From a bacterium (GTDB lineage: Bacteria; Elusimicrobiota; Elusimicrobia; Elusimicrobiales; UBA9959), in the NCBI GenBank assembly GCA_021789695.1, contig JAJYJH010000002.1, positions 62,001-126,000 of the forward strand: a DNA stretch of 64,000 nucleotides. Direction: 5' to 3'. A program made the translations under genes and the position numbers. How positions within the stretch are numbered: position 1 is the stretch's first letter; each line of letters starts with the position of its first letter. A model generated the notes under the pieces. That model was given only the letters and a program-made list of their open reading frames with translations. It searched no databases and was not told the origin of the DNA. This document shows positions 1 through 64,000 of this stretch, one piece after another.

Positions 1-225
1 GACGCCGCGCTGGAGATCGACGGCAAAGCCCGGACAGCCGAGGCCAGGCTGGACGCCGCGCTGGGCGGCGGAAGACTGAATCTTTCCGCTTCCGGCCCCC
101 TTGCCAGGCCGGAGATAAAACCCCTGCTCTCCTCCACGCTGGAGGCCGAACTGAGGAAGGGTCTGACCGCGCTGGAGAATTCGCTTTTGAGAATATTCCC
201 TGTAACCGGAGAACAACATGTCTAA
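1..225 (+). CDS. C-terminal end of an AsmA-like envelope protein (partial)
   Basis: Frame 1 is open from the window edge to a TAA at 223-225, giving 74 residues without a visible start. The peptide alternates short beta-like stretches (ARLDAALGGGRLNLSASGPL) with a closing helix rich in Leu, Glu and Lys. That is how many AsmA/TamB-type periplasmic proteins end, but there is no diagnostic motif, so the family call is weak. Its stop overlaps the start of lpdA by eight bases, implying translational coupling. A second AsmA-like gene lies at 10185-12368. Confidence 0.5.
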   Translation, partial: DAALEIDGKARTAEARLDAALGGGRLNLSASGPLARPEIKPLLSSTLEAELRKGLTALENSLLRIFPVTGEQHV

Positions 226-1582
226 AAAGATTATAGTAATAGGGTCCGGCCCCGGCGGCTATCCAGCCGCGCTGCGCCTGAAGGAGCTAGGCGCGGACGT
301 CTCGATAGTGGAAGAGTTGGACTTCGGCGGCACCTGCCTCAACCGCGGCTGCATCCCGTCAAAAGCCTTCCTGGACACCGGGCACCGCATACACGCCTTC
401 GAAGGCCTGCGGAAGCTTCTGAAGGACGGCTCAGGCGTCAATTTCTCTCCGGATATGCTGGACTGGGAAAAGGTGAAGGCCCGGCGCGCGGACGTAGTGT
501 TTAAACTGCGGACTTCGCTCGAGAAACTATTCCAGGCCAAGCGCATTGAGGTCGTACGCGGCAGGGCCGCCTTCTCCGCCCCCGACGAGGTAACGATAAC
601 AGGCCCCCAGGGAGAAGCGAAGAGGGGCTTCGACGCGGCAATACTCGCGGCCGGCACCAGGCCCTCGTTCCCCCCGCCGTTCCGGGACTGCCGCGAGCGG
701 CTGAGCGACTCCGATACCATCTTCGACCTGCCGCGGCTGCCCAAGTCCCTGCTGATAGTGGGAGGCGGCGTGATAGGGCTGGAGTTCGCCTGCTTCTTCA
801 ACTCGATCGGGGTAAAGGTGGAGGTGCTGGAACTGCTGCCGGACATCCTGGCCGGCGAGGACCCGCAGGTGACGCGCGCGGTGCGTTCCTCGTTCGAGAA
901 ACGCGGGGTCAAGTTCCACCTCGGCAAAAAGACGGAAAAGCTGGAGTTCTCCGGCGGCCTCAAAGCGGCGGTGTTGGAGGACGGCGCGCGCCTGGAAGCC
1001 GAGGAAATACTGGTCGGGGCCGGCCGGGCGGCCGACCTGACCGGGATGGGCCTGGAGAGCATAGGCCTGACCTGGGACCGTAAGGGCGTGAAAGTGGACG
1101 CCGGCATGCGCACCGCGGTCCCCGGCATCTACGCCGTCGGCGACGTAAACGGCGTCTCGCTGCTGGCTCACTCGGCCAGCCGCCAGGGGGAGATTGCCGC
1201 CGAGAACATCATGGGCGCCTCCCACGTTTTCGACGACTCGATAGTTCCAAAATGCGTCTACTCCTGGCCGGAGGTGGGCTCCGTCGGGCTGAACAAGGCG
1301 CAGGCCGAGGCCAAGGGCCTGCTGGTTAAAACCTCCCGTTCCTTCTACCTCGGCATCGGCAAGGCGGTGGCCACTGACGAGACCGAGGGCTTCGCACAAC
1401 TGGTGTTCGACGCCGCCGACGAGACCGTGCTGGGCGCGCAACTGGTGGGCGGCCAGGCCACGGAACTCATCCACGTAATCGCGCTGGCGGTAAAGCTCAG
1501 GCTCAAGAAAAAGGAGCTCCGAGAGATCATCTACGCGCACCCGACCATGGCCGAGGCCATACACGAGGCGCTGCTGAAATAA
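218..1582 (+). CDS. lpdA: Dihydrolipoamide dehydrogenase (E3 / glycine cleavage L-protein)
   Basis: FAD flavoprotein that reoxidises dihydrolipoyl groups with NAD+. The 454 residues carry the N-terminal FAD motif GSGPGG (9-14), the redox-active disulfide C40/C45 in GGTCLNRGC, a central NAD-binding GGGVIG (about 181-186), and the C-terminal dimer-interface His-Glu pair in AHPTMAEAIHE. Length is normal for the family. The glycine cleavage genes begin about 1.5 kb downstream, so it most likely serves as their L-protein; sharing with 2-oxoacid dehydrogenases elsewhere cannot be excluded. Its stop overlaps the xth start by one base (TAATG). Confidence 0.95.
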   Translation: MSKKIIVIGSGPGGYPAALRLKELGADVSIVEELDFGGTCLNRGCIPSKAFLDTGHRIHAFEGLRKLLKDGSGVNFSPDMLDWEKVKARRADVVFKLRTSLEKLFQAKRIEVVRGRAAFSAPDEVTITGPQGEAKRGFDAAILAAGTRPSFPPPFRDCRERLSDSDTIFDLPRLPKSLLIVGGGVIGLEFACFFNSIGVKVEVLELLPDILAGEDPQVTRAVRSSFEKRGVKFHLGKKTEKLEFSGGLKAAVLEDGARLEAEEILVGAGRAADLTGMGLESIGLTWDRKGVKVDAGMRTAVPGIYAVGDVNGVSLLAHSASRQGEIAAENIMGASHVFDDSIVPKCVYSWPEVGSVGLNKAQAEAKGLLVKTSRSFYLGIGKAVATDETEGFAQLVFDAADETVLGAQLVGGQATELIHVIALAVKLRLKKKELREIIYAHPTMAEAIHEALLK

Positions 1583-2346
1583 TGAGGCTGCTCTCCTGGA
1601 ACGTCAATGGCTACCGGGCCGTCCTCAAGAAGGGCTTCGCCGGCTTTCTGGCGGCTTCCGGGGCCGGCGTGCTGGGGCTGCAGGAGGTGAAGGCCTGCGA
1701 GAGCCAGCTGACCGAGGAGGAGCGGTCGGTGGCCGGCTACGCCTCCTCCTGGAACTGCGCGGAACGCAAGGGCTACAGCGGCGTCGCGGCGTTCTACCGC
1801 GAAGCCCCCCTCGCAGTCAGGAACGGCGTCGGCGAGCGACGTTTCGACGCTGAGGGCCGCGTGATGGAGCTGGAGTACCCGGGGTTCCGCCTGCTCAACG
1901 TCTATTTCCCGAACGGCGGGCAGGGCCCGGAGCGGCTCAGGTACAAACTCGAGTTCTACGACGCCTTTTTGGAGCACATAGAAAAACTCCGCGGCAAAGG
2001 CAAGGCCGTAGTTTTCTGCGGCGACGTCAATACAGCCCACAGGGAGATAGACCTGGCCCGCCCGAAAGAGAACGCGGAGAACTCCGGCTTCATGCCCATA
2101 GAGCGCGCCTGGCTGGACAAGATAACGTCTCTTGGCTGGGTAGATACCTTCCGTGCGCTCCACCCGGAGCCGGACCGGTACACCTGGTGGGACTACAAGA
2201 CCCGCGCCCGGGAGCGCAATGTCGGCTGGCGCATAGATTATTTCTTCGTGAACCGGGAAAAGGCCGGGCTGGTGAAAGACGCCTTTATCCTGCCCGCGGT
2301 ACAGGGATCAGACCATTGCCCGGTCGGGATTGAGCTGAAGACTTAA
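1582..2346 (+). CDS. xth: Exodeoxyribonuclease III / AP endonuclease
   Basis: Mg-dependent exonuclease and AP endonuclease of base-excision repair, 254 residues. The exonuclease-endonuclease-phosphatase fold is marked by N7 in SWNVNG, the metal-binding E35 in LQEVKA, CGDVNTAH in the middle, and a C-terminal GSDHCPVG containing the catalytic Asp-His pair. TWWDYKTRARERNVGWRIDY is typical of bacterial Xth. The start overlaps the lpdA stop by one base, so the two are co-translated. It converges on the GreA-family gene with only 17 bases between stops and no strong terminator visible there. Confidence 0.93.
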   Translation: MRLLSWNVNGYRAVLKKGFAGFLAASGAGVLGLQEVKACESQLTEEERSVAGYASSWNCAERKGYSGVAAFYREAPLAVRNGVGERRFDAEGRVMELEYPGFRLLNVYFPNGGQGPERLRYKLEFYDAFLEHIEKLRGKGKAVVFCGDVNTAHREIDLARPKENAENSGFMPIERAWLDKITSLGWVDTFRALHPEPDRYTWWDYKTRARERNVGWRIDYFFVNREKAGLVKDAFILPAVQGSDHCPVGIELKT

Positions 2347-2363
2347 CTTTCTTCGCTAAAGAA

Positions 2364-2882
2364 TCAACGCCCGGTTCCGGAGTTCCCGTGATAGCCGACC
2401 GAGACTATTTCAACTTCTGAGGGGCCGCCGGGCCTGTAGAGCAGGACCCGGTCTCCGCTCTTCTTCCCCAGAAGGGAGACGGCCAGAGGGGAGGCCCAGT
2501 TTATCCTGCCGGAGGCGGGGTCTGCCTCGTCCTCTCCCACGATCAGCAGTTCTTTCAACGAGCCGTCCCGTTCTCGCACGGTCACGGCGGCGCCGAAACG
2601 CACGTACTCTGACTCCAGTCCGCTGTTGTCCACAAGTATGGCGCGCTTAATCTGCGACTCGCAGTACGCCAGATCGGCTTCTGTTTGCCGCAGTTCCAGC
2701 CCGCGTGGCTCTTCCGGGCGCTGCCCGGCCGAAAGCCCGGCCCGCAGTTCGGCCAGTTCGGCGGCCCTCCTCCTGAGGGCCGCCAGGCCCGCCGGCGTCA
2801 CGTAGTTGGGCCTGCCGCTCCCCTGACGCATAACCGGCTCGCCGGGATCCGCGCCGTCCTCCTTGACGAAAGCCCTGCTCAT
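2364..2882 (-). CDS. GreA/GreB-family transcription elongation factor
   Basis: 172 residues. An N-terminal helical coiled-coil (about 25-85, with YVTPAGLAALRRR and the Glu/Leu-rich segment after it) precedes a GreA_C-type beta domain containing GRINWASPLAVSLLGKKSGD. Such factors enter the RNA polymerase secondary channel and stimulate transcript cleavage. I chose the ATG giving MSRAFVKED, a start common in this family, over an upstream TTG. A TATCAT -10 box lies only six bases before this ATG, so the mRNA is probably leaderless. Assignment to GreA rather than GreB or a Gre-like paralogue is not possible from the sequence alone. Confidence 0.85.
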   Translation of the reverse strand: MSRAFVKEDGADPGEPVMRQGSGRPNYVTPAGLAALRRRAAELAELRAGLSAGQRPEEPRGLELRQTEADLAYCESQIKRAILVDNSGLESEYVRFGAAVTVRERDGSLKELLIVGEDEADPASGRINWASPLAVSLLGKKSGDRVLLYRPGGPSEVEIVSVGYHGNSGTGR

Positions 2883-2888
2883 AGCCAC

Positions 2889-2894
2889 ATGATA
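2889..2894 (-). promoter_or_regulatory. -10 box of the GreA-family gene (leaderless start)
   Basis: On the minus strand TTTTG is followed directly by TATCAT, with six bases to the ATG at 2882. No Shine-Dalgarno fits between them. The identical TTTTGTATCAT occurs before the gene starting at 42312. Confidence 0.5.
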
Positions 2895-2943
2895 CAAAAC
2901 TAGGCGTCGCGCCCCTCCGGGCCGCCCCCCCCCGTCCTCGTCC

Positions 2944-2973
2944 TTGCCCAGCGCAACCCATATTTGTTATAAA
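2944..2973 (+). promoter_or_regulatory. Promoter of the glycine cleavage operon
   Basis: TTGCCC at 2944-2949 and TATAAA at 2968-2973 are 18 bases apart, with an extended TG just before the -10. The leader to gcvT is about 55 bases, with a small hairpin (GGGGAAGTTCCCC, about 2988-3000) and an AGGAGG ribosome site. It is too short for a glycine riboswitch. Confidence 0.6.
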
Positions 2974-3035
2974 TTTCCTTAAGAGTAGGGGAAGTTCCCC
3001 GCAAATACCTGCCCACAAAAATCTCAGGAGGCACC

Positions 3036-4163
3036 ATGTCCACCGCGACCACCATTCGGCGTACCGCTTTGAACGAGACCATGAGGAAGTACGGCGGCAA
3101 GATGGTGGACTTCCACGGCTGGGAGCTGCCGATAGAGTTCTCCGGCATCCTGAAGGAGCACGAGGCCGTCCGCAAGTCGGCTGGCATTTTCGACGTCAGC
3201 CACATGGGCCAGGTGTTCGTGACCGGCGCCGACGCCTTCAAACTGCTGCAGAAGACCAACGCCAACGATTTGCGAAAGGCCACTCCAGGCAAGGGCGTCT
3301 ACTCTCACGTGACCAACGAAAACGCCGGTCTGGTGGACGACATCATCGCCTTCTGCCTGGCCCCGGACCGCTACCTCGTCATCGTAAACGCCACCACCTC
3401 CACCAAGGACTACGAGTGGTTCAAGGCGCAGGGCGCCAGGATGCACGTGAAGGTGGAGAACAGGAGCGACGATTTCTCGATGGTTGCCGTGCAGGGTCCC
3501 AACGTTCCCAGAATGTTCGAGGAGTTCGCCCCCGAGGCGCTCAAACTCCCCCGCTTCGGCATAGTGGAGAAGGAGCTTTTCGGCGAGCACTGCTACGTCA
3601 GCCGCACCGGCTACACCGGCGAGGACGGCTTCGAGGTGACCGCTCCGCACAGGATCATCGTGCAGATCTGGGAGAAGATGATGGAGCTCGGCAAGCCCTA
3701 TGGCATAGTGCCGTGCGGCCTCGGCGCGCGCGACACGCTGCGTCTCGAGAGCGGCTACCTGCTGTACGGTTCAGACGTGGACGACGTCCACACCACCTAC
3801 GAGAGCGGCTACGGCTGGGTGGTCTGTCTGGACAAGGGCGAGTTCATAGGCCGCCAGGTACTAGTGGACCAGAAGGCCAACGGCGTCAAGCGCAGACTCA
3901 CCGGCCTTACGCTGACCGGCGGCGTCCCGCGTACCGGCTGCAAGGTCTTCCTGGACGGGCGTGCGATAGGAGAGCTGAACAGCGCCACCTACTCTCCCAC
4001 CCTTAAGAAAGGCATCGGCGTAGGCTACATGACGCCGCCGAACCTGAAGCCCGGCACCCAGCTAGAGGTGGAGATACGCGGTCGCCGCGTGAAGGCCGAG
4101 GCAGCCGCCGTGCCGTTCTACAAGGGCGGCGCCTTCAACAAGACGCTTTATACCGGCAAGTAA
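3036..4163 (+). CDS. gcvT: Glycine cleavage system T-protein (aminomethyltransferase)
   Basis: Transfers the aminomethyl carbon from the H-protein to tetrahydrofolate, releasing ammonia and giving 5,10-methylene-THF. The 375 residues show the GcvT folate-binding domain opening RRTALNETMRKYGGKMVDFH and WELPIEFSGI, the family block GYTGEDGFEV, and GLGARDTLRLESGY, followed by the C-terminal beta-barrel. An AGGAGG sits seven bases before the ATG. First gene of a four-gene gcv operon with gcvH 35 bases downstream. The one-carbon units it makes feed the purine synthesis genes found at 19-30 kb. Confidence 0.95.
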   Translation: MSTATTIRRTALNETMRKYGGKMVDFHGWELPIEFSGILKEHEAVRKSAGIFDVSHMGQVFVTGADAFKLLQKTNANDLRKATPGKGVYSHVTNENAGLVDDIIAFCLAPDRYLVIVNATTSTKDYEWFKAQGARMHVKVENRSDDFSMVAVQGPNVPRMFEEFAPEALKLPRFGIVEKELFGEHCYVSRTGYTGEDGFEVTAPHRIIVQIWEKMMELGKPYGIVPCGLGARDTLRLESGYLLYGSDVDDVHTTYESGYGWVVCLDKGEFIGRQVLVDQKANGVKRRLTGLTLTGGVPRTGCKVFLDGRAIGELNSATYSPTLKKGIGVGYMTPPNLKPGTQLEVEIRGRRVKAEAAAVPFYKGGAFNKTLYTGK

Positions 4164-4198
4164 ACCGGCAGGATCCAGTAGAGAGCAAGGAGATAAAA

Positions 4199-4585
4199 AT
4201 GGCTAAACCCGAGGAAGTAAAGTACACCAAGACGCACGAGTGGCTTCTGCCAGGCGGCGAGGCTTCCGTGGGCATTTCCGACCACGCCCAGCACGAGATG
4301 GGCGACGTAGTCTTCGTCGAGCTGCCCAAAGTCGGCCAGAAGCTTGAGAAGGAGAAGCCCTGCGCCGTGGTGGAGTCGGTCAAGTCGGCCTTCGACATCT
4401 ACGCCCCGGTCTCCGGAGAGGTGATAGCCGTCAATTCCGCCGTCACCGGCGAGCCGGCGCTCCTTAACCAGTCCCCGCTCGACAAAGGCTGGCTGTTCAG
4501 GATGAAGCCCTCCACCCCGTCCGAAGCGGATTCGCTGATGGACTGGGCAGCCTACAAGGAATTCGTAAAACAGGCTGCGCACTAA
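4199..4585 (+). CDS. gcvH: Glycine cleavage system H-protein
   Basis: Lipoyl carrier that shuttles the aminomethyl group between the P, T and L proteins. 128 residues, normal length. The lipoylated Lys lies in VVESVKSAFDIYAP at about residue 63, and the early segment YTKTHEWLLPGGEASVGISD is typical. It follows gcvT by 35 bases with an AAGGAG site. The nearby transferase at 7645 could attach its lipoyl or octanoyl group. Confidence 0.95.
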   Translation: MAKPEEVKYTKTHEWLLPGGEASVGISDHAQHEMGDVVFVELPKVGQKLEKEKPCAVVESVKSAFDIYAPVSGEVIAVNSAVTGEPALLNQSPLDKGWLFRMKPSTPSEADSLMDWAAYKEFVKQAAH

Positions 4586-4603
4586 GCTGCGCCTCTGCGA
4601 ACT

Positions 4604-4647
4604 GCGGCCAGGGAACGGGACGGCGACGCCGAACCTTACCTGGCCGC
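4604..4647 (+). other. Intercistronic stem-loop between gcvH and gcvPA
   Basis: A perfect 9-bp inverted repeat (GCGGCCAGG at 4604-4612, CCTGGCCGC at 4639-4647) encloses a smaller GGC-GAC-GCC hairpin. No T-run follows, so it is not a standard terminator; an mRNA-stability or processing element is more likely. The gap of 116 bases to gcvPA otherwise holds only the ribosome site. Confidence 0.5.
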
Positions 4648-4701
4648 CGGCCGTTGGAGGTTTTCCACTTTCGTTCACCGCTATCCCATACAGGAGTTCT
4701 C

Positions 4702-6033
4702 ATGTATATTCCCCACACTAAAAACGATAAGGAGGAGATGCTCAAGGCAATAGGGGCCTCCTCCCTGGGTGACCTCGTGAAGCAGGTCCCCTCGAAGTTC
4801 CTCCGGCCCAAGATAAGCCTCCCCGCGGAAAGCCTCGACGAGGCCCAAGCCGCCGCGAAGCTCTCCGAGCTCTCAAAGAAGAACCGCCGACCGCTGAGTT
4901 TCCTCGGAGCCGGCGCCTACGAGCGTTACACCCCGGCGGTGGTCAAGGCCGTAACCTCCCGCACCGAGTTCCTGACCGCCTACACTCCCTACCAGCCGGA
5001 GGCCAGCCAGGGCACGCTGCAGGCCATCTACGAGTTCCAGAGCACGGTCTGCTCGCTCTACGGCATGGACTACGCCAACGCGTCGATGTACGACGGCGCG
5101 AGCTCGTTCGCCGAGGCCGTGCGCGCGGCGGTGCGCGTGTCCGGCCGCAAAAAAATAGTCTACGCGGCCGGCATGAACCCGCAGTATATGGACACGCTGA
5201 AGACCTACTTCGCCCACTCTCCGGAATACTCCTACGTTAAGGTGCCACTTAAGGACGGCGCGCTGGATAAGGCGGCGCTGCCCGATCTGCTCGAGGGAGC
5301 GGCGTGCCTGGCGGTGCAGACCCCCAACTTCCTTGGCGTAATAGAGGATATGGACGGCGTTTCCGATATGGTCGGTAAGGCCGGCGCCCTGCTGGTGGCA
5401 GCGGCCGACCCGGTCAGCCTAGGCCTGCTGATACCCCCCGGCGAGTACGGTGCGGACTTCGCCGTCGGAGAGGGGCAGAGCCTGGGGCTGCCGCTCGCCT
5501 ACGGCGGCCCGTATCTGGGCCTGTTCTCCTGCAAAAAAGAGCACGTTCGCCAGATGCCTGGCCGCATCTGCGGCATGACCAAGGACCGCGACGGCAAGCG
5601 CGGCTTCGTGCTGACGCTGCAGGCGCGCGAACAGCACATCCGCCGCGACAAGGCCGCTTCCAACATCTGTTCCAACGAGGCGCTCTGCGCGCTCTCCGCG
5701 ACGATCTACTCGGCGCTGTACGGCCCCGAGGGGTTAAAGGAACTGGCCGAAGCCAACGCCGGCTCGGCCGCAGCCGCGGCCGAGCGGCTCTCGGCGATAA
5801 AGGGCTGCTCGCTCAAGTTCAAATCTCCGTTCTTCAACGAGTTCGTGCTCACGGTGCCGGGCAAGGCCGCGGCGCTACGCGAGAAGGTGCTCGCGATGAA
5901 GGGCATAGACCCGGGCCTGCCGCTGGCCCCGCTATACCCCGAGCTCGGCGAGACTCTGCTGGTCTGCGCCACCGAGACCAAAACCGCCGACGACATATTG
6001 AAGCTTGAAGCCGCCATCAAGGAGGCCATATGA
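4702..6033 (+). CDS. gcvPA: Glycine dehydrogenase (decarboxylating) subunit 1
   Basis: N-terminal half of the split P-protein, which decarboxylates glycine with PLP. I start it at the ATG giving MYIPHTKNDKEEML, which has CAGGAG eight bases upstream; the longer frame adds 16 non-conserved residues. 443 residues, normal for GcvPA. Landmarks are GAGAYERYTPAVV, AYTPYQPEASQGTLQAIYEF and the C-terminal REQHIRRDKAASNICSNEAL. The catalytic Lys sits on subunit 2. Its stop overlaps gcvPB by four bases (ATGA), consistent with stoichiometric expression. Confidence 0.95.
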   Translation: MYIPHTKNDKEEMLKAIGASSLGDLVKQVPSKFLRPKISLPAESLDEAQAAAKLSELSKKNRRPLSFLGAGAYERYTPAVVKAVTSRTEFLTAYTPYQPEASQGTLQAIYEFQSTVCSLYGMDYANASMYDGASSFAEAVRAAVRVSGRKKIVYAAGMNPQYMDTLKTYFAHSPEYSYVKVPLKDGALDKAALPDLLEGAACLAVQTPNFLGVIEDMDGVSDMVGKAGALLVAAADPVSLGLLIPPGEYGADFAVGEGQSLGLPLAYGGPYLGLFSCKKEHVRQMPGRICGMTKDRDGKRGFVLTLQAREQHIRRDKAASNICSNEALCALSATIYSALYGPEGLKELAEANAGSAAAAAERLSAIKGCSLKFKSPFFNEFVLTVPGKAAALREKVLAMKGIDPGLPLAPLYPELGETLLVCATETKTADDILKLEAAIKEAI

Positions 6034-7481
6034 CCCGCGCCGACAAACTGGACAACCGCCTGAGCATAGAGAAGTCAGACCCCGGCCGCCGCGGCCTGTT
6101 CTGCAAGAACCCGCTGCGGGTTAAAGCAAAGATCCCGGCGAACCTGCGCCGCAAGGCCGCCCCGCGGCTGCCCGAACTCGCCGAGTTCGACGTGGTGCGC
6201 CACTACACGCGCCTCTCCCGCCTGAACTTCTCGGTGGACACACACTTCTACCCGCTCGGTTCCTGCACAATGAAATACAACCCGCGCTTCAACGAGGAGG
6301 CCGCCGCGCTGGAGGGCTTCGCCGCGCTGCACCCGCTCGCGCACGACACCTGCTCACAGGGCACGCTGGAACTGCTGCACGACCTGGGCTCGCGCCTTAC
6401 GGAACTGCTCGGCATGGACGCGATCACGCTGCAGCCCGCCGCCGGCGCGCACAGCGAGTTCACCGGCCTGCTGCTCGCCAAGGCCTACTTTGAGGACAAA
6501 GGGGTTGGCGAGCGCAGCGAGATTATAGTCCCCGACTCTGCGCACGGCACCAACCCGGCCACCGCGTCGATGATGGGTTTCACCACGGTCAACATTGCCT
6601 CCAAGCCCGACGGCCGCCTGGACGTAGAAGAGCTAAAGAAGCACCTGGGCCCGAAGACCGCCGTGCTGATGCTGACCGTCCCCAACACCGTCGGCATCTT
6701 TGAAAGCAACATAGAGGCCATAGCCAAGGCCGTGCACGACGCCGGCGCGCTGCTCTATATGGACGGCGCCAACCTGAACGCGCTGATAGGTCTGGTCAAG
6801 CCCGGCGACATGGGAGTGGACATGATGCACCTCAACTTCCACAAGACCTTCTCCACCCCGCACGGCGGCGGAGGCCCCGGCGCGGGCGCGATAGCCTGCA
6901 GGAAGCACCTGGCCCCGTTCCTGCCGGTCCCGACGGTGAAAAAAGACGCCGGCCGATACGTCTCCGACTTCGGCGACAAGCGCACGATAGGCAAGGTTAA
7001 GGCGTTCTTCGGCAACACCGGCGTGCTGGTGAAAGCCTACGCCTACATGCTGGCGCACTCCGCGAAGGAGTTCGGCGAGATAGCGGAATGCGCCATTCTG
7101 AACGCCAACTATGTGGCCGCGAGGCTCAAGGACCTCTACCCGTCTTACTCGAAGGAGTACTGTATGCACGAGTGCGTACTGACCCCGGGCGCGGACCTGG
7201 CCGCCAAGGGGATAAAAACGCTGGACGTGGCCAAGGGCCTGCTCGACCGCGGCTTCCACGCCCCGACAGTGTACTTCCCGCTGATCGTCCACGAGGCGAT
7301 CATGATAGAGCCGACGGAGACCGAGAGCAAGGAAACGCTGGACGAGTTCATCGCCGCGATGCGGGACGTCCACGCCCAGGGCGCGGCCGACCCGCAGGCG
7401 CTCAAGGACGCCCCGGTGACGCAGCCGGTGAAGCGCCTCGACGAGGTCCAGGCCGCCAGGCAGCCTAACCTGCGCTGGTGA
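6030..7481 (+). CDS. gcvPB: Glycine dehydrogenase (decarboxylating) subunit 2
   Basis: C-terminal half of the split P-protein, 483 residues. The PLP-binding Lys is in LNFHKTFSTPHGGGGPG at about residue 274; FYPLGSCTMKYNPR and AHGTNPATA are family hallmarks. It overlaps gcvPA by four bases. The end of the gene is followed by a long inverted-repeat element before the lipoate-transferase gene. The system is reversible, so it may degrade glycine or make it from CO2, ammonia and methylene-THF; the sequence does not decide. Confidence 0.95.
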   Translation: MTRADKLDNRLSIEKSDPGRRGLFCKNPLRVKAKIPANLRRKAAPRLPELAEFDVVRHYTRLSRLNFSVDTHFYPLGSCTMKYNPRFNEEAAALEGFAALHPLAHDTCSQGTLELLHDLGSRLTELLGMDAITLQPAAGAHSEFTGLLLAKAYFEDKGVGERSEIIVPDSAHGTNPATASMMGFTTVNIASKPDGRLDVEELKKHLGPKTAVLMLTVPNTVGIFESNIEAIAKAVHDAGALLYMDGANLNALIGLVKPGDMGVDMMHLNFHKTFSTPHGGGGPGAGAIACRKHLAPFLPVPTVKKDAGRYVSDFGDKRTIGKVKAFFGNTGVLVKAYAYMLAHSAKEFGEIAECAILNANYVAARLKDLYPSYSKEYCMHECVLTPGADLAAKGIKTLDVAKGLLDRGFHAPTVYFPLIVHEAIMIEPTETESKETLDEFIAAMRDVHAQGAADPQALKDAPVTQPVKRLDEVQAARQPNLRW

Positions 7482-7493
7482 GTTGAACCGCCT

Positions 7494-7627
7494 GCCGTCT
7501 GACGAGGGGGCAGGATAAGCAAAACCCTCGTGAGGCCCGAGCTTGCCTAAGCGCGAGGGCCGAATCGCGGGGCGAGCGCACGGTATGCGTAGGCACGTTT
7601 TGCGTTCCTGCCCCCTTGGCAGACGGC
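7494..7627. repeat. Long inverted-repeat element, copy 1
   Basis: Arms at 7494-7525 and 7597-7627 are complementary with three mismatches and one single-base gap. The interior has a second stem, TGCCTA (7544-7549) with TAGGCA (7590-7595). Bases 7551-7589 match 22514-22552 of a second element at 29 of 39 positions without gaps. It fills the space between gcvPB and the lipoate-transferase gene and holds no convincing ORF. It could be a dispersed palindromic repeat (REP or MITE type) or a structured RNA in the operon transcript. Confidence 0.65.
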
Positions 7628-7644
7628 ATCACGGGAATAAGCGT

Positions 7645-8346
7645 ATGGAAAAAGGGCTGATAGTCGAAACGCCGCCGCTTGATGTTTACGGGCAGATGGC
7701 GGCCGACGAGGCGCTGTGCGAGGCGCTGCCGGCGCGGTACGTGCTGCGCTTCTACAACTGGAAGTCGCCCGGCATCACGTTCGGCTACTCGCAGCGGCGC
7801 AAGGCCGTAGCCGAGGCGGTAGCCGCGGCCGGAAGCCGCATAACTAGCGTCGTGCGCCGGCCCACTGGGGGCGGCATAGTCTTCCATGAGAGCGACCTGA
7901 CGTTCTCCTTCGTCTTCCACCAGCCGGGGGTCTACTTCGAGCCCGGCAAGGTCTACGACCGGCTGCACAGCGCCATAAACGCGGAATACGCCCGGCTGGG
8001 CATCCCGTTCGATCTGCTGAGCGAAAAGACTAAGGATTACGCCGTCAACGACCCGGTCATGAACTGCTTCTCAAAACCGGTGGATAAGGATATATTGTAT
8101 AATGGGAAAAAAGTCCTGGGAGGAGCGCTCAGGAAGCTGGGCGATTATATGCTTTACCAAGCCTCCTTCCAGGCCCCGGACGCGCGCGGGAACGCGCCGT
8201 TGCACAGGAACGCGATAATAAAGGCTCTCGGCGGCGAGTTCGGGCTGCAATGGGAGACCGCGGCCATGCCGGGAAGGACGGCCGGCAGGACGGCGGAACT
8301 GGCCAAGGAAAAGTACAGCACCGCCGCCTGGAACGAGCGTATATAG
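7645..8346 (+). CDS. Lipoate-protein ligase or octanoyltransferase (LplA/LipM family)
   Basis: BPL/LplA-fold enzyme that attaches lipoate or octanoate to carrier lysines such as on GcvH. The start at MEKGLIVE follows the inverted-repeat element. 233 residues, without the C-terminal accessory domain of E. coli LplA. RRPTGGG (71-77) is the acyl-AMP/acyl-binding loop; K155/K156 lie in NGKKVLGGA. C141 in NCFSKP appears to align with the catalytic Cys of LipM octanoyltransferases, so LipM activity (octanoyl transfer from acyl carrier protein) is a serious alternative to ATP-dependent ligation. Its place behind gcvPB supports GcvH as substrate. Confidence 0.8.
   Translation: MEKGLIVETPPLDVYGQMAADEALCEALPARYVLRFYNWKSPGITFGYSQRRKAVAEAVAAAGSRITSVVRRPTGGGIVFHESDLTFSFVFHQPGVYFEPGKVYDRLHSAINAEYARLGIPFDLLSEKTKDYAVNDPVMNCFSKPVDKDILYNGKKVLGGALRKLGDYMLYQASFQAPDARGNAPLHRNAIIKALGGEFGLQWETAAMPGRTAGRTAELAKEKYSTAAWNERI
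8098..8103 (+). promoter_or_regulatory. Possible internal -10 box (TATAAT) inside the lipoate-transferase gene
   Basis: TATTG followed by a perfect TATAAT lies within the coding region, about 250 bases before the Lrp-type gene. It could give separate expression of the downstream genes. No clear -35 is seen, and coding constraint could explain it. Confidence 0.25.
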
Positions 8347-8354
8347 GAGGGTTC

Positions 8355-8585
8355 ATGATAGCTTTCGTGCTTTGCAAACTGGTGGCCGGCCTTGAACAGA
8401 AGGCCGTACAGCAAATAAAGAGCATCCGCGGCGTGAAGGACGTCTACATGACCTTCGGCGGCTGGGACGCAATCCTGGTGGCCGAGTCAGACACGATCGA
8501 CAAACTCAGCGGCCTGATAGTCCGTGAAGTGCGAGGCATACACGGCGTACAGACCACCGAGACGCTGGTCACCACCAATATCTGA
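8355..8585 (+). CDS. Stand-alone Lrp/AsnC-type effector-binding (RAM) domain protein
   Basis: 76 residues forming only the ligand-binding, oligomerising half of an Lrp/AsnC regulator: two beta-alpha-beta units with IRGVKDVYMTFGGWDAILVA and EVRGIHGVQTTETLV. There is no helix-turn-helix. Such single-domain proteins bind amino acids and may modulate a full-length regulator. An AGGAGG sits four bases before the ATG. It lies eight bases after the lipoate-transferase gene, so it may report glycine or another amino acid linked to the gcv operon; that is inference from position. Confidence 0.85.
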   Translation: MIAFVLCKLVAGLEQKAVQQIKSIRGVKDVYMTFGGWDAILVAESDTIDKLSGLIVREVRGIHGVQTTETLVTTNI

Positions 8586-8602
8586 GTTGGGAACCCACGT
8601 AA

Positions 8603-9022
8603 ATGGAGAACACTTCCACGTTCGGCAGGCCGGCAGACAAGCTCGTCCTGATAGTGGACGACGACGAGTCGGTAAGGGATCTTATAGAGTTCATCGTCAA
8701 GAAGGAAGGCTTCAGGGTGGAAAAAGCCGCTGACGGCGAGGAAGCCCTGTCCAAGGCCCGCTCTGTGAACCCCGACCTCATTCTCCTCGACCTGATGCTG
8801 CCCAAGTTCGGCGGCTTCGAGATACTGCGGGAATTGCAGTCTGATGAGACGGGCACCATCCCGATAGTCATAATAACCGGACGCTACACCGACCGGTCCA
8901 CTTCCGACATGATAAAGCAGGAGCCCAACGTTAAGGATTTCCTGGAAAAGCCGGTGAAGCCGCAGGTTCTCAGCATCCTGCTCCACAAACTGCTCAAGAC
9001 CCAGCCGCCGCTCAGGAGGTAA
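8603..9022 (+). CDS. Response regulator with a receiver domain only
   Basis: 139 residues made of a short N-terminal tail and one CheY-like receiver. Acidic pocket residues are D20/D21, the phosphoacceptor is D63 (LLDLMLPKFGG), and the switch region is ITGRYTD with Lys in EKPVKP. No output domain follows. No kinase is adjacent; the nearest is the PAS kinase at 18149, which itself lacks a receiver. It begins 17 bases after the RAM-domain gene and ends in an AGGAGG that serves the next gene. Confidence 0.88.
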   Translation: MENTSTFGRPADKLVLIVDDDESVRDLIEFIVKKEGFRVEKAADGEEALSKARSVNPDLILLDLMLPKFGGFEILRELQSDETGTIPIVIITGRYTDRSTSDMIKQEPNVKDFLEKPVKPQVLSILLHKLLKTQPPLRR

Positions 9023-9025
9023 AGC

Positions 9026-9490
9026 GTGTCCCGCAGGCGGCTCAAGCGGTACGCGGCCTGGACCGCCATAGCGGTCCCGGCCTTTTTTTTGCTCGCCGCG
9101 GCGGATCTGGCGCTGCGCTCCAGGGGCGCCCTGCTGCGGGCCGAACGGCAGGAATACTGGGGCGCCCACCCGGCCGACAAGGCCGCCCACTTCAGGGCCC
9201 TTTACGAAGATCAGGCCGGCCGGATAAAGAAAGAAGAGACCGCCGGAGCCCTCACCGCGGAGCAGGCCGACAGGGAGTTGGAGCTCGCCGCCGCCGAAAG
9301 AGATTTCCGCGTCTCCGAAAGCTCGGCCAAGCAGGCCTATCTCTGGTACCGCTCCGCGGCGCAGGATTTCCCCTCCCCGCTCAACCCATGGGCGGGAAAA
9401 GCCGGGGAGAAACTCCCTGAGGCCCTGGCGGCCTGGCGGGCCGAGCTTAAAGCGAAAGGTCTGAAGCCGGAAACCTGGATGCTTCAGTGA
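9026..9490 (+). CDS. Hypothetical single-pass membrane protein
   Basis: 154 residues from a GTG start that is preceded by AGGAGG at 9014-9019. An RRRLKR tail and one hydrophobic segment (about 11-27) suggest N-in topology with a soluble helical domain outside. That domain is rich in Ala, Glu and Lys (EQADRELELAAAERDFRVSESSAKQAYLWYRSA) and may form a helical hairpin or a single TPR-like unit. No family recognised. It overlaps the next membrane gene by four bases, so the two proteins probably act together. Confidence 0.7.
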   Translation: MSRRRLKRYAAWTAIAVPAFFLLAAADLALRSRGALLRAERQEYWGAHPADKAAHFRALYEDQAGRIKKEETAGALTAEQADRELELAAAERDFRVSESSAKQAYLWYRSAAQDFPSPLNPWAGKAGEKLPEALAAWRAELKAKGLKPETWMLQ

Positions 9491-10188
9491 CCATGCGCCT
9501 GGCAAGACCGCTGATAGGCATTGTTCTGGCGCCGGCGGCCTTCGCCGCCGTCTGGGCCACTGCGGCCGCCCTCGCACCCGCGCTGGGCAGGTTCTCCACC
9601 ACCTTCCCGCTGCTGGCGGGGGCGTTCGCCTGCCTCGCCTTCCACTGGCTCGGGCGCGGCAAGCGCCTTTACGTGGCCGCCCACGAACTTACTCACGCTC
9701 TGGCCGCGCTGGCCAGCGGCGTGAAGGTGCGGCGTATTTCGGTCAGGAAAAACAGCGGCTACGTCGTTACAGACTCCTCCAATCTCCTGATCTCTCTTGC
9801 GCCCTATTTCATACCTTTCTATACGCTGACGGTCTCCGCGCTCTACTGGACCGCGGGCCGCTTCCTGGACCTTTCCAGGTTCAGGCCATGGTTCCTGGCC
9901 GCGGCCGGCTTTACTCTGGCTTTCCACCTGCTGCACACGGCGGACATCCTGGCGGGTCCGGTGCAGAGCGACCTCAAAAAAGCCGGCGGCCCAGTTTTTT
10001 CCATACCGCTGCTGGTGCTGCTCAACTGCCTGGGCCTCGCCGCGGCACTCAAGCTGCTCTTCCCGGAGCTGCTGAGCGCAAGAGGGTACGCCGCCGGGCT
10101 GCTGCGCGCGCAGAAGCAGACGTACCTGGCCCTCTATGCGGCGGCCCGGTACGCCGCCAATACTGCTAGAATGTATCTCAGAACATGA
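9487..10188 (+). CDS. M50-like membrane zinc metallopeptidase candidate
   Basis: 233 residues with about five or six hydrophobic segments. A membrane-embedded HELTH (H66, E67, H70) is the HExxH zinc site, and the later FHLLHTADILAGPVQSD offers D153 or D162 as a third ligand, as in M50 proteases. It lacks PDZ domains and is compact. Start is GTG at 9487, overlapping the previous stop, or ATG at 9493. It shares an operon with an orphan receiver and an AsmA-like protein, so envelope stress or lipid-related proteolysis is possible. Substrate unknown. Confidence 0.65.
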   Translation: MTMRLARPLIGIVLAPAAFAAVWATAAALAPALGRFSTTFPLLAGAFACLAFHWLGRGKRLYVAAHELTHALAALASGVKVRRISVRKNSGYVVTDSSNLLISLAPYFIPFYTLTVSALYWTAGRFLDLSRFRPWFLAAAGFTLAFHLLHTADILAGPVQSDLKKAGGPVFSIPLLVLLNCLGLAAALKLLFPELLSARGYAAGLLRAQKQTYLALYAAARYAANTARMYLRT

Positions 10189-12368
10189 GGCTTTTAAAAC
10201 AGATAATGCTCCGCGTCATCTTCCTGCCGCTGATCCTTGCGGCGGGGCTGGCCGCTACCGCCCTGATCACCCTGCGCGTGATGTTCACGCCGGCCAACCT
10301 GCAGTCGATAATGGTGAACCAGTTCCAGCAGATCCTGAAACGTCCGGTGCAGATAGAGTGGGCGAGGATCTCGTACACCGGCGAGATCAAGATAAAGGGC
10401 CTGCGCGTGGTGGAACCGAGCCCGGAAGCGGTGGATTTTCTGCGGGCCGATTATATATACGCCACCTACCGCCTGCTGCCGCTGCTGCAGCGCAAGCTGG
10501 ACATTGACAGCGTCGTGCTGGTCTCCCCGTCCATAACGCTGTTCAAGAGGACTGATGGGACCTGGAACATCTCCGACATTCTGGCCGCCTATCACAAGCC
10601 TTCCGGCCGCTCCCTGCTGAGCAGGATAGATTCCGCTGAGATAAGGGACGGCAAGCTTTCGGTGACCTACCTGCGTACAGGGGCCAGCTACCGCTTCGAG
10701 AACCTGAACGCCACGCTGCGCGGCTTTAAGCCGGACGCCGACACGCCGTTCTACCTCTCGGTGTTCCTGAAAAGCGATTCCCTCAGGGCCCCGCTCGAAG
10801 GCAGACTTTACGCCGAAGGCAGGCTGAACCTGGCAGGCTTCAACTGGAAGAACTCCGAGATAAAGGACTTACGGGCCGACCTTACGCTGAAGGACAAGAC
10901 GATAAATTTCACCGGGGATATAAAGGACCTCCGGCAGCCCGAAATCTCCCTTGAGGCGAAAACCCCGTCTTTCACTGGGGACGACGTGGACTACCTTTTC
11001 AGCGTCCCGTTCAAATTCTCGGCTCCGCGCTCCCACTGGAAGATAGACGCCGTTGTCTCCTCGTCCAGGACCGTGGAGACGAGCCTTTACTGCACCCCGC
11101 TGGGGCTGAAGATAGACGGGCAGATAAATCTCTCCGGCCAGGTGCCGGCCTACGGTTTCACCGTTTCCGTGCCGCCGCTCACGATGGACCAGCTGCGCCG
11201 CTACGGCGCCATCATCCCGCTGCAGAAACCCTCCGGCAAGGCCCAGGCGAGGATCAGGATATCCTCAAAGGACGGGAAGCCTGTCTTTTCGAGGGCCTTC
11301 GTCAACGTGGCAGGGGCCGGCTTTTCCTACCGCGCGCTTTCCGTCTCCGACCTGGACGCGGCGGCCTTGTTGACGAAGCCAGTTTCGGACAGCCGGGTTA
11401 CGGCTTCCAACGGGAGGCTGGCTCTGGGGAAGAACATCTTCTCCGGCCTGAGGCTAAAGGCCGAGCTTCTCAAGAACGGTTTCCAGTTCGACTATTCCGG
11501 AAAATTCGACGGTCAGGCGGCCAAAGGCAGAGTCCTGGTGCACCGGCCCTTCACGCCAAAACGGAGCGTCGACTATCTGGGCTATTCCTCCAACATCTCC
11601 TACGACAGTCTCAAAGACCTGGTGCTGGACATAAAAAAACTGCACGGGCCGCGCACTGGCGTGCCGGAGTTCAAGTCCCAGCTCGCCTGGCTCAAGAAGC
11701 TCAAGAACTCCATACCGATGGGCTATTCTTCCGTGAAGCTGCTCTACAAGACAAGCCGCTTCCGGCACCAGTATCTGCACGCCGACGATTTTTACCTCTC
11801 GGCCTCGCTGAAGAATATCGCGGGCGACATCTCAAAGATAAAAGGCGATATCTCCATAAAGTCCGGTCCGGGTATCTTCTATAGCGTGCAGGAGACCTCG
11901 GAGAAGGACCACGTTTACTACATTTTTTCCCTGCCGCTGACCTTCATCCACAAGATGAACCGCCTCGGGGCGTTGCAGTTCGCCTCCCAGGTAAACGACG
12001 TGGCCTTCAGCTCTATAGGCGGGGACTACACGCTGGACAACGGGAAGGTCTACATCAGGAACTCGTTCATAACCGGCAAGCAGTTCTCGGCCTACGTCAC
12101 CGGCCAGCTGGATTTCAACAACGAGACCATGAAGGTAAAAATTTATACAATATCAGGTAAGTACGACACCATGGGGAGCCTCCCGGAGGCGCTCACGGAC
12201 AAGAGCGGGAAACCGGCGCTGGCCTTCACGCTGGAAGGAAAGATGAAGTCCCCAGAGTTCAAAATGCTCAACGCCAAGGAAAGCGGGGACATGATTTCGG
12301 CGGCGGCCAGGAAAGGCGTCGACATAGATTTCGCCAGGATAAACAGTTTCGCAGGAGGGAAAAAATAA
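10185..12368 (+). CDS. AsmA-family envelope protein
   Basis: 727 residues. One N-terminal membrane anchor (about 8-32) is followed by a long beta-rich periplasmic region. The opening NLQSIMVNQFQQILKRPVQI and IKIKGLRVVEPS resemble the AsmA/DUF748 N-domain, and the end (GQLDFNNETMKVKIYTISG) resembles AsmA C-terminal blocks. Such bridge-like proteins are implicated in lipid movement between membranes or in outer-membrane assembly. It starts inside the previous stop (ATGA) and ends overlapping pyrE by one base. Confidence 0.75.
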   Translation: MRLLKQIMLRVIFLPLILAAGLAATALITLRVMFTPANLQSIMVNQFQQILKRPVQIEWARISYTGEIKIKGLRVVEPSPEAVDFLRADYIYATYRLLPLLQRKLDIDSVVLVSPSITLFKRTDGTWNISDILAAYHKPSGRSLLSRIDSAEIRDGKLSVTYLRTGASYRFENLNATLRGFKPDADTPFYLSVFLKSDSLRAPLEGRLYAEGRLNLAGFNWKNSEIKDLRADLTLKDKTINFTGDIKDLRQPEISLEAKTPSFTGDDVDYLFSVPFKFSAPRSHWKIDAVVSSSRTVETSLYCTPLGLKIDGQINLSGQVPAYGFTVSVPPLTMDQLRRYGAIIPLQKPSGKAQARIRISSKDGKPVFSRAFVNVAGAGFSYRALSVSDLDAAALLTKPVSDSRVTASNGRLALGKNIFSGLRLKAELLKNGFQFDYSGKFDGQAAKGRVLVHRPFTPKRSVDYLGYSSNISYDSLKDLVLDIKKLHGPRTGVPEFKSQLAWLKKLKNSIPMGYSSVKLLYKTSRFRHQYLHADDFYLSASLKNIAGDISKIKGDISIKSGPGIFYSVQETSEKDHVYYIFSLPLTFIHKMNRLGALQFASQVNDVAFSSIGGDYTLDNGKVYIRNSFITGKQFSAYVTGQLDFNNETMKVKIYTISGKYDTMGSLPEALTDKSGKPALAFTLEGKMKSPEFKMLNAKESGDMISAAARKGVDIDFARINSFAGGKK

Positions 12369-12964
12369 TGTCCAAGCTCGGCAAATTCGACGTGGTGGGA
12401 CTGCTGCAGGAGCACGGGGCCATTCTTAACGGCCATTTCCAGATACCGTCCGGCTTCCACACGCAGACCTATATACAGCCCTCTCTGGTGCTGCAGTACC
12501 CGCATCTCGCCCAGAAGGTGGCCAAGGAGATGGCCGCCAAGTTCCCGCAGGAGGTGAACGTCGTGCTGTCCCCCTCCGTCGGCGCGATGGCGATAGGCCA
12601 GGAGGTGGCCCGCGTCAAGAAGGCCCGCTCCATCTTCACCGAGAAGATCAACGGCGTTATGGTCCTGAAGCGGGACTTCAAGATTTCCGAGGGCGAGCGC
12701 GTGCTGGTCGTGGACGACGTCCTGAACTCCGGCCGCCTGTGCGGAGAAGCCATCAATCTGGCCCGCGGCTACGGCGCGAAGGTGATAGGCGTAGCCGCCA
12801 TCGTGGACCGCTCCACCGGCGACCTGCCGCTCAACGTGCCCGTGCGCGGCCTGGTCTCCTACCCGCTGCAGCTTTTCCCTCCGGACAACTGTCCGCTCTG
12901 CAGGCAGAAGCTGCCGCTGACGATACCCGGCTCGACCGTGCACCACGTGCACGACCAGGAATAG
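12368..12964 (+). CDS. pyrE: Orotate phosphoribosyltransferase
   Basis: Makes OMP from orotate and PRPP in pyrimidine synthesis. 198 residues. The PRPP-binding loop appears as VLVVDDVLNSGR; GHFQIPSGFHTQTYIQPSLV at the N-terminus fits the bacterial PyrE group of this length, as does the C-terminal CPLCRQKLPLTIPGS. The usual acidic PRPP motif is ED or DD followed by TTG or TSG; here it is DDVLNSG, still consistent. It is the only pyrimidine gene in the window, translationally coupled to the AsmA-like gene. Confidence 0.88.
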   Translation: MSKLGKFDVVGLLQEHGAILNGHFQIPSGFHTQTYIQPSLVLQYPHLAQKVAKEMAAKFPQEVNVVLSPSVGAMAIGQEVARVKKARSIFTEKINGVMVLKRDFKISEGERVLVVDDVLNSGRLCGEAINLARGYGAKVIGVAAIVDRSTGDLPLNVPVRGLVSYPLQLFPPDNCPLCRQKLPLTIPGSTVHHVHDQE

Positions 12965-13041
12965 GCCCGGAGTCCCCCTCCGTCCGGAGCCGTTAGATAA
13001 CTGGCGGCAAGCCTGGCCTTCACGGCCGGAGATCGTCCGAC

Positions 13042-13833
13042 ATGAGAACCAAATACATCGCGCTTCTTTCCGACTTCGGCACGCATGATCCTTTCGTCGG
13101 GGCCATGAAAGGGGTCCTTCTTACAAAGGCTCCGGGGCTCACGATAATAGATATAACGCACCAGATACCTCCTCAGGACATACAGACCGCCGCGTTCTAC
13201 CTGATGGCGGCCACGCCGTATATGCCAAAAGGGACGCTGTTCCTCTGCGTGGTGGACCCCACCGTGGGAACCGGGCGCGGGATAGTCTGGGCCAGGACGG
13301 ACAGCCACCAGTTCATCTCGCCCGATAACGGCCTGATAAGCTGGGTGGAGCAACGGGAGAAGATCCGCGAGGCCCGCTTTATCAACAACTCCGCTCTTTT
13401 CATGAAGACAATCAGCTCCACCTTCCACGGCAGGGACATAATGGCCCCCGTGGCCGCCGCGGTCGCCAAAGGACTTCCGGAGAAGAATATAGGGCCGCTG
13501 TTCCCGGACTACCGCAGATTCCCGTTCCCGCTGCCGGTCAAGGCCGGCAACCGCACCACGGGACAGATCATCGCCATAGACCACTTCGGCAACGCGATAA
13601 CGAATATCTCCCGCGAGTACGTCGGGGCCAGGTCCGTCTTCAACGTGGCAGATCGCATGATGAAGGGGCTCAAGTTGACCTACGCTTCGGTGCCGGAAGG
13701 TGAGTCTCTGGCGCTGATCGGCTCCTTCGGCTTCCTGGAGTTTGCGGTGCGCAACGGCAGCTTTGCCAGGACCTTCGACGTAAAAATAGGCGCGGAGGTA
13801 GAGGCTATAACCTCTTTCGATGAACATAACTAA
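13042..13833 (+). CDS. SAM hydrolase (SAM hydroxide adenosyltransferase, DUF62 family)
   Basis: 263 residues. The family splits S-adenosylmethionine into adenosine and methionine using water or hydroxide, and is homologous to fluorinase and chlorinase. The conserved triad is present: D72 and R79 in VVDPTVGTGRG and H129 in FHGRDIMAP. LLSDFGTHDPFVG opens the protein and IAIDHFGNAITNI marks the C-terminal domain. It overlaps the following methyltransferase gene by 14 bases, pairing SAM turnover with SAM use. The 77-base gap after pyrE shows only small GC hairpins. Confidence 0.88.
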   Translation: MRTKYIALLSDFGTHDPFVGAMKGVLLTKAPGLTIIDITHQIPPQDIQTAAFYLMAATPYMPKGTLFLCVVDPTVGTGRGIVWARTDSHQFISPDNGLISWVEQREKIREARFINNSALFMKTISSTFHGRDIMAPVAAAVAKGLPEKNIGPLFPDYRRFPFPLPVKAGNRTTGQIIAIDHFGNAITNISREYVGARSVFNVADRMMKGLKLTYASVPEGESLALIGSFGFLEFAVRNGSFARTFDVKIGAEVEAITSFDEHN

Positions 13834-15004
13834 GACATTCAAGCTGAAGCCAGCCGCCGCGCGCCGCAGGGGGCCGGGGCGCCTCTGGGTCTTCTCCAAC
13901 GAATTGGAGACCGTAGACACCTCCGTGCTGCCCGGCACCATCTGCGGCCTGCTCCACCCAGACGGCCGGCCGGCCGGCGCGGGGTTCTTCAATCCGAAGA
14001 GCCTCATTTCCCTGCGCCTGCTGGTGCAGGGCTCTCTGGACGTACCGGAGGGTTTCGTAAAGGAGCGCCTCGCCGCCGCGCTCAGATACCGCGAGGAGCT
14101 CGGCGTGGACAGAGCCTGCCGGCTCTGTTTCGGGGAATCGGACGGCCTGCCCGGGCTGGTCGTGGACAGATACGGCGACTACCTTGTGGCCGAGATACTT
14201 TCGGCCGGCATGGAGCTGCTCAAAGGCGAGATAACGCAGGCCCTGACGGACCTGCTGCGCCCCCGCGGCCTGGTATACAAGAACACACATCATTTCCGGG
14301 GACTGGAGGGCCTGCTTTCCTACGAGGAGACCGCTTTCGGCGCCATGCCGGAGAAGGCGGAGATAGAGGAGAACGGCCTAAAATACCTGGTGCCGATGGC
14401 CGGCGCGCAGAAGACCGGCTGGTACTTCGACCAGCGCGAGAACAGGGCGGCCATAGCGCCATTCTTCTCCGGTAGGAAGGTCCTGGACCTTCACACCTAC
14501 CTGGGCGGCTTCGCCATAACCGCGGCCAGGGCCGGGGCCGCCGCTGTTTGGGCCGTTGATTCCTCGGAAAAGGCCCTCGAGTGCGCCACAGAGAACGCCA
14601 GGCTCAACGGCGCGGCGGACAGGATAATCTTCAGAAAGGAAAAAGCCGAGCGCCTTCTGGAGGCCCTGGAGTCCGGGCAGCTGCCGGAGACTCCGGATTT
14701 CATACTGCTGGACCCGCCCAACATCGTGCGGAACAAGAAGCACCTGCCGCAGGCGCTGAAGATGTTCTCCCGCATGGCCTCCCAAGCCATGAAGGCCCTT
14801 CCAAAGGGTGGCTTGCTTGCGGTCTCGACGTGCTCGCACCACATCTCTCGCGGTGCGTTCCTGGAGACCCTCGCCGGGGCCGCGTCCAGGGCCGGCCGCG
14901 CCGCCGTAGTGACGGAGCTGCGCGGCCAAGCCAAGGACCACCCCGTGCTGCTGGCCATGCCGGAAACCGAATATCTGCACTTCGCGCTGCTGAAGATCTT
15001 CTAA
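13820..15004 (+). CDS. Class I rRNA methyltransferase, RlmI-like
   Basis: 394 residues. An N-terminal PUA-like domain (RRRGPGRLWVFSNELETVD) precedes a Rossmann methyltransferase with the SAM motif VLDLHTYLGGFA (about 220-231), the motif LLDPPN, and a Cys in VSTCSHHIS that fits an m5C-forming enzyme. E. coli RlmI methylates C1962 of 23S rRNA; that target is inferred here. The SAM motif reads DLHTYLGGFA rather than the usual DLFxYTGGF. Transcription ends at a strong hairpin just downstream. Confidence 0.87.
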   Translation: MNITKTFKLKPAAARRRGPGRLWVFSNELETVDTSVLPGTICGLLHPDGRPAGAGFFNPKSLISLRLLVQGSLDVPEGFVKERLAAALRYREELGVDRACRLCFGESDGLPGLVVDRYGDYLVAEILSAGMELLKGEITQALTDLLRPRGLVYKNTHHFRGLEGLLSYEETAFGAMPEKAEIEENGLKYLVPMAGAQKTGWYFDQRENRAAIAPFFSGRKVLDLHTYLGGFAITAARAGAAAVWAVDSSEKALECATENARLNGAADRIIFRKEKAERLLEALESGQLPETPDFILLDPPNIVRNKKHLPQALKMFSRMASQAMKALPKGGLLAVSTCSHHISRGAFLETLAGAASRAGRAAVVTELRGQAKDHPVLLAMPETEYLHFALLKIF

Positions 15005-15016
15005 GCGCCCCGCCTC

Positions 15017-15068
15017 CCGGCCGGAAAAAGGAAAGGACCCTTGTGGGTCCTTTCCTTTTTCCGGCCGG
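15017..15068. terminator. Bidirectional terminator hairpin
   Basis: Perfect 24-bp stem (15017-15040 with 15045-15068) and a TTGT loop. A-rich and T-rich runs within the stem allow it to work for both the methyltransferase gene on plus and the receiver gene on minus. Confidence 0.85.
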
Positions 15069-15083
15069 TCAGTTTTCCGGGAC

Positions 15084-15452
15084 TCAGATTATGCTTTTTA
15101 CCACCTTCAAGATCTCCTCGCGGCTGGAGGGTTTAGTTATGTAGGTCTTGGCGCCGTAAGAGATGGCCTGCTGAATCTCGTTTATGCTCCCCTCCACCGT
15201 CAGCATCACCACCGGAATGGCCTTGGTGGCGGCCGAGGACTTTATCTCCTTGCAGGCGGCAAGTCCGTTCATCTTGGGCATGTGTATATCCAGCATCACC
15301 AGCGCCGGCAGTTCCTTGCGGGAGAACTCCACCGCCTCTTCGCCGTTCTCGGCCTTGATCACGGAATAACCCTCCGCCTCCAGCATGGAACTGAGGGTCT
15401 CTAGCATCTCGGAATCGTCGTCGGCTATCAGGATTTTGTTGTGGAGCGGCAT
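15084..15452 (-). CDS. Response regulator with a receiver domain only
   Basis: 122 residues, a bare CheY-like receiver: acidic D11-D13, phosphoacceptor D55 (MLDIHMPKMNG), T85 and K107 (YITKP). No output domain. It lies 22 bases downstream of tRNA-Phe on the same strand and has no separate clear promoter, so it may depend on read-through from the tRNA transcript. Second single-domain receiver in the window; its partner kinase is not adjacent. Confidence 0.9.
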   Translation of the reverse strand: MPLHNKILIADDDSEMLETLSSMLEAEGYSVIKAENGEEAVEFSRKELPALVMLDIHMPKMNGLAACKEIKSSAATKAIPVVMLTVEGSINEIQQAISYGAKTYITKPSSREEILKVVKSII

Positions 15453-15474
15453 CCTCGTCTCCCAAAAAAAGATA

Positions 15475-15546
15475 TGCCGCGGGCTGGGATCGAACCAGCG
15501 ACACCTGGTTTTTCAGACCAGTGCTCTACCACTGAGCTACCGCGGC
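15475..15546 (-). tRNA. tRNA-Phe (GAA)
   Basis: Reading the minus strand, a 7-bp acceptor stem (GCCGCGG with CCGCGGC), a discriminator A, D arm GCTC-AGTGGTA-GAGC, anticodon stem CTGGT/ACCAG with loop CTGAAAA, and T arm GCTGG-TTCGATC-CCAGC fold into a complete 72-base cloverleaf. Anticodon GAA reads Phe. CCA is not encoded. A T-run follows the 3-prime end. Confidence 0.97.
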
Positions 15547-15570
15547 AAACGTAGTCCTGCTGCGCCTCTA

Positions 15571-15576
15571 ATAGTA
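15571..15576 (-). promoter_or_regulatory. Extended -10 box of tRNA-Phe
   Basis: The minus strand reads TG-C-TACTAT about 25 bases before the tRNA 5-prime end. No good -35 box is visible. Confidence 0.45.
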
Positions 15577-15615
15577 GCATTTTTAAGGACGGGCCTGGAA
15601 TATCCCGCCTCCGGG

Positions 15616-16635
15616 CTACGCCAGTTCCAGGACCTCATCGAGGCCGGGACCATACGAGATCAGCGAGACCTTCGGGTAAGGGTAGACGGAACAGACCCTA
15701 GCCAGCGTACCCATAAACTTCTTCGCCTCGCCGGTGAAGTTCCTCGCGCCGCGGCTGATGTCGGCGCCGGCCAGCATATCCATGTGCGTTATCGCCAGGC
15801 GCGTAACGGAGTTTATCCGCACCGTCTGCAGCGCGACGTCCATCTCGAACTCCCCCACGCGGCGCAGACGTCCGCTGACGCTGCCCACCTCCCGGCCGGC
15901 GGTGTGGTACCTGTCGAGTTTGTTTTTGTCCGTCATCTCCCTGGCTACGAAGCCGGGGCCCACGCGCGTGACGTAAGGTTTGAAGACAGCGTAGACCTCT
16001 CCGGCGTATTTTGGCCCCAGGCCGGCCTCGCCCATGAAGGTAGAGGCGGTGGTGTCCCTGGAAGTCACGTACGGGTATTCGCCGTGCAGATTGGAGAGTT
16101 TCATGCCCTGCGTGCCCTCCAGCAGCATGCTGGAGCCTTTGGACAGAGCCTTGTTCAGCAATTCAGGGACGTCCCGCACGTACTTCTTCAGGCGCGACTC
16201 GTCCTTGGCAAAGCGCAGTTTCTTGCGCTCCACGCGGTCGCGCACGGCGGCGCCCAGACCGGTGCCGACGCTGCCTATCTTGCCCATCATGCGGGCGTCG
16301 CCGCGCTCGGCGGCGGTATGGCGGGGCTCTATTATCACCGCGTGCGGGTCTATGATCAAACGGTTCCCGGCCCCGGTCAGCGCAATCTCCTTCTCCAGCC
16401 AGTCGGTGATGATGTAGGTGCCAGCGCCGAGCACCAGTTTCGTGCGGCGGTTGACGAAGCCGCCAGGCATGGTCTTCAGCGTGTAGATCCTGTCCTTATA
16501 GAAAATCGTGTGGCCGGCGTTGGGCCCGCCCACGCGGATGGAATAATCGTAATCATTCTTAGCGGCAAGGTACGCCGTTATCTTGCCTTTCCCCTCGTCG
16601 CCTGCCTGTCCGCCTACCACTATGTCTACGGGCAT
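15616..16635 (-). CDS. purA: Adenylosuccinate synthetase, short form
   Basis: Joins IMP and aspartate with GTP, the first step from IMP to AMP. 339 residues, well below the roughly 430 of most bacterial PurA and close to the short archaeal form. The P-loop GDEGKGK (12-18) keeps D13, the catalytic Asp that is replaced in phage PurZ, so I call PurA rather than the diaminopurine enzyme. The preceding residue is Ala where Trp is usual. GGPNAGHT and LLEGTQGMKL are conserved. It follows purB by five bases on the same strand. Confidence 0.9.
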   Translation of the reverse strand: MPVDIVVGGQAGDEGKGKITAYLAAKNDYDYSIRVGGPNAGHTIFYKDRIYTLKTMPGGFVNRRTKLVLGAGTYIITDWLEKEIALTGAGNRLIIDPHAVIIEPRHTAAERGDARMMGKIGSVGTGLGAAVRDRVERKKLRFAKDESRLKKYVRDVPELLNKALSKGSSMLLEGTQGMKLSNLHGEYPYVTSRDTTASTFMGEAGLGPKYAGEVYAVFKPYVTRVGPGFVAREMTDKNKLDRYHTAGREVGSVSGRLRRVGEFEMDVALQTVRINSVTRLAITHMDMLAGADISRGARNFTGEAKKFMGTLARVCSVYPYPKVSLISYGPGLDEVLELA

Positions 16636-16640
16636 GTCAT

Positions 16641-18026
16641 TTACCTCCGCTGTTTAGCCAGTTTCCCCGCAAGCCCCGTATAATTACTGGGCGTAAGGCT
16701 CTTGAGTTCCGCTTTTACTCCGGGTCTGAGCTCGAGGCCGTCTATAAAATCCCTTATCTCTCCGGCGCCGACCGTCCTGCCGCGAGTGAACTTGCTGAGC
16801 AGTTCGTAAGGCCGGCCCGCGCGCTCGCGGCGCAGAACTGTCTGGACGCCCTCAGCGATGACCTCGGGGTGGGCCTCAAGTTCCGCCCGCGCGGCCGCCG
16901 GGTCCGGCGAGACGCGTAAGAACCCGGTCAGCAGCGAAGAATAGGCCGACAGGCAGTGGCCAAAAGCGACCCCGAAGTTGCGTTCCACCGTGGAATCGGA
17001 GAGGTCGCGCTGCAACCGCGAGACGGGCAGCTTGGCCGAGAAGAAGCCGAGCAGCGCGTTCGCCAGGCCCAGGTTGCCCTCGGCATTTTCAAAGTGTATC
17101 GGGTTCACCTTCTGCGGCATAGTGGAGGAGCCCACCTCCCCTGCCACGACTTTCTGCTTCGCCAGCCCGGCCGAGATGTAGCGCCACATATCCTGACTGA
17201 GGGCGATAAGTATAGTGTTGGCGCGGCGCAGCGCGTCAAAGAGCTCGGCGTAGGAATCGTGCGGTTCTATCTGCGTGGTAAAGGGGTTGTATTCCAGCCC
17301 GTCAAAGCTTTCGACGAACCCGCGGGAGAACCCGCGCCAGTCCACGCCGGGATAGGCGACCTGGTGCGCGTTGTAGTTGCCCGAGGCGCCGTTGAGCTTG
17401 GCGCAGATCCGCGCGGCCTTCAACTGCGTGACCTGGCGGGACAGCCTGGCGTGGAAGACGCGGAACTCCTTGCCGAAGGTCGTCGGCACGGCCGGCTGGC
17501 CGTGCGTGCGGGCCAGAAGCGGGGCTTCGGCGTACCTTATGGCCAGCGAGTCCAGCTCCGCCAGCACGGAGTCCAGGGCCGGCAGCAGTTCGCCGCGCAG
17601 CATGTCCCGCAGCATCAGAGCGTAGGAGATATTGTTAACGTCCTCGGAGGTCAGGCCGAAATGGACCAGTTCCAGCAGGTCTCCCATGCCGGCGCGGCGC
17701 AGACGCGACTTGAGGAAGTACTCCACCGCCTTCACGTCGTGGCGCGTAGCCGGGACTCCGCCCAGGCCCTTCTCTTCTATCGTTATAATCTCGCGCACTT
17801 GCGCGTCGGTAAGACGCGGCAGCTTCTCCAGGAACTTCTTTTCGGCCGGTTTCAGGCGGCGGGCCTTTACGCCGGGGGTCGCGCAGAGCCTGGCCAGGTA
17901 ACGGCATTCCACCAGCGCCCTGTAGCGGGCCAGCCCGGCCTCGCCGGCCAGCTCCGGCAAGCGGCCGGTCTTGCCGGCGTATCTGCCGTCCAGAGGACTT
18001 GCGGCATTAATGCTGCGCTCAGGCAT
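16641..18026 (-). CDS. purB: Adenylosuccinate lyase
   Basis: Cleaves adenylosuccinate to AMP and SAICAR to AICAR, so it acts twice in purine synthesis. 461 residues from the ATG giving MPERSINAASPLDGRY, which has GGAGGG three bases upstream; the longer frame adds 21 unconserved residues. The fumarase-superfamily signature GSSTMPQKVNP is intact. N-terminus and length fit the E. coli-type branch. Its leader carries a hairpin plus T-run that may attenuate transcription. Confidence 0.95.
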   Translation of the reverse strand: MPERSINAASPLDGRYAGKTGRLPELAGEAGLARYRALVECRYLARLCATPGVKARRLKPAEKKFLEKLPRLTDAQVREIITIEEKGLGGVPATRHDVKAVEYFLKSRLRRAGMGDLLELVHFGLTSEDVNNISYALMLRDMLRGELLPALDSVLAELDSLAIRYAEAPLLARTHGQPAVPTTFGKEFRVFHARLSRQVTQLKAARICAKLNGASGNYNAHQVAYPGVDWRGFSRGFVESFDGLEYNPFTTQIEPHDSYAELFDALRRANTILIALSQDMWRYISAGLAKQKVVAGEVGSSTMPQKVNPIHFENAEGNLGLANALLGFFSAKLPVSRLQRDLSDSTVERNFGVAFGHCLSAYSSLLTGFLRVSPDPAAARAELEAHPEVIAEGVQTVLRRERAGRPYELLSKFTRGRTVGAGEIRDFIDGLELRPGVKAELKSLTPSNYTGLAGKLAKQRR

Positions 18027-18035
18027 GGACCCTCC

Positions 18036-18080
18036 AAAAAGATACCCGTTCCGATGTTCGCAAGAACAGCCCGGAACGGG
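18036..18080 (-). promoter_or_regulatory. Terminator-like hairpin in the purB leader (candidate attenuator)
   Basis: CCCGTTCCG (18045-18053) pairs with CGGAACGGG (18072-18080), with an inner GTTC/GAAC stem. On the minus strand it is followed by TATCTTTTT and at once by the purB ribosome site. It lies between the purB -10 box and the ATG. Confidence 0.5.
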
Positions 18081-18092
18081 GTCTTGCAACTA

Positions 18093-18098
18093 ATTCTA
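18093..18098 (-). promoter_or_regulatory. -10 box of the purB-purA operon
   Basis: The minus strand reads TTTTG-G-TAGAAT. It gives a leader of about 60 bases containing the hairpin at 18045-18080. It faces away from the kinase promoter at 18136, about 40 bases off. Confidence 0.55.
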
Positions 18099-18135
18099 CC
18101 AAAATAGGGGAAGTCGTGGAAATCATAAGTTTTGG

Positions 18136-18141
18136 TACAAT
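18136..18141 (+). promoter_or_regulatory. -10 box of the PAS histidine kinase gene (leaderless start)
   Basis: TTTTG-G-TACAAT with seven bases to the ATG at 18149 and no Shine-Dalgarno between. Confidence 0.5.
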
Positions 18142-18148
18142 ATCGCTT

Positions 18149-19243
18149 ATGGAGAACAGCCCCGAGATCCGCGAGTTGCTGGCCACCGCGCTGGCCCAGA
18201 GCTGCGAGGTTTTCTTCCTGACGGACTCTTCGGGCACCATCCTCTACGTCAATCCAGCCTTCGAAGAACTGACCGGCTATTCCCGCCAGGAGGCCATCGG
18301 CAGCAAGCCCAGCCTGCTCAAGAGCGGGCAGATGGGGCGCGCTTTCTACCACGAGCTCTGGTCCACGATACGCTCTGGCAGGCACTGGAGCGGCCGGCTG
18401 GTCAATCGCCGCAAGGACGGCGCCACGTACGTGGACGAGCAGCGCATCTGCCCGGTCAGGGACGCGGATGGGAACATCAAGTACTATTTCTCCACGCGCC
18501 GGGACGTGACCCGAGAGCTGCAGTTGGAAGAGCAGCTCAACCAGAGCCAGAAGATGGAGTCGCTTGGCCTGCTGGCGGGACAGATTTCGCACGATTTCAA
18601 CAACCTGCTCACCGTCATCATCGGCTCCATGGAGTTGATTACGGAGGAATTGAAGGCCGGCTCGGTCGGCAGCAAACTCGCCGTCGAGATACTCCGCTCC
18701 TCCAAGGAATCTTCCTCGCTCATCAAAAACCTGATGGTTTTCGCGCGCCGGCACGAGAGCAACCCGACGCTGACCACGCTGAACGCCCCGCTCAACGAGC
18801 TCAAGCCGCTGCTGGACAGGCTGCTGGGCAAGGACATTTCCGTTGCCTACTCGCTCTCCGGCGACCTGACCCGGACGAAGATTGAGCCCGAGCACTTCAA
18901 GCAGGCTGTCATGAACCTGGCCGTCAACGCCCGGGACGCCATGGAAGGCCGCGGCGGGATATCGATAAAGACCTATAACTCCGGGCCCGACGGCGTCCCG
19001 CAGAATCTGCTGGGGGAGCGCTACTCCGTACTGGAGTTCTCGGACACGGGCCCCGGCATCCCGAAAGAGGCCCTGCCGCGCATTTTCGAGCCTTTCTTCA
19101 CCACGAAACCAAAGGGCAAAGGCACAGGTCTCGGCCTGTCCTCGGTCTACGGGATTGTCACGCAGAACAACGGGCACGTTTTCGTCGCGAACCGCCCAGA
19201 GGGCGGGGCCGTCTTCACCATCTACTTCCCCGCCGCGGAATGA
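18149..19243 (+). CDS. PAS-domain sensor histidine kinase
   Basis: 364 residues from the ATG at 18149. A GTG at 18116 is in frame, but the best -10 box would then lie inside the gene. One PAS domain (about 18-125: [21 protein letters not shown]) is followed by a dimerisation helix with phospho-acceptor H148 (ISHDFNNLL) and a HATPase domain with the N box ([11 protein letters not shown]), DTGPGIP, and [13 protein letters not shown]. No membrane segment, so it is cytoplasmic; the PAS ligand is unknown. It has no cognate regulator next to it, though two lone receivers lie at 8603 and 15084. It converges on purNH with six bases between. Confidence 0.9.
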
Positions 19244-19249
19244 TTCCCC

Positions 19250-21409
19250 TTAGTGCCTGAAGTGGCGCATGCCGGTCAGCACCATCGCCACACCCAATCT
19301 GTCCGCCGCCGCTATCACTTCCTTGTCCTTCACTGAACCGCCCGGTTGCACCACTGCGGAGGCGCCCATCTTCACCCCTTCCTCCAGAGCGTCGGGGAAA
19401 GGGAAAAAGGCGTCAGAGGCCATGACCATGGTCTCCGGCCTTGGGTTATCCTTCAAATAGGCCTCGTACTTATGGCCGGCCATGAAAACCGCGTCCACGC
19501 GCGACATCTGGCCGGCGCCTATGCCCACGGTCCTGCACGTGTCGGAAAAAACTATGGCGTTCGAGCGCACGTACTTGACGGCCGTCCAGGCGAAGCGCAG
19601 AGCCTCCTCTTCCTTAGGCGTGAGCTTGCGCTTGGTGACCGTTTCCCACCTCTCCCCCAGCAGTATGTCATCCTCGCCGCTGACCAGGACCTCCTCTCCC
19701 ACCGAGCGGAGCACCCGGTGCCCTTTCGGGAAAGGCTCCCATCTGAGCAGGCGCAGATTGGTCTTCCTGGCGAAGACCTGCAGGGCTTTCTCGTCGTAGT
19801 CCGGCGCGCAGATGACCTCCACGAACTTCCTGGAAAGGAACTCGGCTATACGGCCGTCCAGTTTCCTGTTGACCGCTATGATGCCGCCGAAGGCCGACAG
19901 CGGGTCGGAGCTCCAGGCTCTTTCGAAGGCCTCGGCGACGTCGGCGCCGGTGCCGACTCCGCACGGAGTGACGTGTTTAAAAATCACGGAGGCCGGCTTG
20001 TCGAATTCCTGCACCGCCTGCCAGGTGCCGTAGGCATCCAGGATATTATTGAACGACAGTCCTTTTCCCTGCAGCTGCCTGAAAGGCAGAGCCTCCCTGC
20101 GCGAGTACAGCGCACAGGCCTGGTGCGGATTCTCGCCATAGCGCAAGTCCCGCAGTTTGTTTAGGCGGATCTCCAGCCGGTCCGGGAAGACGGCCGAAGG
20201 CGAGAGCGTCCGGCTTATCTCTCCGTCGTAGGAGGCGGTATGAGAAAAAGCCTTTAGCGAAAGCGACTTCAACAGGTCCGGAGGCAGAACGCCCTTACCC
20301 TCCGAAAGCGCGGCCAGCACCCGGGCGTAGTCGCCCGGCGAGCTCAGCACGGCGACGGACTTCCAGTTCTTGGCGGCGGCCCGCAGCAGAGCCACGCCGC
20401 CGATGTCGATGTTCTCTATCAATTCGTCAGACCAGGGAGCGGCCTTTTTGGCGGTCTCCGCGAAGGGATAAAGGTTTACTACCACCATGTCCAGCGGCTC
20501 GATGCCAAACCTAAAAACGGTCTCCGCGTGCCCGGGGTCGTCGCGCTTATAGAGTATGCCCCCGTGAACCATGGGATGCAGCGTCTTCACGCGGCCGTCG
20601 AGCATCTCTGGGAAGCAAGTCAAAGTTTCAAGGGCGCGCACAGGCACCCCGGCTTCCTTGAGCGCCCTGTAGGTCCCGGAAGTGGAGACCAATTCCACGC
20701 CTTCCCTCACCAGGCCCCTGGCGAAGTCGAGCAGGCCGGTCTTATCCGAGACCGAGATCAACGCGCGGCGGACCTTCCCGTTCTCCGGGCCAGGAGGGGC
20801 GAGCTCGGCCCTCCCTTCGTTCAGCCTGAGCCGGCCCGAGCAGAAAAGCGCCGCCGCCTGCGGATATATCGCGAGCTCCGCGGAATTTACCCGCGCGGCC
20901 AGGGTCTCGGGGGTATCGCCCTGTAGCACCGGCACCGGCTGCTGCAGCGCGATGGGGCCTCGGTCGTAGTTCTCGTCTACGAAATGCACTGTGGCTCCGG
21001 TGACTTTCACCCCCGCCGCCAGAACAGCCTCGTGCACCTTTACGCCATAGTAGCCCTTGCCGCCGAAGGATGGCAGCAGGGCGGGGTGCACGTTGAGGAT
21101 GCGGGCTTTGTACTCGGAGAGCATTTTCGGCCCCAGCTTGAGCATATAGCCGGCCAGGCAGATCAGGTCGGCCTTGTGATCCAGGCAGAGCGAGGCCAGG
21201 TACTCATCGTGTTTGCCCGGGGCGAAATCCTTAGACTCCACCGCGCGCGCGGCGATACCGGCCTTCTCGGCCCTTAGCAGCGCCCCAGCTTCCTTCCTGC
21301 TGGAGACCACGAGGGTTATCCTGCCGTCGATGCGTCCCTCCCGGCAGGCGTCCATCAGCGCCTGCAGGTTCGTCCCGCCGCCAGAAGCAAATACCACGAT
21401 ATTCTTCAT
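19250..21409 (-). CDS. purNH: PurN-PurH fusion: GAR transformylase + AICAR transformylase/IMP cyclohydrolase
   Basis: 719 residues holding two enzymes. Residues 1 to about 200 are PurN ([26 protein letters not shown] with catalytic Asn and His; DENYDRGPI). After a short linker, about 213-719 is the bifunctional PurH: IMP cyclohydrolase ([19 protein letters not shown]) then AICAR transformylase ([21 protein letters not shown] region). The fusion joins steps 3, 9 and 10, which include both formyl-THF-dependent steps. The two are normally separate bacterial genes. Last gene of the pur operon. Confidence 0.94.
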
Positions 21410-21455
21410 AGTCCTCCTGAAATCCGACTCCGCCGTGGATAAGGGCCAGTCAGCA

Positions 21456-22424
21456 TCACTTCAGCAAAACCTCGTTCTTTCCCTTCACAACTTCGCCGAC
21501 TACGACCGCGCCTTTCATTGTTCTCAGGGCGGTCTTCACAGCGGCGGGGCGCATGACCGCTATCATGCCTATGCCCATGTTGAAAGAATTCCACATATCG
21601 CGCTCCGGGATATCGCCCAAACGCTGTATCTCGCGCATGATGGGCGGGACTTCCCAGGAATCCTTCAGGACGACCGCGCCCATGGTCTTTGGCAGCGCCC
21701 GCGGCAGGTTGCCGGGTATGCCGGAGCCCGTGATGTGCGCGAGGGCGAGCACGTCGTGGCCCTGCCTGCGCAGCGCGGCGCGCAGCCTGTTTAGGTCCTT
21801 CACATAGATCTTCGTCGGGGTCAGCAGGCGCGCGGCGTATTTTTCCAGCAGCCCTTTCCTGTCCAGCACCTTGCGGATGAGCGAGAAGCCGTTGGAGTGA
21901 AAACCCGTGGACGGCAGGCCGACGAGGACGTCGCCGGGACGCACCTTGCGGCCATCAAAAGCCTCGGAGTTCCTGACTATGCCCACCGAGAAGCCGGCGA
22001 GATCGTATTCCCCCGCCTTGTAGAAGCCGGGCATCTCTGCGGTCTCGCCGCCAAGCAGCACGGATTCCCCCTGCCGGCAGCCTTCGAGGATGCCCTCGAT
22101 GATCTTTTTCGAGCGGGCGAGGTCGAGCCGGCCAGTGGCGTAGTAGTCCAGAAACAGCATGGGCCTGGCGCCGCAGCAGACCAGGTCGTTGACGCACATG
22201 GCGACGAGGTCTATGCCGATCGTGTCGTGCCTGTCCAAGAGAAAGGCGATTTTAAGTTTGGTGCCCACTCCGTCGGTGGAGGCGACCATGCTGTATTCGC
22301 CGCGGGTCTCCGGAATGCTGAGCAGTCCGGCGAAGCCTCCTATGGCCTTGGATTTTTTCTCCAGGAACTCGGTGAACCTGTCGGCCAGTTTTATATCCAC
22401 GCCGCTCTTCTTGTAGGTGGTCAT
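21456..22424 (-). CDS. purM: Phosphoribosylformylglycinamidine cyclo-ligase (AIR synthetase)
   Basis: Closes FGAM to AIR with ATP. 322 residues from the second of two tandem ATGs (MTTYKKSGVDIKLAD); the first is only one base from GGAGG. STDGVGTKLKIA, GIDLVAMCVNDLVCCGA and LPSTGFHSNGFSLIRKVL are PurM hallmarks. Slightly shorter than the usual 340-350. It is separated from purD upstream by an inverted-repeat element and from purNH by 46 bases. Confidence 0.94.
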   Translation of the reverse strand: MTTYKKSGVDIKLADRFTEFLEKKSKAIGGFAGLLSIPETRGEYSMVASTDGVGTKLKIAFLLDRHDTIGIDLVAMCVNDLVCCGARPMLFLDYYATGRLDLARSKKIIEGILEGCRQGESVLLGGETAEMPGFYKAGEYDLAGFSVGIVRNSEAFDGRKVRPGDVLVGLPSTGFHSNGFSLIRKVLDRKGLLEKYAARLLTPTKIYVKDLNRLRAALRRQGHDVLALAHITGSGIPGNLPRALPKTMGAVVLKDSWEVPPIMREIQRLGDIPERDMWNSFNMGIGMIAVMRPAAVKTALRTMKGAVVVGEVVKGKNEVLLK

Positions 22425-22459
22425 CATTCCTCCATTGATCCTGGTGCAAGATCCCGCGC

Positions 22460-22590
22460 GGGCTCGCAAGGACGCGCGTTATAAAGGCCGTCACAGAAAT
22501 CCGGGTTTGCGCAGCGCGAAAACCGAGTGACGAGGGGCGCGCGCGGTATGCGCGGCCCCGTGCCTGAAGAATGCGCGCCCTTGCGGGCCC
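22460..22590. repeat. Long inverted-repeat element, copy 2
   Basis: Arms 22460-22478 and 22572-22590 pair at 16 of 19 positions. The core 22514-22552 matches 7551-7589 of copy 1 (29 of 39), while the arms differ in sequence but are again self-complementary. The gap of 181 bases between purD and purM contains nothing else recognisable. Confidence 0.6.
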
Positions 22591-22605
22591 CTGACGCTCT
22601 TCCCA

Positions 22606-23856
22606 TCAAAGTCCTATATCCTTGCGGTACTGCATGCCTTCAAATTTTATGCCGGAGAGGGCTGCGTAGGCCTTCTCCCTGGCGTCCGCGACGTCACCGC
22701 CGCGGGCAGTAACGGCGAACACGCGGCCGCCCGCTGTCTCGTAGGCGTTGTCTTTCTTGACGGTACCAGCGTGAAAAACGTGCACTCCTTCGGGCGGCGC
22801 GTAAAGGCCGGTGATCCTCCTGCCTTTCTCCGGAGCGTCCGGATAGCCGGCCGCGGCGGCCACCACCGAGACGCAGACCCCGTCCTCCAGTTCAAGTTCC
22901 CTGCCCTCCAGTCTCCCTCCGGCGCAAGCGGCCAGCAGCGGCAGCAGGTCGCTTTTGAGCGCTGGCATGATGGCCTGGGTCTCCGGGTCCCCGAAGCGCA
23001 CGTTGAACTCCAGGACTCTAGGGCCGCGCGGGGTGAACATAAGCCCGGCGTAGATGACGCCGCAGAAATGGATGCGTTCGCGCTTTATGCCGTCCAGAAA
23101 GCGCCGGACGACCCGCGTCCTGATTGTCTCCATGTCCTCTTCTGATATCTCCACCGGGCAGACGGCGCCCATACCGCCTGTGTTGGGCCCGGCGTCGCCG
23201 TCCAGCAGACGCTTGTGGTCGCGCGCGGCGGGCAGCAGCAGCGCGCTCTCTCCGTCGGTGAGCGCCATCACCGAGGCCTCGCGGCCGGTCAGGAATTCCT
23301 CCATGACGACCTTGGAGCCGGAAGCGCCGAAAATGCGCCGCTCCATAAAGTCCTCCACGGAAGCCAGCGCCTCTTTCTCGTTCCGGCAGATGCGCACGCC
23401 CTTTCCGGCTGCCAGGCCGTCCGCCTTGATGACCACCGGATATTCGTTCACCGACCTTATCTTCTCCCTGGCGAACACCGGGGAGTAGAGTACGGTGAAA
23501 CCGGCGGTAGGGATGTCGTTTCGGTCCATGAACTCCTTGGCGAACTGCTTGGAGGCCTCCAGCATAGCCCCTTTCCGCGACGGGCCGAAGACCTTTACAC
23601 CCCTGGCCGAGAGAAAATCGGAGAGACCTTTGGCCAGCGGGGCCTCGGGGCCCACTACTACGAGGTCTATCTTTTCGGCCAGGCAGTAGGCGTAGATGCC
23701 GTCGTGGTCCTCCTGCTTCACCGGCGCGCAGGCCGCGAGCTCGGCTATGGCCGCGGACCCAGGTATGCAGTGCAGCCTGCCCAGTATCGGGCTCTGCTTT
23801 ATCTTCCAGGCCAGCGCGTGCTCGCGGCCCCCGGAACCTATGAGCAGTACGTTCAC
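22606..23856 (-). CDS. purD: Phosphoribosylamine-glycine ligase (GAR synthetase)
   Basis: ATP-grasp enzyme joining phosphoribosylamine and glycine, step 2 of purine synthesis. 416 residues. NVLLIGSGGREHALAWKI opens the N domain; YPVVIKADGLAAGKGV is the ATP-grasp nucleotide site; LLDGDAGPNTGGMGA and EFNVRFGDPETQAIMP are conserved. It overlaps purF by four bases. Glycine demand ties it to the gcv system nearby. Confidence 0.95.
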   Translation of the reverse strand: MNVLLIGSGGREHALAWKIKQSPILGRLHCIPGSAAIAELAACAPVKQEDHDGIYAYCLAEKIDLVVVGPEAPLAKGLSDFLSARGVKVFGPSRKGAMLEASKQFAKEFMDRNDIPTAGFTVLYSPVFAREKIRSVNEYPVVIKADGLAAGKGVRICRNEKEALASVEDFMERRIFGASGSKVVMEEFLTGREASVMALTDGESALLLPAARDHKRLLDGDAGPNTGGMGAVCPVEISEEDMETIRTRVVRRFLDGIKRERIHFCGVIYAGLMFTPRGPRVLEFNVRFGDPETQAIMPALKSDLLPLLAACAGGRLEGRELELEDGVCVSVVAAAAGYPDAPEKGRRITGLYAPPEGVHVFHAGTVKKDNAYETAGGRVFAVTARGGDVADAREKAYAALSGIKFEGMQYRKDIGL

Positions 23857-25196
23857 AGCGCCTCCATGTATTTTCCGGTGAAGCAGGAAACGCAGAAGTT
23901 CCTGTCCTTGTGCCCGCCGCAGGCCTCCACCAGGCTGGGCAAGCTCAGGTAACGCAGCGCGTCCGCGCCGATGAAGCGCTTTATCCCCTTCAGGTTAAGT
24001 TGGTTGGCGATGAGCTCCCCTTTCGTCGGGGTGTCTATGCCGAAATAGCACGGCGCGCCGATTGGCGGCGAGGCGATGGCCATTATTATCCTCTTGGCTC
24101 CGGCGCGCTTCAAGTCCTTCACTATCTTGCGGGATGTGGTGCCGCGCACCAGCGAGTCGTCTATCAGGATTATAGTCTTGCCCTTTATCACGTCCTTTAT
24201 CGGGGCGAGCTTCAGGTGGGCCGTGAACTCGCGCAGACGCTGGTCCGGCTGAATGAAGGAGCGCCCCGTGTAATGGTTGCGCATGAAGACGGTCTGATAT
24301 GGTATGCCTGATTCCTTGGCGTAGCCCAACGCGTAGACCGTGCCCGAATCCGGCACGCCGCTGACTAGGTCCGCCTTCACGCCGGCGAGTTCGCGGGCAA
24401 GCAGCGCACCTATCTCGTAGCGGGCGGTCTGCACCGAACGGCCCGCTACTACGGAGTCCGGCCTGGCGAAATAGACCTGCTCGAAGATGCAGCGGGTGAA
24501 CTTTTTCACGGGGGCGAAGCGGCGCGACTTCAACTTGCCGCCGGAGATGACCACCATCTCTCCCGGCTCCACCTCTCGCACGACTTGGCCCCCAGCCACG
24601 TCTATAGCGCAAGTCTCGGAGGCCAATATATAGGACTTGCCTATGCGGCCCAGCACCAGCGGTCTGTAGCCGTAGGGATCGCGCGCGCCTATAACCTTGC
24701 CGGGCACGAGGAACAGGAAGGCGTAGGCGCCGGAGAGCCTTGGGAGGTTCTTTGCGAACGTATCCTCCAGCGTGCGGCCGCGGTAGCGCGCCGCGAGATG
24801 CAGTATCACCTCGCTGTCGCTCGACGACTGGAAGATGGCCCCCTCCTTCTGCAGCTTCGCCTTGAGCCGGTCGGAGTTAGTGATATTGCCGTTGTGCGCC
24901 ACCGCCACCGCGCCGAGGCAGGAGTTCAGCACCAGCGGCTGCGCGTTCTTTATATGGCTGGAGCCAGTGGTGGAGTAGCGGATATGCCCTATGGCGTTCC
25001 TGCCGTTCAGGCCGCCCAGCACGTCGTTATTGAAGACCTCGTTGACCAGGCCCATTCCCGCGTAGTGCCTGAGCGTGCCGTGGTCGTCGGCCACGATGCC
25101 GGCCGATTCCTGGCCGCGGTGCTGCAGCGTGAACAGCCCGACGTAGGCCAGCCTCGACGCGTCCCTATTGTCCGTTATGCCGAATATTCCGCACAT
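23853..25196 (-). CDS. purF: Amidophosphoribosyltransferase
   Basis: First committed purine step: PRPP plus glutamine to phosphoribosylamine. 447 residues. The Ntn nucleophile is C2 right after the start Met (MCGIFGI), with no propeptide. The glutaminase has LQHRGQESAGI; the PRTase has ILIDDSLVRGTTSRKIV. Cys residues in FTRCIFEQVYFARPDS, GAPCYFGIDTPT and CVSCFTGKY match the positions of the [4Fe-4S] ligands in B. subtilis-type PurF, so an oxygen-sensitive cluster is likely. purQ lies three bases upstream. Confidence 0.95.
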   Translation of the reverse strand: MCGIFGITDNRDASRLAYVGLFTLQHRGQESAGIVADDHGTLRHYAGMGLVNEVFNNDVLGGLNGRNAIGHIRYSTTGSSHIKNAQPLVLNSCLGAVAVAHNGNITNSDRLKAKLQKEGAIFQSSSDSEVILHLAARYRGRTLEDTFAKNLPRLSGAYAFLFLVPGKVIGARDPYGYRPLVLGRIGKSYILASETCAIDVAGGQVVREVEPGEMVVISGGKLKSRRFAPVKKFTRCIFEQVYFARPDSVVAGRSVQTARYEIGALLARELAGVKADLVSGVPDSGTVYALGYAKESGIPYQTVFMRNHYTGRSFIQPDQRLREFTAHLKLAPIKDVIKGKTIILIDDSLVRGTTSRKIVKDLKRAGAKRIIMAIASPPIGAPCYFGIDTPTKGELIANQLNLKGIKRFIGADALRYLSLPSLVEACGGHKDRNFCVSCFTGKYMEAL

Positions 25197-25199
25197 GGT

Positions 25200-25943
25200 C
25201 TACCTCACATAGTCCACCGCATTCTTAAAAAACTGAAAGCCGGCCGCCTCGGCCCCGCGGACCGCCCCGGACCTGCCGGGGTTCTGCCAGGAAAAGAAAT
25301 TGCGCTCGGGATGCGGCATCAGGCCGAAGCAGGTGCCCGACCGGCTGCAGATGCCGGCGATGTCGAGCATGGAGCCGTTGGGGTTCTCCGCGTAGGTCAG
25401 CGCGTGCAGATCTCCGGCGGTTATCGCGCTTAGCACTTCCCTGTCCTCGACTATAAACTTGCCCTCGCCGTGGGCTATCGGCAGTTCTATCTCGTCGGGC
25501 AGACCTTTCGTGAAAATGCAGGGGCTGCGCCGGTTCACCTTGAGCCTCGTCCACTTGGCGATGAAATGGCCGCAGTCGTTGGTGTAGAGCGTCGAGAGCT
25601 GCGCGTTGGCCCTGTTCTCCGGCAAGAAACCGGTTTTCACTAGGATCTGGAAGCCATTGCAGATGCCTATCACCGGCCGGCGGCCCTTTATAAACTTTTT
25701 AAAATCCTTAGAGAGCCTGGCCATCTTGACGGCGTAGATCTTGCCGGCAGAGATGTCGTCGCCGTACGAGAAGCCGCCGGGGAAGGCCATGAGGTCGTAG
25801 TCCAGCACCTTTTTCTCCCCCGCCAGCAGCTGGTTGATATGCACTAGCTCCGGTTGCGCCCCGACGTATTTGAAGGAGTTGAACGTCTCGATATCGCAGT
25901 TCGTGGCGGTGCCGCGCAGTATTATCGCCCTGGGCTTCTTCAT
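25200..25943 (-). CDS. purQ: FGAM synthase glutaminase subunit
   Basis: Class I glutamine amidotransferase that gives ammonia to PurL. 247 residues. Catalytic C95 is in GICNGFQIL; the His-Glu pair is in LMPHPERNFF; FPGGFSYGDDISAG is diagnostic of PurQ. It overlaps purL by four bases, matching a PurSQL complex. Confidence 0.95.
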   Translation of the reverse strand: MKKPRAIILRGTATNCDIETFNSFKYVGAQPELVHINQLLAGEKKVLDYDLMAFPGGFSYGDDISAGKIYAVKMARLSKDFKKFIKGRRPVIGICNGFQILVKTGFLPENRANAQLSTLYTNDCGHFIAKWTRLKVNRRSPCIFTKGLPDEIELPIAHGEGKFIVEDREVLSAITAGDLHALTYAENPNGSMLDIAGICSRSGTCFGLMPHPERNFFSWQNPGRSGAVRGAEAAGFQFFKNAVDYVR

Positions 25944-28318
25944 ATCAGTTCCTTCTTCCAGCAGGTTTTCAGCTTTTCTATGCAGGCCGAGAACAACTGC
26001 CCGCCGCCTTCCGCCGCGGAGAGCTCCGGCTCCTCTTTTACATAGCCTATCTCGGCCGCCGGCAGGCCTTTGACTATTTTGAGAAATTCGGTCTCGCGTT
26101 CCTTCGTAACCTCCAGCACCAGCCGCGCCGGGCTCTCCCCGAAGAGCAGTTCGGTAACTGTCAGGCCTTTTTCGCGGACGGCGGCGGAGAGGTCCAGTTC
26201 CGCGCCAAGGCCGCCGGAGAAGGCCATCTCGGCGAGCGTCACGGCGAGGCCGCCCTGAGACACATCGTGGGCGGCGGCCACGCAGCCGGCCTTCATGGCC
26301 CTGGCCAAGGCCGCGTAGAGCTTCACCGCGGCCTTCATATCAAGCCCTGCCACCGCGTTGTTGCCGGTATCCGCCAGCTCGTTATAAACCGAACCGCCCA
26401 TTCCGCGCAGGCTAACGCCGGCCAGGTACACCGGGTTGCCGGCCTCCTTGAAGTTTATCGTCACCGTCCTGCGCACGTCCTCTACCGGGGCCGTGGCCGA
26501 GATCAGCAGCGACAGCGGTATCGGGTACTCTTTACCATCGGCGTCCCTGGATTGGTTGTAGAAGCTGTCCTTGCCGGAGATGAACGGAGCGCCGTAGGCC
26601 AGCGCCGCGTCGAGGCAGCCCTCGGCCGCCTGCACCAGGTCGCCCATCACTTCCGGGTCGCGGGGGCTCGCCGCGCAGAAGTTGTCTAGTATCGCCACCC
26701 GCGACACGTCGGCGCCGGCGGCCAACAGGTTCCTGACCGCTTCATCTATGGAATGCAGGGCCATCTGGTAAGGGTCTAGGCGCCCTACCGCAGGCGCGAA
26801 GCCGTGGCCGACGGCGAAACCCGAGTAATCCTTAAGATCCAGCGTGGCGGTCTGCGGCCAGATTACGGCCGCGTCGCCGGGGCCGTCCCCGAAGCGACCC
26901 TGCAGCGGTTTGCCCACCGTGCCGCCCTGCACCTCGTGGTCGTATTGCGTGATGATTGAATGCCGCGAGCAGACGTTGGGATGAGCGAGCAAGGCCTCGA
27001 GGGCCTTTCCGAAATCTTTTGGCGCCACCGGGGTTTTGCCGCTGACCTTAACGGAGCGCTTGACCGCCGGCTTCTCGAGATTGGGCACCCCGCCGTGCAG
27101 AAAGGCCATCGGCACGTCCACAACCAGCGCGTCCCCGTGGGTCACCAGCAGGCGGCCGTCGCCGGGGAACTCACCGAGCACGCAATACTCGCAGTTCTCG
27201 GCGCCTAGCAGGGCGGCGAGTCTCTTGAGCTTACTTTTCGGCACGGAGAGTATCATGCGCTCCTGCGACTCCGACACCCAGATCTCCCACGGCTCTATCC
27301 GGGTGTCCTTCAGCAGGGCTTTCTCTAGCCGCACCCGCGCGCCAGTCTCGGAACCGAGTTCCCCGATAGCGGACGAGAAGCCGCCGGCGCCGCAGTCGGT
27401 AACGGCGTTGTAAAGCCCGAGGTCGCGCGCCCGCATCAGCACGTCGAGCGCCTTCTTTTCGTTGACGGCGTGGCCGATCTGCACCGCCGAGGAGCCGGTC
27501 TCTTCTTCTATGTTCGCGGAAGAGAACGTGGCGCCGTGTATGCCGTCGCGGCCGGTCCGGCCGCCGATGGAAACTATGAGGTCGCCCGGGACGACGCTCT
27601 TTTTTATCTTATCCACTGGTATCAGCCCCGCGCAGCCCACGTAAACAAGGGGGTTCAAGAGGTAGCCGTCGTCGAAATAAATGCCACCGGCCGCCGTCGG
27701 TATGCCTATGCGGTTGCCGTAGTCGCGCACTCCCTCTACGACGCCGCGCATGACGCGCTCGGGGCCCAGCGCGTTCTTGGGCAGCCGGTACTTCCGGTCG
27801 AGGCGCCCGAAGCAGAGGGTGTCGGTATTGAGCACGGGTTTGGCGCCCAGGCCCACGCCCAGGATATCGCGTATCACGCCGCCCACGCCGGTCTCGGCGC
27901 CGCCGTAGGGTTCCACCGCGCAGGGATGGTTGTGAGTCTCGGCCTTGAAGGCAAGACCCCATTTGCCGTCCTTGCCGAACTCCACTATGCCGGCGTTGTC
28001 TTTGAATACCGACAGGCACCAGCTGCGGTTTAGCGTCTTGGTAGCTTTAACGATGGTCTCTTTAAAGAGGTTTTTATATTTCTTTGTCCGTGGACCGTCG
28101 CGGTAGGCCACCGGGCCGGAGAAGGTCTTATGCTTGCAATGCTCGGACCAGGTCTGCGCTATGGTCTCGAGCTCGCCGCGCGTCGGCTGGCGGTCCGTCT
28201 TGCGGAACTGCCGCTGCACCTCGGCGAGCTCGGCCGCGTTAAGCGACCAACCCGCGGCCTTGTCCAGGGCCTCCAACTGCTTGGGGTTAAGCGAATTGAA
28301 CTCAGCGAGTTCGTTCAT
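25940..28318 (-). CDS. purL: FGAM synthase synthetase subunit (small PurL)
   Basis: Makes FGAM from FGAR, ATP and ammonia. 792 residues, in the range of the small PurL that needs PurS and PurQ. The ATP/FGAR site includes TIAQTWSEHCKHKTF and ETHNHPCAVEPYGGAETGVG; repeated AIRS-type domains end with AHDVSQGGLAVTLAEMAFSG. It lies between purS and purQ with four-base overlaps on both sides. Confidence 0.95.
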   Translation of the reverse strand: MNELAEFNSLNPKQLEALDKAAGWSLNAAELAEVQRQFRKTDRQPTRGELETIAQTWSEHCKHKTFSGPVAYRDGPRTKKYKNLFKETIVKATKTLNRSWCLSVFKDNAGIVEFGKDGKWGLAFKAETHNHPCAVEPYGGAETGVGGVIRDILGVGLGAKPVLNTDTLCFGRLDRKYRLPKNALGPERVMRGVVEGVRDYGNRIGIPTAAGGIYFDDGYLLNPLVYVGCAGLIPVDKIKKSVVPGDLIVSIGGRTGRDGIHGATFSSANIEEETGSSAVQIGHAVNEKKALDVLMRARDLGLYNAVTDCGAGGFSSAIGELGSETGARVRLEKALLKDTRIEPWEIWVSESQERMILSVPKSKLKRLAALLGAENCEYCVLGEFPGDGRLLVTHGDALVVDVPMAFLHGGVPNLEKPAVKRSVKVSGKTPVAPKDFGKALEALLAHPNVCSRHSIITQYDHEVQGGTVGKPLQGRFGDGPGDAAVIWPQTATLDLKDYSGFAVGHGFAPAVGRLDPYQMALHSIDEAVRNLLAAGADVSRVAILDNFCAASPRDPEVMGDLVQAAEGCLDAALAYGAPFISGKDSFYNQSRDADGKEYPIPLSLLISATAPVEDVRRTVTINFKEAGNPVYLAGVSLRGMGGSVYNELADTGNNAVAGLDMKAAVKLYAALARAMKAGCVAAAHDVSQGGLAVTLAEMAFSGGLGAELDLSAAVREKGLTVTELLFGESPARLVLEVTKERETEFLKIVKGLPAAEIGYVKEEPELSAAEGGGQLFSACIEKLKTCWKKELI

Positions 28319-28761
28319 ATTTTCTCTATCCCGAACTTATTGACGGTTTCGTTGACCAGCGTCCCGGCTACGGCGCGCTTTAACTTGAGTTCCGAATCAC
28401 AGGCCACGTAATAGGCGCGGCCGAAGCGCACCGTTTTCGGTTCCTTGCCGAGAACGTCCGAGATGACACCCTTGACGCTCTCCCCCACCACGTCAGTGAC
28501 GGAGTCCTTGAGCCACACCTCCACCCGCCAGCCCTTTATACCGGCCTTGGGCCGGCCGAGAGAATAGGTCTCGGTGACAGGATCAGTCAGCAGTTCCGCG
28601 CCGAGCCGGTCGAACTCGGCCCTGCCGAAGTCAGCCTCCACCCTGTACAGCCGAGACAGCCGCGCCGCCTTCACCTTTAGCCCGGCGTGCGCCATGCGTC
28701 CGATGAAGCCCGTCTCCTCGTTCTCGGAGTATTTTTCCCTGGTCCGTATCTCGATTATCAT
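28315..28761 (-). CDS. purS: PurS-like FGAM synthase subunit, apparent tandem form
   Basis: 148 residues, nearly twice the roughly 80 of ordinary PurS. The second half (about 78-148, WRVEVWLKDSVTDVVGESV then VLGKEPKTVRFGRAYYV) reads as a clear PurS domain. The first half (MIIEIRTREKYSE...VKAARLSRLYRVE) has the same strand-helix order. A single chain of two PurS units would mimic the PurS dimer and the N-terminal domain of large PurL. It overlaps purL by four bases and follows a terminator-like hairpin. Confidence 0.82.
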   Translation of the reverse strand: MIIEIRTREKYSENEETGFIGRMAHAGLKVKAARLSRLYRVEADFGRAEFDRLGAELLTDPVTETYSLGRPKAGIKGWRVEVWLKDSVTDVVGESVKGVISDVLGKEPKTVRFGRAYYVACDSELKLKRAVAGTLVNETVNKFGIEKI

Positions 28762-28773
28762 TTTGGCGTTCCT

Positions 28774-28807
28774 AAAAAAGAAGAAGCCGGGTTGCAGCTC
28801 ACCCGGC
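28774..28807 (-). terminator. Terminator-like hairpin between purC and purS
   Basis: GCCGGGT/ACCCGGC (7 bp, 28786-28807, 8-base loop) is followed on the minus strand by TTCTTCTTTTTT. The purC stop codon lies within the stem. Since purS to purNH follow on the same strand with no clear new promoter, it probably acts as a partial terminator. Confidence 0.55.
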
Positions 28808-29668
28808 TCCGGTTATTTTCTGCAGGGCTTCCTCGTATTTTTTGAGGGTGCCCCGCACTACTTCGGCGGGCAGTCCCGGCGGGGTGGACTTCTTGTCCCA
28901 CCCGCCGCCCTCCAGCCAGTTCCGGACGTACTGTTTGTCGTAGCTCTCCGGGCTGGTGCCGACCTTATATTTCGCGGCATCCCAGAACCGGGAGGAATCC
29001 GGAGTCAGCGCTTCGTCTATCAGTATCAGCTCGCCGTCCAGCAGGCCGAACTCGAACTTGGTATCGGCGAGCAGTATGCCGGCCTTCTCGGAGTGCGCGG
29101 CCGCGAAGTCGTATAGGACCAGGCTCGTATCTCTGATCTTTTCGGCCAGACCCGGAGGCAGGGCAGCGGCCATCACCTCGAAGGTGACGTTCTCGTCGTG
29201 GCCCTTGTCGGCCTTGGTCGTAGGGGTGAAGACCGGTTCCGGCAGTTTCTGTGCTTCCTTGAGGCCGGCCGGCAGCTTTATGCCGCAGACGCTGCCCTGC
29301 TTCAGGTATTCCTTCCAGCCCGAGCCTGTTATATAGCCGCGCACCACGCACTCGAAGTCCACCCGTTTCGCGCGGTGCACCAGCATGGCCCGGCCGCGCA
29401 TATAGTCCCAGTCGAAGCCCGCCGGAGCCGCGACGAGGCGCTTTATCTCGTCCATATCCGTGGAAACCATGTGGTTCTTTATTATGTGCCTGGTCCGATT
29501 GAACCAGAAGGAGCTGATTCTATTTAGGAGGGCGCCCTTGCCGGGCACCGGCGTCGGCAGGATGAAATCGAAGGCGGAGATGCGGTCGGACGACACTATC
29601 AGGAGATACTTCTCCCCCGCCGCATACAGGTCGCGCACTTTTCCCTGGTGTACCAGCTTCAGCTCCAT
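28799..29668 (-). CDS. purC: SAICAR synthetase
   Basis: Joins CAIR and aspartate with ATP. 289 residues from the second ATG (MELKLVHQGKVRDLY), placed six bases after AAGGAG; the first ATG abuts the ribosome site. HQGKVRDLY, SDRISAFDFILP and CVVRGYITGSGWKEY are PurC motifs, and LADTKFEFGL with LIDEALTPDSSRFW forms the C-terminal block. The length of about 290 puts it in the longer PurC branch. Gap to purE is 45 bases. Confidence 0.95.
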   Translation of the reverse strand: MELKLVHQGKVRDLYAAGEKYLLIVSSDRISAFDFILPTPVPGKGALLNRISSFWFNRTRHIIKNHMVSTDMDEIKRLVAAPAGFDWDYMRGRAMLVHRAKRVDFECVVRGYITGSGWKEYLKQGSVCGIKLPAGLKEAQKLPEPVFTPTTKADKGHDENVTFEVMAAALPPGLAEKIRDTSLVLYDFAAAHSEKAGILLADTKFEFGLLDGELILIDEALTPDSSRFWDAAKYKVGTSPESYDKQYVRNWLEGGGWDKKSTPPGLPAEVVRGTLKKYEEALQKITGAG

Positions 29669-29713
29669 GCTCATCTCCTTCGCCGACGCTCAGGTAGACT
29701 GCAGGCCCGCTGA

Positions 29714-30229
29714 CTACTTCAATGATTCCAGATACTTCTTATACCCTATCTTACCGAGCCGGGCGTTATTGCTGAGGACTTCCTTCTTCATGTTCTCCCG
29801 GTAAGATTTAAAGCTGCCGCGCAGGGACTTCTCTTTGACCGAGAGTATCTGAACGGCGAGCAAGCCGGCGTTCTTGGCGCCGTTCACGCCCACAGTGGCC
29901 ACCGGTATGCCGGCCGGCATCTGCGCTATGGAAAGCAGCGCGTCCAGGCCGCCCAGGGGCGTGGCGTTGACCGGCACGCCTATCACCGGGAGCGCCGTGG
30001 CGGCCGCGAGCACGCCTGGCAGGTGGGCGGCGCCGCCGGCGGCGGCGATGACGACGCCAAAGCCGCGCTTTTCGGCGGAAGAAACAAAAGCGAGCGCCTC
30101 CCGCGTGGTGCGGTGGGCTGAAAGTATCTTTATTTCGAAGGGGACTTTGAACTGCTCTAGAACTTTGGCGGCCGCCGACAATACTCCCAGGTCCGAATCG
30201 CTTCCCATGACGATGGCTGCTTTCAGCAT
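29714..30229 (-). CDS. purE: N5-CAIR mutase (class I PurE)
   Basis: Converts N5-CAIR to CAIR. 171 residues from the ATG after GAGGTG, in place of the GTG two codons upstream. MGSDSDLGVL, SAHRTTREAL and AAAGGAAHLPGVLAAATALPV are class I PurE features. Class I enzymes normally need PurK, and no purK is in this window. First gene of the minus-strand pur operon. Confidence 0.94.
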   Translation of the reverse strand: MLKAAIVMGSDSDLGVLSAAAKVLEQFKVPFEIKILSAHRTTREALAFVSSAEKRGFGVVIAAAGGAAHLPGVLAAATALPVIGVPVNATPLGGLDALLSIAQMPAGIPVATVGVNGAKNAGLLAVQILSVKEKSLRGSFKSYRENMKKEVLSNNARLGKIGYKKYLESLK

Positions 30230-30271
30230 ACACACCTCAAAACTGGAAAGTGAGAGTATTACGACACAGAT

Positions 30272-30277
30272 ATTCTA
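30272..30277 (-). promoter_or_regulatory. -10 box of the pur operon
   Basis: The minus strand reads AAAATCG-TAGAAT, about 42 bases before the purE ATG. No clear -35 is seen. This is the only good promoter found ahead of the purE-purNH array. The space between purE and the Rrf2 gene (30230-30478) holds this and the regulator promoter. Confidence 0.45.
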
Positions 30278-30415
30278 CGATTTTAAGTTTTCGCACACAA
30301 ATCCGCGGTTCCACGCCCGTCGTAAGACCGCGGCCGGCAGCAACCGCGAGAATACAGCCGCGTTCCCCACTGGCCACCCGATGGGCACGGCACTCTATGC
30401 GGCGCCGCGGCAGGC

Positions 30416-30464
30416 TTGACAAGCCCCGGATATATTGGCATACTAATACCAGAATACCAGTTAG
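30416..30464 (+). promoter_or_regulatory. Promoter and candidate operator of the Rrf2-hcp operon
   Basis: TTGACA (30416-30421) is a consensus -35, with TACTAA-like -10 sequence near 30439-30446. A direct repeat ATACCAG/ATACCAG (30446-30452, 30454-30460) flanked by CTAA and TTAG covers the start of transcription, where a repressor such as the encoded Rrf2 protein could bind. Confidence 0.45.
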
Positions 30465-30478
30465 GAGCCGCAGAACAC

Positions 30479-30883
30479 ATGCAGACCATACTCAAGATCT
30501 CAGAGGCCGCGGCCATAGCGCTGCACGCGGCCGACTACATGGCCAAGCGCCCGGGCCTCTGCTCCGCGCAGGACATAGCGCGGGGCCTCGACGTTTCCTA
30601 CAACCACCTATCCAAGGTGCTCCAGCACCTCACCAAGTCCGGATACGTGCTGGCCGTACGCGGCCCCAAGGGCGGCTTTACCCTCTCCCCCTCCGGCCTC
30701 AAAGCCACCGTGCGCGATATCATGACGGCCCTAGACGGCCCGGTGCAGACGCATGCCTGCCTGATGGGCGCCAAGGTCTGCCGCCACAAGGACTGCCTGT
30801 TCGGTCGTTTCCTGGCCGACACCAACCGGCGCTTCGAGAAAGTGCTGAACCAGAAGATCTCGGAGTTCTCAAGGCGGAAGTGA
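30479..30883 (+). CDS. Rrf2-family transcription regulator, likely Fe-S sensing
   Basis: 134 residues from the ATG behind AGGAG. A winged helix-turn-helix (about 25-70: SAQDIARGLDVSYNHLSKVLQHL, then VRGPKGGFTL) is followed by three Cys (C94, C101, C106) in the place where IscR and NsrR bind their cluster. Nitric oxide or redox sensing is therefore likely. It is 40 bases upstream of hcp, and regulators of this family commonly control hcp. The direct repeat over its own promoter suggests autoregulation. Confidence 0.88.
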   Translation: MQTILKISEAAAIALHAADYMAKRPGLCSAQDIARGLDVSYNHLSKVLQHLTKSGYVLAVRGPKGGFTLSPSGLKATVRDIMTALDGPVQTHACLMGAKVCRHKDCLFGRFLADTNRRFEKVLNQKISEFSRRK

Positions 30884-30923
30884 TTTCGGTTAGGTTCAAG
30901 GGTAAAAATAAAGGAGAAATATA

Positions 30924-32567
30924 ATGAACGACAATATGTTCTGTTACCAGTGTGAGCAGGCCGCCAAGGGCACGGGCTGCACCGTGCAGGGCGTCTGCGG
31001 CAAGGACCCGGATACGGCCAGGATGCAGGACCTGCTGCTGTGGCAGGCCAAGGGCATAGCCCAGTACGCGCACGCCGCAGCCAGGGCCGGCAAGCGCGAC
31101 CGCGCCATAGACGTCTTCGTGGTGGAAGCGCTGTTCACTACCGTCACCAACGTCAACTTTGACGCCAAGAGCATAGCCGCGCTGGTGCGGAAGGGCCAGC
31201 AGATAAAGGAGAAAGCGAAAGCGCTGGCCGGCAACCCCAAGCTGGACGGCCCCGCCGCGTGGGTCCCCCCCGCCGACCACAAGGCCCTGTCCGCCGAAGC
31301 GCCTGAGAAGGGCATACAAGCCCGCCAGAAAGCCCTCGGCGACGACGCGGCCGGCCTGCAGGAACTGCTGGTTTACGGCCTCAAGGGCATGGCCGCCTAC
31401 GCCGACCACGCGCTGATCCTGGGGGTTGAGGACGAGAAGGTCTACGCCTTCATCCACGAAGCATTGAACTTCCTGACCAAGCCCGATCCCACCGTGGACG
31501 AGCTCGTCGGCTACAACATAAAATGCGGCGAGGTTAACCTGCGCGTGATGGAACTCCTCGACAAGGCCAACACCACGGCCTATGGCCACCCGGTCCCGAC
31601 CCCGGTCCGCATCAATCCGCTCAAGGGCAAGGCCCTGCTTGTCAGCGGCCATGATCTCAAAGACCTCGAGAATATCCTTAAGGCTACCGAGGGCAAGGGC
31701 GTCAGCGTCTACACCCACGGCGAAATGCTCCCCGCCCACGGCTACCCGGCCTTAAAAAAATACAAGCACCTGGCCGGCAATTACGGCGGCGCGTGGCAGG
31801 ACCAGCAGAAAGAGTTCAACGCGTTCCCCGGCGCGGTCGTAATGACCACCAACTGCATCCAGAAGCCGCTGGACGGCTACAAGGCGCGCATCTTCACCAC
31901 CGGCCTGGTGGAATGGCCCGGAGTGACGCATCTGAAGAACGGCGACTTCGGCCCGGCCGTGCAGGCCGCGCTCGCGGCCCCCGGCTTCGCCGAGGACGGC
32001 GGCCAGAAAACCATACTCGTAGGGTTCGCACACAACACCGTGATGGGGGTGGCGGGCAAGGTGATAGACGCGGTGAAGGCGGGGCAGATAAAGCACTTCT
32101 TCCTCGTCGGCGGCTGCGACGGCGCCAAGCCCGGCCGTAACTACTACACGGAGTTCGCGGAGAAGGCCCCGAAGGACACGGTGGTGCTGACGCTCGCCTG
32201 CGGCAAGTTCCGTTTCAACAAATTGGAGTTCGGCGACATCGGCGACATCCCGCGCCTCTTGGATATGGGCCAGTGCAACGACGCCTACTCGGCGATCCAG
32301 GTGGCGCTGGCGCTCTCCAAGGCGTTCGGCGTGGGCGTCAACGAACTGCCGCTCTCGCTGGTGCTCAGTTGGTACGAGCAGAAGGCGGTCTGCATACTGC
32401 TGACGCTGCTGTTCCTCGGCATCAAGAACATACGCCTCGGCCCCACGCTGCCGGCTTTCGTGACCCCGGCCGTGCTAAAGGTGCTGGTGGAGAAATTCAA
32501 CATCATGCCGATCACCACCCCGGAGAAGGACCTGGAGGCCATCCTCGGCGCCAAGGCCCGCGCTTAA
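30924..32567 (+). CDS. hcp: Hybrid cluster protein (hydroxylamine / NO reductase)
   Basis: 547 residues. N-terminal C7, C10, C19 and C25 form the Cx2Cx8Cx5C pattern of class I Hcp from anaerobes, which carries a [4Fe-4S] cluster in place of the [2Fe-2S] seen in facultative bacteria. Later Cys residues (GEVNLRVMEL..., TTNCIQKPLDGY, GGCDGAKPGRNYY, LACGKFRFN) supply the hybrid 4Fe-2S-2O cluster. Hcp reduces hydroxylamine in vitro and acts in NO detoxification. No hcr reductase gene is adjacent; the rubredoxin at 35295 is a possible but unproven donor. Confidence 0.95.
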   Translation: MNDNMFCYQCEQAAKGTGCTVQGVCGKDPDTARMQDLLLWQAKGIAQYAHAAARAGKRDRAIDVFVVEALFTTVTNVNFDAKSIAALVRKGQQIKEKAKALAGNPKLDGPAAWVPPADHKALSAEAPEKGIQARQKALGDDAAGLQELLVYGLKGMAAYADHALILGVEDEKVYAFIHEALNFLTKPDPTVDELVGYNIKCGEVNLRVMELLDKANTTAYGHPVPTPVRINPLKGKALLVSGHDLKDLENILKATEGKGVSVYTHGEMLPAHGYPALKKYKHLAGNYGGAWQDQQKEFNAFPGAVVMTTNCIQKPLDGYKARIFTTGLVEWPGVTHLKNGDFGPAVQAALAAPGFAEDGGQKTILVGFAHNTVMGVAGKVIDAVKAGQIKHFFLVGGCDGAKPGRNYYTEFAEKAPKDTVVLTLACGKFRFNKLEFGDIGDIPRLLDMGQCNDAYSAIQVALALSKAFGVGVNELPLSLVLSWYEQKAVCILLTLLFLGIKNIRLGPTLPAFVTPAVLKVLVEKFNIMPITTPEKDLEAILGAKARA

Positions 32568-32579
32568 GCGGCTACAGCA

Positions 32580-32614
32580 GGGCCGGGTGCGGGAAGAAGT
32601 CCCGCACCCGGCCC
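32580..32614 (+). terminator. Terminator hairpin after hcp
   Basis: Perfect 15-bp stem (32580-32594 with 32600-32614), loop AGAAG, followed by only a weak T stretch (TTATC). Confidence 0.6.
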
Positions 32615-32699
32615 TTATCAGAACAGGGACAGTCACCCGTTTTTCCGGCGTTCCCGGATAATGTACTTAATAAGGAATAGGGCGTCTGCCCCTATTTTA

Positions 32700-32705
32700 T
32701 ATAAT
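32700..32705 (+). promoter_or_regulatory. -10 box of the TIGR02757-family gene (leaderless start)
   Basis: Perfect TATAAT with nine bases (ACCACCATC) to the ATG at 32715. No ribosome site between. Confidence 0.55.
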
Positions 32706-32714
32706 ACCACCATC

Positions 32715-33473
32715 ATGCCGCCGACCAGAGCTTTCCTTGAGAGAACATACCGGGAGATGAACAGGCCGGAGTACATACACCCGGACCCGCTGGAGTTCGT
32801 CCGGCGCTACAAAAGCGCCGCCGATCGCGAGGTCGTAGGCCTGATAGCCGCCTGCCTCGCCTACGGCAACGTCAACCAGATTCTGAAGAGCGTGGAGAAG
32901 GCGCTGGCCCCGATGGGCAAGTCCCCGGCCGCCTGGCTGAAGAGAACGCCGCCGGCGGAGATAAAAAAGACTCTTGCCGGCTTCAAGCATCGCTTCACCA
33001 CCGGCGCCGAGATGGCCGTCTTTCTCATCAACATCAAGGACGCGCTAAAGCTTCACGGTTCGCTGGAGAAGCTGTTCCTGGCCGGTTACCGCGGGGAGGA
33101 GCCCACCGTGGAGCTGGCGCTCTACCGTTTCATCGACGCCTTCAATACAAGGGCCTGCGCCCCGACGCTGACGCCGTGCACGGAACTAAAAAGTTCCTTC
33201 AAGCGCGTGAACCTGTTTCTGCGCTGGATGGTCAGGAGGGACGCCGTGGACCCAGGGGTCTGGAAAGGCGTCCCACCCTCCAAACTGATAATCCCGCTGG
33301 ACACCCACATGCGGCAGGTCTCGATGAAGATGGGCATCACGAAACGCAAGGACACGTCCATGAAAACGGCGGTGGAGATTACGTCCTACTTCAGGCGCAT
33401 GGAGCCTTTGGACCCGGTGAAGTACGACTTCGCTCTTACCCGAGCCGGCATCCGCGGGAACAACGCGCACTGA
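32715..33473 (+). CDS. TIGR02757 / DUF2400 family protein
   Basis: 252 residues. ReadS as the conserved bacterial family of unknown function: the N-terminal YIHPDPLEFVRRY and EVVGLIAACLAYGNVNQI, the central LNLFLRWMVRRD-like segment (VNLFLRWMVRRDAVDPGVW) and the C-terminal IIPLDTHMRQVSMKMG. No catalytic site is assigned for the family; a resemblance to helix-hairpin-helix glycosylases has been suggested by fold but I cannot show it. Start chosen at the ATG nine bases after TATAAT. Confidence 0.82.
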   Translation: MPPTRAFLERTYREMNRPEYIHPDPLEFVRRYKSAADREVVGLIAACLAYGNVNQILKSVEKALAPMGKSPAAWLKRTPPAEIKKTLAGFKHRFTTGAEMAVFLINIKDALKLHGSLEKLFLAGYRGEEPTVELALYRFIDAFNTRACAPTLTPCTELKSSFKRVNLFLRWMVRRDAVDPGVWKGVPPSKLIIPLDTHMRQVSMKMGITKRKDTSMKTAVEITSYFRRMEPLDPVKYDFALTRAGIRGNNAH

Positions 33474-33659
33474 TGCGGTTCCCAGTAGCATTTTCCGGTT
33501 AGAAGATGGGCATGAAATCATCCGCCGGCGCTCCGGAGTAATTCTTTCGGCAGTCTTCCGTTTCGCCGCGCCGCCGTTCTTCCCTTGCGCCAGCGCGTTA
33601 ACGTCTTTTACGTACTCATTGGATAATTCTGCTAATGGGGCGGGGCGCCGGTTTTTTTG

Positions 33660-33665
33660 TAGAAT
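33660..33665 (+). promoter_or_regulatory. -10 box of the rubrerythrin operon
   Basis: TTTTTTTG followed by TAGAAT, 71 bases before the rubrerythrin ATG. The 263-base gap 33474-33736 holds this promoter and an AGGAGGT ribosome site; an imperfect palindrome near 33618-33640 might be an operator but is weak. Confidence 0.5.
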
Positions 33666-33736
33666 ATATTCGCTCTCTGTTGCTGCCGACCGGGGACCGG
33701 CAGTGCCCCGGCCATTATTCTACAGGAGGTCAGCCC

Positions 33737-34309
33737 ATGAATATGAAAGGTTCCAAGACCGAAAAGAACCTGCTCGCTTCGTTCGCTGGAGAATCGCAGG
33801 CCCGCAACCGGTACGCTTATTTCGCCGGCGCGGCCAGAAAGGAAGGTTACGTGCAAATAAGCTTGGCCTTCGAGGAGACAGCCGACCAGGAAAAGGAGCA
33901 CGCCAAGCGTATGTTCAAATTCCTGGAGGGCGGCGACCTGCAGATAACCGCCACCTATCCGGCCGGCGCGATAGGCGGCACCGCGGCCAACCTGAAGGCC
34001 GCCGCGGGCGGCGAGAACGAGGAATGGACGAAACTGTACCCGGAGTTCGCCAGGATTGCGCGCGAGGAGGGCTTCGAGCCGGTTGCGAAGATGTACGAGG
34101 CTGTCCTGGTGGCCGAGAGACAGCACGAGAAGCGCTACCGCGGCCTGCTGAAGAACCTGCAGGACGGCACCATCTTCAAGAAGAACGGCAAGGTGTATTG
34201 GCGCTGTCTGAACTGCGGATACGTGCACGAGGGAGACGCGGCCCCGGAGACCTGTCCGGCCTGTCTGCACCCGAAAGCCTATTTTGAAATTCTGGCCGAG
34301 AACTGGTAA
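33737..34309 (+). CDS. rbr: Rubrerythrin
   Basis: Diiron peroxidase of anaerobes, 190 residues from the ATG after AGGAGGT. The ferritin-like domain has ESQARNRYAYFAG, the Glu-rich EETADQEKEHAKRMF and a second AERQHEKRYRGLL helix. A C-terminal rubredoxin domain binds iron by CLNCGY and CPACLHPKAYFE. It reduces hydrogen peroxide with electrons from rubredoxin, encoded three genes downstream. First gene of rbr-tpx-dfx-rubredoxin, with spacing of 11-25 bases throughout. Confidence 0.96.
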   Translation: MNMKGSKTEKNLLASFAGESQARNRYAYFAGAARKEGYVQISLAFEETADQEKEHAKRMFKFLEGGDLQITATYPAGAIGGTAANLKAAAGGENEEWTKLYPEFARIAREEGFEPVAKMYEAVLVAERQHEKRYRGLLKNLQDGTIFKKNGKVYWRCLNCGYVHEGDAAPETCPACLHPKAYFEILAENW

Positions 34310-34320
34310 CGGAGGGATAT

Positions 34321-34866
34321 ATGGAAGAGAACGCCAACGAGAGGGCCGATGAGGCGGTGAAGCGCACGGTTACAATGCAGGGCCGGCCGATGACGCTGAC
34401 CGGGGACGAGATAAAAGTCGGAATGCCTGCCCCGGACTTCAAGGTGGTGGACAACGACATGCTGCCGATGAAGTTCTCCCGCACTTTCGGCGGAAGACTT
34501 ACGGTCATAGCGTCGGTCCCGTCGCTGGATACCCCGGTCTGCGACCTCGAAACGCGCCGCTTCAACAAGGAGGCGGAGACCCTGGGCCCTGACATAAACA
34601 TCATCACAGTGAGCATGGATCTGCCTTTCGCCCAGAAGCGTTGGTGCGGCGCGGCGGGGGTCAAGGCCGTCAGGACTTTTTCGGATTACCAGAAGGCGGA
34701 GTTCGGCAAAAACTGGGGCGTCCTGATCAAGGAGTTGCGCCTGCTGGCGCGCGCGGTCTTTATCGTGGACAAGGACGGCGTAGTGAAATACGCACAGGTA
34801 GTGCCGGAAGTGACGAAAGAACCGGATTACGGGGAAGTTCTCACCGCGCTTAAGGCGCTGGTCTGA
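34321..34866 (+). CDS. tpx: Thiol peroxidase (Tpx, atypical 2-Cys peroxiredoxin)
   Basis: 181 residues. Peroxidatic C74 in [15 protein letters not shown] and resolving C109 in FAQKRWCG are spaced as in E. coli Tpx. Reduces peroxides with thioredoxin. A GGAGG lies just before the ATG, eleven bases from rubrerythrin. The N-terminal 15 residues are acidic and longer than in most Tpx; an ATG further in (MQGRPMTL) is a possible alternative start. Confidence 0.94.
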
Positions 34867-34888
34867 TACCGGGTTAAGGAGGACTAAA

Positions 34889-35269
34889 ATGGCTGACAGG
34901 AACGAGGTTTACAAGTGCGAAGCCTGCGGGAACATAGTGGAAGTGATGCACGGCGGACCTGGGAAACTGGTCTGTTGCGGCAAGGACATGAAGCTGTTCA
35001 AGGAGAACACGGTAGACGCCGCCAAAGAAAAGCACGTGCCCGTCCTAGAAAAGACCGCCAGTGGCTATAAGATCAAGGTTGGTTCCGTGCCGCACCCGAT
35101 GGAGGAGAAGCACTACATAGAGTGGATTGAGCTGCTGGCCGACGGCAAGGTTCTGCGCGAGTACCTGAAGCCGGGCATGCCTCCCGAGGCTTCTTTCTGC
35201 CTGGACCTCGAGCCGAAGTCCGTCTCGGCGCGCGAATACTGCAATCTGCACGGGCTCTGGAAAGCCTGA
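34889..35269 (+). CDS. dfx: Desulfoferrodoxin (2Fe superoxide reductase)
   Basis: 126 residues. The N-terminal desulforedoxin centre has C10, C13, C29 and C30. The superoxide-reducing centre has H49, H69, H75, H121 and C118, with E47/K48 beside the iron. Reduces superoxide to peroxide without making oxygen, which rubrerythrin and Tpx upstream then remove. The protein feeds on electrons from the rubredoxin just downstream. Confidence 0.96.
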
Positions 35270-35294
35270 GCCCGACTGAGCCCAAGGAGAGAAC

Positions 35295-35456
35295 ATGAGA
35301 AAATACGTCTGCAAGCTCTGCGGTTACGTTTACGATCCCGCCGTCGGCGACCCGGACAACAACGTCCCGGCGGGAACGTCTTTCGAGAAACTGCCCGAAG
35401 GCTGGGTCTGTCCCGTCTGCGGCGCCGGCAAGGAGGAGTTCGAGCCGGAGAGCTGA
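35295..35456 (+). CDS. Rubredoxin
   Basis: 53 residues, complete small electron carrier with one iron bound by C6, C9, C39 and C42 ([25 protein letters not shown]). It sits 25 bases after dfx with an AAGGAGA ribosome site and is the likely donor to superoxide reductase and rubrerythrin. A strong terminator follows. Confidence 0.96.
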
Positions 35457-35474
35457 CGGTTCTGCGGCGGGGTA

Positions 35475-35513
35475 AAGAACGGCCGGGGGTCTACCCCGGC
35501 CGTTCTTTTTTTT
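35475..35513 (+). terminator. Rho-independent terminator of the oxidative-defence operon
   Basis: 14-bp stem (35475-35488 with 35494-35507), five-base loop, then eight T residues. Confidence 0.88.
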
Positions 35514-35548
35514 GTCCGGCGTCAGAGGGGAGGCGGACGCGCGGCATT

Positions 35549-36844
35549 CTACTCCGCGCGCAGGGCGTCTGCCGGCTTCAGACCGGCGGCCACCCAGGCC
35601 GGGTAAATGGCGAAGGCGAAAGCCGTGAAGGCCGCGATGAGCACCGAGGCCAGCGGTATCCAGGCGGAGATCTTCGCCGCCCCCATCCCGAGAATGACCT
35701 TTATCGGCACGTCCCAGAGCCAGCCGAGGACGGAACCTATGACGCCGCCTATAAGGCCCAGCATGACAGCCTCCACCATGAACTGCAGCATGACGTCGCG
35801 GCGGCTGGCGCCTATGGCCCGGCGTATCCCTATTTCCTTGGTACGGGCGAACACTGTGGCCAGTGTCACGTTCATGATACCTATGCCGCCGGCCAGGAAG
35901 GCCAGCATGCCAAGCGAGACCGTGACCAGCGAAGACCTCACGCTTTCCGCCATCCGTTCGCGTATCAATCCCATCTGGTTCTCTATCACGAACGCGTCCT
36001 CAGAACCGAAGCGGACCTTAAAGAAGTTCTGCATCTTCCGGACGGTCTCGTCGAAGGTCGCTTCGTTGCCGGTGTCGACGTTGACCTCCAGCGAGTTGTA
36101 GGGACCCAGCATATTGTAGCTGTACATCGTGGTGACAGGGGCCAGCACCTGATAGTCGTTGGAATAGCCGAGCAGATTCTCCGGGCGTTCGGAATAAGGC
36201 AGAGCGTCCAGCACGCCGATGACTGTGAACGTGACCCTGCCTATCTTGACGGTCTTGCCCAGAAGGTCGTTGTGCGCAGCGAGCTCGTCGAAGGAAGCGG
36301 TGAAGTCCCGTTCCCTCCGCCTCTGCTTGAAATAGTCGTTGCTGGGGGGCGGAGGGGCCTTCCTGACAATGACGCAGACGCGCAGCTTGTGGTCCATGTC
36401 GTACCTGTTTATGAACCTTCCGTGCAGTTTGTAGATGAAGTCGCGCTTTGTCCAGTCCGGCGTCACGCCTGTGACACTGGTCACCACGTTGCGTCCGTCG
36501 TACTGAAGGACCTCGCGCCAGTCCCGCCCCTCCGGGGAGACCATGTAGAGGTCAGGGAACTGCCGGCGAAGCGCGGCCACCTCCTCGTAATCTATCACCG
36601 GGGGTATCTGGTAGCCGTCGGTGTTGGACAGGGAGAGGCTCCTGTTGTTGGTGACCTTCAGGCGCGCCAGCCCGGAGACCTCTTTCTGCTGCTCAAGCCG
36701 GGAATAGGTGTTGACGATGGCGGAAAAAGCGTCTATAAAGACCATCGAACCGGCGGCTATGGCCAGGAAACTGAGCGCGGAGCGCATCTTATGCGCCCAG
36801 ATTTCGGCGAAGCCGGTGCGCGCGGCGTTGAAAAGTTCCCTCAC
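35549..36844 (-). CDS. MacB/FtsX-type ABC transporter permease
   Basis: 431 residues. One N-terminal membrane helix (about 22-45), a periplasmic MacB-core domain of about 230 residues, then three membrane helices (about 300-425) with the FtsX-type segment EIGIRRAIGASRRDVMLQF. Such permeases do not form a through-channel for lipids or drugs but push substrates from the periplasm through the adaptor and TolC. Last gene of tolC-adaptor-ATPase-permease and overlaps the ATPase by four bases. Substrate unknown. Confidence 0.9.
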   Translation of the reverse strand: MRELFNAARTGFAEIWAHKMRSALSFLAIAAGSMVFIDAFSAIVNTYSRLEQQKEVSGLARLKVTNNRSLSLSNTDGYQIPPVIDYEEVAALRRQFPDLYMVSPEGRDWREVLQYDGRNVVTSVTGVTPDWTKRDFIYKLHGRFINRYDMDHKLRVCVIVRKAPPPPSNDYFKQRRRERDFTASFDELAAHNDLLGKTVKIGRVTFTVIGVLDALPYSERPENLLGYSNDYQVLAPVTTMYSYNMLGPYNSLEVNVDTGNEATFDETVRKMQNFFKVRFGSEDAFVIENQMGLIRERMAESVRSSLVTVSLGMLAFLAGGIGIMNVTLATVFARTKEIGIRRAIGASRRDVMLQFMVEAVMLGLIGGVIGSVLGWLWDVPIKVILGMGAAKISAWIPLASVLIAAFTAFAFAIYPAWVAAGLKPADALRAE

Positions 36845-37506
36845 GGCTCTATCCTCCCGTCGCGGATGCGGATATTGCGCCCGGCGCGCCCGGCCAGGCC
36901 CGGGTCATGGGTAACCATGACGACCGTGATTCCTTCGGAGTTAAGTCGCCGCAGCATCTCCATTATTTCCCCGCTGGAGACGGAATCCAGATTGCCGGTC
37001 GGTTCGTCCGCCAGTATTATCTTCGGAGAGTTCGCCAGCGCCCGGGCGATGGCCACGCGCTGGCGCTCTCCGCCGGAAAGTTCCAGCGGCGTCTTTCGCT
37101 CCTTGCCGTGCAGCCCCACCTTCCTCAGCAGTTCGGCGGCCCTGTGGCGCATTTCGCTGCCATATTCCCCTGCGTAAAGCAGCGGCAGGCAGACATTGTC
37201 CAGGGCGGAAAGCCTGTTGAGCAGATGGAAGGCCTGGAACACGAAGCCTATCTCCCCGAGCCGGAGCGCCGAGCGTTCCGAATCCGACATCACGCCCGCG
37301 TCCCTGCCGTTCAGGCTGTAGACTCCGCCCGTCGGCTCGTCCAGCAGGCCCAGGATGTTGAGCAGCGTGGATTTGCCGCAGCCTGAAGGCCCCGTTACCG
37401 CGACGAATTCCCCCTTCCCTATCTCGAAGGAGAGGCCGCGCAGGGCGGGCCAGCCGGACTTGCCGCCCTCGTATACCTTGGTAAGGTCCGTGCAGACTAT
37501 GCTCAC
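36841..37506 (-). CDS. ABC transporter ATP-binding protein (MacB/LolD type)
   Basis: 221 residues. Walker A GPSGCGKST (about 39-47), Q-loop region IGFVFQAFHLLNRL, signature LSGGERQRVAIARAL, Walker B IILADEPTGNLDS and the switch His in VMVTHDP. GFVFQxFxLL and EPTGNLD place it with MacB and LolD ATPases. Four-base overlaps join it to both the adaptor and the permease. Confidence 0.94.
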   Translation of the reverse strand: MSIVCTDLTKVYEGGKSGWPALRGLSFEIGKGEFVAVTGPSGCGKSTLLNILGLLDEPTGGVYSLNGRDAGVMSDSERSALRLGEIGFVFQAFHLLNRLSALDNVCLPLLYAGEYGSEMRHRAAELLRKVGLHGKERKTPLELSGGERQRVAIARALANSPKIILADEPTGNLDSVSSGEIMEMLRRLNSEGITVVMVTHDPGLAGRAGRNIRIRDGRIEP

Positions 37507-38423
37507 TTGAGCGTCTCCGGAACGGCCGTGAACAGTTTATCACCGGACTTAAGAGGCCCGACAAGCTCGACCTCGGTCTCCGACCTTAGGCCGGGGAACA
37601 CCTGTAGCTTATCGGCGCTGTAGCCGTCCTTCTGGCGGTAGACGTAATAGTTCAAACCTTCCTTGAAAAGGGTCTCTATCGGGGCTTTCAGCACGTTTTT
37701 CTTCGCCTCCAGGGCTGCGGTCACCACCGCGCTCATACCGACGCGTAGTTCCTTGCTGGGCTTGTCCAGGCTTATCACCACGCGGAAGACCTTATCCCCG
37801 CTGCCGCCCCAGCTATTGCTCTTCGTCTCCGCCATCGGGGCGATGACGTCCACTTTGCCGGCGAACTTCTCGCCCGGCAGGGCCGTGAAGGTTATCGAAA
37901 CCGGCATGCCGCGCCTGATTTTAAAGATATCAAGCTCGCTGACCTGCAGGTTGACCGCCAGCGTGTTCATGTCTACTATGCGGACGATGCAGCTGCCTGG
38001 ATTATCCACCCTGTTGCCCGCCCGCACCTCGTCGCCGGTCCTCCCGTAGGAGTCTATGCAGCGGGTAATGAGCCCCGACCTCGACGCCAGTATGGGGACC
38101 GGCTTGTACTGGTCTGAGTCTATCCGCTCTCCGCCCTTGAACATCATAATCTTATCGTTTTTATTGACGTACTCCCCTTCTTTCTTGTCCACCTCCACGA
38201 TGAAGCCGCGGCCCGGAGGGAAGACGTTCACGCTGTCGCGCGAGACCAGTTCGCCTGACTGTTCCAGGTCCACCTTGAGGTCGCCGCGGCTGACCTGCCG
38301 GATAAAATCGGAGAGGTCCTTCCTGACGAGCATCTTCTTGTAGCGGGTGTAGCCCGCCAGTCCAGCGGCGGCCAGGACGGACAGCGCTATGAACCACGCT
38401 GAGTGTTTGGCTAGTTTTTTCAT
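37503..38423 (-). CDS. Periplasmic adaptor (membrane fusion protein, HlyD/MacA type)
   Basis: 306 residues. N-terminal membrane anchor (about 9-27), then a split lipoyl/barrel-sandwich (RDSVNVFPPGRGFIVEVDKKEGEYVNKNDKI and ILASRSGLITR), with almost no coiled-coil hairpin between, and a beta-barrel with the conserved GMSAVVTAALEAKKNVLKAP. A very short hairpin is odd for an adaptor that must reach TolC. Links the permease to the outer-membrane channel. Confidence 0.88.
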   Translation of the reverse strand: MKKLAKHSAWFIALSVLAAAGLAGYTRYKKMLVRKDLSDFIRQVSRGDLKVDLEQSGELVSRDSVNVFPPGRGFIVEVDKKEGEYVNKNDKIMMFKGGERIDSDQYKPVPILASRSGLITRCIDSYGRTGDEVRAGNRVDNPGSCIVRIVDMNTLAVNLQVSELDIFKIRRGMPVSITFTALPGEKFAGKVDVIAPMAETKSNSWGGSGDKVFRVVISLDKPSKELRVGMSAVVTAALEAKKNVLKAPIETLFKEGLNYYVYRQKDGYSADKLQVFPGLRSETEVELVGPLKSGDKLFTAVPETLK

Positions 38424-38435
38424 ATGGGCTCCGGA

Positions 38436-39734
38436 TTATTCCCAGATCTTCTCCCCGAGCAGGGCCCGGTAGTTGGCCAGCGCCAGCTGGAGGTCGTCGA
38501 TGGCCGAGACCAGACTGTTGCTGGCGTCCAGCAGCTTGGTCTGGGAGCTGTCCAGCTGCAGGAAGTCCACCCCGCCCAGGGCGTATTCGCTCTGCACGTT
38601 GTCCAGCGTCTCCTTCTGCGCCTTGACCTGAAAATCGAGCAGCTGCCGGGATTTGACCTGCAAGGCTATGTCGCTCTGCGAGCTCAACACCGAGGTCTTG
38701 AGCGTACGCTCCGAATCCTCCAGGGCCAGCTCCGCGGACCTCAGCACGGAATCGGCCTCGCGCTTCCTGACGCGGTTTTGGACTCCGAAAAAGCCGAAAG
38801 GGAAGTTCAGCGTGGCAGCGAGGCCGTAGGAGGGATTGCCCGCCCCGGAATAGCCCGGGCCGACCAGCCCAAGACCGGTTTTGCTCCAGGAGGCGTCCAG
38901 GCTCAGCCTCGGGTAATAGGAGGCGACATCGCTATGGCGCTGCAGGCGGGCCTTCTCCAGCGCCAGCCGCTGGCTGCGTATCGAAAAATTGTTCTTCAGC
39001 GCCCTATCCGCGTCCGAACGCGGCAGCGGCAGCTTTATATCCGGCGGCTGCGTGCTGACCTCGACCTGCTCTGCCGCGTCAGGCCCGGCGTTCAGCAGTT
39101 CGTTGAAGGCCATCAGGGCCTTGGTTTCGTCAGCTTCGGCCTGGGCCAGGTCCAGCTCGCTCTGCAGTTTATCGCCTTCGCTCTGCGTCACCTGTATGCG
39201 GCCTTGCGTGCCGGAGTTAAACTGCTCGTAGGTATCCTTGTACTGCCGCTCGCGGGAGGCCAGGTTCATCTTGGCTATGACGGTACGCTGCTGCGCGGAG
39301 TAGAGGGAGTAAAAGCGCGTCAGGGCGATGATGGCCTCCCTCTGCTTGGCAGAAAGCAGCGTCAGCTCCGCAGTCTCGTAGTCCAGGCCCGCCTTCTTTA
39401 TCTTCAGTAACGGACTGGAGGCGGAATCGTACAGTCTCCAGGAGGCCGAGAGGCCGCTGGTGACGGCGCTCCTGGCGACGCGCAGCCTGGGGTCGAGGTC
39501 GTCGTAAAAACTCTCTCCCATCGTGAAGTTGAAGGAAGGGAACGCCGCGTCGAAGACCGAGGCCATGTAGACGGCCTCGGCCTGTCTGAAAGACTCCTCC
39601 GCCGCCCGCATGGCCGGAGAGGCCGAAAGCGCGGCCGAGACGTAAGCGGAAGCCGTGAACTGGGCCGCGGCCGAGGGCCAGGGCAGGAGACACGCGGCCG
39701 CCAGCATAGTCCAGAAGCAGAGGTGTTTTCTCAT
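38436..39734 (-). CDS. TolC-family outer membrane efflux protein
   Basis: 432 residues with a Sec signal (about 1-24, ending SAAAQ). Two OEP repeats with long helices form the periplasmic tunnel; a Ser/Tyr-rich strand region (FNFTMGESFYDDLDPRLRV) fits the barrel. The first gene of the exporter operon. No clear Shine-Dalgarno is seen; the 70-base gap before it has a GC-rich palindrome (GCGCCGCGGC). Confidence 0.88.
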   Translation of the reverse strand: MRKHLCFWTMLAAACLLPWPSAAAQFTASAYVSAALSASPAMRAAEESFRQAEAVYMASVFDAAFPSFNFTMGESFYDDLDPRLRVARSAVTSGLSASWRLYDSASSPLLKIKKAGLDYETAELTLLSAKQREAIIALTRFYSLYSAQQRTVIAKMNLASRERQYKDTYEQFNSGTQGRIQVTQSEGDKLQSELDLAQAEADETKALMAFNELLNAGPDAAEQVEVSTQPPDIKLPLPRSDADRALKNNFSIRSQRLALEKARLQRHSDVASYYPRLSLDASWSKTGLGLVGPGYSGAGNPSYGLAATLNFPFGFFGVQNRVRKREADSVLRSAELALEDSERTLKTSVLSSQSDIALQVKSRQLLDFQVKAQKETLDNVQSEYALGGVDFLQLDSSQTKLLDASNSLVSAIDDLQLALANYRALLGEKIWE

Positions 39735-39804
39735 ATTTGACTGCCGCGGCGCCGCGTCCTTTTTTTAATAACGCAGTATTCCCCATCTACGCGCCCTGGT
39801 GCCG

Positions 39805-40575
39805 CTAGTCCCCGAGCGAGCCGTTTATCGTGGTCAGCAGAAGCGGGCACTCCGGGCAGTCGACGCCAGCTTTCACCGCGTAGCCCAGATAGAGCTTCGC
39901 CTCGTCGTAGCGTTTCAATTCGTAGCATACCAGCCCCATCTGTTTGGCGGTGGCGGCCAGTACCGGCCTGGGGGCTTTCACGTTCCTGAGCGCCGTGCCC
40001 AGGGCCTCGTAGGCGCCGGCGTAATTCCCCATGCCGGAATAGGCGGCGGCCAACGCGTCGTAATAGGGATGGGTCTTCTGGCCGGCCGGGATGGGCGCCT
40101 TCAGCAGGATGTCCACGGCCCGGTCGTATTGTTTCCCGTCTATGAACGCGTCCGCCACCGCAAGGTAAATGCCGGGATCGGAGGCGCCCGAGTCCACGGC
40201 GAGCTCGGAGTACTTGACTACAGAGGCTTTGTCCTGCAGGCGGGAGCTGACCGCGGCCAGCGCCGTATAGATCTGCGCCTGCCGTTCTTTGGGAAGGCCG
40301 GCCACGCCGCCGGAAAGTATCCGTTCCAGGTCCGCCCTCTCGTCTTTCCAGTCGCTGTCGGCGGAATAGAGCCTGGACCTGCGGTAAAGAGCCTCGGCCT
40401 TGTCCCCTCCCAAAGGCAAGTTTATCAGGAAGGAACATGCGGACACGGCTGAGTCCCCGGTCCCGCTTAAGCAGGACGTCCTGTCGAAACCCGCCCAGAT
40501 ATGGAGCAGAGCGAACGCCAGTACTGCCGTGACGATGAACATGACAGAGTTCTTGACGAGCTTCGCTTTATCCAT
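39805..40575 (-). CDS. TPR-repeat membrane-anchored protein
   Basis: 256 residues. One N-terminal membrane helix (about 10-28), then four or more tetratricopeptide-like units (e.g. AEALYRRSRLYSADSDWKDE, YYDALAAAYSGMGNYAGAYEAL, YELKRYDEAKLYLGYAV). Three Cys pairs may be redox or metal related (ACSF, DCPEC). TPR domains serve protein assembly; no specific function can be assigned. It sits between the glycosyltransferase and the exporter on the same strand. Confidence 0.75.
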   Translation of the reverse strand: MDKAKLVKNSVMFIVTAVLAFALLHIWAGFDRTSCLSGTGDSAVSACSFLINLPLGGDKAEALYRRSRLYSADSDWKDERADLERILSGGVAGLPKERQAQIYTALAAVSSRLQDKASVVKYSELAVDSGASDPGIYLAVADAFIDGKQYDRAVDILLKAPIPAGQKTHPYYDALAAAYSGMGNYAGAYEALGTALRNVKAPRPVLAATAKQMGLVCYELKRYDEAKLYLGYAVKAGVDCPECPLLLTTINGSLGD

Positions 40576-40599
40576 GTGGCGTGGTCCAGTACGTGCGGT

Positions 40600-42312
40600 T
40601 CAGTCTCCCGCCTTCTTGTACAGGCAGTTTGCCTCGGCGTTGCGGCCGCGCTGATCGAATATGGCGGACAATTTTTCCAGCCCCGCCCTGTCCTTTGTCA
40701 AATCGTAGAGAAAAATGGTGTGCCCGGCCACGAACTCCGGCCTGCGCTCCTTGAGCCAGTAGAACGTCCTCTTGTCGGGGTAATAAGTTCCCTGCAGGTT
40801 GGTGGCTGAAACGGCCAGCAGGATTCGCTTCATGGCACAGACCTGCACCCCGGTGCCGGAGAAGTCCACGTTGGAGATGTTCTCCAGCGGAACATAGTTT
40901 ATACCGTAAGCCTCAGGCCTGGCCGTCCCGAAGTAGGAAAAGATCACGGGCGGGTTCCCGCGCGCCTTCAGATAGCGGGCCAGCGTCTTAACGTCCTGTC
41001 CCCAGTCCAGGTTGGAGTCCACCAGCAGTTTGTACCCGTTGGCCGGGCCGCCGGCGGCCTCGTTGAAATAGGCCAGGTAGTACGGGCCGGCGGCTAGGAC
41101 CGAGGCCGCGTTGAGCGCGAGCAGGCCGCAGGCCAGCCAGGCGCCGCGTTTTACCCCGTGCAGCCGTGAAAGAGCCAGCCCGGCCAGGACGGCCAGGAAA
41201 GGCATGACCGGCATTATATGTCTGTAACCTATCTGCACCTTGGCGGTCAGGGCCGCGGCTAAAAAGAAGGCCGGAGGGAGCAGCAGCCACAGGTAGTCCC
41301 TGCGGAAACGCCTCAGGACGAGAAAGACGCCGGCGGCGGCCGCACCTAGTATTATCAGCGGCGTCTTCACCAGTATGGTCAGGGGGAAATACCACCAGAC
41401 GCCATTGACGGTGTAGCGGCCCATTATAAAGGAGGAACGTCCCTGGTCCAGCCTGGTGAGCGTCGCATAAAGACCCTTCCAGAAAAGGAGCAGGTCGAAC
41501 TTGTAGACCAGGGCCACTACCAGCAGGCACGAGGCTGCGTAGACCAGGATATAGCCCCAGAGCCTGGAGAACTTCATCCGTGGGCGGAGGTAATTGTCGG
41601 CCAGCCAGAAAGCGGCGATCATCGGCGGCACCACGAACATACTGAACTTGGAAACCAGCGCCAGGCCGGATACGGCCCCGGCCAGCCCGGCACGGCGCAG
41701 AAGGACGCGTCTCGCGCCGCTATCCTTCTCCCTGGCCTCCTTGCCGCCGGCCCGGGCGGAGGCCGTAGTGAACAGCCAACCCAGCGCGAAAGATGCGAAA
41801 TATAACGCCGCCGCGCCGGCGTCGGTGGTCACAAGCGCGTCGTTGGAGATGAAGACCGGCATCAGGCAGAAGGCCGCCAGCGAATAGGAGGCCGCAGGCC
41901 CCGGCTCCAGCCTGGAAACGAAGAACCAGATGCACAATCCGAACACCGCGGTCCAAACCAGGAAAGTGAAGACACGCGCCGTGTCCAGAATACGGCCGGG
42001 GGAGGCCATGTTGTCGAAAAGAAAAAGGTCGCCGTAATGGTACGGCATGAAATTGGAAAAATACGGGTGCGCGGTGAAGGCCTCCAGCCTCATCTGGGTC
42101 AGCGGCAGCGCGGAAAGCATCTCGTCCAGGGGCGGATGGTCCATGATGTTCATCACGTAGCGCCCGGTATGCAGGTAGGAATAGCCGCTGGAAAGGTGCA
42201 CGGTCTCGTCGTATGTCGGCGCGGACGCGGCGATGAAGGAAAACCCGGCGTAGAGGTGCAGGGCCAAGGCAGCGGCGGCGAGGAGCGTGGGGAAGCCGAC
42301 CTTCCTGTACAT
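40600..42312 (-). CDS. PMT-type membrane glycosyltransferase (GT39/ArnT-like)
   Basis: 570 residues from the ATG giving MYRKVGFPTLL, with about ten to twelve membrane segments. The first luminal loop has APTYDETVHLSSGY, whose Asp-Glu fits the catalytic acid of GT-C enzymes, followed by MDHPPLDEMLSALP, a common HPPL motif. These enzymes move sugars from polyprenyl phosphate donors to proteins or lipids on the outer side of the inner membrane. The C-terminal soluble part includes LVDSNLDWGQDVKTLARYL. A -10 box lies ten bases before the ATG. Confidence 0.85.
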   Translation of the reverse strand: MYRKVGFPTLLAAAALALHLYAGFSFIAASAPTYDETVHLSSGYSYLHTGRYVMNIMDHPPLDEMLSALPLTQMRLEAFTAHPYFSNFMPYHYGDLFLFDNMASPGRILDTARVFTFLVWTAVFGLCIWFFVSRLEPGPAASYSLAAFCLMPVFISNDALVTTDAGAAALYFASFALGWLFTTASARAGGKEAREKDSGARRVLLRRAGLAGAVSGLALVSKFSMFVVPPMIAAFWLADNYLRPRMKFSRLWGYILVYAASCLLVVALVYKFDLLLFWKGLYATLTRLDQGRSSFIMGRYTVNGVWWYFPLTILVKTPLIILGAAAAGVFLVLRRFRRDYLWLLLPPAFFLAAALTAKVQIGYRHIMPVMPFLAVLAGLALSRLHGVKRGAWLACGLLALNAASVLAAGPYYLAYFNEAAGGPANGYKLLVDSNLDWGQDVKTLARYLKARGNPPVIFSYFGTARPEAYGINYVPLENISNVDFSGTGVQVCAMKRILLAVSATNLQGTYYPDKRTFYWLKERRPEFVAGHTIFLYDLTKDRAGLEKLSAIFDQRGRNAEANCLYKKAGD

Positions 42313-42322
42313 ATTTAAGCAT

Positions 42323-42328
42323 ATGATA
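42323..42328 (-). promoter_or_regulatory. -10 box of the PMT-type glycosyltransferase gene (leaderless start)
   Basis: The minus strand has TTTTG directly followed by TATCAT, ten bases before the ATG at 42312, the same 11-mer as before the GreA-family gene. Confidence 0.5.
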
Positions 42329-42372
42329 CAAAACTTGTCCGCGCCGTTACGCGCGGCGCGCCGCAGTTTTGC

Positions 42373-42378
42373 TAAAAT
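42373..42378 (+). promoter_or_regulatory. -10 box of the rhodanese gene
   Basis: TTTTG-C-TAAAAT, 45 bases ahead of the first ATG. Confidence 0.45.
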
Positions 42379-42423
42379 ATACGGAGCGGTTCCGGGATCC
42401 GGGTCTGGGCCGCCCTGAACGGC

Positions 42424-42831
42424 ATGGAAACACCTCTCGAGACGACAACAACGGCCGCCGCCGCGCCGGGGACGCAAGTCCCGCGACAGCCCCCATTCCC
42501 GGCGGCCGCCGCTCCGGAGCGACTGTCCCCCCTTGAGGCAGCCTCTTTCATGCAGGCGCGCAGCCCAGTGGTCATAGATATCAGGACCCCGGACGAGAAC
42601 GAGCTCTTCCGCCTGGCGGGCACAGACCTGCTAGTGGATTACCTGGCTCCGGGCTTCAGAGAAGGACTGGCGCATCTGAACAGGCAGGACCCACTCTTAA
42701 TCTACTGCCGCACCGGGCACCGCAGCGGCCTGGCCCTGGAGATCATGCGCGGGATGGGGTTCACCGAGGCCCACGATATCCGAGACGGCATCATAGGCTG
42801 GAAGGCCGCTGGCCTGCCGGTAGAATCCTAG
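42424..42831 (+). CDS. Rhodanese-like domain protein
   Basis: 135 residues. A Pro/Ala/Thr-rich N-terminal tail of about 35 residues is followed by one rhodanese domain (about 36-133) with active-site C95 in YCRTGHRS, a loop size typical of sulfurtransferases. VVIDIRTPDENELF and IRDGIIGWKAAGLPV are standard. No good ribosome site before the ATG, and the tail is low-complexity; an ATG at 42550 (MQARSPVVIDIR) would drop most of it. The sulfur substrate is unknown; it lies tail to tail with the molybdenum hydroxylase cluster. Confidence 0.85.
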   Translation: METPLETTTTAAAAPGTQVPRQPPFPAAAAPERLSPLEAASFMQARSPVVIDIRTPDENELFRLAGTDLLVDYLAPGFREGLAHLNRQDPLLIYCRTGHRSGLALEIMRGMGFTEAHDIRDGIIGWKAAGLPVES

Positions 42832-42848
42832 CCGCGCCTTCCGCTACG

Positions 42849-42888
42849 GAAAAAAGAAAAGCCCGCCTTAGCGGGCTTTCTTTTTTCC
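42849..42888. terminator. Bidirectional terminator between the rhodanese and Mo-hydroxylase genes
   Basis: Stem with GCCCGC/GCGGGC and A-rich and T-rich flanks, loop CTTA, one unpaired base. It ends both converging transcripts. Confidence 0.8.
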
Positions 42889-42907
42889 CGGAACCAGGCC
42901 GGAATGT

Positions 42908-45250
42908 CTAACGCTTTCCGGCCTTTTTTATGGCGGCCAGCACCCTGTCCGGAGTGAACGGCGCGTCGAAGAGCCTCACCCCGCAGGCCGCGTAGATGGC
43001 GTTCGCTATGGCCGGCAGCGGGCCGTTGATGCCTATCTCCGACACCGACTTGGCGCCGAAAGGCCCGGCCGGCTCCCAGGTCGGGATAATGAACGTGCGC
43101 ACCGGCGGGGTATCCGCGGCGGAAAGTATCTTATAGCGCCTAAAACTGGCGTTCAGCGGCGTCCCGTTGGAAGAGAATTCCAGTTCCTCCGACAGCGTGT
43201 GGCTGATGCCGTTGACCACGGCCCCGTCGTTCTGGCCCTCGGCCAGCTGCGGGTTTATCGCGGTGCCGCAGTCCACGCAGGAAACGTAGTCCAGCACCTT
43301 CACCTTCCCCGTCCCGGTATCCACCTCTACCTCGGCGAAGTTCGCCTGGAAAGGCGGCGGGGAGGTATGTCCGTAATGCGAGGCCGTAGCGCAGATCTGG
43401 TGCTGGTCGTAGTAGTAGAGCGACGTGTTGGCCACCTCGGAGAGCGCGCAGGAGGCGCCGTCCGCGGCGACCACCTTCCCTCCCTCCAGTCTGAGCGCCT
43501 CAGGCTTCTTGTCCAGGATCTTCGCGCCTACGGCCAGGACCATGTCCCTGACCTTCTCGGCGGCCTTCTTGGCGGCGCCGCCGGAGATGAACGTGGTGGA
43601 GGAGGCGTAAGCCCCGACGTCGAACGGAGTGACGTCGGTATCGGACGAAGTGACGACGATATCCTCGGTTTTCACTCCGAGCACTTCGGCCGCTATCTGG
43701 GCCAGTATCGTGTCGGAGCCGGTCCCCAGGTCGGCCGCGCCCACGAGCAGGTTGAACGAGCCGTCCTCGTTCATCTTTATCGTCGCCGAGGCCATGTCCA
43801 CCTCCGGGATACCGGAGCCCTGCATCATGCAGGCCGCGCCGACGCCGCGGCGCACCGGGCCGCTCTGCTTCGCGTATTTGGCCCGCTTCTCCGCCCACTT
43901 AATCTCGTCCATGCCTTTCTGGATGGCCTCGAACAGGCCGGTGGAGGTGATGACCTGTTCCACGCCTTCGCGGCCCTCGCCCATGGCCTTGAAGACCGGC
44001 GAACCTTCGCCCAGCTTTATGTAGTTCCTCCGGCGGAACTCCACCGGGTCCATGCCTATACTCTCGGCAAGCATATCCATCAGGCATTCCCACGCGAAGA
44101 AGCCCTGCGTGGCGCCGTAGCCGCGGTACGCGCCGGCCACCGGCATGTTGGTGTAGACGCTGCGCCCTACGAACCTGATATTGTTCTTCACCCTGTACAT
44201 CGGGATTGTATGGGAGCCGGAGCACATCATCACGGTCAGCGCGTGGGAACCGTAGGCGCCGGTGTTCAGCGTTATCTCCATCTCGGCGTCGGTGATAGTG
44301 CCGTCGTTCTTCACGCCGGCCTTCATGCGGCAGACCGCCGGATGGCGCGTGCGCGACGAGACGAAGGTCTCCTTGCGGGTGTATTCGAGCTTAACGGGGC
44401 GCCTGGTCTTCAGCGCGAGCGCGGCCACGATATCCTCTAGCACCTCCTGCTTGCTGCCGAAGCCGCCGCCGATGCGCGGCTTTATCACGCGGATCTTCTT
44501 GACCGGGAGCTTCAGCGCCTGCGCGACGATGCGCCGCACGTGGAACGGCACCTGCGTGGAGGTGCGCAGCACGACCCGGCCGAAGTTGTCGAAATAGGCT
44601 ATACTCGTGTGGGGTTCCAGCGCGCAGTGCTGCAGGTACGGGATGGACCAGCTGTGCTCCAGCACGTGGTCCGCTTCCTTGAACCACTCGCCGTTCTTCA
44701 CCTCGAAGTCGAACTTGGCCGCGATGTTGCGCCTGGCGTCGGGGATGTTCTTGGAATCCGGCTCGTCGTGGATTACCGGCGCCCCGTCCTTCATCGCCTC
44801 GAACGGGTCCAGCACGGCGGGAAGCACTTCGTAGTCCACCTTTATCTTCGAGACGGCCTCCTGCGCCGCCTCGGGGGTCTCGGCGGCCACCGCGGCAACG
44901 CGGTCGCCGACGTAGCGCACCTTGCTGTCGAGCGTATAGGTGTCGTAAGGGGACGGCTCCGGATAGCCCTGCCCGGCCGTGGTATGCGGCACGCGCGGCA
45001 CGTCCTTGTAGGTCAGCACGGCCTTGACGCCCGGCACTTTCAGCGCGGCGGAGACGTCTATCTTCTTTATGCGGGCGTGCGCGTGCGGGCTCCACAGGAG
45101 TTTGGCGTGGAGGAGGCCCTTGAACTCCTGGTCGTCGGCGAAAACGGGCTCGCCGCAGGCCAGGCCCAGCGCGTCCTGCTTGCGCACCGGCTTGTTGACT
45201 ACCTTGAGGTCTTTGGCGTCCATGCTGGTTTCGGTCCTGGAAACTGTCAT
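42908..45250 (-). CDS. Molybdenum hydroxylase large subunit, set 1 (XdhA-like)
   Basis: 780 residues of the xanthine oxidase family, carrying the molybdopterin cofactor. GGGFGSKQE (about 260), GAYRGYGATQGFF and the C-terminal GPFGAKSVSEIGINGPLPAI with catalytic Glu (about 735) are conserved. Segments such as DTDVTPFDVGAYAS and NTGAYGSHAL resemble E. coli XdhA, so a purine or similar N-heterocycle is the probable substrate, but the substrate pocket cannot be decided here. Last gene of the array; overlaps its 2Fe-2S subunit by four bases. Confidence 0.9.
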   Translation of the reverse strand: MTVSRTETSMDAKDLKVVNKPVRKQDALGLACGEPVFADDQEFKGLLHAKLLWSPHAHARIKKIDVSAALKVPGVKAVLTYKDVPRVPHTTAGQGYPEPSPYDTYTLDSKVRYVGDRVAAVAAETPEAAQEAVSKIKVDYEVLPAVLDPFEAMKDGAPVIHDEPDSKNIPDARRNIAAKFDFEVKNGEWFKEADHVLEHSWSIPYLQHCALEPHTSIAYFDNFGRVVLRTSTQVPFHVRRIVAQALKLPVKKIRVIKPRIGGGFGSKQEVLEDIVAALALKTRRPVKLEYTRKETFVSSRTRHPAVCRMKAGVKNDGTITDAEMEITLNTGAYGSHALTVMMCSGSHTIPMYRVKNNIRFVGRSVYTNMPVAGAYRGYGATQGFFAWECLMDMLAESIGMDPVEFRRRNYIKLGEGSPVFKAMGEGREGVEQVITSTGLFEAIQKGMDEIKWAEKRAKYAKQSGPVRRGVGAACMMQGSGIPEVDMASATIKMNEDGSFNLLVGAADLGTGSDTILAQIAAEVLGVKTEDIVVTSSDTDVTPFDVGAYASSTTFISGGAAKKAAEKVRDMVLAVGAKILDKKPEALRLEGGKVVAADGASCALSEVANTSLYYYDQHQICATASHYGHTSPPPFQANFAEVEVDTGTGKVKVLDYVSCVDCGTAINPQLAEGQNDGAVVNGISHTLSEELEFSSNGTPLNASFRRYKILSAADTPPVRTFIIPTWEPAGPFGAKSVSEIGINGPLPAIANAIYAACGVRLFDAPFTPDRVLAAIKKAGKR

Positions 45251-45756
45251 TTCTTCCTCCCGCGGGCCATTTTGGCGGCGGCGTTCTTAACGGCTTCCAC
45301 CTGCTTGACGTAACCGGTGCAGCGGCACAGGTTCCCGTCCAGCGCCCTGCGGATCTCGGCCTCGGTGGGCTTCGGGTTGTTGTCCAGCAGGTGTTTGGAC
45401 GAAAGTATCATCCCCGGTATGCAGAAGCCGCACTGCACGGCGCCCGCCTCCACGAAGGCCTCCTGCAGCGGGTGAGGCTCGTGCACCGACCCCAGGCCCT
45501 CTATGGTGGTTATCTCCCCGTTATGGGCCGTCACGGCGGGGGTCAGGCAGCCGAGCACCGGCCTGCCGTTGAGGATCACGGTGCAGGAGCCGCAGTCGCC
45601 GGTGTCGCAGCCCTTCTTGGTCCCCTTCCAGCCGTGGCGGCGCAGCGCGTCGAGCAGCGACTCGGAGTTCCGTACCGAAAGCGTCGTCTTTCCCCCGTTG
45701 ACCGTGACGGTCACGGTGAAAAGTCCGTCCTTGGTTTCAAGTATCTCGTTCTTCAT
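45247..45756 (-). CDS. Molybdenum hydroxylase 2Fe-2S subunit, set 1
   Basis: 169 residues with two [2Fe-2S] clusters: plant-type C50, C55, C58, C70 (KKGCDTGDCGSCTVILNG) and the alpha-helical cluster C109, C112, C144, C146 (QCGFCIPG, LCRCTGY). Passes electrons from the Mo site to FAD. Start taken at the ATG (MKNEILETK); a GTG three codons earlier overlaps the ribosome site. Confidence 0.94.
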   Translation of the reverse strand: MKNEILETKDGLFTVTVTVNGGKTTLSVRNSESLLDALRRHGWKGTKKGCDTGDCGSCTVILNGRPVLGCLTPAVTAHNGEITTIEGLGSVHEPHPLQEAFVEAGAVQCGFCIPGMILSSKHLLDNNPKPTEAEIRRALDGNLCRCTGYVKQVEAVKNAAAKMARGRKK

Positions 45757-45766
45757 GTTCCTCACC

Positions 45767-46576
45767 TTAGAGAGAAGCTATGAAACGCCCCAGCAGGGCG
45801 GCGCCGGCGGCGGCGCGGTATTCCCCCGCGCGGGCCGCCTCCAGCTCCGCGGAGAAGGCGGCGGGTCCGGACCCGGCGGCGCCCAGTATCGCCTTCTCGG
45901 CCTCGGCGGCGCGGAAAGGCTTGGGCGACAGCGCCCCGACGGCCACGCGGGCCTTCGCGACCTTGCCGCCCCTCTTCTCGGCCGCCAGGAAAAGCGTTAT
46001 ATACGACTCCCAGCTGGAATCCGTCTTGGCCAGCTTGACGAACTCGCACCTCCATTTCGAGGCCGCGGCCGGGAAGAGCACCTCTGTGATCAGGCAGTTG
46101 GCGCCGGGGCGCAGCCGCGGGGAGGCCGCGTAGAGCTCCGGCAGGCCAAGCAACTCGGAACCCTTGGAGGAAACCACCCGGACCTTGGCGTCGAGCCCCA
46201 GCAGGACCACCGGGAAGATGTTGAAGGAGTGCGGGCGGGCTATGTTGCCGCCGATGGTCGCCATGTTGCGGACGAGCTGGCTGGAACAGGCCGCCGCCGC
46301 CCTGGAAACTATGCCGCCGGCCCAGGCGCGGCAGGCCTTCGAATTGTCGATCTCGTCGAAGGTGGCGCCCGCGCCTATCACGAGGCCGCCCCCCTGCAAC
46401 TTTATGCCCTTGATCGGCAGGGCCTTCAGGTCCAGGTAGGTCTCGACGGTATCCGGCAACGTCTTGGCGACGAGCGTGCCTCCCGCCAGGGCCATGGCCT
46501 TGTATTTCCTGCTGTTCAGCATGGCCAGCGCATCCTTCACCGAGGACGGACAGGCGTAATATCTGATGTTCTTCAC
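45767..46576 (-). CDS. Molybdenum hydroxylase FAD subunit, set 1
   Basis: 269 residues of the CoxM/XdhB type. FAD-binding ALAGGTLVAKTLPD and SQLVRNMATIGGNIARPHS are present; the C-terminal CO_deh_flav_C domain has VAVGALSPKPFRA. Eleven bases ahead of the 2Fe-2S gene of set 1 and 37 bases after the other FAD-subunit gene, so the two FAD genes are back to back. Confidence 0.92.
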   Translation of the reverse strand: MKNIRYYACPSSVKDALAMLNSRKYKAMALAGGTLVAKTLPDTVETYLDLKALPIKGIKLQGGGLVIGAGATFDEIDNSKACRAWAGGIVSRAAAACSSQLVRNMATIGGNIARPHSFNIFPVVLLGLDAKVRVVSSKGSELLGLPELYAASPRLRPGANCLITEVLFPAAASKWRCEFVKLAKTDSSWESYITLFLAAEKRGGKVAKARVAVGALSPKPFRAAEAEKAILGAAGSGPAAFSAELEAARAGEYRAAAGAALLGRFIASL

Positions 46577-46613
46577 GGTTCCTCCTGCGTGGATAGATTC
46601 CGGCGCCGGGCGG

Positions 46614-47456
46614 TCAGGCCGCCGCTGACTCCAGCGCCCTGGACAGCAGCACGCCGCACATCTCGCGGCGGTAGGCGGCCTCGCTCCGGGCGTCGGTGAT
46701 GGGCGAGACCTCGGACTTGATCAGTTCGGCGGCCTCCGCGGCTGTCTCCGGGGAAAGCTCCCGTCCGGCCAGCCACGCCGAGGTCCGGGCGGCGTAAAGC
46801 GGCACCGGGGCCACCGAGCCCAGCGCCACCGCGGCCCGCTTCACCCTGCCGCCGGAAATTTCGGCCGCCAGCGCCACCGCGGCCTTGGAGATGCCGAACC
46901 GGGCGCGGGGCCCGAGCTTGAAATAGGCGCCGGCATGCGGGCGTTTGGGCACTTCGAAACCGAGTATCAGCTCATCCCTCTTCAGCGCCGTCCTCTTGGG
47001 CCCGGTGAAAAGATCCTTGAGCGGCAGCCTGCGCCTCGCGTCTTTCAGCGCCAGCAGGACGGAGGCGTCCTCCGCCACCAGCGCGCAGACGCCGTCTGCG
47101 CATGGACTGGCGTTGGCCGCGTTGCCGCCCAGGGTGGCCATGTTGCGCAGGCTGGGGCTGGCGAAATGCGGTATCGCGGCCGACAGCACCGGGCACCATT
47201 TCCGCACCGGGGCCGAGCGCTCCAGCTCGGAGATCTTGACCGCCGAGCCGATGAAAAGGGAGGAGGCTGTCTCCTTTACGGCCCTCAGTTCCGGGAGATC
47301 GCCGATGTCTATCCAGCACCCGGAATGGTCCGCGCCGGCGTTGTCGGCCGTCACCAGGTCCGTGCCTCCGGCCAGGTAGCGGCGGGAGGACGGCAGGGAG
47401 GGCAGCTGCTTCCAGAGCTCTTTGAGCGAGGCCGGCTTTGCTATGAATTCAGGCAT
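46614..47456 (-). CDS. Molybdenum hydroxylase FAD subunit, set 2
   Basis: 280 residues. YLAGGTDLVTADNAGADH, LRNMATLGGNAANASPCADGV and the C-terminal VALGSVAPVPLYAAR mark the CoxM-like FAD subunit. NAxPxAD resembles the sequence seen in XdhB-type subunits. It overlaps its 2Fe-2S partner by eight bases. Divergent from the set 1 subunit over most of its length, so the duplication is old or the sets were acquired separately. Confidence 0.92.
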   Translation of the reverse strand: MPEFIAKPASLKELWKQLPSLPSSRRYLAGGTDLVTADNAGADHSGCWIDIGDLPELRAVKETASSLFIGSAVKISELERSAPVRKWCPVLSAAIPHFASPSLRNMATLGGNAANASPCADGVCALVAEDASVLLALKDARRRLPLKDLFTGPKRTALKRDELILGFEVPKRPHAGAYFKLGPRARFGISKAAVALAAEISGGRVKRAAVALGSVAPVPLYAARTSAWLAGRELSPETAAEAAELIKSEVSPITDARSEAAYRREMCGVLLSRALESAAA

Positions 47457-47925
47457 TTCTGTTGTCGCGGGCCTTTTCCACGGCGGAAAGGACCTTCTCG
47501 TAGCCGGTGCATCGGCACAGGTTGCCGGTGAGCTCCTGCTTTATGTCCTCCAGCGTGGCGTCCGGCTTGCGGCGCAGCAGGGCCTCGGAGGCGATGATCA
47601 GGCCCGGCGTGCAGAAGCCGCACTGTACCGCTCCCTCCTCCATGAAGGTCTTCTGCAGCGCGTGCAGCCCGCCGTCGCGGCCCTTCAGGCCCTCTATAGT
47701 GACCAGTTCCTTGCCGTGCAGCTGCACGGCCATCATCAGGCAGGAATTTACCGCTTTACCGTCGAGCAGCACCAGGCAGGCGCCGCACTCTCCCTCGCCG
47801 CAGCCTTCCTTGGTGCCCTTCAGTCCCAGGTCCTCGCGGATGAAGTCAAGCAAAGAGCGGGAGGATGGGATCTCCCGCTCTATGGCAAGGCCGTTCACCT
47901 TGCACTTGAGAGCGAACGGCCGCAT
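47449..47925 (-). CDS. Molybdenum hydroxylase 2Fe-2S subunit, set 2
   Basis: 158 residues. Clusters bound by C42, C47, C50, C62 (EGCGEGECGACLVLLDG) and C102, C105, C137, C139 (QCGFCTPG, LCRCTGY). Its start lies only one base from the stop of the beta-barrel protein gene upstream, so the barrel gene is really part of the same operon. Confidence 0.94.
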   Translation of the reverse strand: MRPFALKCKVNGLAIEREIPSSRSLLDFIREDLGLKGTKEGCGEGECGACLVLLDGKAVNSCLMMAVQLHGKELVTIEGLKGRDGGLHALQKTFMEEGAVQCGFCTPGLIIASEALLRRKPDATLEDIKQELTGNLCRCTGYEKVLSAVEKARDNRNA

Positions 47926-47926
47926 T

Positions 47927-49108
47927 TCAGAACTTGGTCCCCACTCCGAACACGAACCTGGAGCCGGTGAAGGTCACGTTGTTCGTAACCCCGGAGTAGC
48001 CCCCGTTAAAGGAAGTGGCATTTATCTCGGCACGCCACTCGGCGAAGAACGTGGCATTGTCCGTGTTAAAGCGCACTCCGACCGGCACGCGGAACATGAA
48101 GCCGATGTCCGTCTCGTTCAACAGAGTGTTCTGAACGTCCCTGATGACGGTCGACTGGATGTTGTTAATGGACATACCCAGTCCGAGGCCGAGATAGAAC
48201 TGGGCCTTGGTCATGGTCCTGAGCAGCAGGTCCCCGCTCAAACCAAGCGAGGTCACGTTAAGGTAACCTGCGGGGATGGTGACATTGGGATATATGTAGC
48301 CGTTGACAATGGTGCCGCGCTGAGAATCGATGTAGTGTTTAGAAAGCGAGAACTCAAAATCTCCGCCGATGGCGCTGTCGCCGTAGCCGCCCACGCGGAA
48401 GCCCACCGGGCCCACGCCGCTTGTAAGGAGACCGGTCTGCTTAACGTTATATCGGGTTGCGTCCCAGGTGATGTCGGTGGTCTGGGCGCCCACGCCGCCT
48501 ATCACGTCGAAGAAGCCGTATTGGTTCGGCCCGCGGACCGGCGCCGTCTTCTTGACGGGAGCCGCGGCGACCGGCTGTTCCTCAGGCTGGGCCGCGGCCT
48601 GCGGCTGCGGGGCCGTGGTGTCGTTCCCGACCCAGTCCTTGGTAATGTCCACCTGCGAGGCTCCTATGGCCTGCGCGGTCTCGGTCTTTATCATGCGGGC
48701 GTTGACCTCTATCTGCCCGTTGTCGGTCTGCACCAGCGTGCCGGTGATGATGGCCTCCACACCCAGCACCTTGCCCAGTTTCTGGGTTGAGCTGGCGTCC
48801 ATGATGCCGGAGGACTGCAGTTTCAGCTCGTTCATCACCTTGTCGAGCGCGCTGCGCTCGATGATGTCGAACTTGTGCATGTTGATCATCTTCACGGTCA
48901 GCCGCGCGGCGATGACCGAACCGTCCTTGCTGGCCGTGTCCTTGGTGTCGGCGTAAGAGAACGGAATGATCGCGATCTTCTGTCCCTGCAGCGCGATCCC
49001 GGCCGCAGTCAGGTCGTTGGCCAGTTTGTCGTACTGATCCTCGGCCCTGGCGGCCGGAGCGAGCGCCAGCAGACTCAGAGCCAGCAGCGTCTTAAAGGTG
49101 TTCTTCAT
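47927..49108 (-). CDS. CsgG/FlgO-like domain fused to an outer-membrane beta-barrel
   Basis: 393 residues with a Sec signal (about 1-22, ending ARAED). Residues 30-165 resemble the CsgG/FlgO fold: QKIAIIPFSYADTKDT, FDIIERSALDKVMNEL, LGKVLGVEAIITGTLVQ. A Pro/Ala-rich linker (about 167-190) leads to a predicted barrel (about 195-393) ending in Phe (GSRFVFGVGTKF), the usual Omp sorting end. Sits inside the hydroxylase operon between the set 2 large and small subunits. A role in substrate uptake or surface assembly is possible but unproven. Confidence 0.75.
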   Translation of the reverse strand: MKNTFKTLLALSLLALAPAARAEDQYDKLANDLTAAGIALQGQKIAIIPFSYADTKDTASKDGSVIAARLTVKMINMHKFDIIERSALDKVMNELKLQSSGIMDASSTQKLGKVLGVEAIITGTLVQTDNGQIEVNARMIKTETAQAIGASQVDITKDWVGNDTTAPQPQAAAQPEEQPVAAAPVKKTAPVRGPNQYGFFDVIGGVGAQTTDITWDATRYNVKQTGLLTSGVGPVGFRVGGYGDSAIGGDFEFSLSKHYIDSQRGTIVNGYIYPNVTIPAGYLNVTSLGLSGDLLLRTMTKAQFYLGLGLGMSINNIQSTVIRDVQNTLLNETDIGFMFRVPVGVRFNTDNATFFAEWRAEINATSFNGGYSGVTNNVTFTGSRFVFGVGTKF

Positions 49109-49120
49109 TCATGTTCTCCC

Positions 49121-51400
49121 TTAACCCTTCTTAAGTTCCTTCCAGACCTTCTCCGGCAGCAACGGGACGGACTTCACCCGCGCGCCGCAGGCGTTCTTTA
49201 TGGCGTTGGCCACGGCGGGCGCCACGCCTATCAAAGGAACTTCCCCCATGCCCTTGGCCCTGTACGGCCCCTCAGCGTAGGGTTTTTCTATGAAAGTTAT
49301 ATCATATTCGGGTTTATCTGCGGTAGTGGCTATCACGTAATCGGTAAAATTGGGGTTCACCATTATGCCGTTCTTATAGACCAGGTTCTCGTACAGGGCC
49401 CAGCTCATGCCCTGCAGTATCCCCCCCTGGGCCTGGCCCAGGGCCAGGCGCGGGTTGACTATCTTCCCCACGTCGTAAGCGGCCCAGATCTTCTTGACGC
49501 GGGTAACGCCCGTCTTCAGGTCCACCTCCACCTCGGCCGCGTCGGCCGAGTAGGAGTAGACACCGTAGGCATCGCCCTGGCCGTCCCGCAGGCGGAAGGT
49601 GGTGCGGGGGGCGGCGTACCAGCCCTGTTCGGCCATCTTCAGGCGGCGGTTCCAACACTCCGCCACCACGGCCTTGAAAGCCACTGACCTGCCGCCCATA
49701 GAGAACACGCCGCCGGCGGCCGTCATCCCCCCGGAGGGGTCGGCGCCAAGGCCCGTCAGCATGGAGTGGGCGGTCTTGAAAACGCGTTCGCGTATAGGCG
49801 TCGCGGCCTCTATGATCGCGTTACCGCTCATCAGCGTGGTGCGGCTGGCCACCGTAGGACCGGAGTCCGGCACCTTGGAGGAGTCCACCTCCTCCACGCG
49901 CACGCCGGCGTAGGGGGCGTTGAGCGTCTCGGCCGCTATCTGCGCCAGCACGGTCAGCGCGCCCTGCCCCATCTCGGCGTTGCCGACATTGACGCCGACG
50001 GAGCCGTCCTTATAGACGTTCACTAAGGCGCCGGCCCTGTCCAGGTAGCGACCCTTGGCGCCTAGCCCCACGCCGTAATAAACGGCCGAGAAGCCTATAC
50101 CCGTGGCGATGTCACCCCTGACCTGCGGCGTCGCCGCTTTCTTATCCCAGCCCGATCTGCTCCTGACGGCCTGCACCAGTTCGGAAAGCCCGCAGGAGGA
50201 CTTGAGCCTCTGGCCGGTGACGGTCCTGTCTCCGGGCTCCAGCAAATTCTTCAGGCGGAACCGCACCGGGTCCAAGCCGGCCTTCTCCGCCAGCTCGTCT
50301 ATAAGCGACTCCTGCGCGAAGCAGATCTGCGGCTGGCCGAAGCCGCGGAAGGCCCCGGCCGGCACCTTGTTGGTGGCGGCGGCGAAGGTCTCGATGCCGA
50401 CGTTGGGAATTTTGTAGGGCCCGGCCGCGTGCACGGTGCCGCGCCAGAGCACTATCGGCGAGAGGGTGGAGTAAGCGCCCCCGTCCAGGACGTACTTGAC
50501 GCGGCAGGCCGTTATCTTCCCGTTCTTGTCGGCGGCGTAGGACACGCGCGCCCAACCGGGGTGGCGCTTGGACATACTCTGGAAGTCCTCCTTACGCCCG
50601 TAGATCAGCTTCACCGGCCGGCCGGTCTTGGCCGCACAGAGGGCGGCGTGCGAAGCCACCAGCGCCGGCACGTCCTCCTTGCCGCCGAAGCCGCCGCCGG
50701 TGACGGTCTGGAGTATCTTGACCTTGTGGTAGGGGATGCCCAGCGCGGCGGACACCGCGTCCAGCACGTAGAACGGGCACTGCGTGGTGCTGTGCACCGT
50801 CATGCCGCCGCCGGCCTCCGGCACGGCTACGGAGCCCTGCGTCTCCAGATAGGCGTGCACCTGGTAATTGGTAGAGAACTCCCCCTCGACGGTGAAAGCG
50901 GCCTTCCTGAAGGCCTCGTCGACCGCCCCCCTCTTTATGACGAAGCTGGAGATGACGTTATCCCTGCCGTAAATCTTCACCGCACCCTTTTCCAGCGCCT
51001 TCAGCGGATCGTCCACGTACGGCAGCTCCCTGTACTTTATCTCGACGAGCGCCGCGGCCTTCCTTGCCGCGCGGGCCGTATCGGCCACGACCAGCGCCAC
51101 GGTCTCGCCCGCGAAGCGGGCTTCCCTCTCCGGCAGGAAAGGGTAGTCCTGCATGACTACAGGCCACTTGTTGACGCCCTTTATGTCCCTGTACGTGACC
51201 AAAGTCACATAGCCGGGCACCTTGCGCGCCTTCGCGTCTGAGATGGAGAGTATTTTTATCCTCGGCCTGGGTGAGCGCACGGCCGCCGCGTGCAGCATGC
51301 CGGCGAAGTCCCTGTCAGCCGCGTACTGCGCCGCACCGGTGGCCTTTATCTCCGCGTCCTTGCGCGGCAGCGACTTGCCGACGTAAGAGAGTTTTTCCAT
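49121..51400 (-). CDS. Molybdenum hydroxylase large subunit, set 2
   Basis: 759 residues from the ATG giving MEKLSYVGKSLPRKD. Mo-cofactor motif GGGFGGKED (about 235), AFRGFGQPQICFAQE, and GPYRAKGMGEVPLIGVAPAV with catalytic Glu near 719. MGQGALTVLAQIAAETL is a further cofactor contact. Clearly different from set 1 in all motifs, so the two enzymes probably hydroxylate different positions or substrates. It follows xdhC with one base between. Confidence 0.92.
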   Translation of the reverse strand: MEKLSYVGKSLPRKDAEIKATGAAQYAADRDFAGMLHAAAVRSPRPRIKILSISDAKARKVPGYVTLVTYRDIKGVNKWPVVMQDYPFLPEREARFAGETVALVVADTARAARKAAALVEIKYRELPYVDDPLKALEKGAVKIYGRDNVISSFVIKRGAVDEAFRKAAFTVEGEFSTNYQVHAYLETQGSVAVPEAGGGMTVHSTTQCPFYVLDAVSAALGIPYHKVKILQTVTGGGFGGKEDVPALVASHAALCAAKTGRPVKLIYGRKEDFQSMSKRHPGWARVSYAADKNGKITACRVKYVLDGGAYSTLSPIVLWRGTVHAAGPYKIPNVGIETFAAATNKVPAGAFRGFGQPQICFAQESLIDELAEKAGLDPVRFRLKNLLEPGDRTVTGQRLKSSCGLSELVQAVRSRSGWDKKAATPQVRGDIATGIGFSAVYYGVGLGAKGRYLDRAGALVNVYKDGSVGVNVGNAEMGQGALTVLAQIAAETLNAPYAGVRVEEVDSSKVPDSGPTVASRTTLMSGNAIIEAATPIRERVFKTAHSMLTGLGADPSGGMTAAGGVFSMGGRSVAFKAVVAECWNRRLKMAEQGWYAAPRTTFRLRDGQGDAYGVYSYSADAAEVEVDLKTGVTRVKKIWAAYDVGKIVNPRLALGQAQGGILQGMSWALYENLVYKNGIMVNPNFTDYVIATTADKPEYDITFIEKPYAEGPYRAKGMGEVPLIGVAPAVANAIKNACGARVKSVPLLPEKVWKELKKG

Positions 51401-51401
51401 G

Positions 51402-52217
51402 TTACCGCCTATTATCTCCGGCATCGCGCATGTGCGCGGCGTCGCGCTTGTAATACACCTTCATAATCTCGGAGAGCACGGAAACGGCTATCTCGCCAGG
51501 CGCCTTGCCGCCGAGGTTCAGGCCTATCGGCGAATGCACGCGCTGGTCCTTCAGCGGGTAGAGTTTCTTCTTCCCGAGCCGGCGGAAGACCTCGCCCACC
51601 TTGTCACGGCTGCCTATCATGCCGATGTACGCGGCCTCCGTCGGCAGCAGGGCCTCGAGGCATTCCTTGTCCAGCGAGTGGCCGCGAGTGACGATGACGG
51701 CGTAGGTATCCCTGTCTACGCCTGCCAGCGCCACCGCCTTGTGCGGCGCCTCGGTTATGATGTTAAGCGCGCCGGGGAAGCGATCGGCGTTGGCGAACTC
51801 GGCCCTGTCGTCGGCCACCAGGTAGGGATAGCCTGCCAGCCGGCAGGCCTCCGCTATCTTCAGACCGACGTGTCCGGCACCCAGTATCAGCACCTTGAAG
51901 GGATTCCTGTAGACGTCTATGAACACCTCCATGTCGCCCATGCAGATCATGCCGGTATTGCCACCCGGCTTGAGCGAAAAGACGAACTTGCCGCCCTCCC
52001 CCTTCTTTATACAGGCCACTGCCTGCCTGATAGCGAGAGCCTCTATCGCGCCGCCCCCTATGGTCCCTTCTATGGCCCCGTCCTCGTAGACCAGCATCTT
52101 GGCACCGGCCTCCCTCGGAGTGGAGCCGCCGACGGAGATGACCGTGACGAAGGCCGCGCTCCGGCCGGAATCGATAGCCTCCGAGAGCAGTTTGATCAGG
52201 TTCTTCTGTTCTTTCAT
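51402..52217 (-). CDS. xdhC: XdhC-family molybdenum cofactor insertion protein
   Basis: 271 residues. The N-terminal XdhC/CoxI domain (AAFVTVISVGGSTPREAGAKM, GTIGGGAIE) is followed by a Rossmann domain (VLILGAGHVGLKIAEACRLAGYP) and the C-terminal IGMIGSRDKVGEVFRRL. The family binds, sulfurates and inserts molybdopterin into xanthine dehydrogenase-type enzymes. Heads the two hydroxylase sets. A TAGAAT box lies seven bases before the ATG, giving this part of the array its own leaderless promoter. Confidence 0.93.
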   Translation of the reverse strand: MKEQKNLIKLLSEAIDSGRSAAFVTVISVGGSTPREAGAKMLVYEDGAIEGTIGGGAIEALAIRQAVACIKKGEGGKFVFSLKPGGNTGMICMGDMEVFIDVYRNPFKVLILGAGHVGLKIAEACRLAGYPYLVADDRAEFANADRFPGALNIITEAPHKAVALAGVDRDTYAVIVTRGHSLDKECLEALLPTEAAYIGMIGSRDKVGEVFRRLGKKKLYPLKDQRVHSPIGLNLGGKAPGEIAVSVLSEIMKVYYKRDAAHMRDAGDNRR

Positions 52218-52224
52218 GCTTATT

Positions 52225-52230
52225 ATTCTA
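52225..52230 (-). promoter_or_regulatory. -10 box of xdhC (leaderless start)
   Basis: The minus strand has GTTAGG-TAGAAT, seven bases before the ATG at 52217. No Shine-Dalgarno between. Confidence 0.5.
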
Positions 52231-52283
52231 CCTAACTTTCCGAGGGATAGTTACCGCCGGAACGCCGTGCGCGGAGCGGCGCA

Positions 52284-53786
52284 TCAGGAAAGTTTGTAAA
52301 GTTCAAGCGTCCCCGTCCTGCCCTTGAGCTGCGCCTTGCCCAGCGGCTCGAACGCGACCGAGCCGCCCAGCGAACCGCGCGCTTTTTCCGCGGCGGCGGC
52401 GCTGACGACGATATCGGTACCGAAGTCCTTGGCCTTGGACTGCAGGCGCGACGCTACGTTGACCGTGTCGCCGATAAAGGTGTACTCCAGCCGGGAGAAG
52501 GTCCCGATGTTGCCGGCCACCACCTTGCCGGCGTGTATGCCTATGCCGAAGTCCACCTTGACCGGCGTCTTGCCCGAGGCGTTGAACTCGGCCAGGTCGC
52601 GGCGCATGGCGGCCGCGCAGCGCACCGCGTCGGCCGCGTAGTCCGAGGAGCCCAGCCGCGGCGTGAACACGGCCATCACGGCGTCGCCGATAAACTTGTT
52701 TATGACGCCGTTGTTCAGCGAAATGCCCGGAGTGATGTAACGGAAATAATTGTTAAGGAATTCCACGACCTCGGCGGCGCTCAGCCTCTCGGAAAGCGGC
52801 GTGAAGTTGCGGATGTCGCAGAACATCACCGCGGCCTCTATCGTCTCTCCGCCCAGAGAGACCCTGCGGTTCTTTATCAGTTCGCGCGCTATTTCTATCG
52901 ACATGTACTTACCGAAGGTGTCCCGCAATTCCTCGCGCTCTTTCAGGCCGTCCGCCATCTCGTTGAAGCCGGCCTTCAGGCGCGCCACCTCGTCCTGGAA
53001 ATAGATGCGGGTCTTGGTAAAATCCCCGGAGGCCAGCCCGCGCATCCTGGAGATGAGCCCGTTCAGCGGGCGCTGCACGCCGTAGAACACCACGCCCAGC
53101 CCTACGAGCAGCGTAAAAGAGCACATGAGCATGAGGCTGCTGAAGGCGGTGCTCCAAGCCTGCGGGGCGTTCCCGAAGCGGAACGCGGCCGCGGCCAGGG
53201 CGAAAGGCAGCAGCGCGCAGGACGCTATCAGCAGGGTCACTTTCCACCCCAGCGGTACCGAGAAGCCCGGGCGAAGCGAATGCAGTTCGTCCGTGTCGTA
53301 AAGCATTTCCATCAGCGCCCCGTTCCTGGACCTGATCCAGTCTATAATCGTGGGCAGCACCGCGAGCTGCGCGGCGAGCGAGATAGAGAAGGCCTCCAGC
53401 ATGAACTCCCCGTAGTAGTTGCGCCGGAACATCGCCAGCAGGATGAAGGATGGCAAGGCCGAGATAACCAGAAGGGCTGCGGCATGGAGATGTATCCTGC
53501 CGAAGCGCCGCCTCACCGTCTCCCGGAGTTCCGGGGACGGCCTCTTCTTGTACAGGATAGCGGGCCGCGCCCAGATATAGGCTATCAGGAATACGGTGCC
53601 GGGCCCGAAAGAGCTGGCGCTGTGCAGGACCTTAACGGCGGCCGCCGAGTCCGTATGCAGGAAGGCGGCCGCGTACATGCGGACGAAGCTGTCCCCGAGC
53701 ATACCAAGCCAGTAGGGGATGAAGGCAAAGGCCATCAGGCCGGCCGCCAGTTTTCCGTCTTTTTTTTCCGATTCCGTTCCCGCCAT
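52284..53786 (-). CDS. Class III adenylate cyclase with membrane domain and HAMP
   Basis: 500 residues. About six membrane helices (first 245 residues), a HAMP-like linker (PLNGLISRMRGLASGDFTKTR), a coiled segment and a class III cyclase domain (about 310-495). Metal-binding Asp residues lie in MFCDIRNFTPLSE (about 325) and GDAVMAVF (about 363); Lys in NKFIGD and Thr in YTFIGDTVNVASRL fit ATP specificity of the class IIIb type. Start taken at the ATG (MAGTES) after GAGGTGACG. It lies within the Mo-hydroxylase region, which may link cAMP to this catabolism. Confidence 0.88.
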   Translation of the reverse strand: MAGTESEKKDGKLAAGLMAFAFIPYWLGMLGDSFVRMYAAAFLHTDSAAAVKVLHSASSFGPGTVFLIAYIWARPAILYKKRPSPELRETVRRRFGRIHLHAAALLVISALPSFILLAMFRRNYYGEFMLEAFSISLAAQLAVLPTIIDWIRSRNGALMEMLYDTDELHSLRPGFSVPLGWKVTLLIASCALLPFALAAAAFRFGNAPQAWSTAFSSLMLMCSFTLLVGLGVVFYGVQRPLNGLISRMRGLASGDFTKTRIYFQDEVARLKAGFNEMADGLKEREELRDTFGKYMSIEIARELIKNRRVSLGGETIEAAVMFCDIRNFTPLSERLSAAEVVEFLNNYFRYITPGISLNNGVINKFIGDAVMAVFTPRLGSSDYAADAVRCAAAMRRDLAEFNASGKTPVKVDFGIGIHAGKVVAGNIGTFSRLEYTFIGDTVNVASRLQSKAKDFGTDIVVSAAAAEKARGSLGGSVAFEPLGKAQLKGRTGTLELYKLS

Positions 53787-53788
53787 CG

Positions 53789-55021
53789 TCACCTCAGGAA
53801 AAACCAGTATATTATGGCATTTATCAGCGTCAGCGGGACCCCGGCGCGCGCGAACTCGGCGAAGGTCAGGGTCTCCCCGGACTTCCTCTCCGCGCCCTGT
53901 ATTATTATCACATTGCTGGCCGCCCCCAGTATGAACAGATTACCGGCGAAAGTGGAGGCCGCCGCCAGGGCCATAAGCGCCGGCGTGCCCGCGCCCGCCT
54001 GCTTCAGCAGGGGCAGGTAGAGGGCTACCAGCGGAACGTTGGAGATGAACTGGCTCAGCGACGCGCTGACCGCCATGACCACGCCAGGCGCCGTTATCCC
54101 GGCCCCGGAGCGGGCTATCAGGGACTGGAAGAAGCCGGTGTCCCAGGCGGAACGGGTCAGCACGAACATCCCGGCGAAGAAGGCCAACGTCCCCCAGTCT
54201 ATCTTGCGCAGCAGCTCCATGCGGCGCGGGCTGAAGAGAAGGCCCGGGGCGGCCGCGGCCAGCGCTATCCACGTCAGGCTGAAATCCAGCGCGGGACTCG
54301 CCATGACCAGGAATATCTTGGCCGCTATGGCCAGTCCCAGCGTCCAGACAGTTACGCGCGCCAGGCGGGCCAGTTCCGCGTCGCCTACAGGCTCCTGCGA
54401 ATGTTTCAGCTCCGCGGCCCCGAACTCGCCGCGGTAGAAATGCCTGACCACCAGGAAGACGGCGGCCAGGTTCAGCAGCGTCGGCAGGGCCAGGTACCGC
54501 AGGAAAGTGAGGAAGGGTGACGGTACCCCGCCCCTTACCGCCACCAGCAGGTTCTGCGGATTGCCAATGGGGCTCATCACGCTGCCCGTGGTTATGGAAA
54601 AGGCCAGCGCCAGCAGCAGAGGCTTGGAGGCGATGCCGTGCTTGCGAGCCAGCAGCAGCGCCACCGGCGTGCCTATCACGGCCAGCGTGTCGTTCATAAG
54701 CAGGGCCGAAGCCAGCCCCATGAAGACCACCAGCAGCAGGAGAAGTCCCTCCTCTGTGCGGGCGCGCTTGAAGACCTCGTATTCGGCGTGGGCCAGCCAG
54801 CCGCTGACCTCCAGCGCCTGGCCGGCCACGAACATACCAAACAGGAACAGCACGACGCCAGGGTCTACGGCTGCCAGCGCCGCTGCCGGCCTGATGTCTC
54901 CGGACAGCAGCACGGCGGCCGCCCCGGCGCACATCACCTGCCACATCGCGGGCCGGAAGCGCCCTACCCGCCGCACGGCTATCAGCAGGAAGACGGCTGC
55001 CAGGACCAGTAAGGGGAACAT
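53789..55021 (-). CDS. SLC13/ArsB-like anion permease
   Basis: 410 residues from the ATG giving MFPLLVLAAVFLL, with about eleven membrane helices. MNDTLAVIGTPVALLLA and SPIGNPQNLLVAV in the first half, and SNVPLVALYLPLL and GAASNVIIIQG in the second, are the paired inverted motifs of the ion transporter superfamily (ArsB, DASS). Substrates are anions such as dicarboxylates, sulfate or molybdate-like oxyanions; the gene context with MocA and Mo enzymes makes an oxyanion or a purine-derived acid worth testing. Its stop is next to the cyclase start. Confidence 0.85.
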   Translation of the reverse strand: MFPLLVLAAVFLLIAVRRVGRFRPAMWQVMCAGAAAVLLSGDIRPAAALAAVDPGVVLFLFGMFVAGQALEVSGWLAHAEYEVFKRARTEEGLLLLLVVFMGLASALLMNDTLAVIGTPVALLLARKHGIASKPLLLALAFSITTGSVMSPIGNPQNLLVAVRGGVPSPFLTFLRYLALPTLLNLAAVFLVVRHFYRGEFGAAELKHSQEPVGDAELARLARVTVWTLGLAIAAKIFLVMASPALDFSLTWIALAAAAPGLLFSPRRMELLRKIDWGTLAFFAGMFVLTRSAWDTGFFQSLIARSGAGITAPGVVMAVSASLSQFISNVPLVALYLPLLKQAGAGTPALMALAAASTFAGNLFILGAASNVIIIQGAERKSGETLTFAEFARAGVPLTLINAIIYWFFLR

Positions 55022-55044
55022 GTGGAATGGGCCGCCGGAGACCG

Positions 55045-55641
55045 CTATAGCAGGAGCGCGGCGTAATCCTCCGGAGTGTCGAAGTCCCGGATTATCTCCG
55101 GGTCCTTCACGTCCAGGTCGGCCACTTTCACCGACGCATGGTGGGTTACCCAGTGCAGGCCTTTTTCCAGCGGACCCTCGAGGCACAGATGTTTATGCGC
55201 GGCCGGGATGATTATCGGGTGGCCGCGCTTAAGTCTGGAATCGGATTTTCTCAGCGTCCTCGGAATCACCAGGAAATCCTTATTCTCGTCCCAGAACTCT
55301 ATTATCCGCCTGTAGGTCTCCACCGGCACGGTGGGCTGGTCCGCGAGGCAGACCATATAGCCCTCCGCCAACTGCGAGACGTCTTTCAGGCCGACGCGCA
55401 GCGAGGAAAGCTGGCCGTGCTCCGGGTGTGGGTTAAGCGCCACTTTTTCCCCCGCAGGCGGCCAGCACGTCAATATTTCGCGCGAGGCGCTGCCCAGCAC
55501 CACGACGCGGTCAGTGACGCCGGCCCTGCGCAGCGCCTCGCAGACATGTTCGATGAAAGGCTTCCTGTTCCACTGCAGCAGGGCCTTGGGACGCCCCATC
55601 CTGGAGGAGTCCCCGGCCGCCAGAACTATCGCCGAGAGCAT
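55045..55641 (-). CDS. mocA: Molybdenum cofactor cytidylyltransferase (MocA-like)
   Basis: 198 residues of the MobA-like nucleotidyltransferase fold. LAAGDSSRMGRPKALLQW is the nucleotide-binding loop; LADQPTVPVETYRRI and GHPIIIP are typical of MocA. MocA makes the molybdopterin cytosine dinucleotide used by xanthine dehydrogenase-type enzymes. It is one base from pfkA and 23 bases from the permease. A role as MobA-like or FADP transferase is less likely given the neighbours. Confidence 0.87.
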   Translation of the reverse strand: MLSAIVLAAGDSSRMGRPKALLQWNRKPFIEHVCEALRRAGVTDRVVVLGSASREILTCWPPAGEKVALNPHPEHGQLSSLRVGLKDVSQLAEGYMVCLADQPTVPVETYRRIIEFWDENKDFLVIPRTLRKSDSRLKRGHPIIIPAAHKHLCLEGPLEKGLHWVTHHASVKVADLDVKDPEIIRDFDTPEDYAALLL

Positions 55642-55642
55642 A

Positions 55643-56755
55643 CTAGTCCCCGAAGCTGATTCCGAGGGTACGCGCGGTCAGCACGGTATCGCAGTCAAGC
55701 GGCACGGTCTTCATGCGGCCTGAGACCTCCTTCAGAGGAACGTAACGCACCTGCGGGGGGTCCAGCGCGACCATCACCCCGCTGCGGCCCTCAGCCAGCG
55801 CCCGCACGGCGGCAGCGCCGAAACGGAGCGAAAGAAGGCGGTCGAAAGTGGTGGGGCTGCCGCCGCGCTGCAGGTGGCCAAGCACCACGGTGCGGCATTC
55901 CTTGCCGGTCAGGGCTTCCAGTTCCCCTGCCGCGCGCTCGCCGGCGCCGCCCAGTTTGTCGGCGCGCCCAAGCTCGCGCGAAACCACGGAATACCCGCCG
56001 TCCCTGGGTTTAGCCCCCTCGGCCACCACCACGATGCCGAAATGCTTGCCAAAACTCTCCATGTCCCCTATCTTCGAGGCCACCTTGCGGATGTCGTAGG
56101 GAATTTCCGGGATAAGTATAGCGTCGGCCGTGCCCGAGACTCCGGAGTTGAGCGCTATCCAGCCGGCGTAGCGTCCCATCACCTCCACCACCATCACGCG
56201 GCGGTGGGCCTCGGCCGTGGAGTGAAGCCTGTCCAGACATTCCGTGGCGAACGAGACCGCGCTGTCGAAGCCGAACGTCGCCACGGTCTTCTCCAGATCG
56301 TTGTCTATGGTCTTAGGCACGCCGACCACGCGCAGGCCTTTCTCGGCGAGCGCGTTGGCGATGGCCAGCGAACCATCTCCCCCTATGGCCACCAGCGCGT
56401 CAATCTTCCGCTTCCGGAAAGCCGCCGCCAGCTCGCCAGAGCGGTCCTTTTCGCGCCATTTGCCGTCGCGCCCTTTGACCGGGTATTTGAGCGGGTTCCC
56501 CTTGTTGGTCGTGCCCAGTATCGTGCCGCCCAGATGCGTGATGCCGCGCACGCTGCGGCGGTGCAGTTGCACCAGCCCGCCGTCGGGATAGTCCTCTGGG
56601 TTCAACATCCCGTTGTACCCGTCCCTGATGCCGAAGACCTCCCAGTCCCTGTTGCGCGCCGCTATCACGGCCGCGCGGATCACGGCGTTCAGCCCTGGCG
56701 CGTCCCCGCCGCCGGTGCTGAGCGCTATTCTTTTTATCTTCTTTCGCGCCGGCAT
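55643..56755 (-). CDS. pfkA: 6-phosphofructokinase family protein, mixed G/K active-site type
   Basis: 370 residues. ALSTGGGDAPGLNAVIRA is the phosphate-binding start; GGDGS (125-129) and PKTIDND (147-153, catalytic Asp) form the active site. In this family Gly in GGDGS marks ATP users, while Lys in PKTIDND is common in pyrophosphate users. The combined G/K type includes ATP enzymes of actinobacteria, so ATP is my first choice and PPi cannot be excluded. Unexpected among purine catabolism genes, with only one base to mocA and 16 to the amidohydrolase. Confidence 0.87.
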   Translation of the reverse strand: MPARKKIKRIALSTGGGDAPGLNAVIRAAVIAARNRDWEVFGIRDGYNGMLNPEDYPDGGLVQLHRRSVRGITHLGGTILGTTNKGNPLKYPVKGRDGKWREKDRSGELAAAFRKRKIDALVAIGGDGSLAIANALAEKGLRVVGVPKTIDNDLEKTVATFGFDSAVSFATECLDRLHSTAEAHRRVMVVEVMGRYAGWIALNSGVSGTADAILIPEIPYDIRKVASKIGDMESFGKHFGIVVVAEGAKPRDGGYSVVSRELGRADKLGGAGERAAGELEALTGKECRTVVLGHLQRGGSPTTFDRLLSLRFGAAAVRALAEGRSGVMVALDPPQVRYVPLKEVSGRMKTVPLDCDTVLTARTLGISFGD

Positions 56756-56771
56756 GACACCCCCGTGACGT

Positions 56772-58148
56772 TCATATCCCGGCCTTCCTGTAGAGGGAAG
56801 CCGCGGCCCTGGCGGCGCGCTTCGTCAACTTGCGCTCATCCACGCTCACCAGGCGGCCGTTCTTCACCACAACCTTGCCGTTGACTATGGTGTACTTTGT
56901 GCGGTGCGAGGCGCCGCAGAAGAGCAGCGAGGCTAGCGGGTCGCTGTGGGAGCCGATGAAGTCCAGGCCGCTCACGTCGAAGACGGCTATGTCCGCGGCC
57001 TTGCCCGGCTCTATGGAGCCGATATCGGAACGGCCCAGCACCGCGGCGCCGTCGCGCGTGGCCAGTGCCAGCGCCTTGCGGGCCGGCATCGCTTTCACGT
57101 TATCCAGGCGGTGCACCAGCATACACTGGCGCGCCTCGCCCAGCATGTCCGAGGAATCGTTGGAAGCGGAGCCGTCCACACCCAACCCCACGGGCACGTT
57201 GTGCCGCAGGAACATGGGTATCGGGGCTATGCCGGAACCCAGCCGCAGGTTGGAGCACGGACAGTGCGCCACGCCGGTGCGGGTCTTCCCCATCCTCTTC
57301 GCCTCGGCCTCATTGATGTAGACGCAGTGCGCGAACCAGGCGTTGCCCTCCTCCACCCAGCCTACGGACTCCATGTACTCGAGCGGCCGCATCCTGAAGA
57401 GCTTTTTACAGAAGGCCTCCTCGTCCCTGGTCTCGGCCAGGTGGGTGTGCATGCGCACGCCCCATTTTTTGGCCATTTCGGCGGTGATCTTCAGCAACTC
57501 CGTCGTGACCGAGAAAGGAGAGCACGGTGCCATCGCCACATGCGTCATCGCGAACTTCTGCCTGCCGTGGAATTTATTTATCAGCCGTTCGCAGTCCTTT
57601 AGGATAAAATCCTCTTTCTGCACCACCGAATCCGGCGGCAGGCCGCCCTTGGAGCGGCCCCGCGACATGGAACCGCGCGTGGCGGTGAAGCGTATCCCCA
57701 GTTCGCGCGCGGCCTCTATCTGCGTGTCTATGAAGAAACCGCTATCCTTCTCAGGGAACAGGTAAAGGTGGTCGGAGCTCGTAGTGCAGCCGGTCAGCAA
57801 CAACTCGCCCAACCCAGCCTGCGTGCTCGCGTAGATCGCCTCGGGATTTACGCGCTTCCAGATCTCGTAGAGATAGACCAGCCAGTCGAAAAGTTCGGCG
57901 TCCTGCACCTTAGGCAGGTTGCGCGTCAGCGTCTGGTAAAGGTGGTGGTGGGTGTTAACCATGCCGGGCATCACCACGCAGCCTTTCGCGTCTATGACGG
58001 TATCGGCCTTTACCTTGAGCCCCTTGCCGACCTTCTTTATCTCCGGCCCCTCGATGTATACGTCTCCCCCCTTGATCTCGCGGCCGGCGCTGTCCATAGT
58101 CGCCAGCACCAGCGCGTTCTTTATGAGAAGGGTTCTAGGTCGCATCAA
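56772..58148 (-). CDS. 8-oxoguanine deaminase-like amidohydrolase
   Basis: 458 residues (a second ATG follows at once). Metal ligands: HxH in NTHHHLYQTLTRN, His in MHTHLAETRDEE, His in WFAHCVYI and Asp in GVDGSASNDSSD. NTHHHLYQTLTR-LPKVQDAELFDWL and SASNDSSDM are close to characterised 8-oxoguanine deaminases, which give uric acid. Hydroxyatrazine-type hydrolases belong to the same group, so another amino-heterocycle is possible. First gene of the long minus-strand array ending at 42908. The array promoter is not clear. Confidence 0.83.
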   Translation of the reverse strand: MMRPRTLLIKNALVLATMDSAGREIKGGDVYIEGPEIKKVGKGLKVKADTVIDAKGCVVMPGMVNTHHHLYQTLTRNLPKVQDAELFDWLVYLYEIWKRVNPEAIYASTQAGLGELLLTGCTTSSDHLYLFPEKDSGFFIDTQIEAARELGIRFTATRGSMSRGRSKGGLPPDSVVQKEDFILKDCERLINKFHGRQKFAMTHVAMAPCSPFSVTTELLKITAEMAKKWGVRMHTHLAETRDEEAFCKKLFRMRPLEYMESVGWVEEGNAWFAHCVYINEAEAKRMGKTRTGVAHCPCSNLRLGSGIAPIPMFLRHNVPVGLGVDGSASNDSSDMLGEARQCMLVHRLDNVKAMPARKALALATRDGAAVLGRSDIGSIEPGKAADIAVFDVSGLDFIGSHSDPLASLLFCGASHRTKYTIVNGKVVVKNGRLVSVDERKLTKRAARAAASLYRKAGI

Positions 58149-58182
58149 GGCCTCCGGAATCCAAGCGTTTCGAGTATTATAG

Positions 58183-58188
58183 TAAAAT
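58183..58188 (+). promoter_or_regulatory. -10-like TAAAAT ahead of the kinase remnant
   Basis: TATAG-TAAAAT lies 12 bases before the ATG of the decayed kinase gene. Confidence 0.35.
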
Positions 58189-58200
58189 CAAATAATCGCT

Positions 58201-58352
58201 ATGCTCAATCCCGGCGACAAGATCGGCCAGTATTCCGTAAACGCGAAGATAGGCCGCGGCGGCATGGGCGTGGTTACAAGGCTCACGACGCGACGCTGAA
58301 GCGCGGCGGCGCATCCGATAAGGACCGGGGGCGCTCTGATATTTTTTCTTGA
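58201..58352 (+). pseudogene. Remnant of a Ser/Thr protein kinase N-terminus
   Basis: From ATG 58201 the frame reads MLNPGDKIGQYSVNAKIGRG then GMGVV, the glycine-rich loop of a bacterial Hanks-type kinase. A one-base loss at about 58272 shifts it; the next frame carries YKAHDATLKRG, the expected continuation. Homology ends before the VAIK lysine and a stop comes at 58350-58352. So only subdomain I is left, broken by a frameshift and a deletion. The rest of the gap 58149-58397 is promoter sequence. Confidence 0.8.
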
Positions 58353-58358
58353 AAAGTT

Positions 58359-58364
58359 ATAAAA
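58359..58364 (+). promoter_or_regulatory. -10 box of the PreT-PreA fusion operon
   Basis: TATAAA in an AT-rich stretch, 34 bases before the ATG at 58398, which has a CAGGAG ribosome site. Confidence 0.4.
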
Positions 58365-58397
58365 TAAAGACATGAACATCGCAGACAGGAGCGCCAC

Positions 58398-60854
58398 ATG
58401 AAGCAGAGCATCCAGTTCCTTTCCGACGCGCAGCTGAAGTCCGAGGCCGAGCGCTGCCTCTACTGCGAGGACAAGCCTTGCCAGAAGGCCTGCCCCGCCG
58501 ACTGCTCCCCGGCCGATTTCATCATGGCCGCGCGCCAGGCGGAGAAGTCGGACTTCAAGCGCTCCGCCGCGCTGATCATGGGGCACAACACCTTCGGCGG
58601 CGTCTGCGGCGCGGTCTGCCCCGACTGGTTCTGCGTGAAGGCCTGCTCGCGCAAGCTCTTCGACAACCCCATCAATATCCCCGCCGTGCAAGCGACCGTG
58701 GTGCAGAAAGCCAAGGAACTGAGCGCCATGCCCAGGTTCAAAAAGGCCAGGCCCAACGGTAAGAAAGTAGCGGTGATCGGCGCCGGCCCGGCCGGCCTTT
58801 CGGCCGCAGGCACGCTGGCGCAACTGGGCTACAAAGTGGAGATACTGGAAAAAGACCAGCAGGCCGGCGGAGCCTGCAATCTTATTCCCGACGCGCGCTT
58901 TCCGAAGGAAGTGCTGCGCACGGAGATAGAATGGGTAAAGTCGCTCGGCGACATAACGATCAAGACCGGCTCCGCCGTGAAGGACCCGGCCGCGCTGCTC
59001 AAGAAGTACGATTCGGTGATAGTGACCGCCGGCGTAGAGGAGCAGCTGAAGCTGCGCATCGAGAACGAAGAGCTAGGCGTGGAAGGCCTGGAGTACCTGC
59101 GCAACACCGGCAAGTACAAAGTCAAGGGCAGGAATGTAGCGGTCATCGGTGGCGGCGCCGTGGCCGCCGACTGCGCGATGAAGGCGCTGGAGCGCGGCGC
59201 CGCCCGCGCGGAGATCTTCACCCGCAAGAACATAGGAGACATACAGCTGCCCGAGCACGAGCTCAGGGACATCCTGAAGGCCGGCGTCAACATCAACGGC
59301 CGCTCCCGCATTACCGGGATCATTAGGGGTGGAAAGGGAATAAAGATAGTCCGCCTCGACGACAAGGCCAAAGATATCCCCGGCACGGAGCAGGTCCGCA
59401 CGGACGTGCAGTTCACCGTGCTCGCCATCAAGAACATCCCCGTCTTCGAGGACAGGAAACAGAAAGGCGTGTTTCTGGCCGGCGACTGCCGCAACGGAGC
59501 GGCCACCGTGGTGGAAGGCACCGCCTCCGCCAAGAACGCCGCGATGCAAGCCCACGCCTGGATGCAGGGTAAAAAAGCCCCGGCCATCCCGGACAACAAG
59601 AAGAGCCACGTCATCCTGGCCGGCCGCGACCTCAGGCCGGTGGACCTTGCCACCGATTTCTTCGGCCGCAAGCTGAAGTCACCGTTCATCATCTCCGCCT
59701 CCCCACACTCCGACGGCTACGACCAGGTAAAGCGCGCCTACGAGGCCGGCTGGCCCGGCGTCGTGATGAAGACCGCTTTCGACGGACTGCACATTCATAT
59801 TCCGTCAGAATACATGGTGACCTTCACCGGCAGCACCTACGGCAACTCGGATAACGTCTCCGGCCACCCGCTGGACCGCGTCTGCAAAGAGGTGGCGCGC
59901 CTCGTGAAGGACTACCCGGACCGCCTGACCGCCGCCTCCACCGGCGGCCCGGTGACCGGCAACGACGAGCACGACCGCAAGGGCTGGCAGACCAACACGC
60001 TTAAACTCGAGAAAGCCGGCGCGATGGCGATAGAATACTCGCTGTCCTGCCCGCAGGGCGGCGACGGCACCAAGGGCGACATAGTCTCGCAGGACCCGGA
60101 ACTCGCGGCCAAAATCATAGGCTGGGTGATGGAAGTCTCCGACCCGGAGATACCGAAGCTCTTCAAGCTGACCGGCGCGGTCACCGCCATCTGGCAGGTG
60201 GTCAACGCGATAAAACAGGTCTACGCGAAATACCCGCACAAGAAGGCCGGCATAACGCTCGCGAACTCTTTCCCGGCACTCGCCTTCCGCAAGCGCCTCT
60301 CTGGCAAGGGCGACTGGGAAGAGGGCATGATAGTGGGCATGAGCGGCGAGGGCGTGGCCCCGATCAGCAACCTGACCATCTCCAAAGCGGTCAACCTCGG
60401 CGTACCGATCTCCGGCAACGGCGGCCCTATGGACTACAAGGCGGCGGCGCAGTTCCTGGCGCTCGGCGCCAAGTCCGTGCAGTTCTGCACCGTCGTGATG
60501 AAATACGGCTTCGGCGTGATAGGGGAGTTAGAGAGCGGCCTCAGCCACATGCTGGAGGAAAAGGGCTACAAGTCCGTAGGCGAATTCATCGGCTGCGCGC
60601 TGCCGCACCCCGTCACCAGCTTCCCGGACCTCACTCCGGTCAAGAACATCCCGTCGGTGGACGCGGACCTCTGCCGCCACTGCGGCAACTGCGAGCGCTG
60701 CGGCTACCTGGCCGTGAAGCTCGACGGCCAGAAGGTGCCGCAGTTCGACGCGTCCAAGTGCATAGGCTGCTCGCTGTGCGTGAAAAAGTGCTTCTCCGGA
60801 GCGCTGAAGATGCGCCGGCGCACCGCGGCCGAACTCAAGGCCTGCCCAGAATAG
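58398..60854 (+). CDS. PreT-PreA fusion, dihydropyrimidine dehydrogenase-like, lacking the catalytic Cys
   Basis: 818 residues. The N-terminal part has GltD-type Fe-S Cys (C20, C23, C28, C32, C36 and C70, C74, C79, C83), FAD motif GAGPAG (128-133) and an NADP-type GGGAVA (about 251). From about 405 comes a PreA-like flavin barrel with LSCPQGG (about 547), then a 2[4Fe-4S] ferredoxin end (C759, C762, C765, C768; C788, C791, C794, C798). In mammalian DPD the acid Cys671 sits in LACGQDPEL; here the match is DIVSQDPEL, with V563 and S564. So it is a flavin reductase of the DPD type whose acid is changed. It is likely to reduce a different heterocycle. Confidence 0.87.
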   Translation: MKQSIQFLSDAQLKSEAERCLYCEDKPCQKACPADCSPADFIMAARQAEKSDFKRSAALIMGHNTFGGVCGAVCPDWFCVKACSRKLFDNPINIPAVQATVVQKAKELSAMPRFKKARPNGKKVAVIGAGPAGLSAAGTLAQLGYKVEILEKDQQAGGACNLIPDARFPKEVLRTEIEWVKSLGDITIKTGSAVKDPAALLKKYDSVIVTAGVEEQLKLRIENEELGVEGLEYLRNTGKYKVKGRNVAVIGGGAVAADCAMKALERGAARAEIFTRKNIGDIQLPEHELRDILKAGVNINGRSRITGIIRGGKGIKIVRLDDKAKDIPGTEQVRTDVQFTVLAIKNIPVFEDRKQKGVFLAGDCRNGAATVVEGTASAKNAAMQAHAWMQGKKAPAIPDNKKSHVILAGRDLRPVDLATDFFGRKLKSPFIISASPHSDGYDQVKRAYEAGWPGVVMKTAFDGLHIHIPSEYMVTFTGSTYGNSDNVSGHPLDRVCKEVARLVKDYPDRLTAASTGGPVTGNDEHDRKGWQTNTLKLEKAGAMAIEYSLSCPQGGDGTKGDIVSQDPELAAKIIGWVMEVSDPEIPKLFKLTGAVTAIWQVVNAIKQVYAKYPHKKAGITLANSFPALAFRKRLSGKGDWEEGMIVGMSGEGVAPISNLTISKAVNLGVPISGNGGPMDYKAAAQFLALGAKSVQFCTVVMKYGFGVIGELESGLSHMLEEKGYKSVGEFIGCALPHPVTSFPDLTPVKNIPSVDADLCRHCGNCERCGYLAVKLDGQKVPQFDASKCIGCSLCVKKCFSGALKMRRRTAAELKACPE

Positions 60855-60860
60855 GATATC

Positions 60861-62198
60861 ATGAAGAAGAACAACCCCAAGACCATCCTGATCAAGAACG
60901 GCACCATCGCCACCCTCGGCGAGAAGAACAAGGTTCTCTACAATCACGCGCTGCTGATAGAGGGCGGACTGATAAAGAGGATAGCCCCGCAGAAGACGTT
61001 CAGGGGCAAGTACGCCAAAGTAATCGACGCCTCCGGCAAGCTGGTGTTGCCTGGTTTCATCAACGCGCACATGCACTTCTACAGCACCTTCGCGCGCGGG
61101 CTTGGCAAGGCCGCCCCGTCGAAGAACTTCGTAGAGATACTCAATAACCTCTGGTGGCGGCTGGACAAGCAGCTCACGAACGAGGACTCCTACTACAGCG
61201 CGCTCGGCCCGCTGATCGACGCGGTGCGCAAGGGCACGACCACGATAATAGACCACCACGCCAGCCCGTTCTCCATAGCCGGCTCCCTCTCGGCCGTAGA
61301 AAGGGCCGTGCGCGGGACCGGCTTGCGCGCGAATCTCTGCTACGAGGTCTCCGACCGCGACGGCAAGGAGAAGGCGAAGGAGGGCCTCGAAGAGAACTCC
61401 TCGTTCATCGCAGCCTGCAGTGCCCGCGGAGACAACATGGTCAAGGCGCTGTTCGGCCTGCACGCCTCCTTCACGCTAGGCGACGAAACGCTGGAGGAGG
61501 CCGCCTACCGCGGACACAAGACGGGGACCGGCTTCCATATCCACCTCGCAGAGTCAACGTCCGACCAGCTGCAGTGCGAGTCGCATCACAAGATGCGCGT
61601 CGCCGAGCGGCTGCGCGACTTCGGCATACTGGGCCGCAAGTCCATAGCGGCCCACTGCGTGCACGTCAACGCGGCCGAGATCGAGATACTCCGGGAAACC
61701 GGCACCGCGGTGGTTCACAATCCACAATCCAACGCCAACAACGCCGTCGGCATCGCCGACATCACCGAGATGAGCGACAGCGGCGTTCTGGTCGGCCTCG
61801 GCACCGACGCGATGACAGTTAATATGCTAGAGGAGGTCCGTTGCGGCCTCTGGCTGCAGCACCTCAAGCGCGACCCGGCCTGCGGCTTCATGGAGACCGC
61901 CAACGCGCTGCTCGTGAACAACGCGAAGATCGCCGGCCGTTATTTCGGCAACTTGGGCGAACTGAAGCCCGGCTTTGCGGCGGACATAGCGATAATGGAT
62001 TACCTTCCCCCCACGCCGATGGACGCCTCCAACTTCGCCGGCCACGTCATTTTCGGCGTCAGCCAGAGCGCGGTGGACACCACCATCTGCGCCGGAAAAG
62101 TGCTGATGGAGAACAAGGTGCTCAAGCTGGACCTCGACGAGGAAGAGGTCGCCCGCAAGTCAACGGAGCTCGCCAAGAAGCTCTGGGCCAGGTTTTAG
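60861..62198 (+). CDS. ssnA: SsnA-like amidohydrolase
   Basis: 445 residues. Metal ligands in NAHMHFYS, FHIHLAES, AAHCVHVN and GLGTDAMTVNM. The segments AVRKGTTTIIDHHASP and ARGLGKAAPSKNFVEILNNLWWRLD match the SsnA group, genetically tied to selenium-dependent molybdenum hydroxylases and purine catabolism in Enterobacteria and Clostridia. It starts six bases after the PreT-PreA fusion and must be cotranslated with it. Ring-opening hydrolysis or deamination of a purine product is likely. Confidence 0.9.
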   Translation: MKKNNPKTILIKNGTIATLGEKNKVLYNHALLIEGGLIKRIAPQKTFRGKYAKVIDASGKLVLPGFINAHMHFYSTFARGLGKAAPSKNFVEILNNLWWRLDKQLTNEDSYYSALGPLIDAVRKGTTTIIDHHASPFSIAGSLSAVERAVRGTGLRANLCYEVSDRDGKEKAKEGLEENSSFIAACSARGDNMVKALFGLHASFTLGDETLEEAAYRGHKTGTGFHIHLAESTSDQLQCESHHKMRVAERLRDFGILGRKSIAAHCVHVNAAEIEILRETGTAVVHNPQSNANNAVGIADITEMSDSGVLVGLGTDAMTVNMLEEVRCGLWLQHLKRDPACGFMETANALLVNNAKIAGRYFGNLGELKPGFAADIAIMDYLPPTPMDASNFAGHVIFGVSQSAVDTTICAGKVLMENKVLKLDLDEEEVARKSTELAKKLWARF

Positions 62199-62320
62199 GC
62201 CTTTACGTCGAGGCGCGTGGTCGGGAAAGTCTGGACTAGTTCTACGCCCTTGCTAAAGTGGACTTCATCAACCCGATTTTTCCGAAGCAAACCCCGGGCC
62301 CTCCTGTCCCCTGGGGCGCG

Positions 62321-63325
62321 CTAGAACGTCTGTGTGACCTTGTTGAGGCCCCTCGGATTGTCGGGGTTTAATCCCTTCGCCAGGGCCAGGCGCAGGGCAA
62401 GCTTTTTCATGCGGATGTCCACGGGAATGCAGTTGAAAGGGTATTTCAGCGAGCCCGGTTCCACCACGTAAAACGGCGTGCCGCGCTCCTCGAGCGCCAA
62501 CTTCACCTTCAGGATGTCCTCCGGAAGTTTCCACGAAGGCGTGAACAGGAACACAAGGTCCTTCCGCGAGTAGGCTCCGACGGGGCCGTGCAGGAACTCC
62601 GCTGCGGAATAACCGAACGCGTGCGCCTTGGCCATCTCGCGGAACTTGAGCGCCGAATCCTCGGCCACGGCGTTGAACGGTCCGCGCCCGACAAAGCCAA
62701 GCATATGGGCCTTCCCGATGCGCGCCACCAGCTCCGCCCCGCCGTAATTTTCGGCCGCGGCCGCGCGCGCGGCGGCTATAGTCCGCTTGAAATCCTTCGG
62801 GCTGAAGCAGCTGGCCCAAGTCTGCGCGGTCCACAGCACCGCCCAGAGCTGCAGCTCGAAGCTCTTTGTGGCGGCTACGGGGAGCTCCTTGGAATGGGAA
62901 AGCAGGATGTGACGCCCCGCCAGCCCGGCCAGCGGGTTGCGCTCCAGGTCGTCCTCGTTGGTTACGGCGACGCCACCGGCCCCCCACTTCATCAGTTTAC
63001 CAAGGCACGCGACTATGTCCTGGCTGCGGCCGGACTGGGAGAAGGCCCAGACGGCCTGGCCCTTGAAATTAAGCGGTTTCCTGGCCTCGAAGATGGAATG
63101 CGGATGGATGAAGTTGACTATCGTGCCGGCGTAGGTCTCCCATATATACTTGGCGAACAGCGTGGCGGTGCCGGAGGAACCGCGCCCGACCAGGTAGACG
63201 GTCCTTTCCCTGGAACGCAGCGCGAGGCGCTTTATTTCGCCGGCGCGAGCGGAGAATTCCTCTAACAGCGAGGGGATCTCGTTTATATCCCTGAAGGTCA
63301 GAGTATCCTGTATGTTCGTCTTCAT
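62321..63325 (-). CDS. SIS-domain sugar isomerase/deaminase
   Basis: 334 residues with two SIS domains (about 30-170 and 195-320). LVGRGSSGTATLFAKY and FSQSGRSQDIVACL are the sugar-phosphate sites of the first; GFVGRGPFNAVAEDSALKFREM and YSAAEFLHGPVGAYS match the second, as in GlmS and AgaS. It has no glutaminase domain, so AgaS/FrlB-type deglycase or isomerase action on an amino-sugar phosphate is more likely than glucosamine synthesis. It overlaps the HAD gene upstream by four bases. Confidence 0.85.
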   Translation of the reverse strand: MKTNIQDTLTFRDINEIPSLLEEFSARAGEIKRLALRSRERTVYLVGRGSSGTATLFAKYIWETYAGTIVNFIHPHSIFEARKPLNFKGQAVWAFSQSGRSQDIVACLGKLMKWGAGGVAVTNEDDLERNPLAGLAGRHILLSHSKELPVAATKSFELQLWAVLWTAQTWASCFSPKDFKRTIAAARAAAAENYGGAELVARIGKAHMLGFVGRGPFNAVAEDSALKFREMAKAHAFGYSAAEFLHGPVGAYSRKDLVFLFTPSWKLPEDILKVKLALEERGTPFYVVEPGSLKYPFNCIPVDIRMKKLALRLALAKGLNPDNPRGLNKVTQTF

Positions 63326-64000
63326 TTCCCGGCGGCCTTCTTTTTGGCTTCCCGAAGTTTTTTCATCCCCAGTTCTATGTCGCGCAGGTCCATGCCGGTG
63401 CGGCCGTAATGGGCGTGCTCTATCGGGGAATCCGGGCAGATATAGGTGCCGCGCCTGACTCCGCGCGGGTCCTTCATGAGGCCAAGCCAGATCAGCCAGG
63501 GCTTCATGTCGGAAAAATCCTTAGCTATCAGCTCGGGGTTCGAGCGCATTATCGCGGCCTTGTCTCCGAAGCCGTCCAGCACCACGCCGCTGTGGTAGCC
63601 GGCCTCCTTGGCCGCTTCTACGTCCCGGTGGGTGTCGCCTATAACGAACACGTCACCGCCCTTAATCGGGGCCTTGGCGAGCCGGCCGGCGCGCTGCACG
63701 GCCTTCTTCAACACCTCGCTCCTGTGGTGCGAGTCGCAGCCGAAGCCGCCGAAGGCGAAATGCTTCGTCAGGCCGGAGGGCTCCAGCTTTATGAAAGCCC
63801 CGTTCTTCAGGTTGCCGGTGCCGAGCCCCAGCAGCGCGTCCTTGCGCCCGGCGAGCCGGTCGAGGAACTTCTCCACGCCTTTCACTTTGAAATACTTCTT
63901 CGTTTTTACCGACCAAAGCACCTCGTGCGGCAGGCGGTCCACGTACTTGCGGGTCAACGCGGCGAGCTCGCGCGCGGTGGGCCGGCGGCCGGAGCCGGCG
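63322..64000 (-). CDS. HAD-family phosphatase, 5-prime end beyond the window
   Basis: The frame is open to the right edge (about 226 residues seen, ending REAKKKAAGK). Motif II Ser/Thr in LLGLGTGNLKNGA, motif III Lys region and motif IV GDVFVIGDTHRDVEAAK are present; motif I (DxDGT) lies off the window. The frame GRRPTARELAALTRKYVDRLP continues past the apparent TTG start, so that start is not real. A C-terminal tail of about 60 residues (WLIWLGLMKDPRG...YICPDSPIEHAHYGR) is unusual. Phosphosugar phosphatase likely, coupled to the SIS gene. Confidence 0.8.
   Translation of the reverse strand, partial: AGSGRRPTARELAALTRKYVDRLPHEVLWSVKTKKYFKVKGVEKFLDRLAGRKDALLGLGTGNLKNGAFIKLEPSGLTKHFAFGGFGCDSHHRSEVLKKAVQRAGRLAKAPIKGGDVFVIGDTHRDVEAAKEAGYHSGVVLDGFGDKAAIMRSNPELIAKDFSDMKPWLIWLGLMKDPRGVRRGTYICPDSPIEHAHYGRTGMDLRDIELGMKKLREAKKKAAGK

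Follow-up and report, generated by a model that had tools for sequence, protein, structure and literature searches.

A dispersed, apparently mobile family of structured hairpin elements in Elusimicrobiota

Introduction

Among the small repeat families of bacteria, MITEs have constant ends, usually with a target duplication, and bcr1 is a chromosomal intergenic repeat family with a conserved secondary structure and features of mobility. The bcr1 repeats belong to the Bacillus cereus group (PMC3446304, PMC2267715). The ERIC, YPAL, Correia/NEMIS and RUP MITEs are small, non-coding, long-hairpin repeats that are held to be non-autonomous mobile elements, and effects on mRNA have been proposed for them (reviewed in PMC2229807). 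REP/BIME/REPIN sequences are dispersed palindromes behind 3' ends, in convergent and co-directional gaps and frequently in inverted pairs, and REP dimers are in some cases enclosed by larger palindromes (PMC3733652, PMC3116915). A REP is a palindrome of 20-40 bp with a GTAG or CGTC tag at its foot; a conserved stem mismatch is found in E. coli REP, one folded strand of which is recognised by RAYT enzymes (PMC8266576), and CGTC REPs occur without a linked transposase (PMC3733652).

Here, we describe a previously unlisted dispersed family of non-coding hairpin elements of uncultured Elusimicrobia, apparently mobile, to which an element behind the glycine dehydrogenase gene gcvPB of an Elusimicrobiota bacterium belongs. 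The family shares with REP/BIME/REPIN the dispersal behind 3' ends, the inverted pairs and, as a further likeness, the enclosure of a repeat within a larger palindrome; it also has a conserved stem mismatch and no linked transposase, like E. coli REP and CGTC REPs, respectively. In contrast to REP, the element has four to five times the length and carries two hairpins in a core that is enclosed by variable arms. It has neither the tag at its foot nor a RAYT nearby, and no described member from Elusimicrobia was found. With ERIC and the related repeats it shares the small, non-coding, long-hairpin form; unlike in MITEs, its arms are not constant between copies and a target duplication was not observed. 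The likeness to bcr1 is that of a chromosomal intergenic family with conserved structure and features of mobility; the host is unrelated and the fold different.

A structured element and its family

The window analysed is the whole stretch of 64,000 nt at positions 62,001 to 126,000 of contig JAJYJH010000002.1 (GCA_021789695.1), and the coordinates below refer to it. The complete copy 1 (7494-7627, plus strand) occupies the 163-nt gap between gcvPB, encoding glycine dehydrogenase subunit 2 (6030-7481, plus strand; NF003346, 697.7 bits), the stop codon of which lies 12 nt upstream, and a downstream lipoate-protein ligase A-like gene (lplA; 7645-8346, plus strand; PF21948, 59.3 bits, above the cut-off). 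Folded as RNA, copy 1 reaches -90.8 kcal/mol against -61.7 +/- 4.0 for shuffled sequences (z = -7.2; none of 200 shuffles was as stable), and a covariance model of the family matches it at 7487-7634 with 145.3 bits. A preliminary description had proposed a structured inverted-repeat element here, shared with a second intergenic site, and both proposals hold: copy 2 is degenerate but real and lies on the same strand at 22451-22599 (47.6 bits, E = 7.6e-10 in the window), antisense to an operon in which purD (22606-23856, minus strand; TIGR00877, 483 bits) is the upstream and purM (21456-22427, minus strand; TIGR00878, 360 bits) the downstream gene.

A BLAST search of the same genome located another good copy, immediately downstream of the RNase P RNA gene (rnpB). 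Of the 31 other genomes of the genus, 30 gave matches, and 29 genomes outside the genus gave none. With the covariance model, all 32 members of the genus proved to carry the element. Copy numbers per genome range from 9 to at least 97, the highest counts being lower bounds; the genome containing the window has approximately 10, decayed copy 2 included. The model search proposed in the preliminary description, for which an absence of further copies would have been telling, thus yielded hundreds. In a 295-genome sample of the phylum, the element was confined, but for two weak cases, to one family of Elusimicrobiota, where it occurs in several genera and others (g5, g6, g11 and g14) are free of it, and the contigs returned by a pattern scan of public genomes were titled Elusimicrobia, Elusimicrobiota, Elusimicrobiales or 'bacterium' metagenome assemblies. 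The genomes compared are metagenome assemblies of varying completeness, and site orthology rests on the flanking genes only.

Rfam gave no match to copy 1, either at the gathering score or at any E-value up to 10, and the best hit for a strong relative of the element had an E-value of 0.17, far below the cut-off. An origin as a phage or plasmid element was rejected, as no match was found, and a literature search for Elusimicrobia repeats returned no description. In one subfamily (L059, L085, L162, L247, L298 and L299), the arms are constant (GGCAAGGGTATGGG/CCCATACCCTTGCC) and the P2 stem is altered; its copies often stand second in an inverted pair, and it has possibly been active recently.

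Fold and covariation

The covariance model was built from an alignment of 29 copies and has 149 positions and several helices. The consensus fold of these copies contains 41 pairs, 29 of them with double-sided changes, and its four helices are kept via compensatory change. In copy 1 (coordinates on the plus strand), the copy-variable P1 arms (7496-7515 and 7606-7625) form 6 bp outside and 13 bp inside an A opposite a G. An asymmetric internal loop, nearly invariant among the 29 copies (GGRTTAGC / GCGTTCC in the family), separates P1 from P2, with its 5' side at 7516-7518 and its 3' side at 7604-7605, and P2 is an A/T stem of the invariant blocks GCAAAA (7519-7524) and TTTTGC (7598-7603). The conserved inner helices, both with covarying pairs, are the hairpins P3 (7534-7561; GGCCC..GGGCC with a conserved TT bulge and, in many copies, GA opposite GA) and P4 (7572-7594; GC..CGCAC GGT ATGCG..GC, with the loop GGT). 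P4 has the family form CAC GGT GTG within a conserved CACGGTGTG, for which copy 1 has CACGGTATG, with one pair broken.

As paralogous copies could mislead, pairs were also counted at a single orthologous site, behind rnpB, where 96.1% of the cells were paired in 13 genomes and 19 of the 41 pairs changed on both sides. The covariation score at this site was 0.371, compared with 0.133 for shuffled alignments (0 of 500 shuffles reached the score) and at most 0.069 for slid versions. With hundreds of further copies and very strong covariation, in relatives and even at single orthologous sites, the earlier proposal that pairing is retained while the sequence changes proved correct. The inner stem TGCCTA/TAGGCA that had been proposed for copy 1 is, however, not part of the family structure: TGCCTA belongs to the tip of P3 and TAGGCA to the 3' side of P4, and other copies carry TTGCRTAAGC and GCGCGAGC at these positions, so that the pairing is accidental.

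Position relative to genes and terminators

None of 147 copies (in 120 named contig pieces) lies inside a gene predicted with our own simple gene finder. Among 136 classified copies, 94 stand in co-directional gaps (45 sense and 49 antisense), 36 in convergent and 6 in divergent gaps, a distribution in agreement with the placement of REP at the 3' ends of co-directional and convergent genes (PMC3733652). Whichever their orientation, copies closely follow stop codons; for solitary copies, those in divergent gaps excepted, the median distance to the neighbouring genes is 5-42 nt. Close pairs account for 30 of the 136, and inverted pairs with short spacers are common.

With a simple terminator finder, canonical intrinsic terminators were found at 38% of convergent gene ends with the element versus 74% of those without it (Fisher p = 9e-5 by gene end), and in 16 of 29 convergent gaps with the element versus 27 of 31 without it (p = 0.009). 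At ends where no terminator was found, the element begins a median of 24-29 nt behind the stop codon. This suggests, by association only, that the element can take the place of a terminator; insertion near terminators followed by terminator decay would give the same convergent pattern, and at co-directional gene ends terminator frequency did not differ with the presence of the element. The element is not itself a canonical intrinsic terminator: no T tract directly follows P1 in the copies inspected, and the empty rnpB and purD sites described below have no terminator. That these sites never had one counts against a role at 3' ends.

Strand asymmetry and the selected molecule

In P1, G.U exceeds A.C on the element strand by 117:48 in an ungapped count, which is free of the bias towards the model structure that alignments made with the covariance model have. 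After removal of three positions with conserved non-Watson-Crick pairs, the ratio is 60:40 and not significant. By context it is 30:10 for antisense, 30:9 for convergent and, more weakly, 22:15 for sense copies. The existing asymmetry follows the element strand and not the transcript, and read-through mRNA was rejected as the selected molecule, as the G.U excess does not flip with the direction of transcription. An asymmetry of this kind fits either the recognition of one folded strand, as by RAYT enzymes on REP, or an RNA of the element's own, and proves neither.

The second option leads to a structured RNA family, in which the element strand would be transcribed and act as a 3' UTR element or a trans small RNA, rather than as a mobile repeat. 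Covariation on orthologous copies, the G.U excess in the full count and the conserved unpaired or asymmetric features (the TT bulge, GA/GA in both P3 and P4, and the GGT loop) would all be accounted for in this way. We nevertheless consider it unlikely, since the orientation of copies is neutral to flanking transcription, the G.U excess is independent of transcription and shrinks without the three special positions, copy numbers spread 10-fold between species with sites gained or lost, and no Rfam relative was found.

Filled and empty sites

In 16 genomes, among them G007, the PurD of which is 92% identical, the purD stop and the purM start lie 8-21 nt apart, counting the stop codon; in G000 (copy 2 of the window), G001 and G017, which have an element here, the distance is 178-197 nt. 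On the 3' side of rnpB, the element is present in 19 of 29 genomes (18 copies antisense to rnpB and one sense), and the distance to the next gene at empty sites is approximately 21-31 nt (G022, G009, G029, G002, G010 and G005). The junction is AGTTT^TAACAAGGAG at empty sites and AGTTT[CGGGGCC...]TATAAAATAAGGAG at filled ones. Filled and empty orthologous sites thus differ by approximately 160-180 nt and the empty gaps are only about 10-30 nt long, which indicates that copies insert, into short gaps behind stop codons or rnpB, in both orientations and often as inverted pairs. Insertion into pre-existing palindromes or terminators was ruled out at purD-purM and rnpB, where the empty sites are 8-31 nt long and without a palindrome. 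The flanking target duplications suggested as a check in the preliminary description were not seen at these best filled/empty pairs; at four sites in G018, the flanks were too diverged for the exact element ends to be read.

Depending on the species, the gcvPB-lplA slot is taken by a copy in plus or in minus orientation, by an inverted pair, by an ordinary terminator, by the remnant of an arm or by another repeat with a long hairpin; it is a slot of fast turnover of 3' hairpins. Such sites bear on the possibility that the elements are ancestral 3' end hairpins, inherited vertically and homogenised in their cores by gene conversion, so that absence would mean loss. Same-site presence in most species (24 of 30 loci at gcvPB-lplA, and the 19 of 29 at rnpB), identical cores with unrelated arms, and the second G026 element at gcvPB, which is closest to other G026 copies, are what this history would leave behind. 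It is quite improbable, however, in view of purD-purM, where the short form prevails and the filled form occurs only in three genomes of one close group, with different arms. In addition, three copies behind rnpB (L327, L328 and L342, in G011, G018 and G021) are each nested within an older copy, an arrangement shared by the three genomes, and congeners differ from 9 to at least 97 in copy number.

Other long-hairpin repeats were noted at these and similar slots. At the position of copy 1 behind gcvPB, L203 (G001) and L219 (G028) carry an unrelated repeat (..CTCGCTCCTGG..AAAGTCGCGA..), the copies of which have their core in common but differ in their complementary arms. A third family (..GGAAGGGGGGCCCCGC..GGGGGGAAACC..GGTTTCC..) occurs behind purD in L302 (G021) and L303 (G011) and behind gcvPB in L213 (G006), and L279 (G027:C38) has an AT-richer palindrome (..GGCACAAAGACACAAAG..CTTCGTGTCTTTGTGTG..) in a slot filled by the element in G018.

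Separate evolution of arms and core

The cores, approximately 90 nt long, can be identical while the arms differ almost as in random pairs. In 46 pairs of copies from different sites with cores at least 98% identical, the arms were 58% identical, versus 50% in random pairs, and core and arm identity were not correlated in a first set of copies. The arms are therefore not inherited with the core as the ends of a transposon are. Long inverted repeats are corrected by template switching during replication, and such quasi-palindrome correction, instead of selection, could keep the arms complementary and render covariation uninformative on function; although the long, near-perfect P1 stem is indeed the fastest changing part, this is very unlikely, as features that correction would erase are conserved (the P1/P2 loop, the TT bulge, and the P1 mismatch, which is A.G in 59 and G.A in 5 of 171) and covariation extends to P3 and P4.

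Gene conversion of cores is one explanation of the split between core and arms. Another, which we regard as doubtful but worth stating, is that only the core is copied, with complementary arms generated or rewritten locally each time, the stem being written anew. It is suggested by the identical cores with unrelated complementary arms in the genus, together with an element of distant similarity that occurs twice in G291, a genome from a different family of the class (L313, 840-984, and L316, 1501-1643): its two copies have cores that are 93% identical and completely different arms, which form perfect stems of 25-30 bp. No further full copies of this type were found in nine genomes of that family.

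Search for a mobiliser

Y1_Tnp genes are present in 27 of the 32 genomes, and the five genomes without them carry 25-62 copies of the element. None of 30 Y1_Tnp loci had an element match within approximately 1.5 kb (best E = 0.14), and Y1_Tnp and element counts were not correlated; a RAYT acting in trans is supported neither by linkage nor by counts. No longer, autonomous, gene-bearing version was found among half-site pairs in the loci examined. Of 185 copies, 13 have GTAG and 5 have CGTC in the outer 5' arm on the element strand, against 15 and 10 on the other strand. Because these tags are not conserved and no Y1 gene lies near the element at the 30 loci, we do not file it as REP: it works like a REP but is not one by definition. 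Nor is it a REPtron, which requires a Y1/RAYT gene flanked by the element (0 of the 30 loci). As in MITEs, the element is non-coding and polymorphic for insertion at orthologous sites (purD-purM and rnpB), but it has no constant terminal inverted repeats in common with an autonomous transposon, and no target duplication was apparent at rnpB.

Discussion

We favor, with a probability of roughly 0.6, the interpretation of the element as a mobile palindromic repeat, non-autonomous and approximately 130-180 nt long, that resembles REP/BIME and ERIC in the way it works and serves or is tolerated as a 3' end hairpin. We propose that an enzyme acting in trans copies the element and reads its folded strand, probably as single-stranded DNA, via the conserved core. 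Once inserted, the long stem would form a barrier at the 3' ends of transcripts from both strands, protecting them from 3' exonucleases and helping termination, so that copies would survive where transcription ends and be lost elsewhere. The arms would then change fast with their pairing retained, and repeated insertion or gene conversion would keep the cores of different copies alike.

The family adds a large, clearly structured set of repeats to a phylum with almost no genetics. Its covariance model would aid annotation, and some metagenome contig ends fall within copies. The separate evolution of core and arms is unusual, and core-only copying with renewal of the arms, if true, would be a mode of propagation undescribed for REP or MITE elements. 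With its hundreds of natural replicates, the family bears on why palindromic repeats gather at 3' ends and on how they spread without a linked transposase, a question already stated as open for the CGTC REPs (PMC3733652).

Follow-up and report, generated by a model that had tools for sequence, protein, structure and literature searches.

A block of genes in a genome of the little-studied phylum Elusimicrobiota is probably responsible for the upper half of a purine degradation pathway that is reductive and does without selenium. It lies at positions 42,908 to 62,198 of the window, i.e. the whole stretch of 64,000 nucleotides that was analysed (GenBank assembly GCA_021789695.1, contig JAJYJH010000002.1, positions 62,001 to 126,000 of the forward strand; lineage Elusimicrobiales; UBA9959). 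Very probably, this island makes urate from waste purines and then breaks the ring reductively, without oxygen. In the mechanism we propose, a deaminase would convert 8-oxoguanine to urate, and one of two molybdenum (Mo) hydroxylases, set B with the Mo subunit MoB, would oxidise hypoxanthine and xanthine to urate. The other, set A with the Mo subunit MoA, would remove one oxygen from urate, yielding yanthine (2,8-dioxopurine). An 818-residue fusion protein would pass electrons from NAD(P)H via FAD, iron-sulfur clusters and FMN to the yanthine ring, and the aminohydrolase SsnA would hydrolyse the reduced ring, drawing the reaction forward. The lower half would be encoded elsewhere in the genome, by a HyuA-like hydrolase, YgeW and YgeY; a carbamate-kinase-like enzyme would act with YgeW to make ATP from carbamoyl phosphate, and a threonine-synthase-like PLP enzyme possibly takes the place of YgeX.

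All functions on the island are predictions from gene families, linkage, tree placement and residue patterns, and from these we infer each substrate, the electron donor and the assignments of the HyuA-like and PLP enzymes. A first-pass annotation had proposed oxygen-independent purine breakdown by deamination, hydroxylation, reduction by the flavoprotein and ring opening by SsnA. This outline fits the evidence and the pathway described in PMC12507026, as far as that source was available, but three corrections were needed.

Every gene named in the first pass corresponds to an open reading frame at its site in the block, and Pfam domains of the Mo, 2Fe-2S and FAD subunits are present in both hydroxylase sets. 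Set A, on the minus strand like all genes up to the deaminase, comprises MoA (42,908..45,250), a 2Fe-2S subunit (45,247..45,765; Pfam Fer2_2/Fer2) and, in the position of YgfM, an FAD subunit (45,767..46,576; FAD_binding_5, 87 bits, with a weak C-terminal domain, 26 bits). Set B consists of an FAD subunit (46,614..47,456; Pfam FAD_binding_5 and CO_deh_flav_C), a 2Fe-2S subunit (47,449..47,925; Pfam) and MoB (49,121..51,424). The XdhC-family maturation factor (51,402..52,217; Pfam XdhC_C and XdhC_CoxI) and the MocA-like Mo-cofactor cytidylyltransferase (55,045..55,641; TIGR03310, 138 bits, cut-off 186) match the families assigned to them but remain below the equivalog cut-offs. The 8-oxoguanine deaminase (56,772..58,148; NF006055, 629.5 bits, cut-off 532), with the solved relatives 3hpa and 7ww2, and SsnA on the plus strand (60,861..62,198; TIGR03314, 498.9 versus 455.5 bits; NF005540, 535.5 versus 444 bits) both exceed curated NCBIfam cut-offs. 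A scan of the intergenic stretch from which the two transcription units diverge (58,149..58,397) gave one promoter and one terminator site, hardly above the values for shuffled sequences.

Four genes of the block had not been named. A CsgG-like envelope protein (47,927..49,108; Pfam CsgG, 36 bits), whose gene separates that of the set B 2Fe-2S subunit from that of MoB, is probably not part of the purine pathway; a synteny comparison found its gene absent from this place in loci L048 and L073. An adenylate/guanylate cyclase with a HAMP domain (52,284..53,792; Pfam) and a 6-phosphofructokinase (55,643..56,755; NF002872, 353.7 bits, cut-off 253) are frequent neighbours by synteny, and we know of no link of the latter to purines. 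The fourth, a CitMHS-family protein (53,789..55,018; Pfam CitMHS, 153 bits), might at a guess transport purines or anions. Its start was set at 55,018 because a longer frame, starting at 55,186, overlaps the MocA gene.

The proposed lower half of the pathway

The first-pass annotation had seen no uricase and no YgeX- or YgeW-type genes. For YgeX and YgeW this is correct within the window, but a different contig of this genome encodes YgeW (636 bits, curated cut-off 500) and YgeY (567 bits, cut-off 321.5), so that the lack of YgeW in the window was rejected as a sign of a missing lower pathway. YgeY exceeded its cut-off in 18 of 18 genomes and YgeW in 12 of 18, while for YgeX the number was 0 of 18. 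The HyuA-like protein of this genome (349 bits, cut-off 393) is encoded away from the island, among neighbours that look like housekeeping genes by eye, and the carbamate-kinase-like protein reached 257 bits, below the cut-off of 358.

The threonine-synthase-like PLP enzyme is a possible substitute for YgeX. It passes a threonine synthase cut-off (309.5 versus 303 bits), and it was also found in two fusion-negative genomes of the same order, G003 and G034, with thrB below the cut-off in both. For thrB, 0 of 9 family genomes exceeded the cut-off, versus 6 of 6 from outside the order. The PLP-enzyme search covered five of these six; all five have an additional threonine-synthase-like gene of more distant relationship, which in four cases is on the thrB contig, and the five genes form a clade of their own (support 100/100). 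The view that the PLP enzyme is merely the threonine synthase of the genome appears weakened by these comparisons. An unrelated homoserine kinase could serve the family instead of thrB.

The pathway might nevertheless be partial, with the upper half as proposed and an end at a ureido compound that is excreted or of which only the freed nitrogen is used. The lack of a YgeX over the cut-off, the weak HyuA and carbamate kinase matches, and the location of the lower-half genes away from the island in this genome are in agreement with such a truncation. On the other side, the genome does encode YgeY and YgeW, both of which are well conserved, and other lineages have lower-half genes in the vicinity of upper-half genes, with unrelated genes between them. 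At L051, an acidobacterial locus, an XDH-type subunit is accompanied by the fusion, SsnA, YgeY, the PLP enzyme and HyuA; L068 combines SsnA, the fusion and HyuA; and at L154 SsnA is joined by relatives of MoB (32%) and MoA (56%), a YgeW-like protein, carbamate kinase and the PLP enzyme. We regard a partial pathway, which would be compatible with the proposed upper half, as possible but rather doubtful.

The absence of selenium genes was confirmed as far as tested: selD exceeded the cut-off in 0 of 20 genomes, including this one, and gave weak matches in 19. The known association of SsnA with selenium-linked hydroxylases, to which the first pass had referred, was not found here. An NCS2 urate/xanthine permease was present in 12 of 20 genomes and was not found in this one.

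The fusion reductase and its linkage to SsnA

The first gene on the plus strand (58,398..60,854) encodes the FAD/FMN/4Fe-4S fusion, a proposed NAD(P)H-dependent yanthine reductase. Its description as a reductase resembling dihydropyrimidine dehydrogenase (DPD) agrees with its domains, which are Fer4_20/GltD-like in the N-terminal half and DHO_dh/PreA-like in the C-terminal half. Domain order, catalytic Cys and Fe-S motifs are as in pig DPD and E. coli PreT-PreA, and two pocket Asn are kept; pig DPD is about 200 residues longer (1025 versus 818). For the FMN half, the closest named protein is PreA (30.6% versus 23.5% for the Cetobacterium UacX-type protein). These features would suit a true dihydropyrimidine dehydrogenase, in which case the plus-strand pair would degrade uracil or thymine and the Mo hydroxylases would be neighbours with a separate purine role. 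However, the fusion misses the curated PreA cut-off (209.7 versus 335 bits), and in 50 of 50 distinct fusion rows D485, V487 and S548 stand in place of the Glu, Ile and Asn of PreA (eight pocket positions were compared, with five PreA rows as reference, all of which have Glu, Ile and Asn). Furthermore, the fusion is paired with SsnA, and where the two occur there is mostly an XdhD-type set as well, so that we judge a role in pyrimidine degradation improbable.

The YgfK model TIGR03315 matches the N-terminal half of the fusion only, with 133.8 bits versus a cut-off of 835.3. Because by sequence the fusion is neither a YgfK nor a uracil-type PreA and differs from the Cetobacterium UacX-type protein, it may represent a further type of yanthine reductase. 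At the level of sequence, at least one enzyme here appears to differ from both characterised reductases. An AlphaFold model of the fusion, made with a 10-row alignment, had a mean pLDDT of 45.6 and was set aside.

SsnA directly follows the fusion in 22 of 24 named loci; the remaining two are cut off by a contig end within the fusion gene. At L050, the SsnA gene is split into two pieces. The deaminase is upstream and divergent in 22 of the 24, at distances of about 0.1 to 3.7 kb. This arrangement is not due to chance. Among 294 genomes the fusion and SsnA were each found in 66, i.e. both in 61, the fusion only in 5, SsnA only in 5 and neither in 223 (Fisher p = 8e-51, not a strict probability as the genomes are related). 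The fusion is present in 45 of 46 sampled genomes of one Elusimicrobiota family; outside this family the corresponding counts are 18, 3, 5 and 222 (p = 4e-20, again for related genomes). G268 was rejected as a true fusion-negative genome, as its contig C97 (locus L133) sets in only within the beginning of the fusion gene. In three genomes of family f22, an SsnA-like gene scored under the curated cut-off, and the fetched stretch contained neither the fusion nor a Mo set.

Separation of the fusion from the hydroxylases in related genomes had been named in the first pass as a finding that would speak against the reading. The outcome is mixed. Of 31 genomes with the fusion and set A, 14 have them on one contig; among the remaining 17 there are some fragmented assemblies, but a distance of well over 15 kb separates the two in at least three (G162, G030 and G035). 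As both are present in the genomes in which they are apart, this does not refute purine breakdown by the island. The linkage of the fusion and set A is firm only near the genus of the window.

Two molybdenum hydroxylases of different type

The best solved relative of MoB is the xanthine dehydrogenase (XDH) of Rhodobacter capsulatus. All four residues that we take to form the purine pocket of that enzyme, E232, R310, F344 and E730 (R. capsulatus numbering), are present in MoB, and E232 and R310 are kept in 11 of 11 MoB-type rows. MoB missed the curated XDH equivalogs (PucD, 529.7 versus 783.7 bits; XdhA, 482 versus 780 bits); neither E232 nor R310 is present in E. coli XdhA. Three loci with no MoB on the fetched stretch (L130, L132 and L143) have another XDH-type subunit with the same signature near an XdhD-type subunit, and on the fetched stretches of L129 and L131 no XDH-type subunit was found.

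MoA has 38.7% identity to E. coli XdhD (520 bits, versus 416 bits for XdhA; blastp). In a tree of 32 rows, which included no aryl-CoA reductase, it is sister to the XdhD proteins of E. coli and Cetobacterium, to the exclusion of XdhA (support 100/98). A Glu at the position of XdhD Glu606, which the available part of PMC12507026 ties to yanthine formation, is kept in 26 of 26 MoA-type rows, representing 24 different genes including the MoA of the window, where the motif is MGEG. Four genes of neither MoA nor XdhD type (sal_xdhD, L065_2, L075_1 and L051_0) also have Glu in this column, within other local motifs, and in Cetobacterium XdhD the Glu is not part of a GEG motif. The curated XdhD cut-off, from a model that covers a fused 2Fe-2S domain, was missed by MoA (610 versus 1102 bits) and also by the fused Cetobacterium XdhD (1035 bits). 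A MoA-type match of at least 55% identity was found in 32 of the 37 genomes searched with MoA; two genomes with the fusion and SsnA lack a MoA-type match, as G006 had no match at all and G009 one of 35%.

By these marks, set A is predicted to be an XdhD-type Mo hydroxylase that would turn urate into yanthine. The first-pass annotation had the flavoprotein reducing urate itself; the fusion probably does not act on urate directly, because set A resembles XdhD, an enzyme by which an oxygen of urate is removed beforehand.

4-Hydroxybenzoyl-CoA reductase is a reductive dehydroxylase. Among solved proteins, its alpha subunit is closest to MoA in sequence (369 bits), and some genomes have the fusion and set A at separate places, but assignment of set A as an aryl-CoA or aldehyde oxidoreductase with no tie to purines is improbable, as E. 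coli XdhD scores higher (by blastp, a program other than that behind the 369 bits), the motifs IGEG/MGEG and AKSxSEIGxNG are common to MoA and XdhD, and set A is linked to the deaminase, which adjoins the XdhD-type set in L135 to L137, and in L159 to SsnA.

Comparison with known systems and implications

Biochemical work of 2025 resolved the reductive urate pathway in gut bacteria, and the pathway is discussed as a gut and gout topic (PMC12507026). The E. coli cluster comprises xdhD-ygfM, ygfK, ssnA, hyuA, ygeW, yqeA, ygeY and ygeX. The genome studied here likewise encodes an XdhD-type Mo enzyme, SsnA, YgeW, YgeY, a carbamate-kinase-like protein and a reductase with an FAD half. In contrast to E. 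coli, a PreT-PreA-like single chain replaces YgfK, the 2Fe-2S subunit is separate from the Mo subunit, the block includes an 8-oxoguanine deaminase, the island is split, and neither YgeX nor selD exceeded the cut-off. The first pass had set the gene set apart from the ygeX-type gut cluster; it is rather a rearranged version, with YgeY and YgeW on another contig.

The cluster of the Clostridioides difficile/Cetobacterium type, with UacX and UacY (locus L109), also combines a reductase of the DHO_dh/PreA superfamily with SsnA and XdhD, but its UacX has no FAD half (PMC12507026), and in the genome studied here YgeW was found. The assayed UacX is that of C. difficile; the Cetobacterium protein, used for the sequence comparison and named UacX-type from its gene position, lacks the SCPxG cysteine loop of the fusion. 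"Dehydrogenase X1", a DHOD-superfamily dehydrogenase linked to hyuA, ygeW, ygeY, ssnA and xdhABC (Barba 2013, PMC4016543, available in part), keeps the same gene company as the fusion, a likeness by description and not by sequence comparison. Among the matches listed in a search of the open-access literature for Elusimicrobia with uric acid or xanthine dehydrogenase, only PMC12507026 was relevant.

The best reading is that the island is an altered form of the front half of the known reductive urate pathway. We lean slightly against, but take seriously, the wider idea that an apparently mostly free-living Elusimicrobiota family has, as a core trait, a distinct, selenium-free way of degrading purines reductively. 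It would include a further yanthine reductase, i.e. a single NAD(P)H-to-FMN chain that arose from PreT-PreA stock independently of YgfK and UacX, together with an 8-oxoguanine deaminase, a paired XDH and XdhD, and a diaminopropionate lyase recruited from threonine synthase. If the proposal is true, several concrete enzyme predictions could be tested cheaply, and a self-contained NAD(P)H enzyme for work on urate would be possible. The marks of reductive urate breakdown are near-universal in one Elusimicrobiota family, and oxygen-free purine recycling would then be more widespread.

Distribution and arrangement of the island

Presence of the 818-residue FAD/FMN/4Fe-4S fusion protein (window 58398..60854, plus strand) and of SsnA was scored in 294 genomes of the phylum, with a limit of E 1e-100 or better. 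Each was found in 66 of the 294 genomes, and 61 of the 66 SsnA genomes were above the curated SsnA cut-off. Both proteins occur together in 61 genomes, the fusion alone in 5, SsnA alone in 5, and neither in 223. The fusion is present in 45 of the 46 genomes of the window's family (46 as deduced from listing order), and in the remaining one, G268, the contig ends within the start of the fusion gene (L133). Among the fusion-only genomes, the gene lies at a contig end, or at most 0.5 kb from it, in G132, G282, and G259, SsnA is split in two pieces in G211 (L013), and G149 is 79% complete. As for the SsnA-only genomes, the contig of G273 comprises 3.8 kb, and in G122 both Mo types have relatives close to SsnA, with no fusion on the fetched stretch. 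In three f22 genomes, SsnA is under the curated cut-off, and neither the fusion nor a Mo set is found on the fetched stretch.

A search of 37 genomes with MoA, the Mo subunit of the XdhD-type set A, gave matches of at least 55% identity in 32, matches of only 34-35% in G080 and G009, and none in G006, G003, and G034. The fusion is present in G080, G009, and G006 and absent from G003 and G034. The fusion and a MoA-type gene share one contig in 14 of the 31 genomes having both, and in G162, G030, and G035 the distance between them, on long contigs, is well above 15 kb.

The window's genome (2.45 Mb, 63 contigs, completeness 95.7%) has 13 genes in a row on the minus strand from window 58148 down to 42908, i.e. 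deaminase, phosphofructokinase, MocA, CitMHS transporter, cyclase, XdhC, MoB (the Mo subunit of the xanthine dehydrogenase-type set B), CsgG-like, 2Fe-2S B, FAD B, FAD A, 2Fe-2S A, and MoA. The fusion and then SsnA follow on the plus strand from 58398. A short relic of a Ser/Thr protein kinase gene, its reading frame broken, is located at 58201-58330 (plus strand), and four relatives (L033, L034, L035, L037) encode an 850-odd-residue kinase at the same place, between deaminase and fusion; the L034 copy was checked against NCBIfam. The CsgG-like envelope protein gene (47927-49108, minus strand) splits the 2Fe-2S and Mo subunits of set B, which are directly adjacent in L048 and L073. The position of the phosphofructokinase gene (55643-56755, minus strand) between MocA and deaminase is kept in many relatives, and the enzyme has no obvious purine link.

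Predicted route, Mo hydroxylases, and fusion protein

The deaminase in the island suggests 8-oxoguanine as an entry compound, which would be converted to urate, as would hypoxanthine and xanthine. Urate would then yield yanthine and, by reduction, dihydro-yanthine, which SsnA would open to ureidomethyl-hydantoin. Pyruvate and ammonia would then be formed by a HyuA-like enzyme, YgeW together with carbamate kinase, YgeY, and a lyase. From urate onward, the chemistry is that described in the available parts of PMC12507026 and its commentary PMC12990295.

MoA is closer to E. coli XdhD (38.7%, 520 bits) than to XdhA (33.9%, 416 bits). In a tree of 32 rows, which contained no aryl-CoA reductase and in which col_xdh, sal_xdhD, and ec_xdhA were flagged as long branches, the XdhD proteins of E. 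coli and Cetobacterium are sister to the MoA clade with a support of 100/98, and XdhA falls outside. It has been proposed that Glu606 of XdhD, which is not present in XdhA, may orient urate so that yanthine is formed (PMC12507026, available part). This Glu, within a GEG motif, is found in all 26 MoA-type rows (24 different genes) versus 0 of 11 MoB-type rows. Cetobacterium XdhD has the Glu without the GEG motif, and this column also holds Glu, within other local motifs, in four genes that belong to neither type, so Glu at 606 alone is not unique.

An alignment with R. capsulatus XDH indicates that MoB carries the classical purine-pocket residues. In what we take to be R. capsulatus numbering, placed via this alignment, E232 and R310 are found in 11 of 11 MoB-type rows, F344 in 10 of 11 (Tyr in one), and E730 in all 10 rows reaching that position. 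G142, G110, and G203 (L130, L132, L143) have a different XDH-type subunit near the XdhD-type one, and MoB was not found on their fetched stretches. The pair thus persists even where one of its members has been exchanged, which speaks for two successive functions. No XDH-type subunit was seen on the fetched stretches of G152 and G219 (L129, L131).

The fusion can be aligned with pig DPD and with E. coli PreT and PreA (32% and 31%); it is under the PreA cut-off (209.7 versus 335), and an identity as YgfK was ruled out (133.8 versus 835). In presumed pig DPD numbering, placed via the alignment, the pocket residues N483, S550, C551, and N623 are kept in all 50 distinct fusion rows, and position 624 is Ser or Thr. 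D485, V487, and S548 are likewise found in 50 of 50, versus Glu, Ile, and Asn in 5 of 5 PreA rows. The Cys loop is wholly absent from two Cetobacterium UacX-type rows (with 4 differences between the two). The fusion would thus seem to have been recruited separately from PreT-PreA stock. Its invariant cysteines in ten rows (20, 23, 28, 32, 36, 70, 74, 79, and 83, as well as 759, 762, 765, 768, 788, 791, 794, and 798) would suffice for four clusters.

Lower half of the pathway and the YgeX position

In the window's genome, contig C25 (L088) carries YgeY and YgeW, C1 (L089) two enzymes, one carbamate-kinase-like and the other a threonine-synthase-like PLP enzyme, and C4 (L062) the HyuA-like enzyme. 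Also on C4, a third Mo hydroxylase, which matches MoA at 39% over residues 12-589, and the HyuA-like gene are separated by about 13 kb (159909-161609 and 174367-175722). Relatives including G142 (L090), G045 (L092), and G009 (L091) have YgeY, YgeW, carbamate kinase, and the PLP enzyme within about 5-15 kb. Links of lower and upper half outside the family were found in L051 (Acidobacteria; intervening genes for a kinase, a sigma factor, methionine synthase, and one unassigned gene), L068, L091 (HyuA, SsnA, and lower-half genes), and L154. At L154:10550-11803 and L155:7372-8652, in lineages with no fusion on the fetched stretch, a glutamate dehydrogenase-family gene under curated cut-offs adjoins SsnA and possibly captures released ammonia. 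In G018, SsnA, fusion, and HyuA have a concentrative nucleoside transporter gene (L068:713-2014) a few genes away; an NCS2 purine permease was not found in the window's own genome.

None of 18 genomes passed the YgeX cut-off. The PLP enzyme is a possible, if not quite probable, substitute for YgeX. It is narrowly above a threonine synthase cut-off, and it might be a threonine synthase or have a role unrelated to purines, in agreement with its occurrence also in two fusion-negative genomes. Against a threonine synthase, thrB was above cut-off in none of nine family genomes, in contrast to six of six from outside the order. Five of these six were searched with the PLP enzyme, and all five also had another synthase that is more distantly related, located on the thrB contig in four of them.

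Known and variant features

In the available part of PMC12507026, reductase variants are described and a network figure already places SsnA in Elusimicrobiota; the available main text is silent on 8-oxoguanine and on groundwater. The part of Barba 2013 (PMC4016543) at hand links a DHOD-family dehydrogenase to these pathway genes. In view of these two sources, the kind of pathway is already known; the variant parts are how the genes are arranged, the pairing of hydroxylases, a fused reductase that has a pocket of its own, and the candidate lyase. The nearest named relatives of the window's genome are Elusimicrobia assemblies, several of which bear groundwater-style sample names, suggesting that the window's family is mostly free-living.
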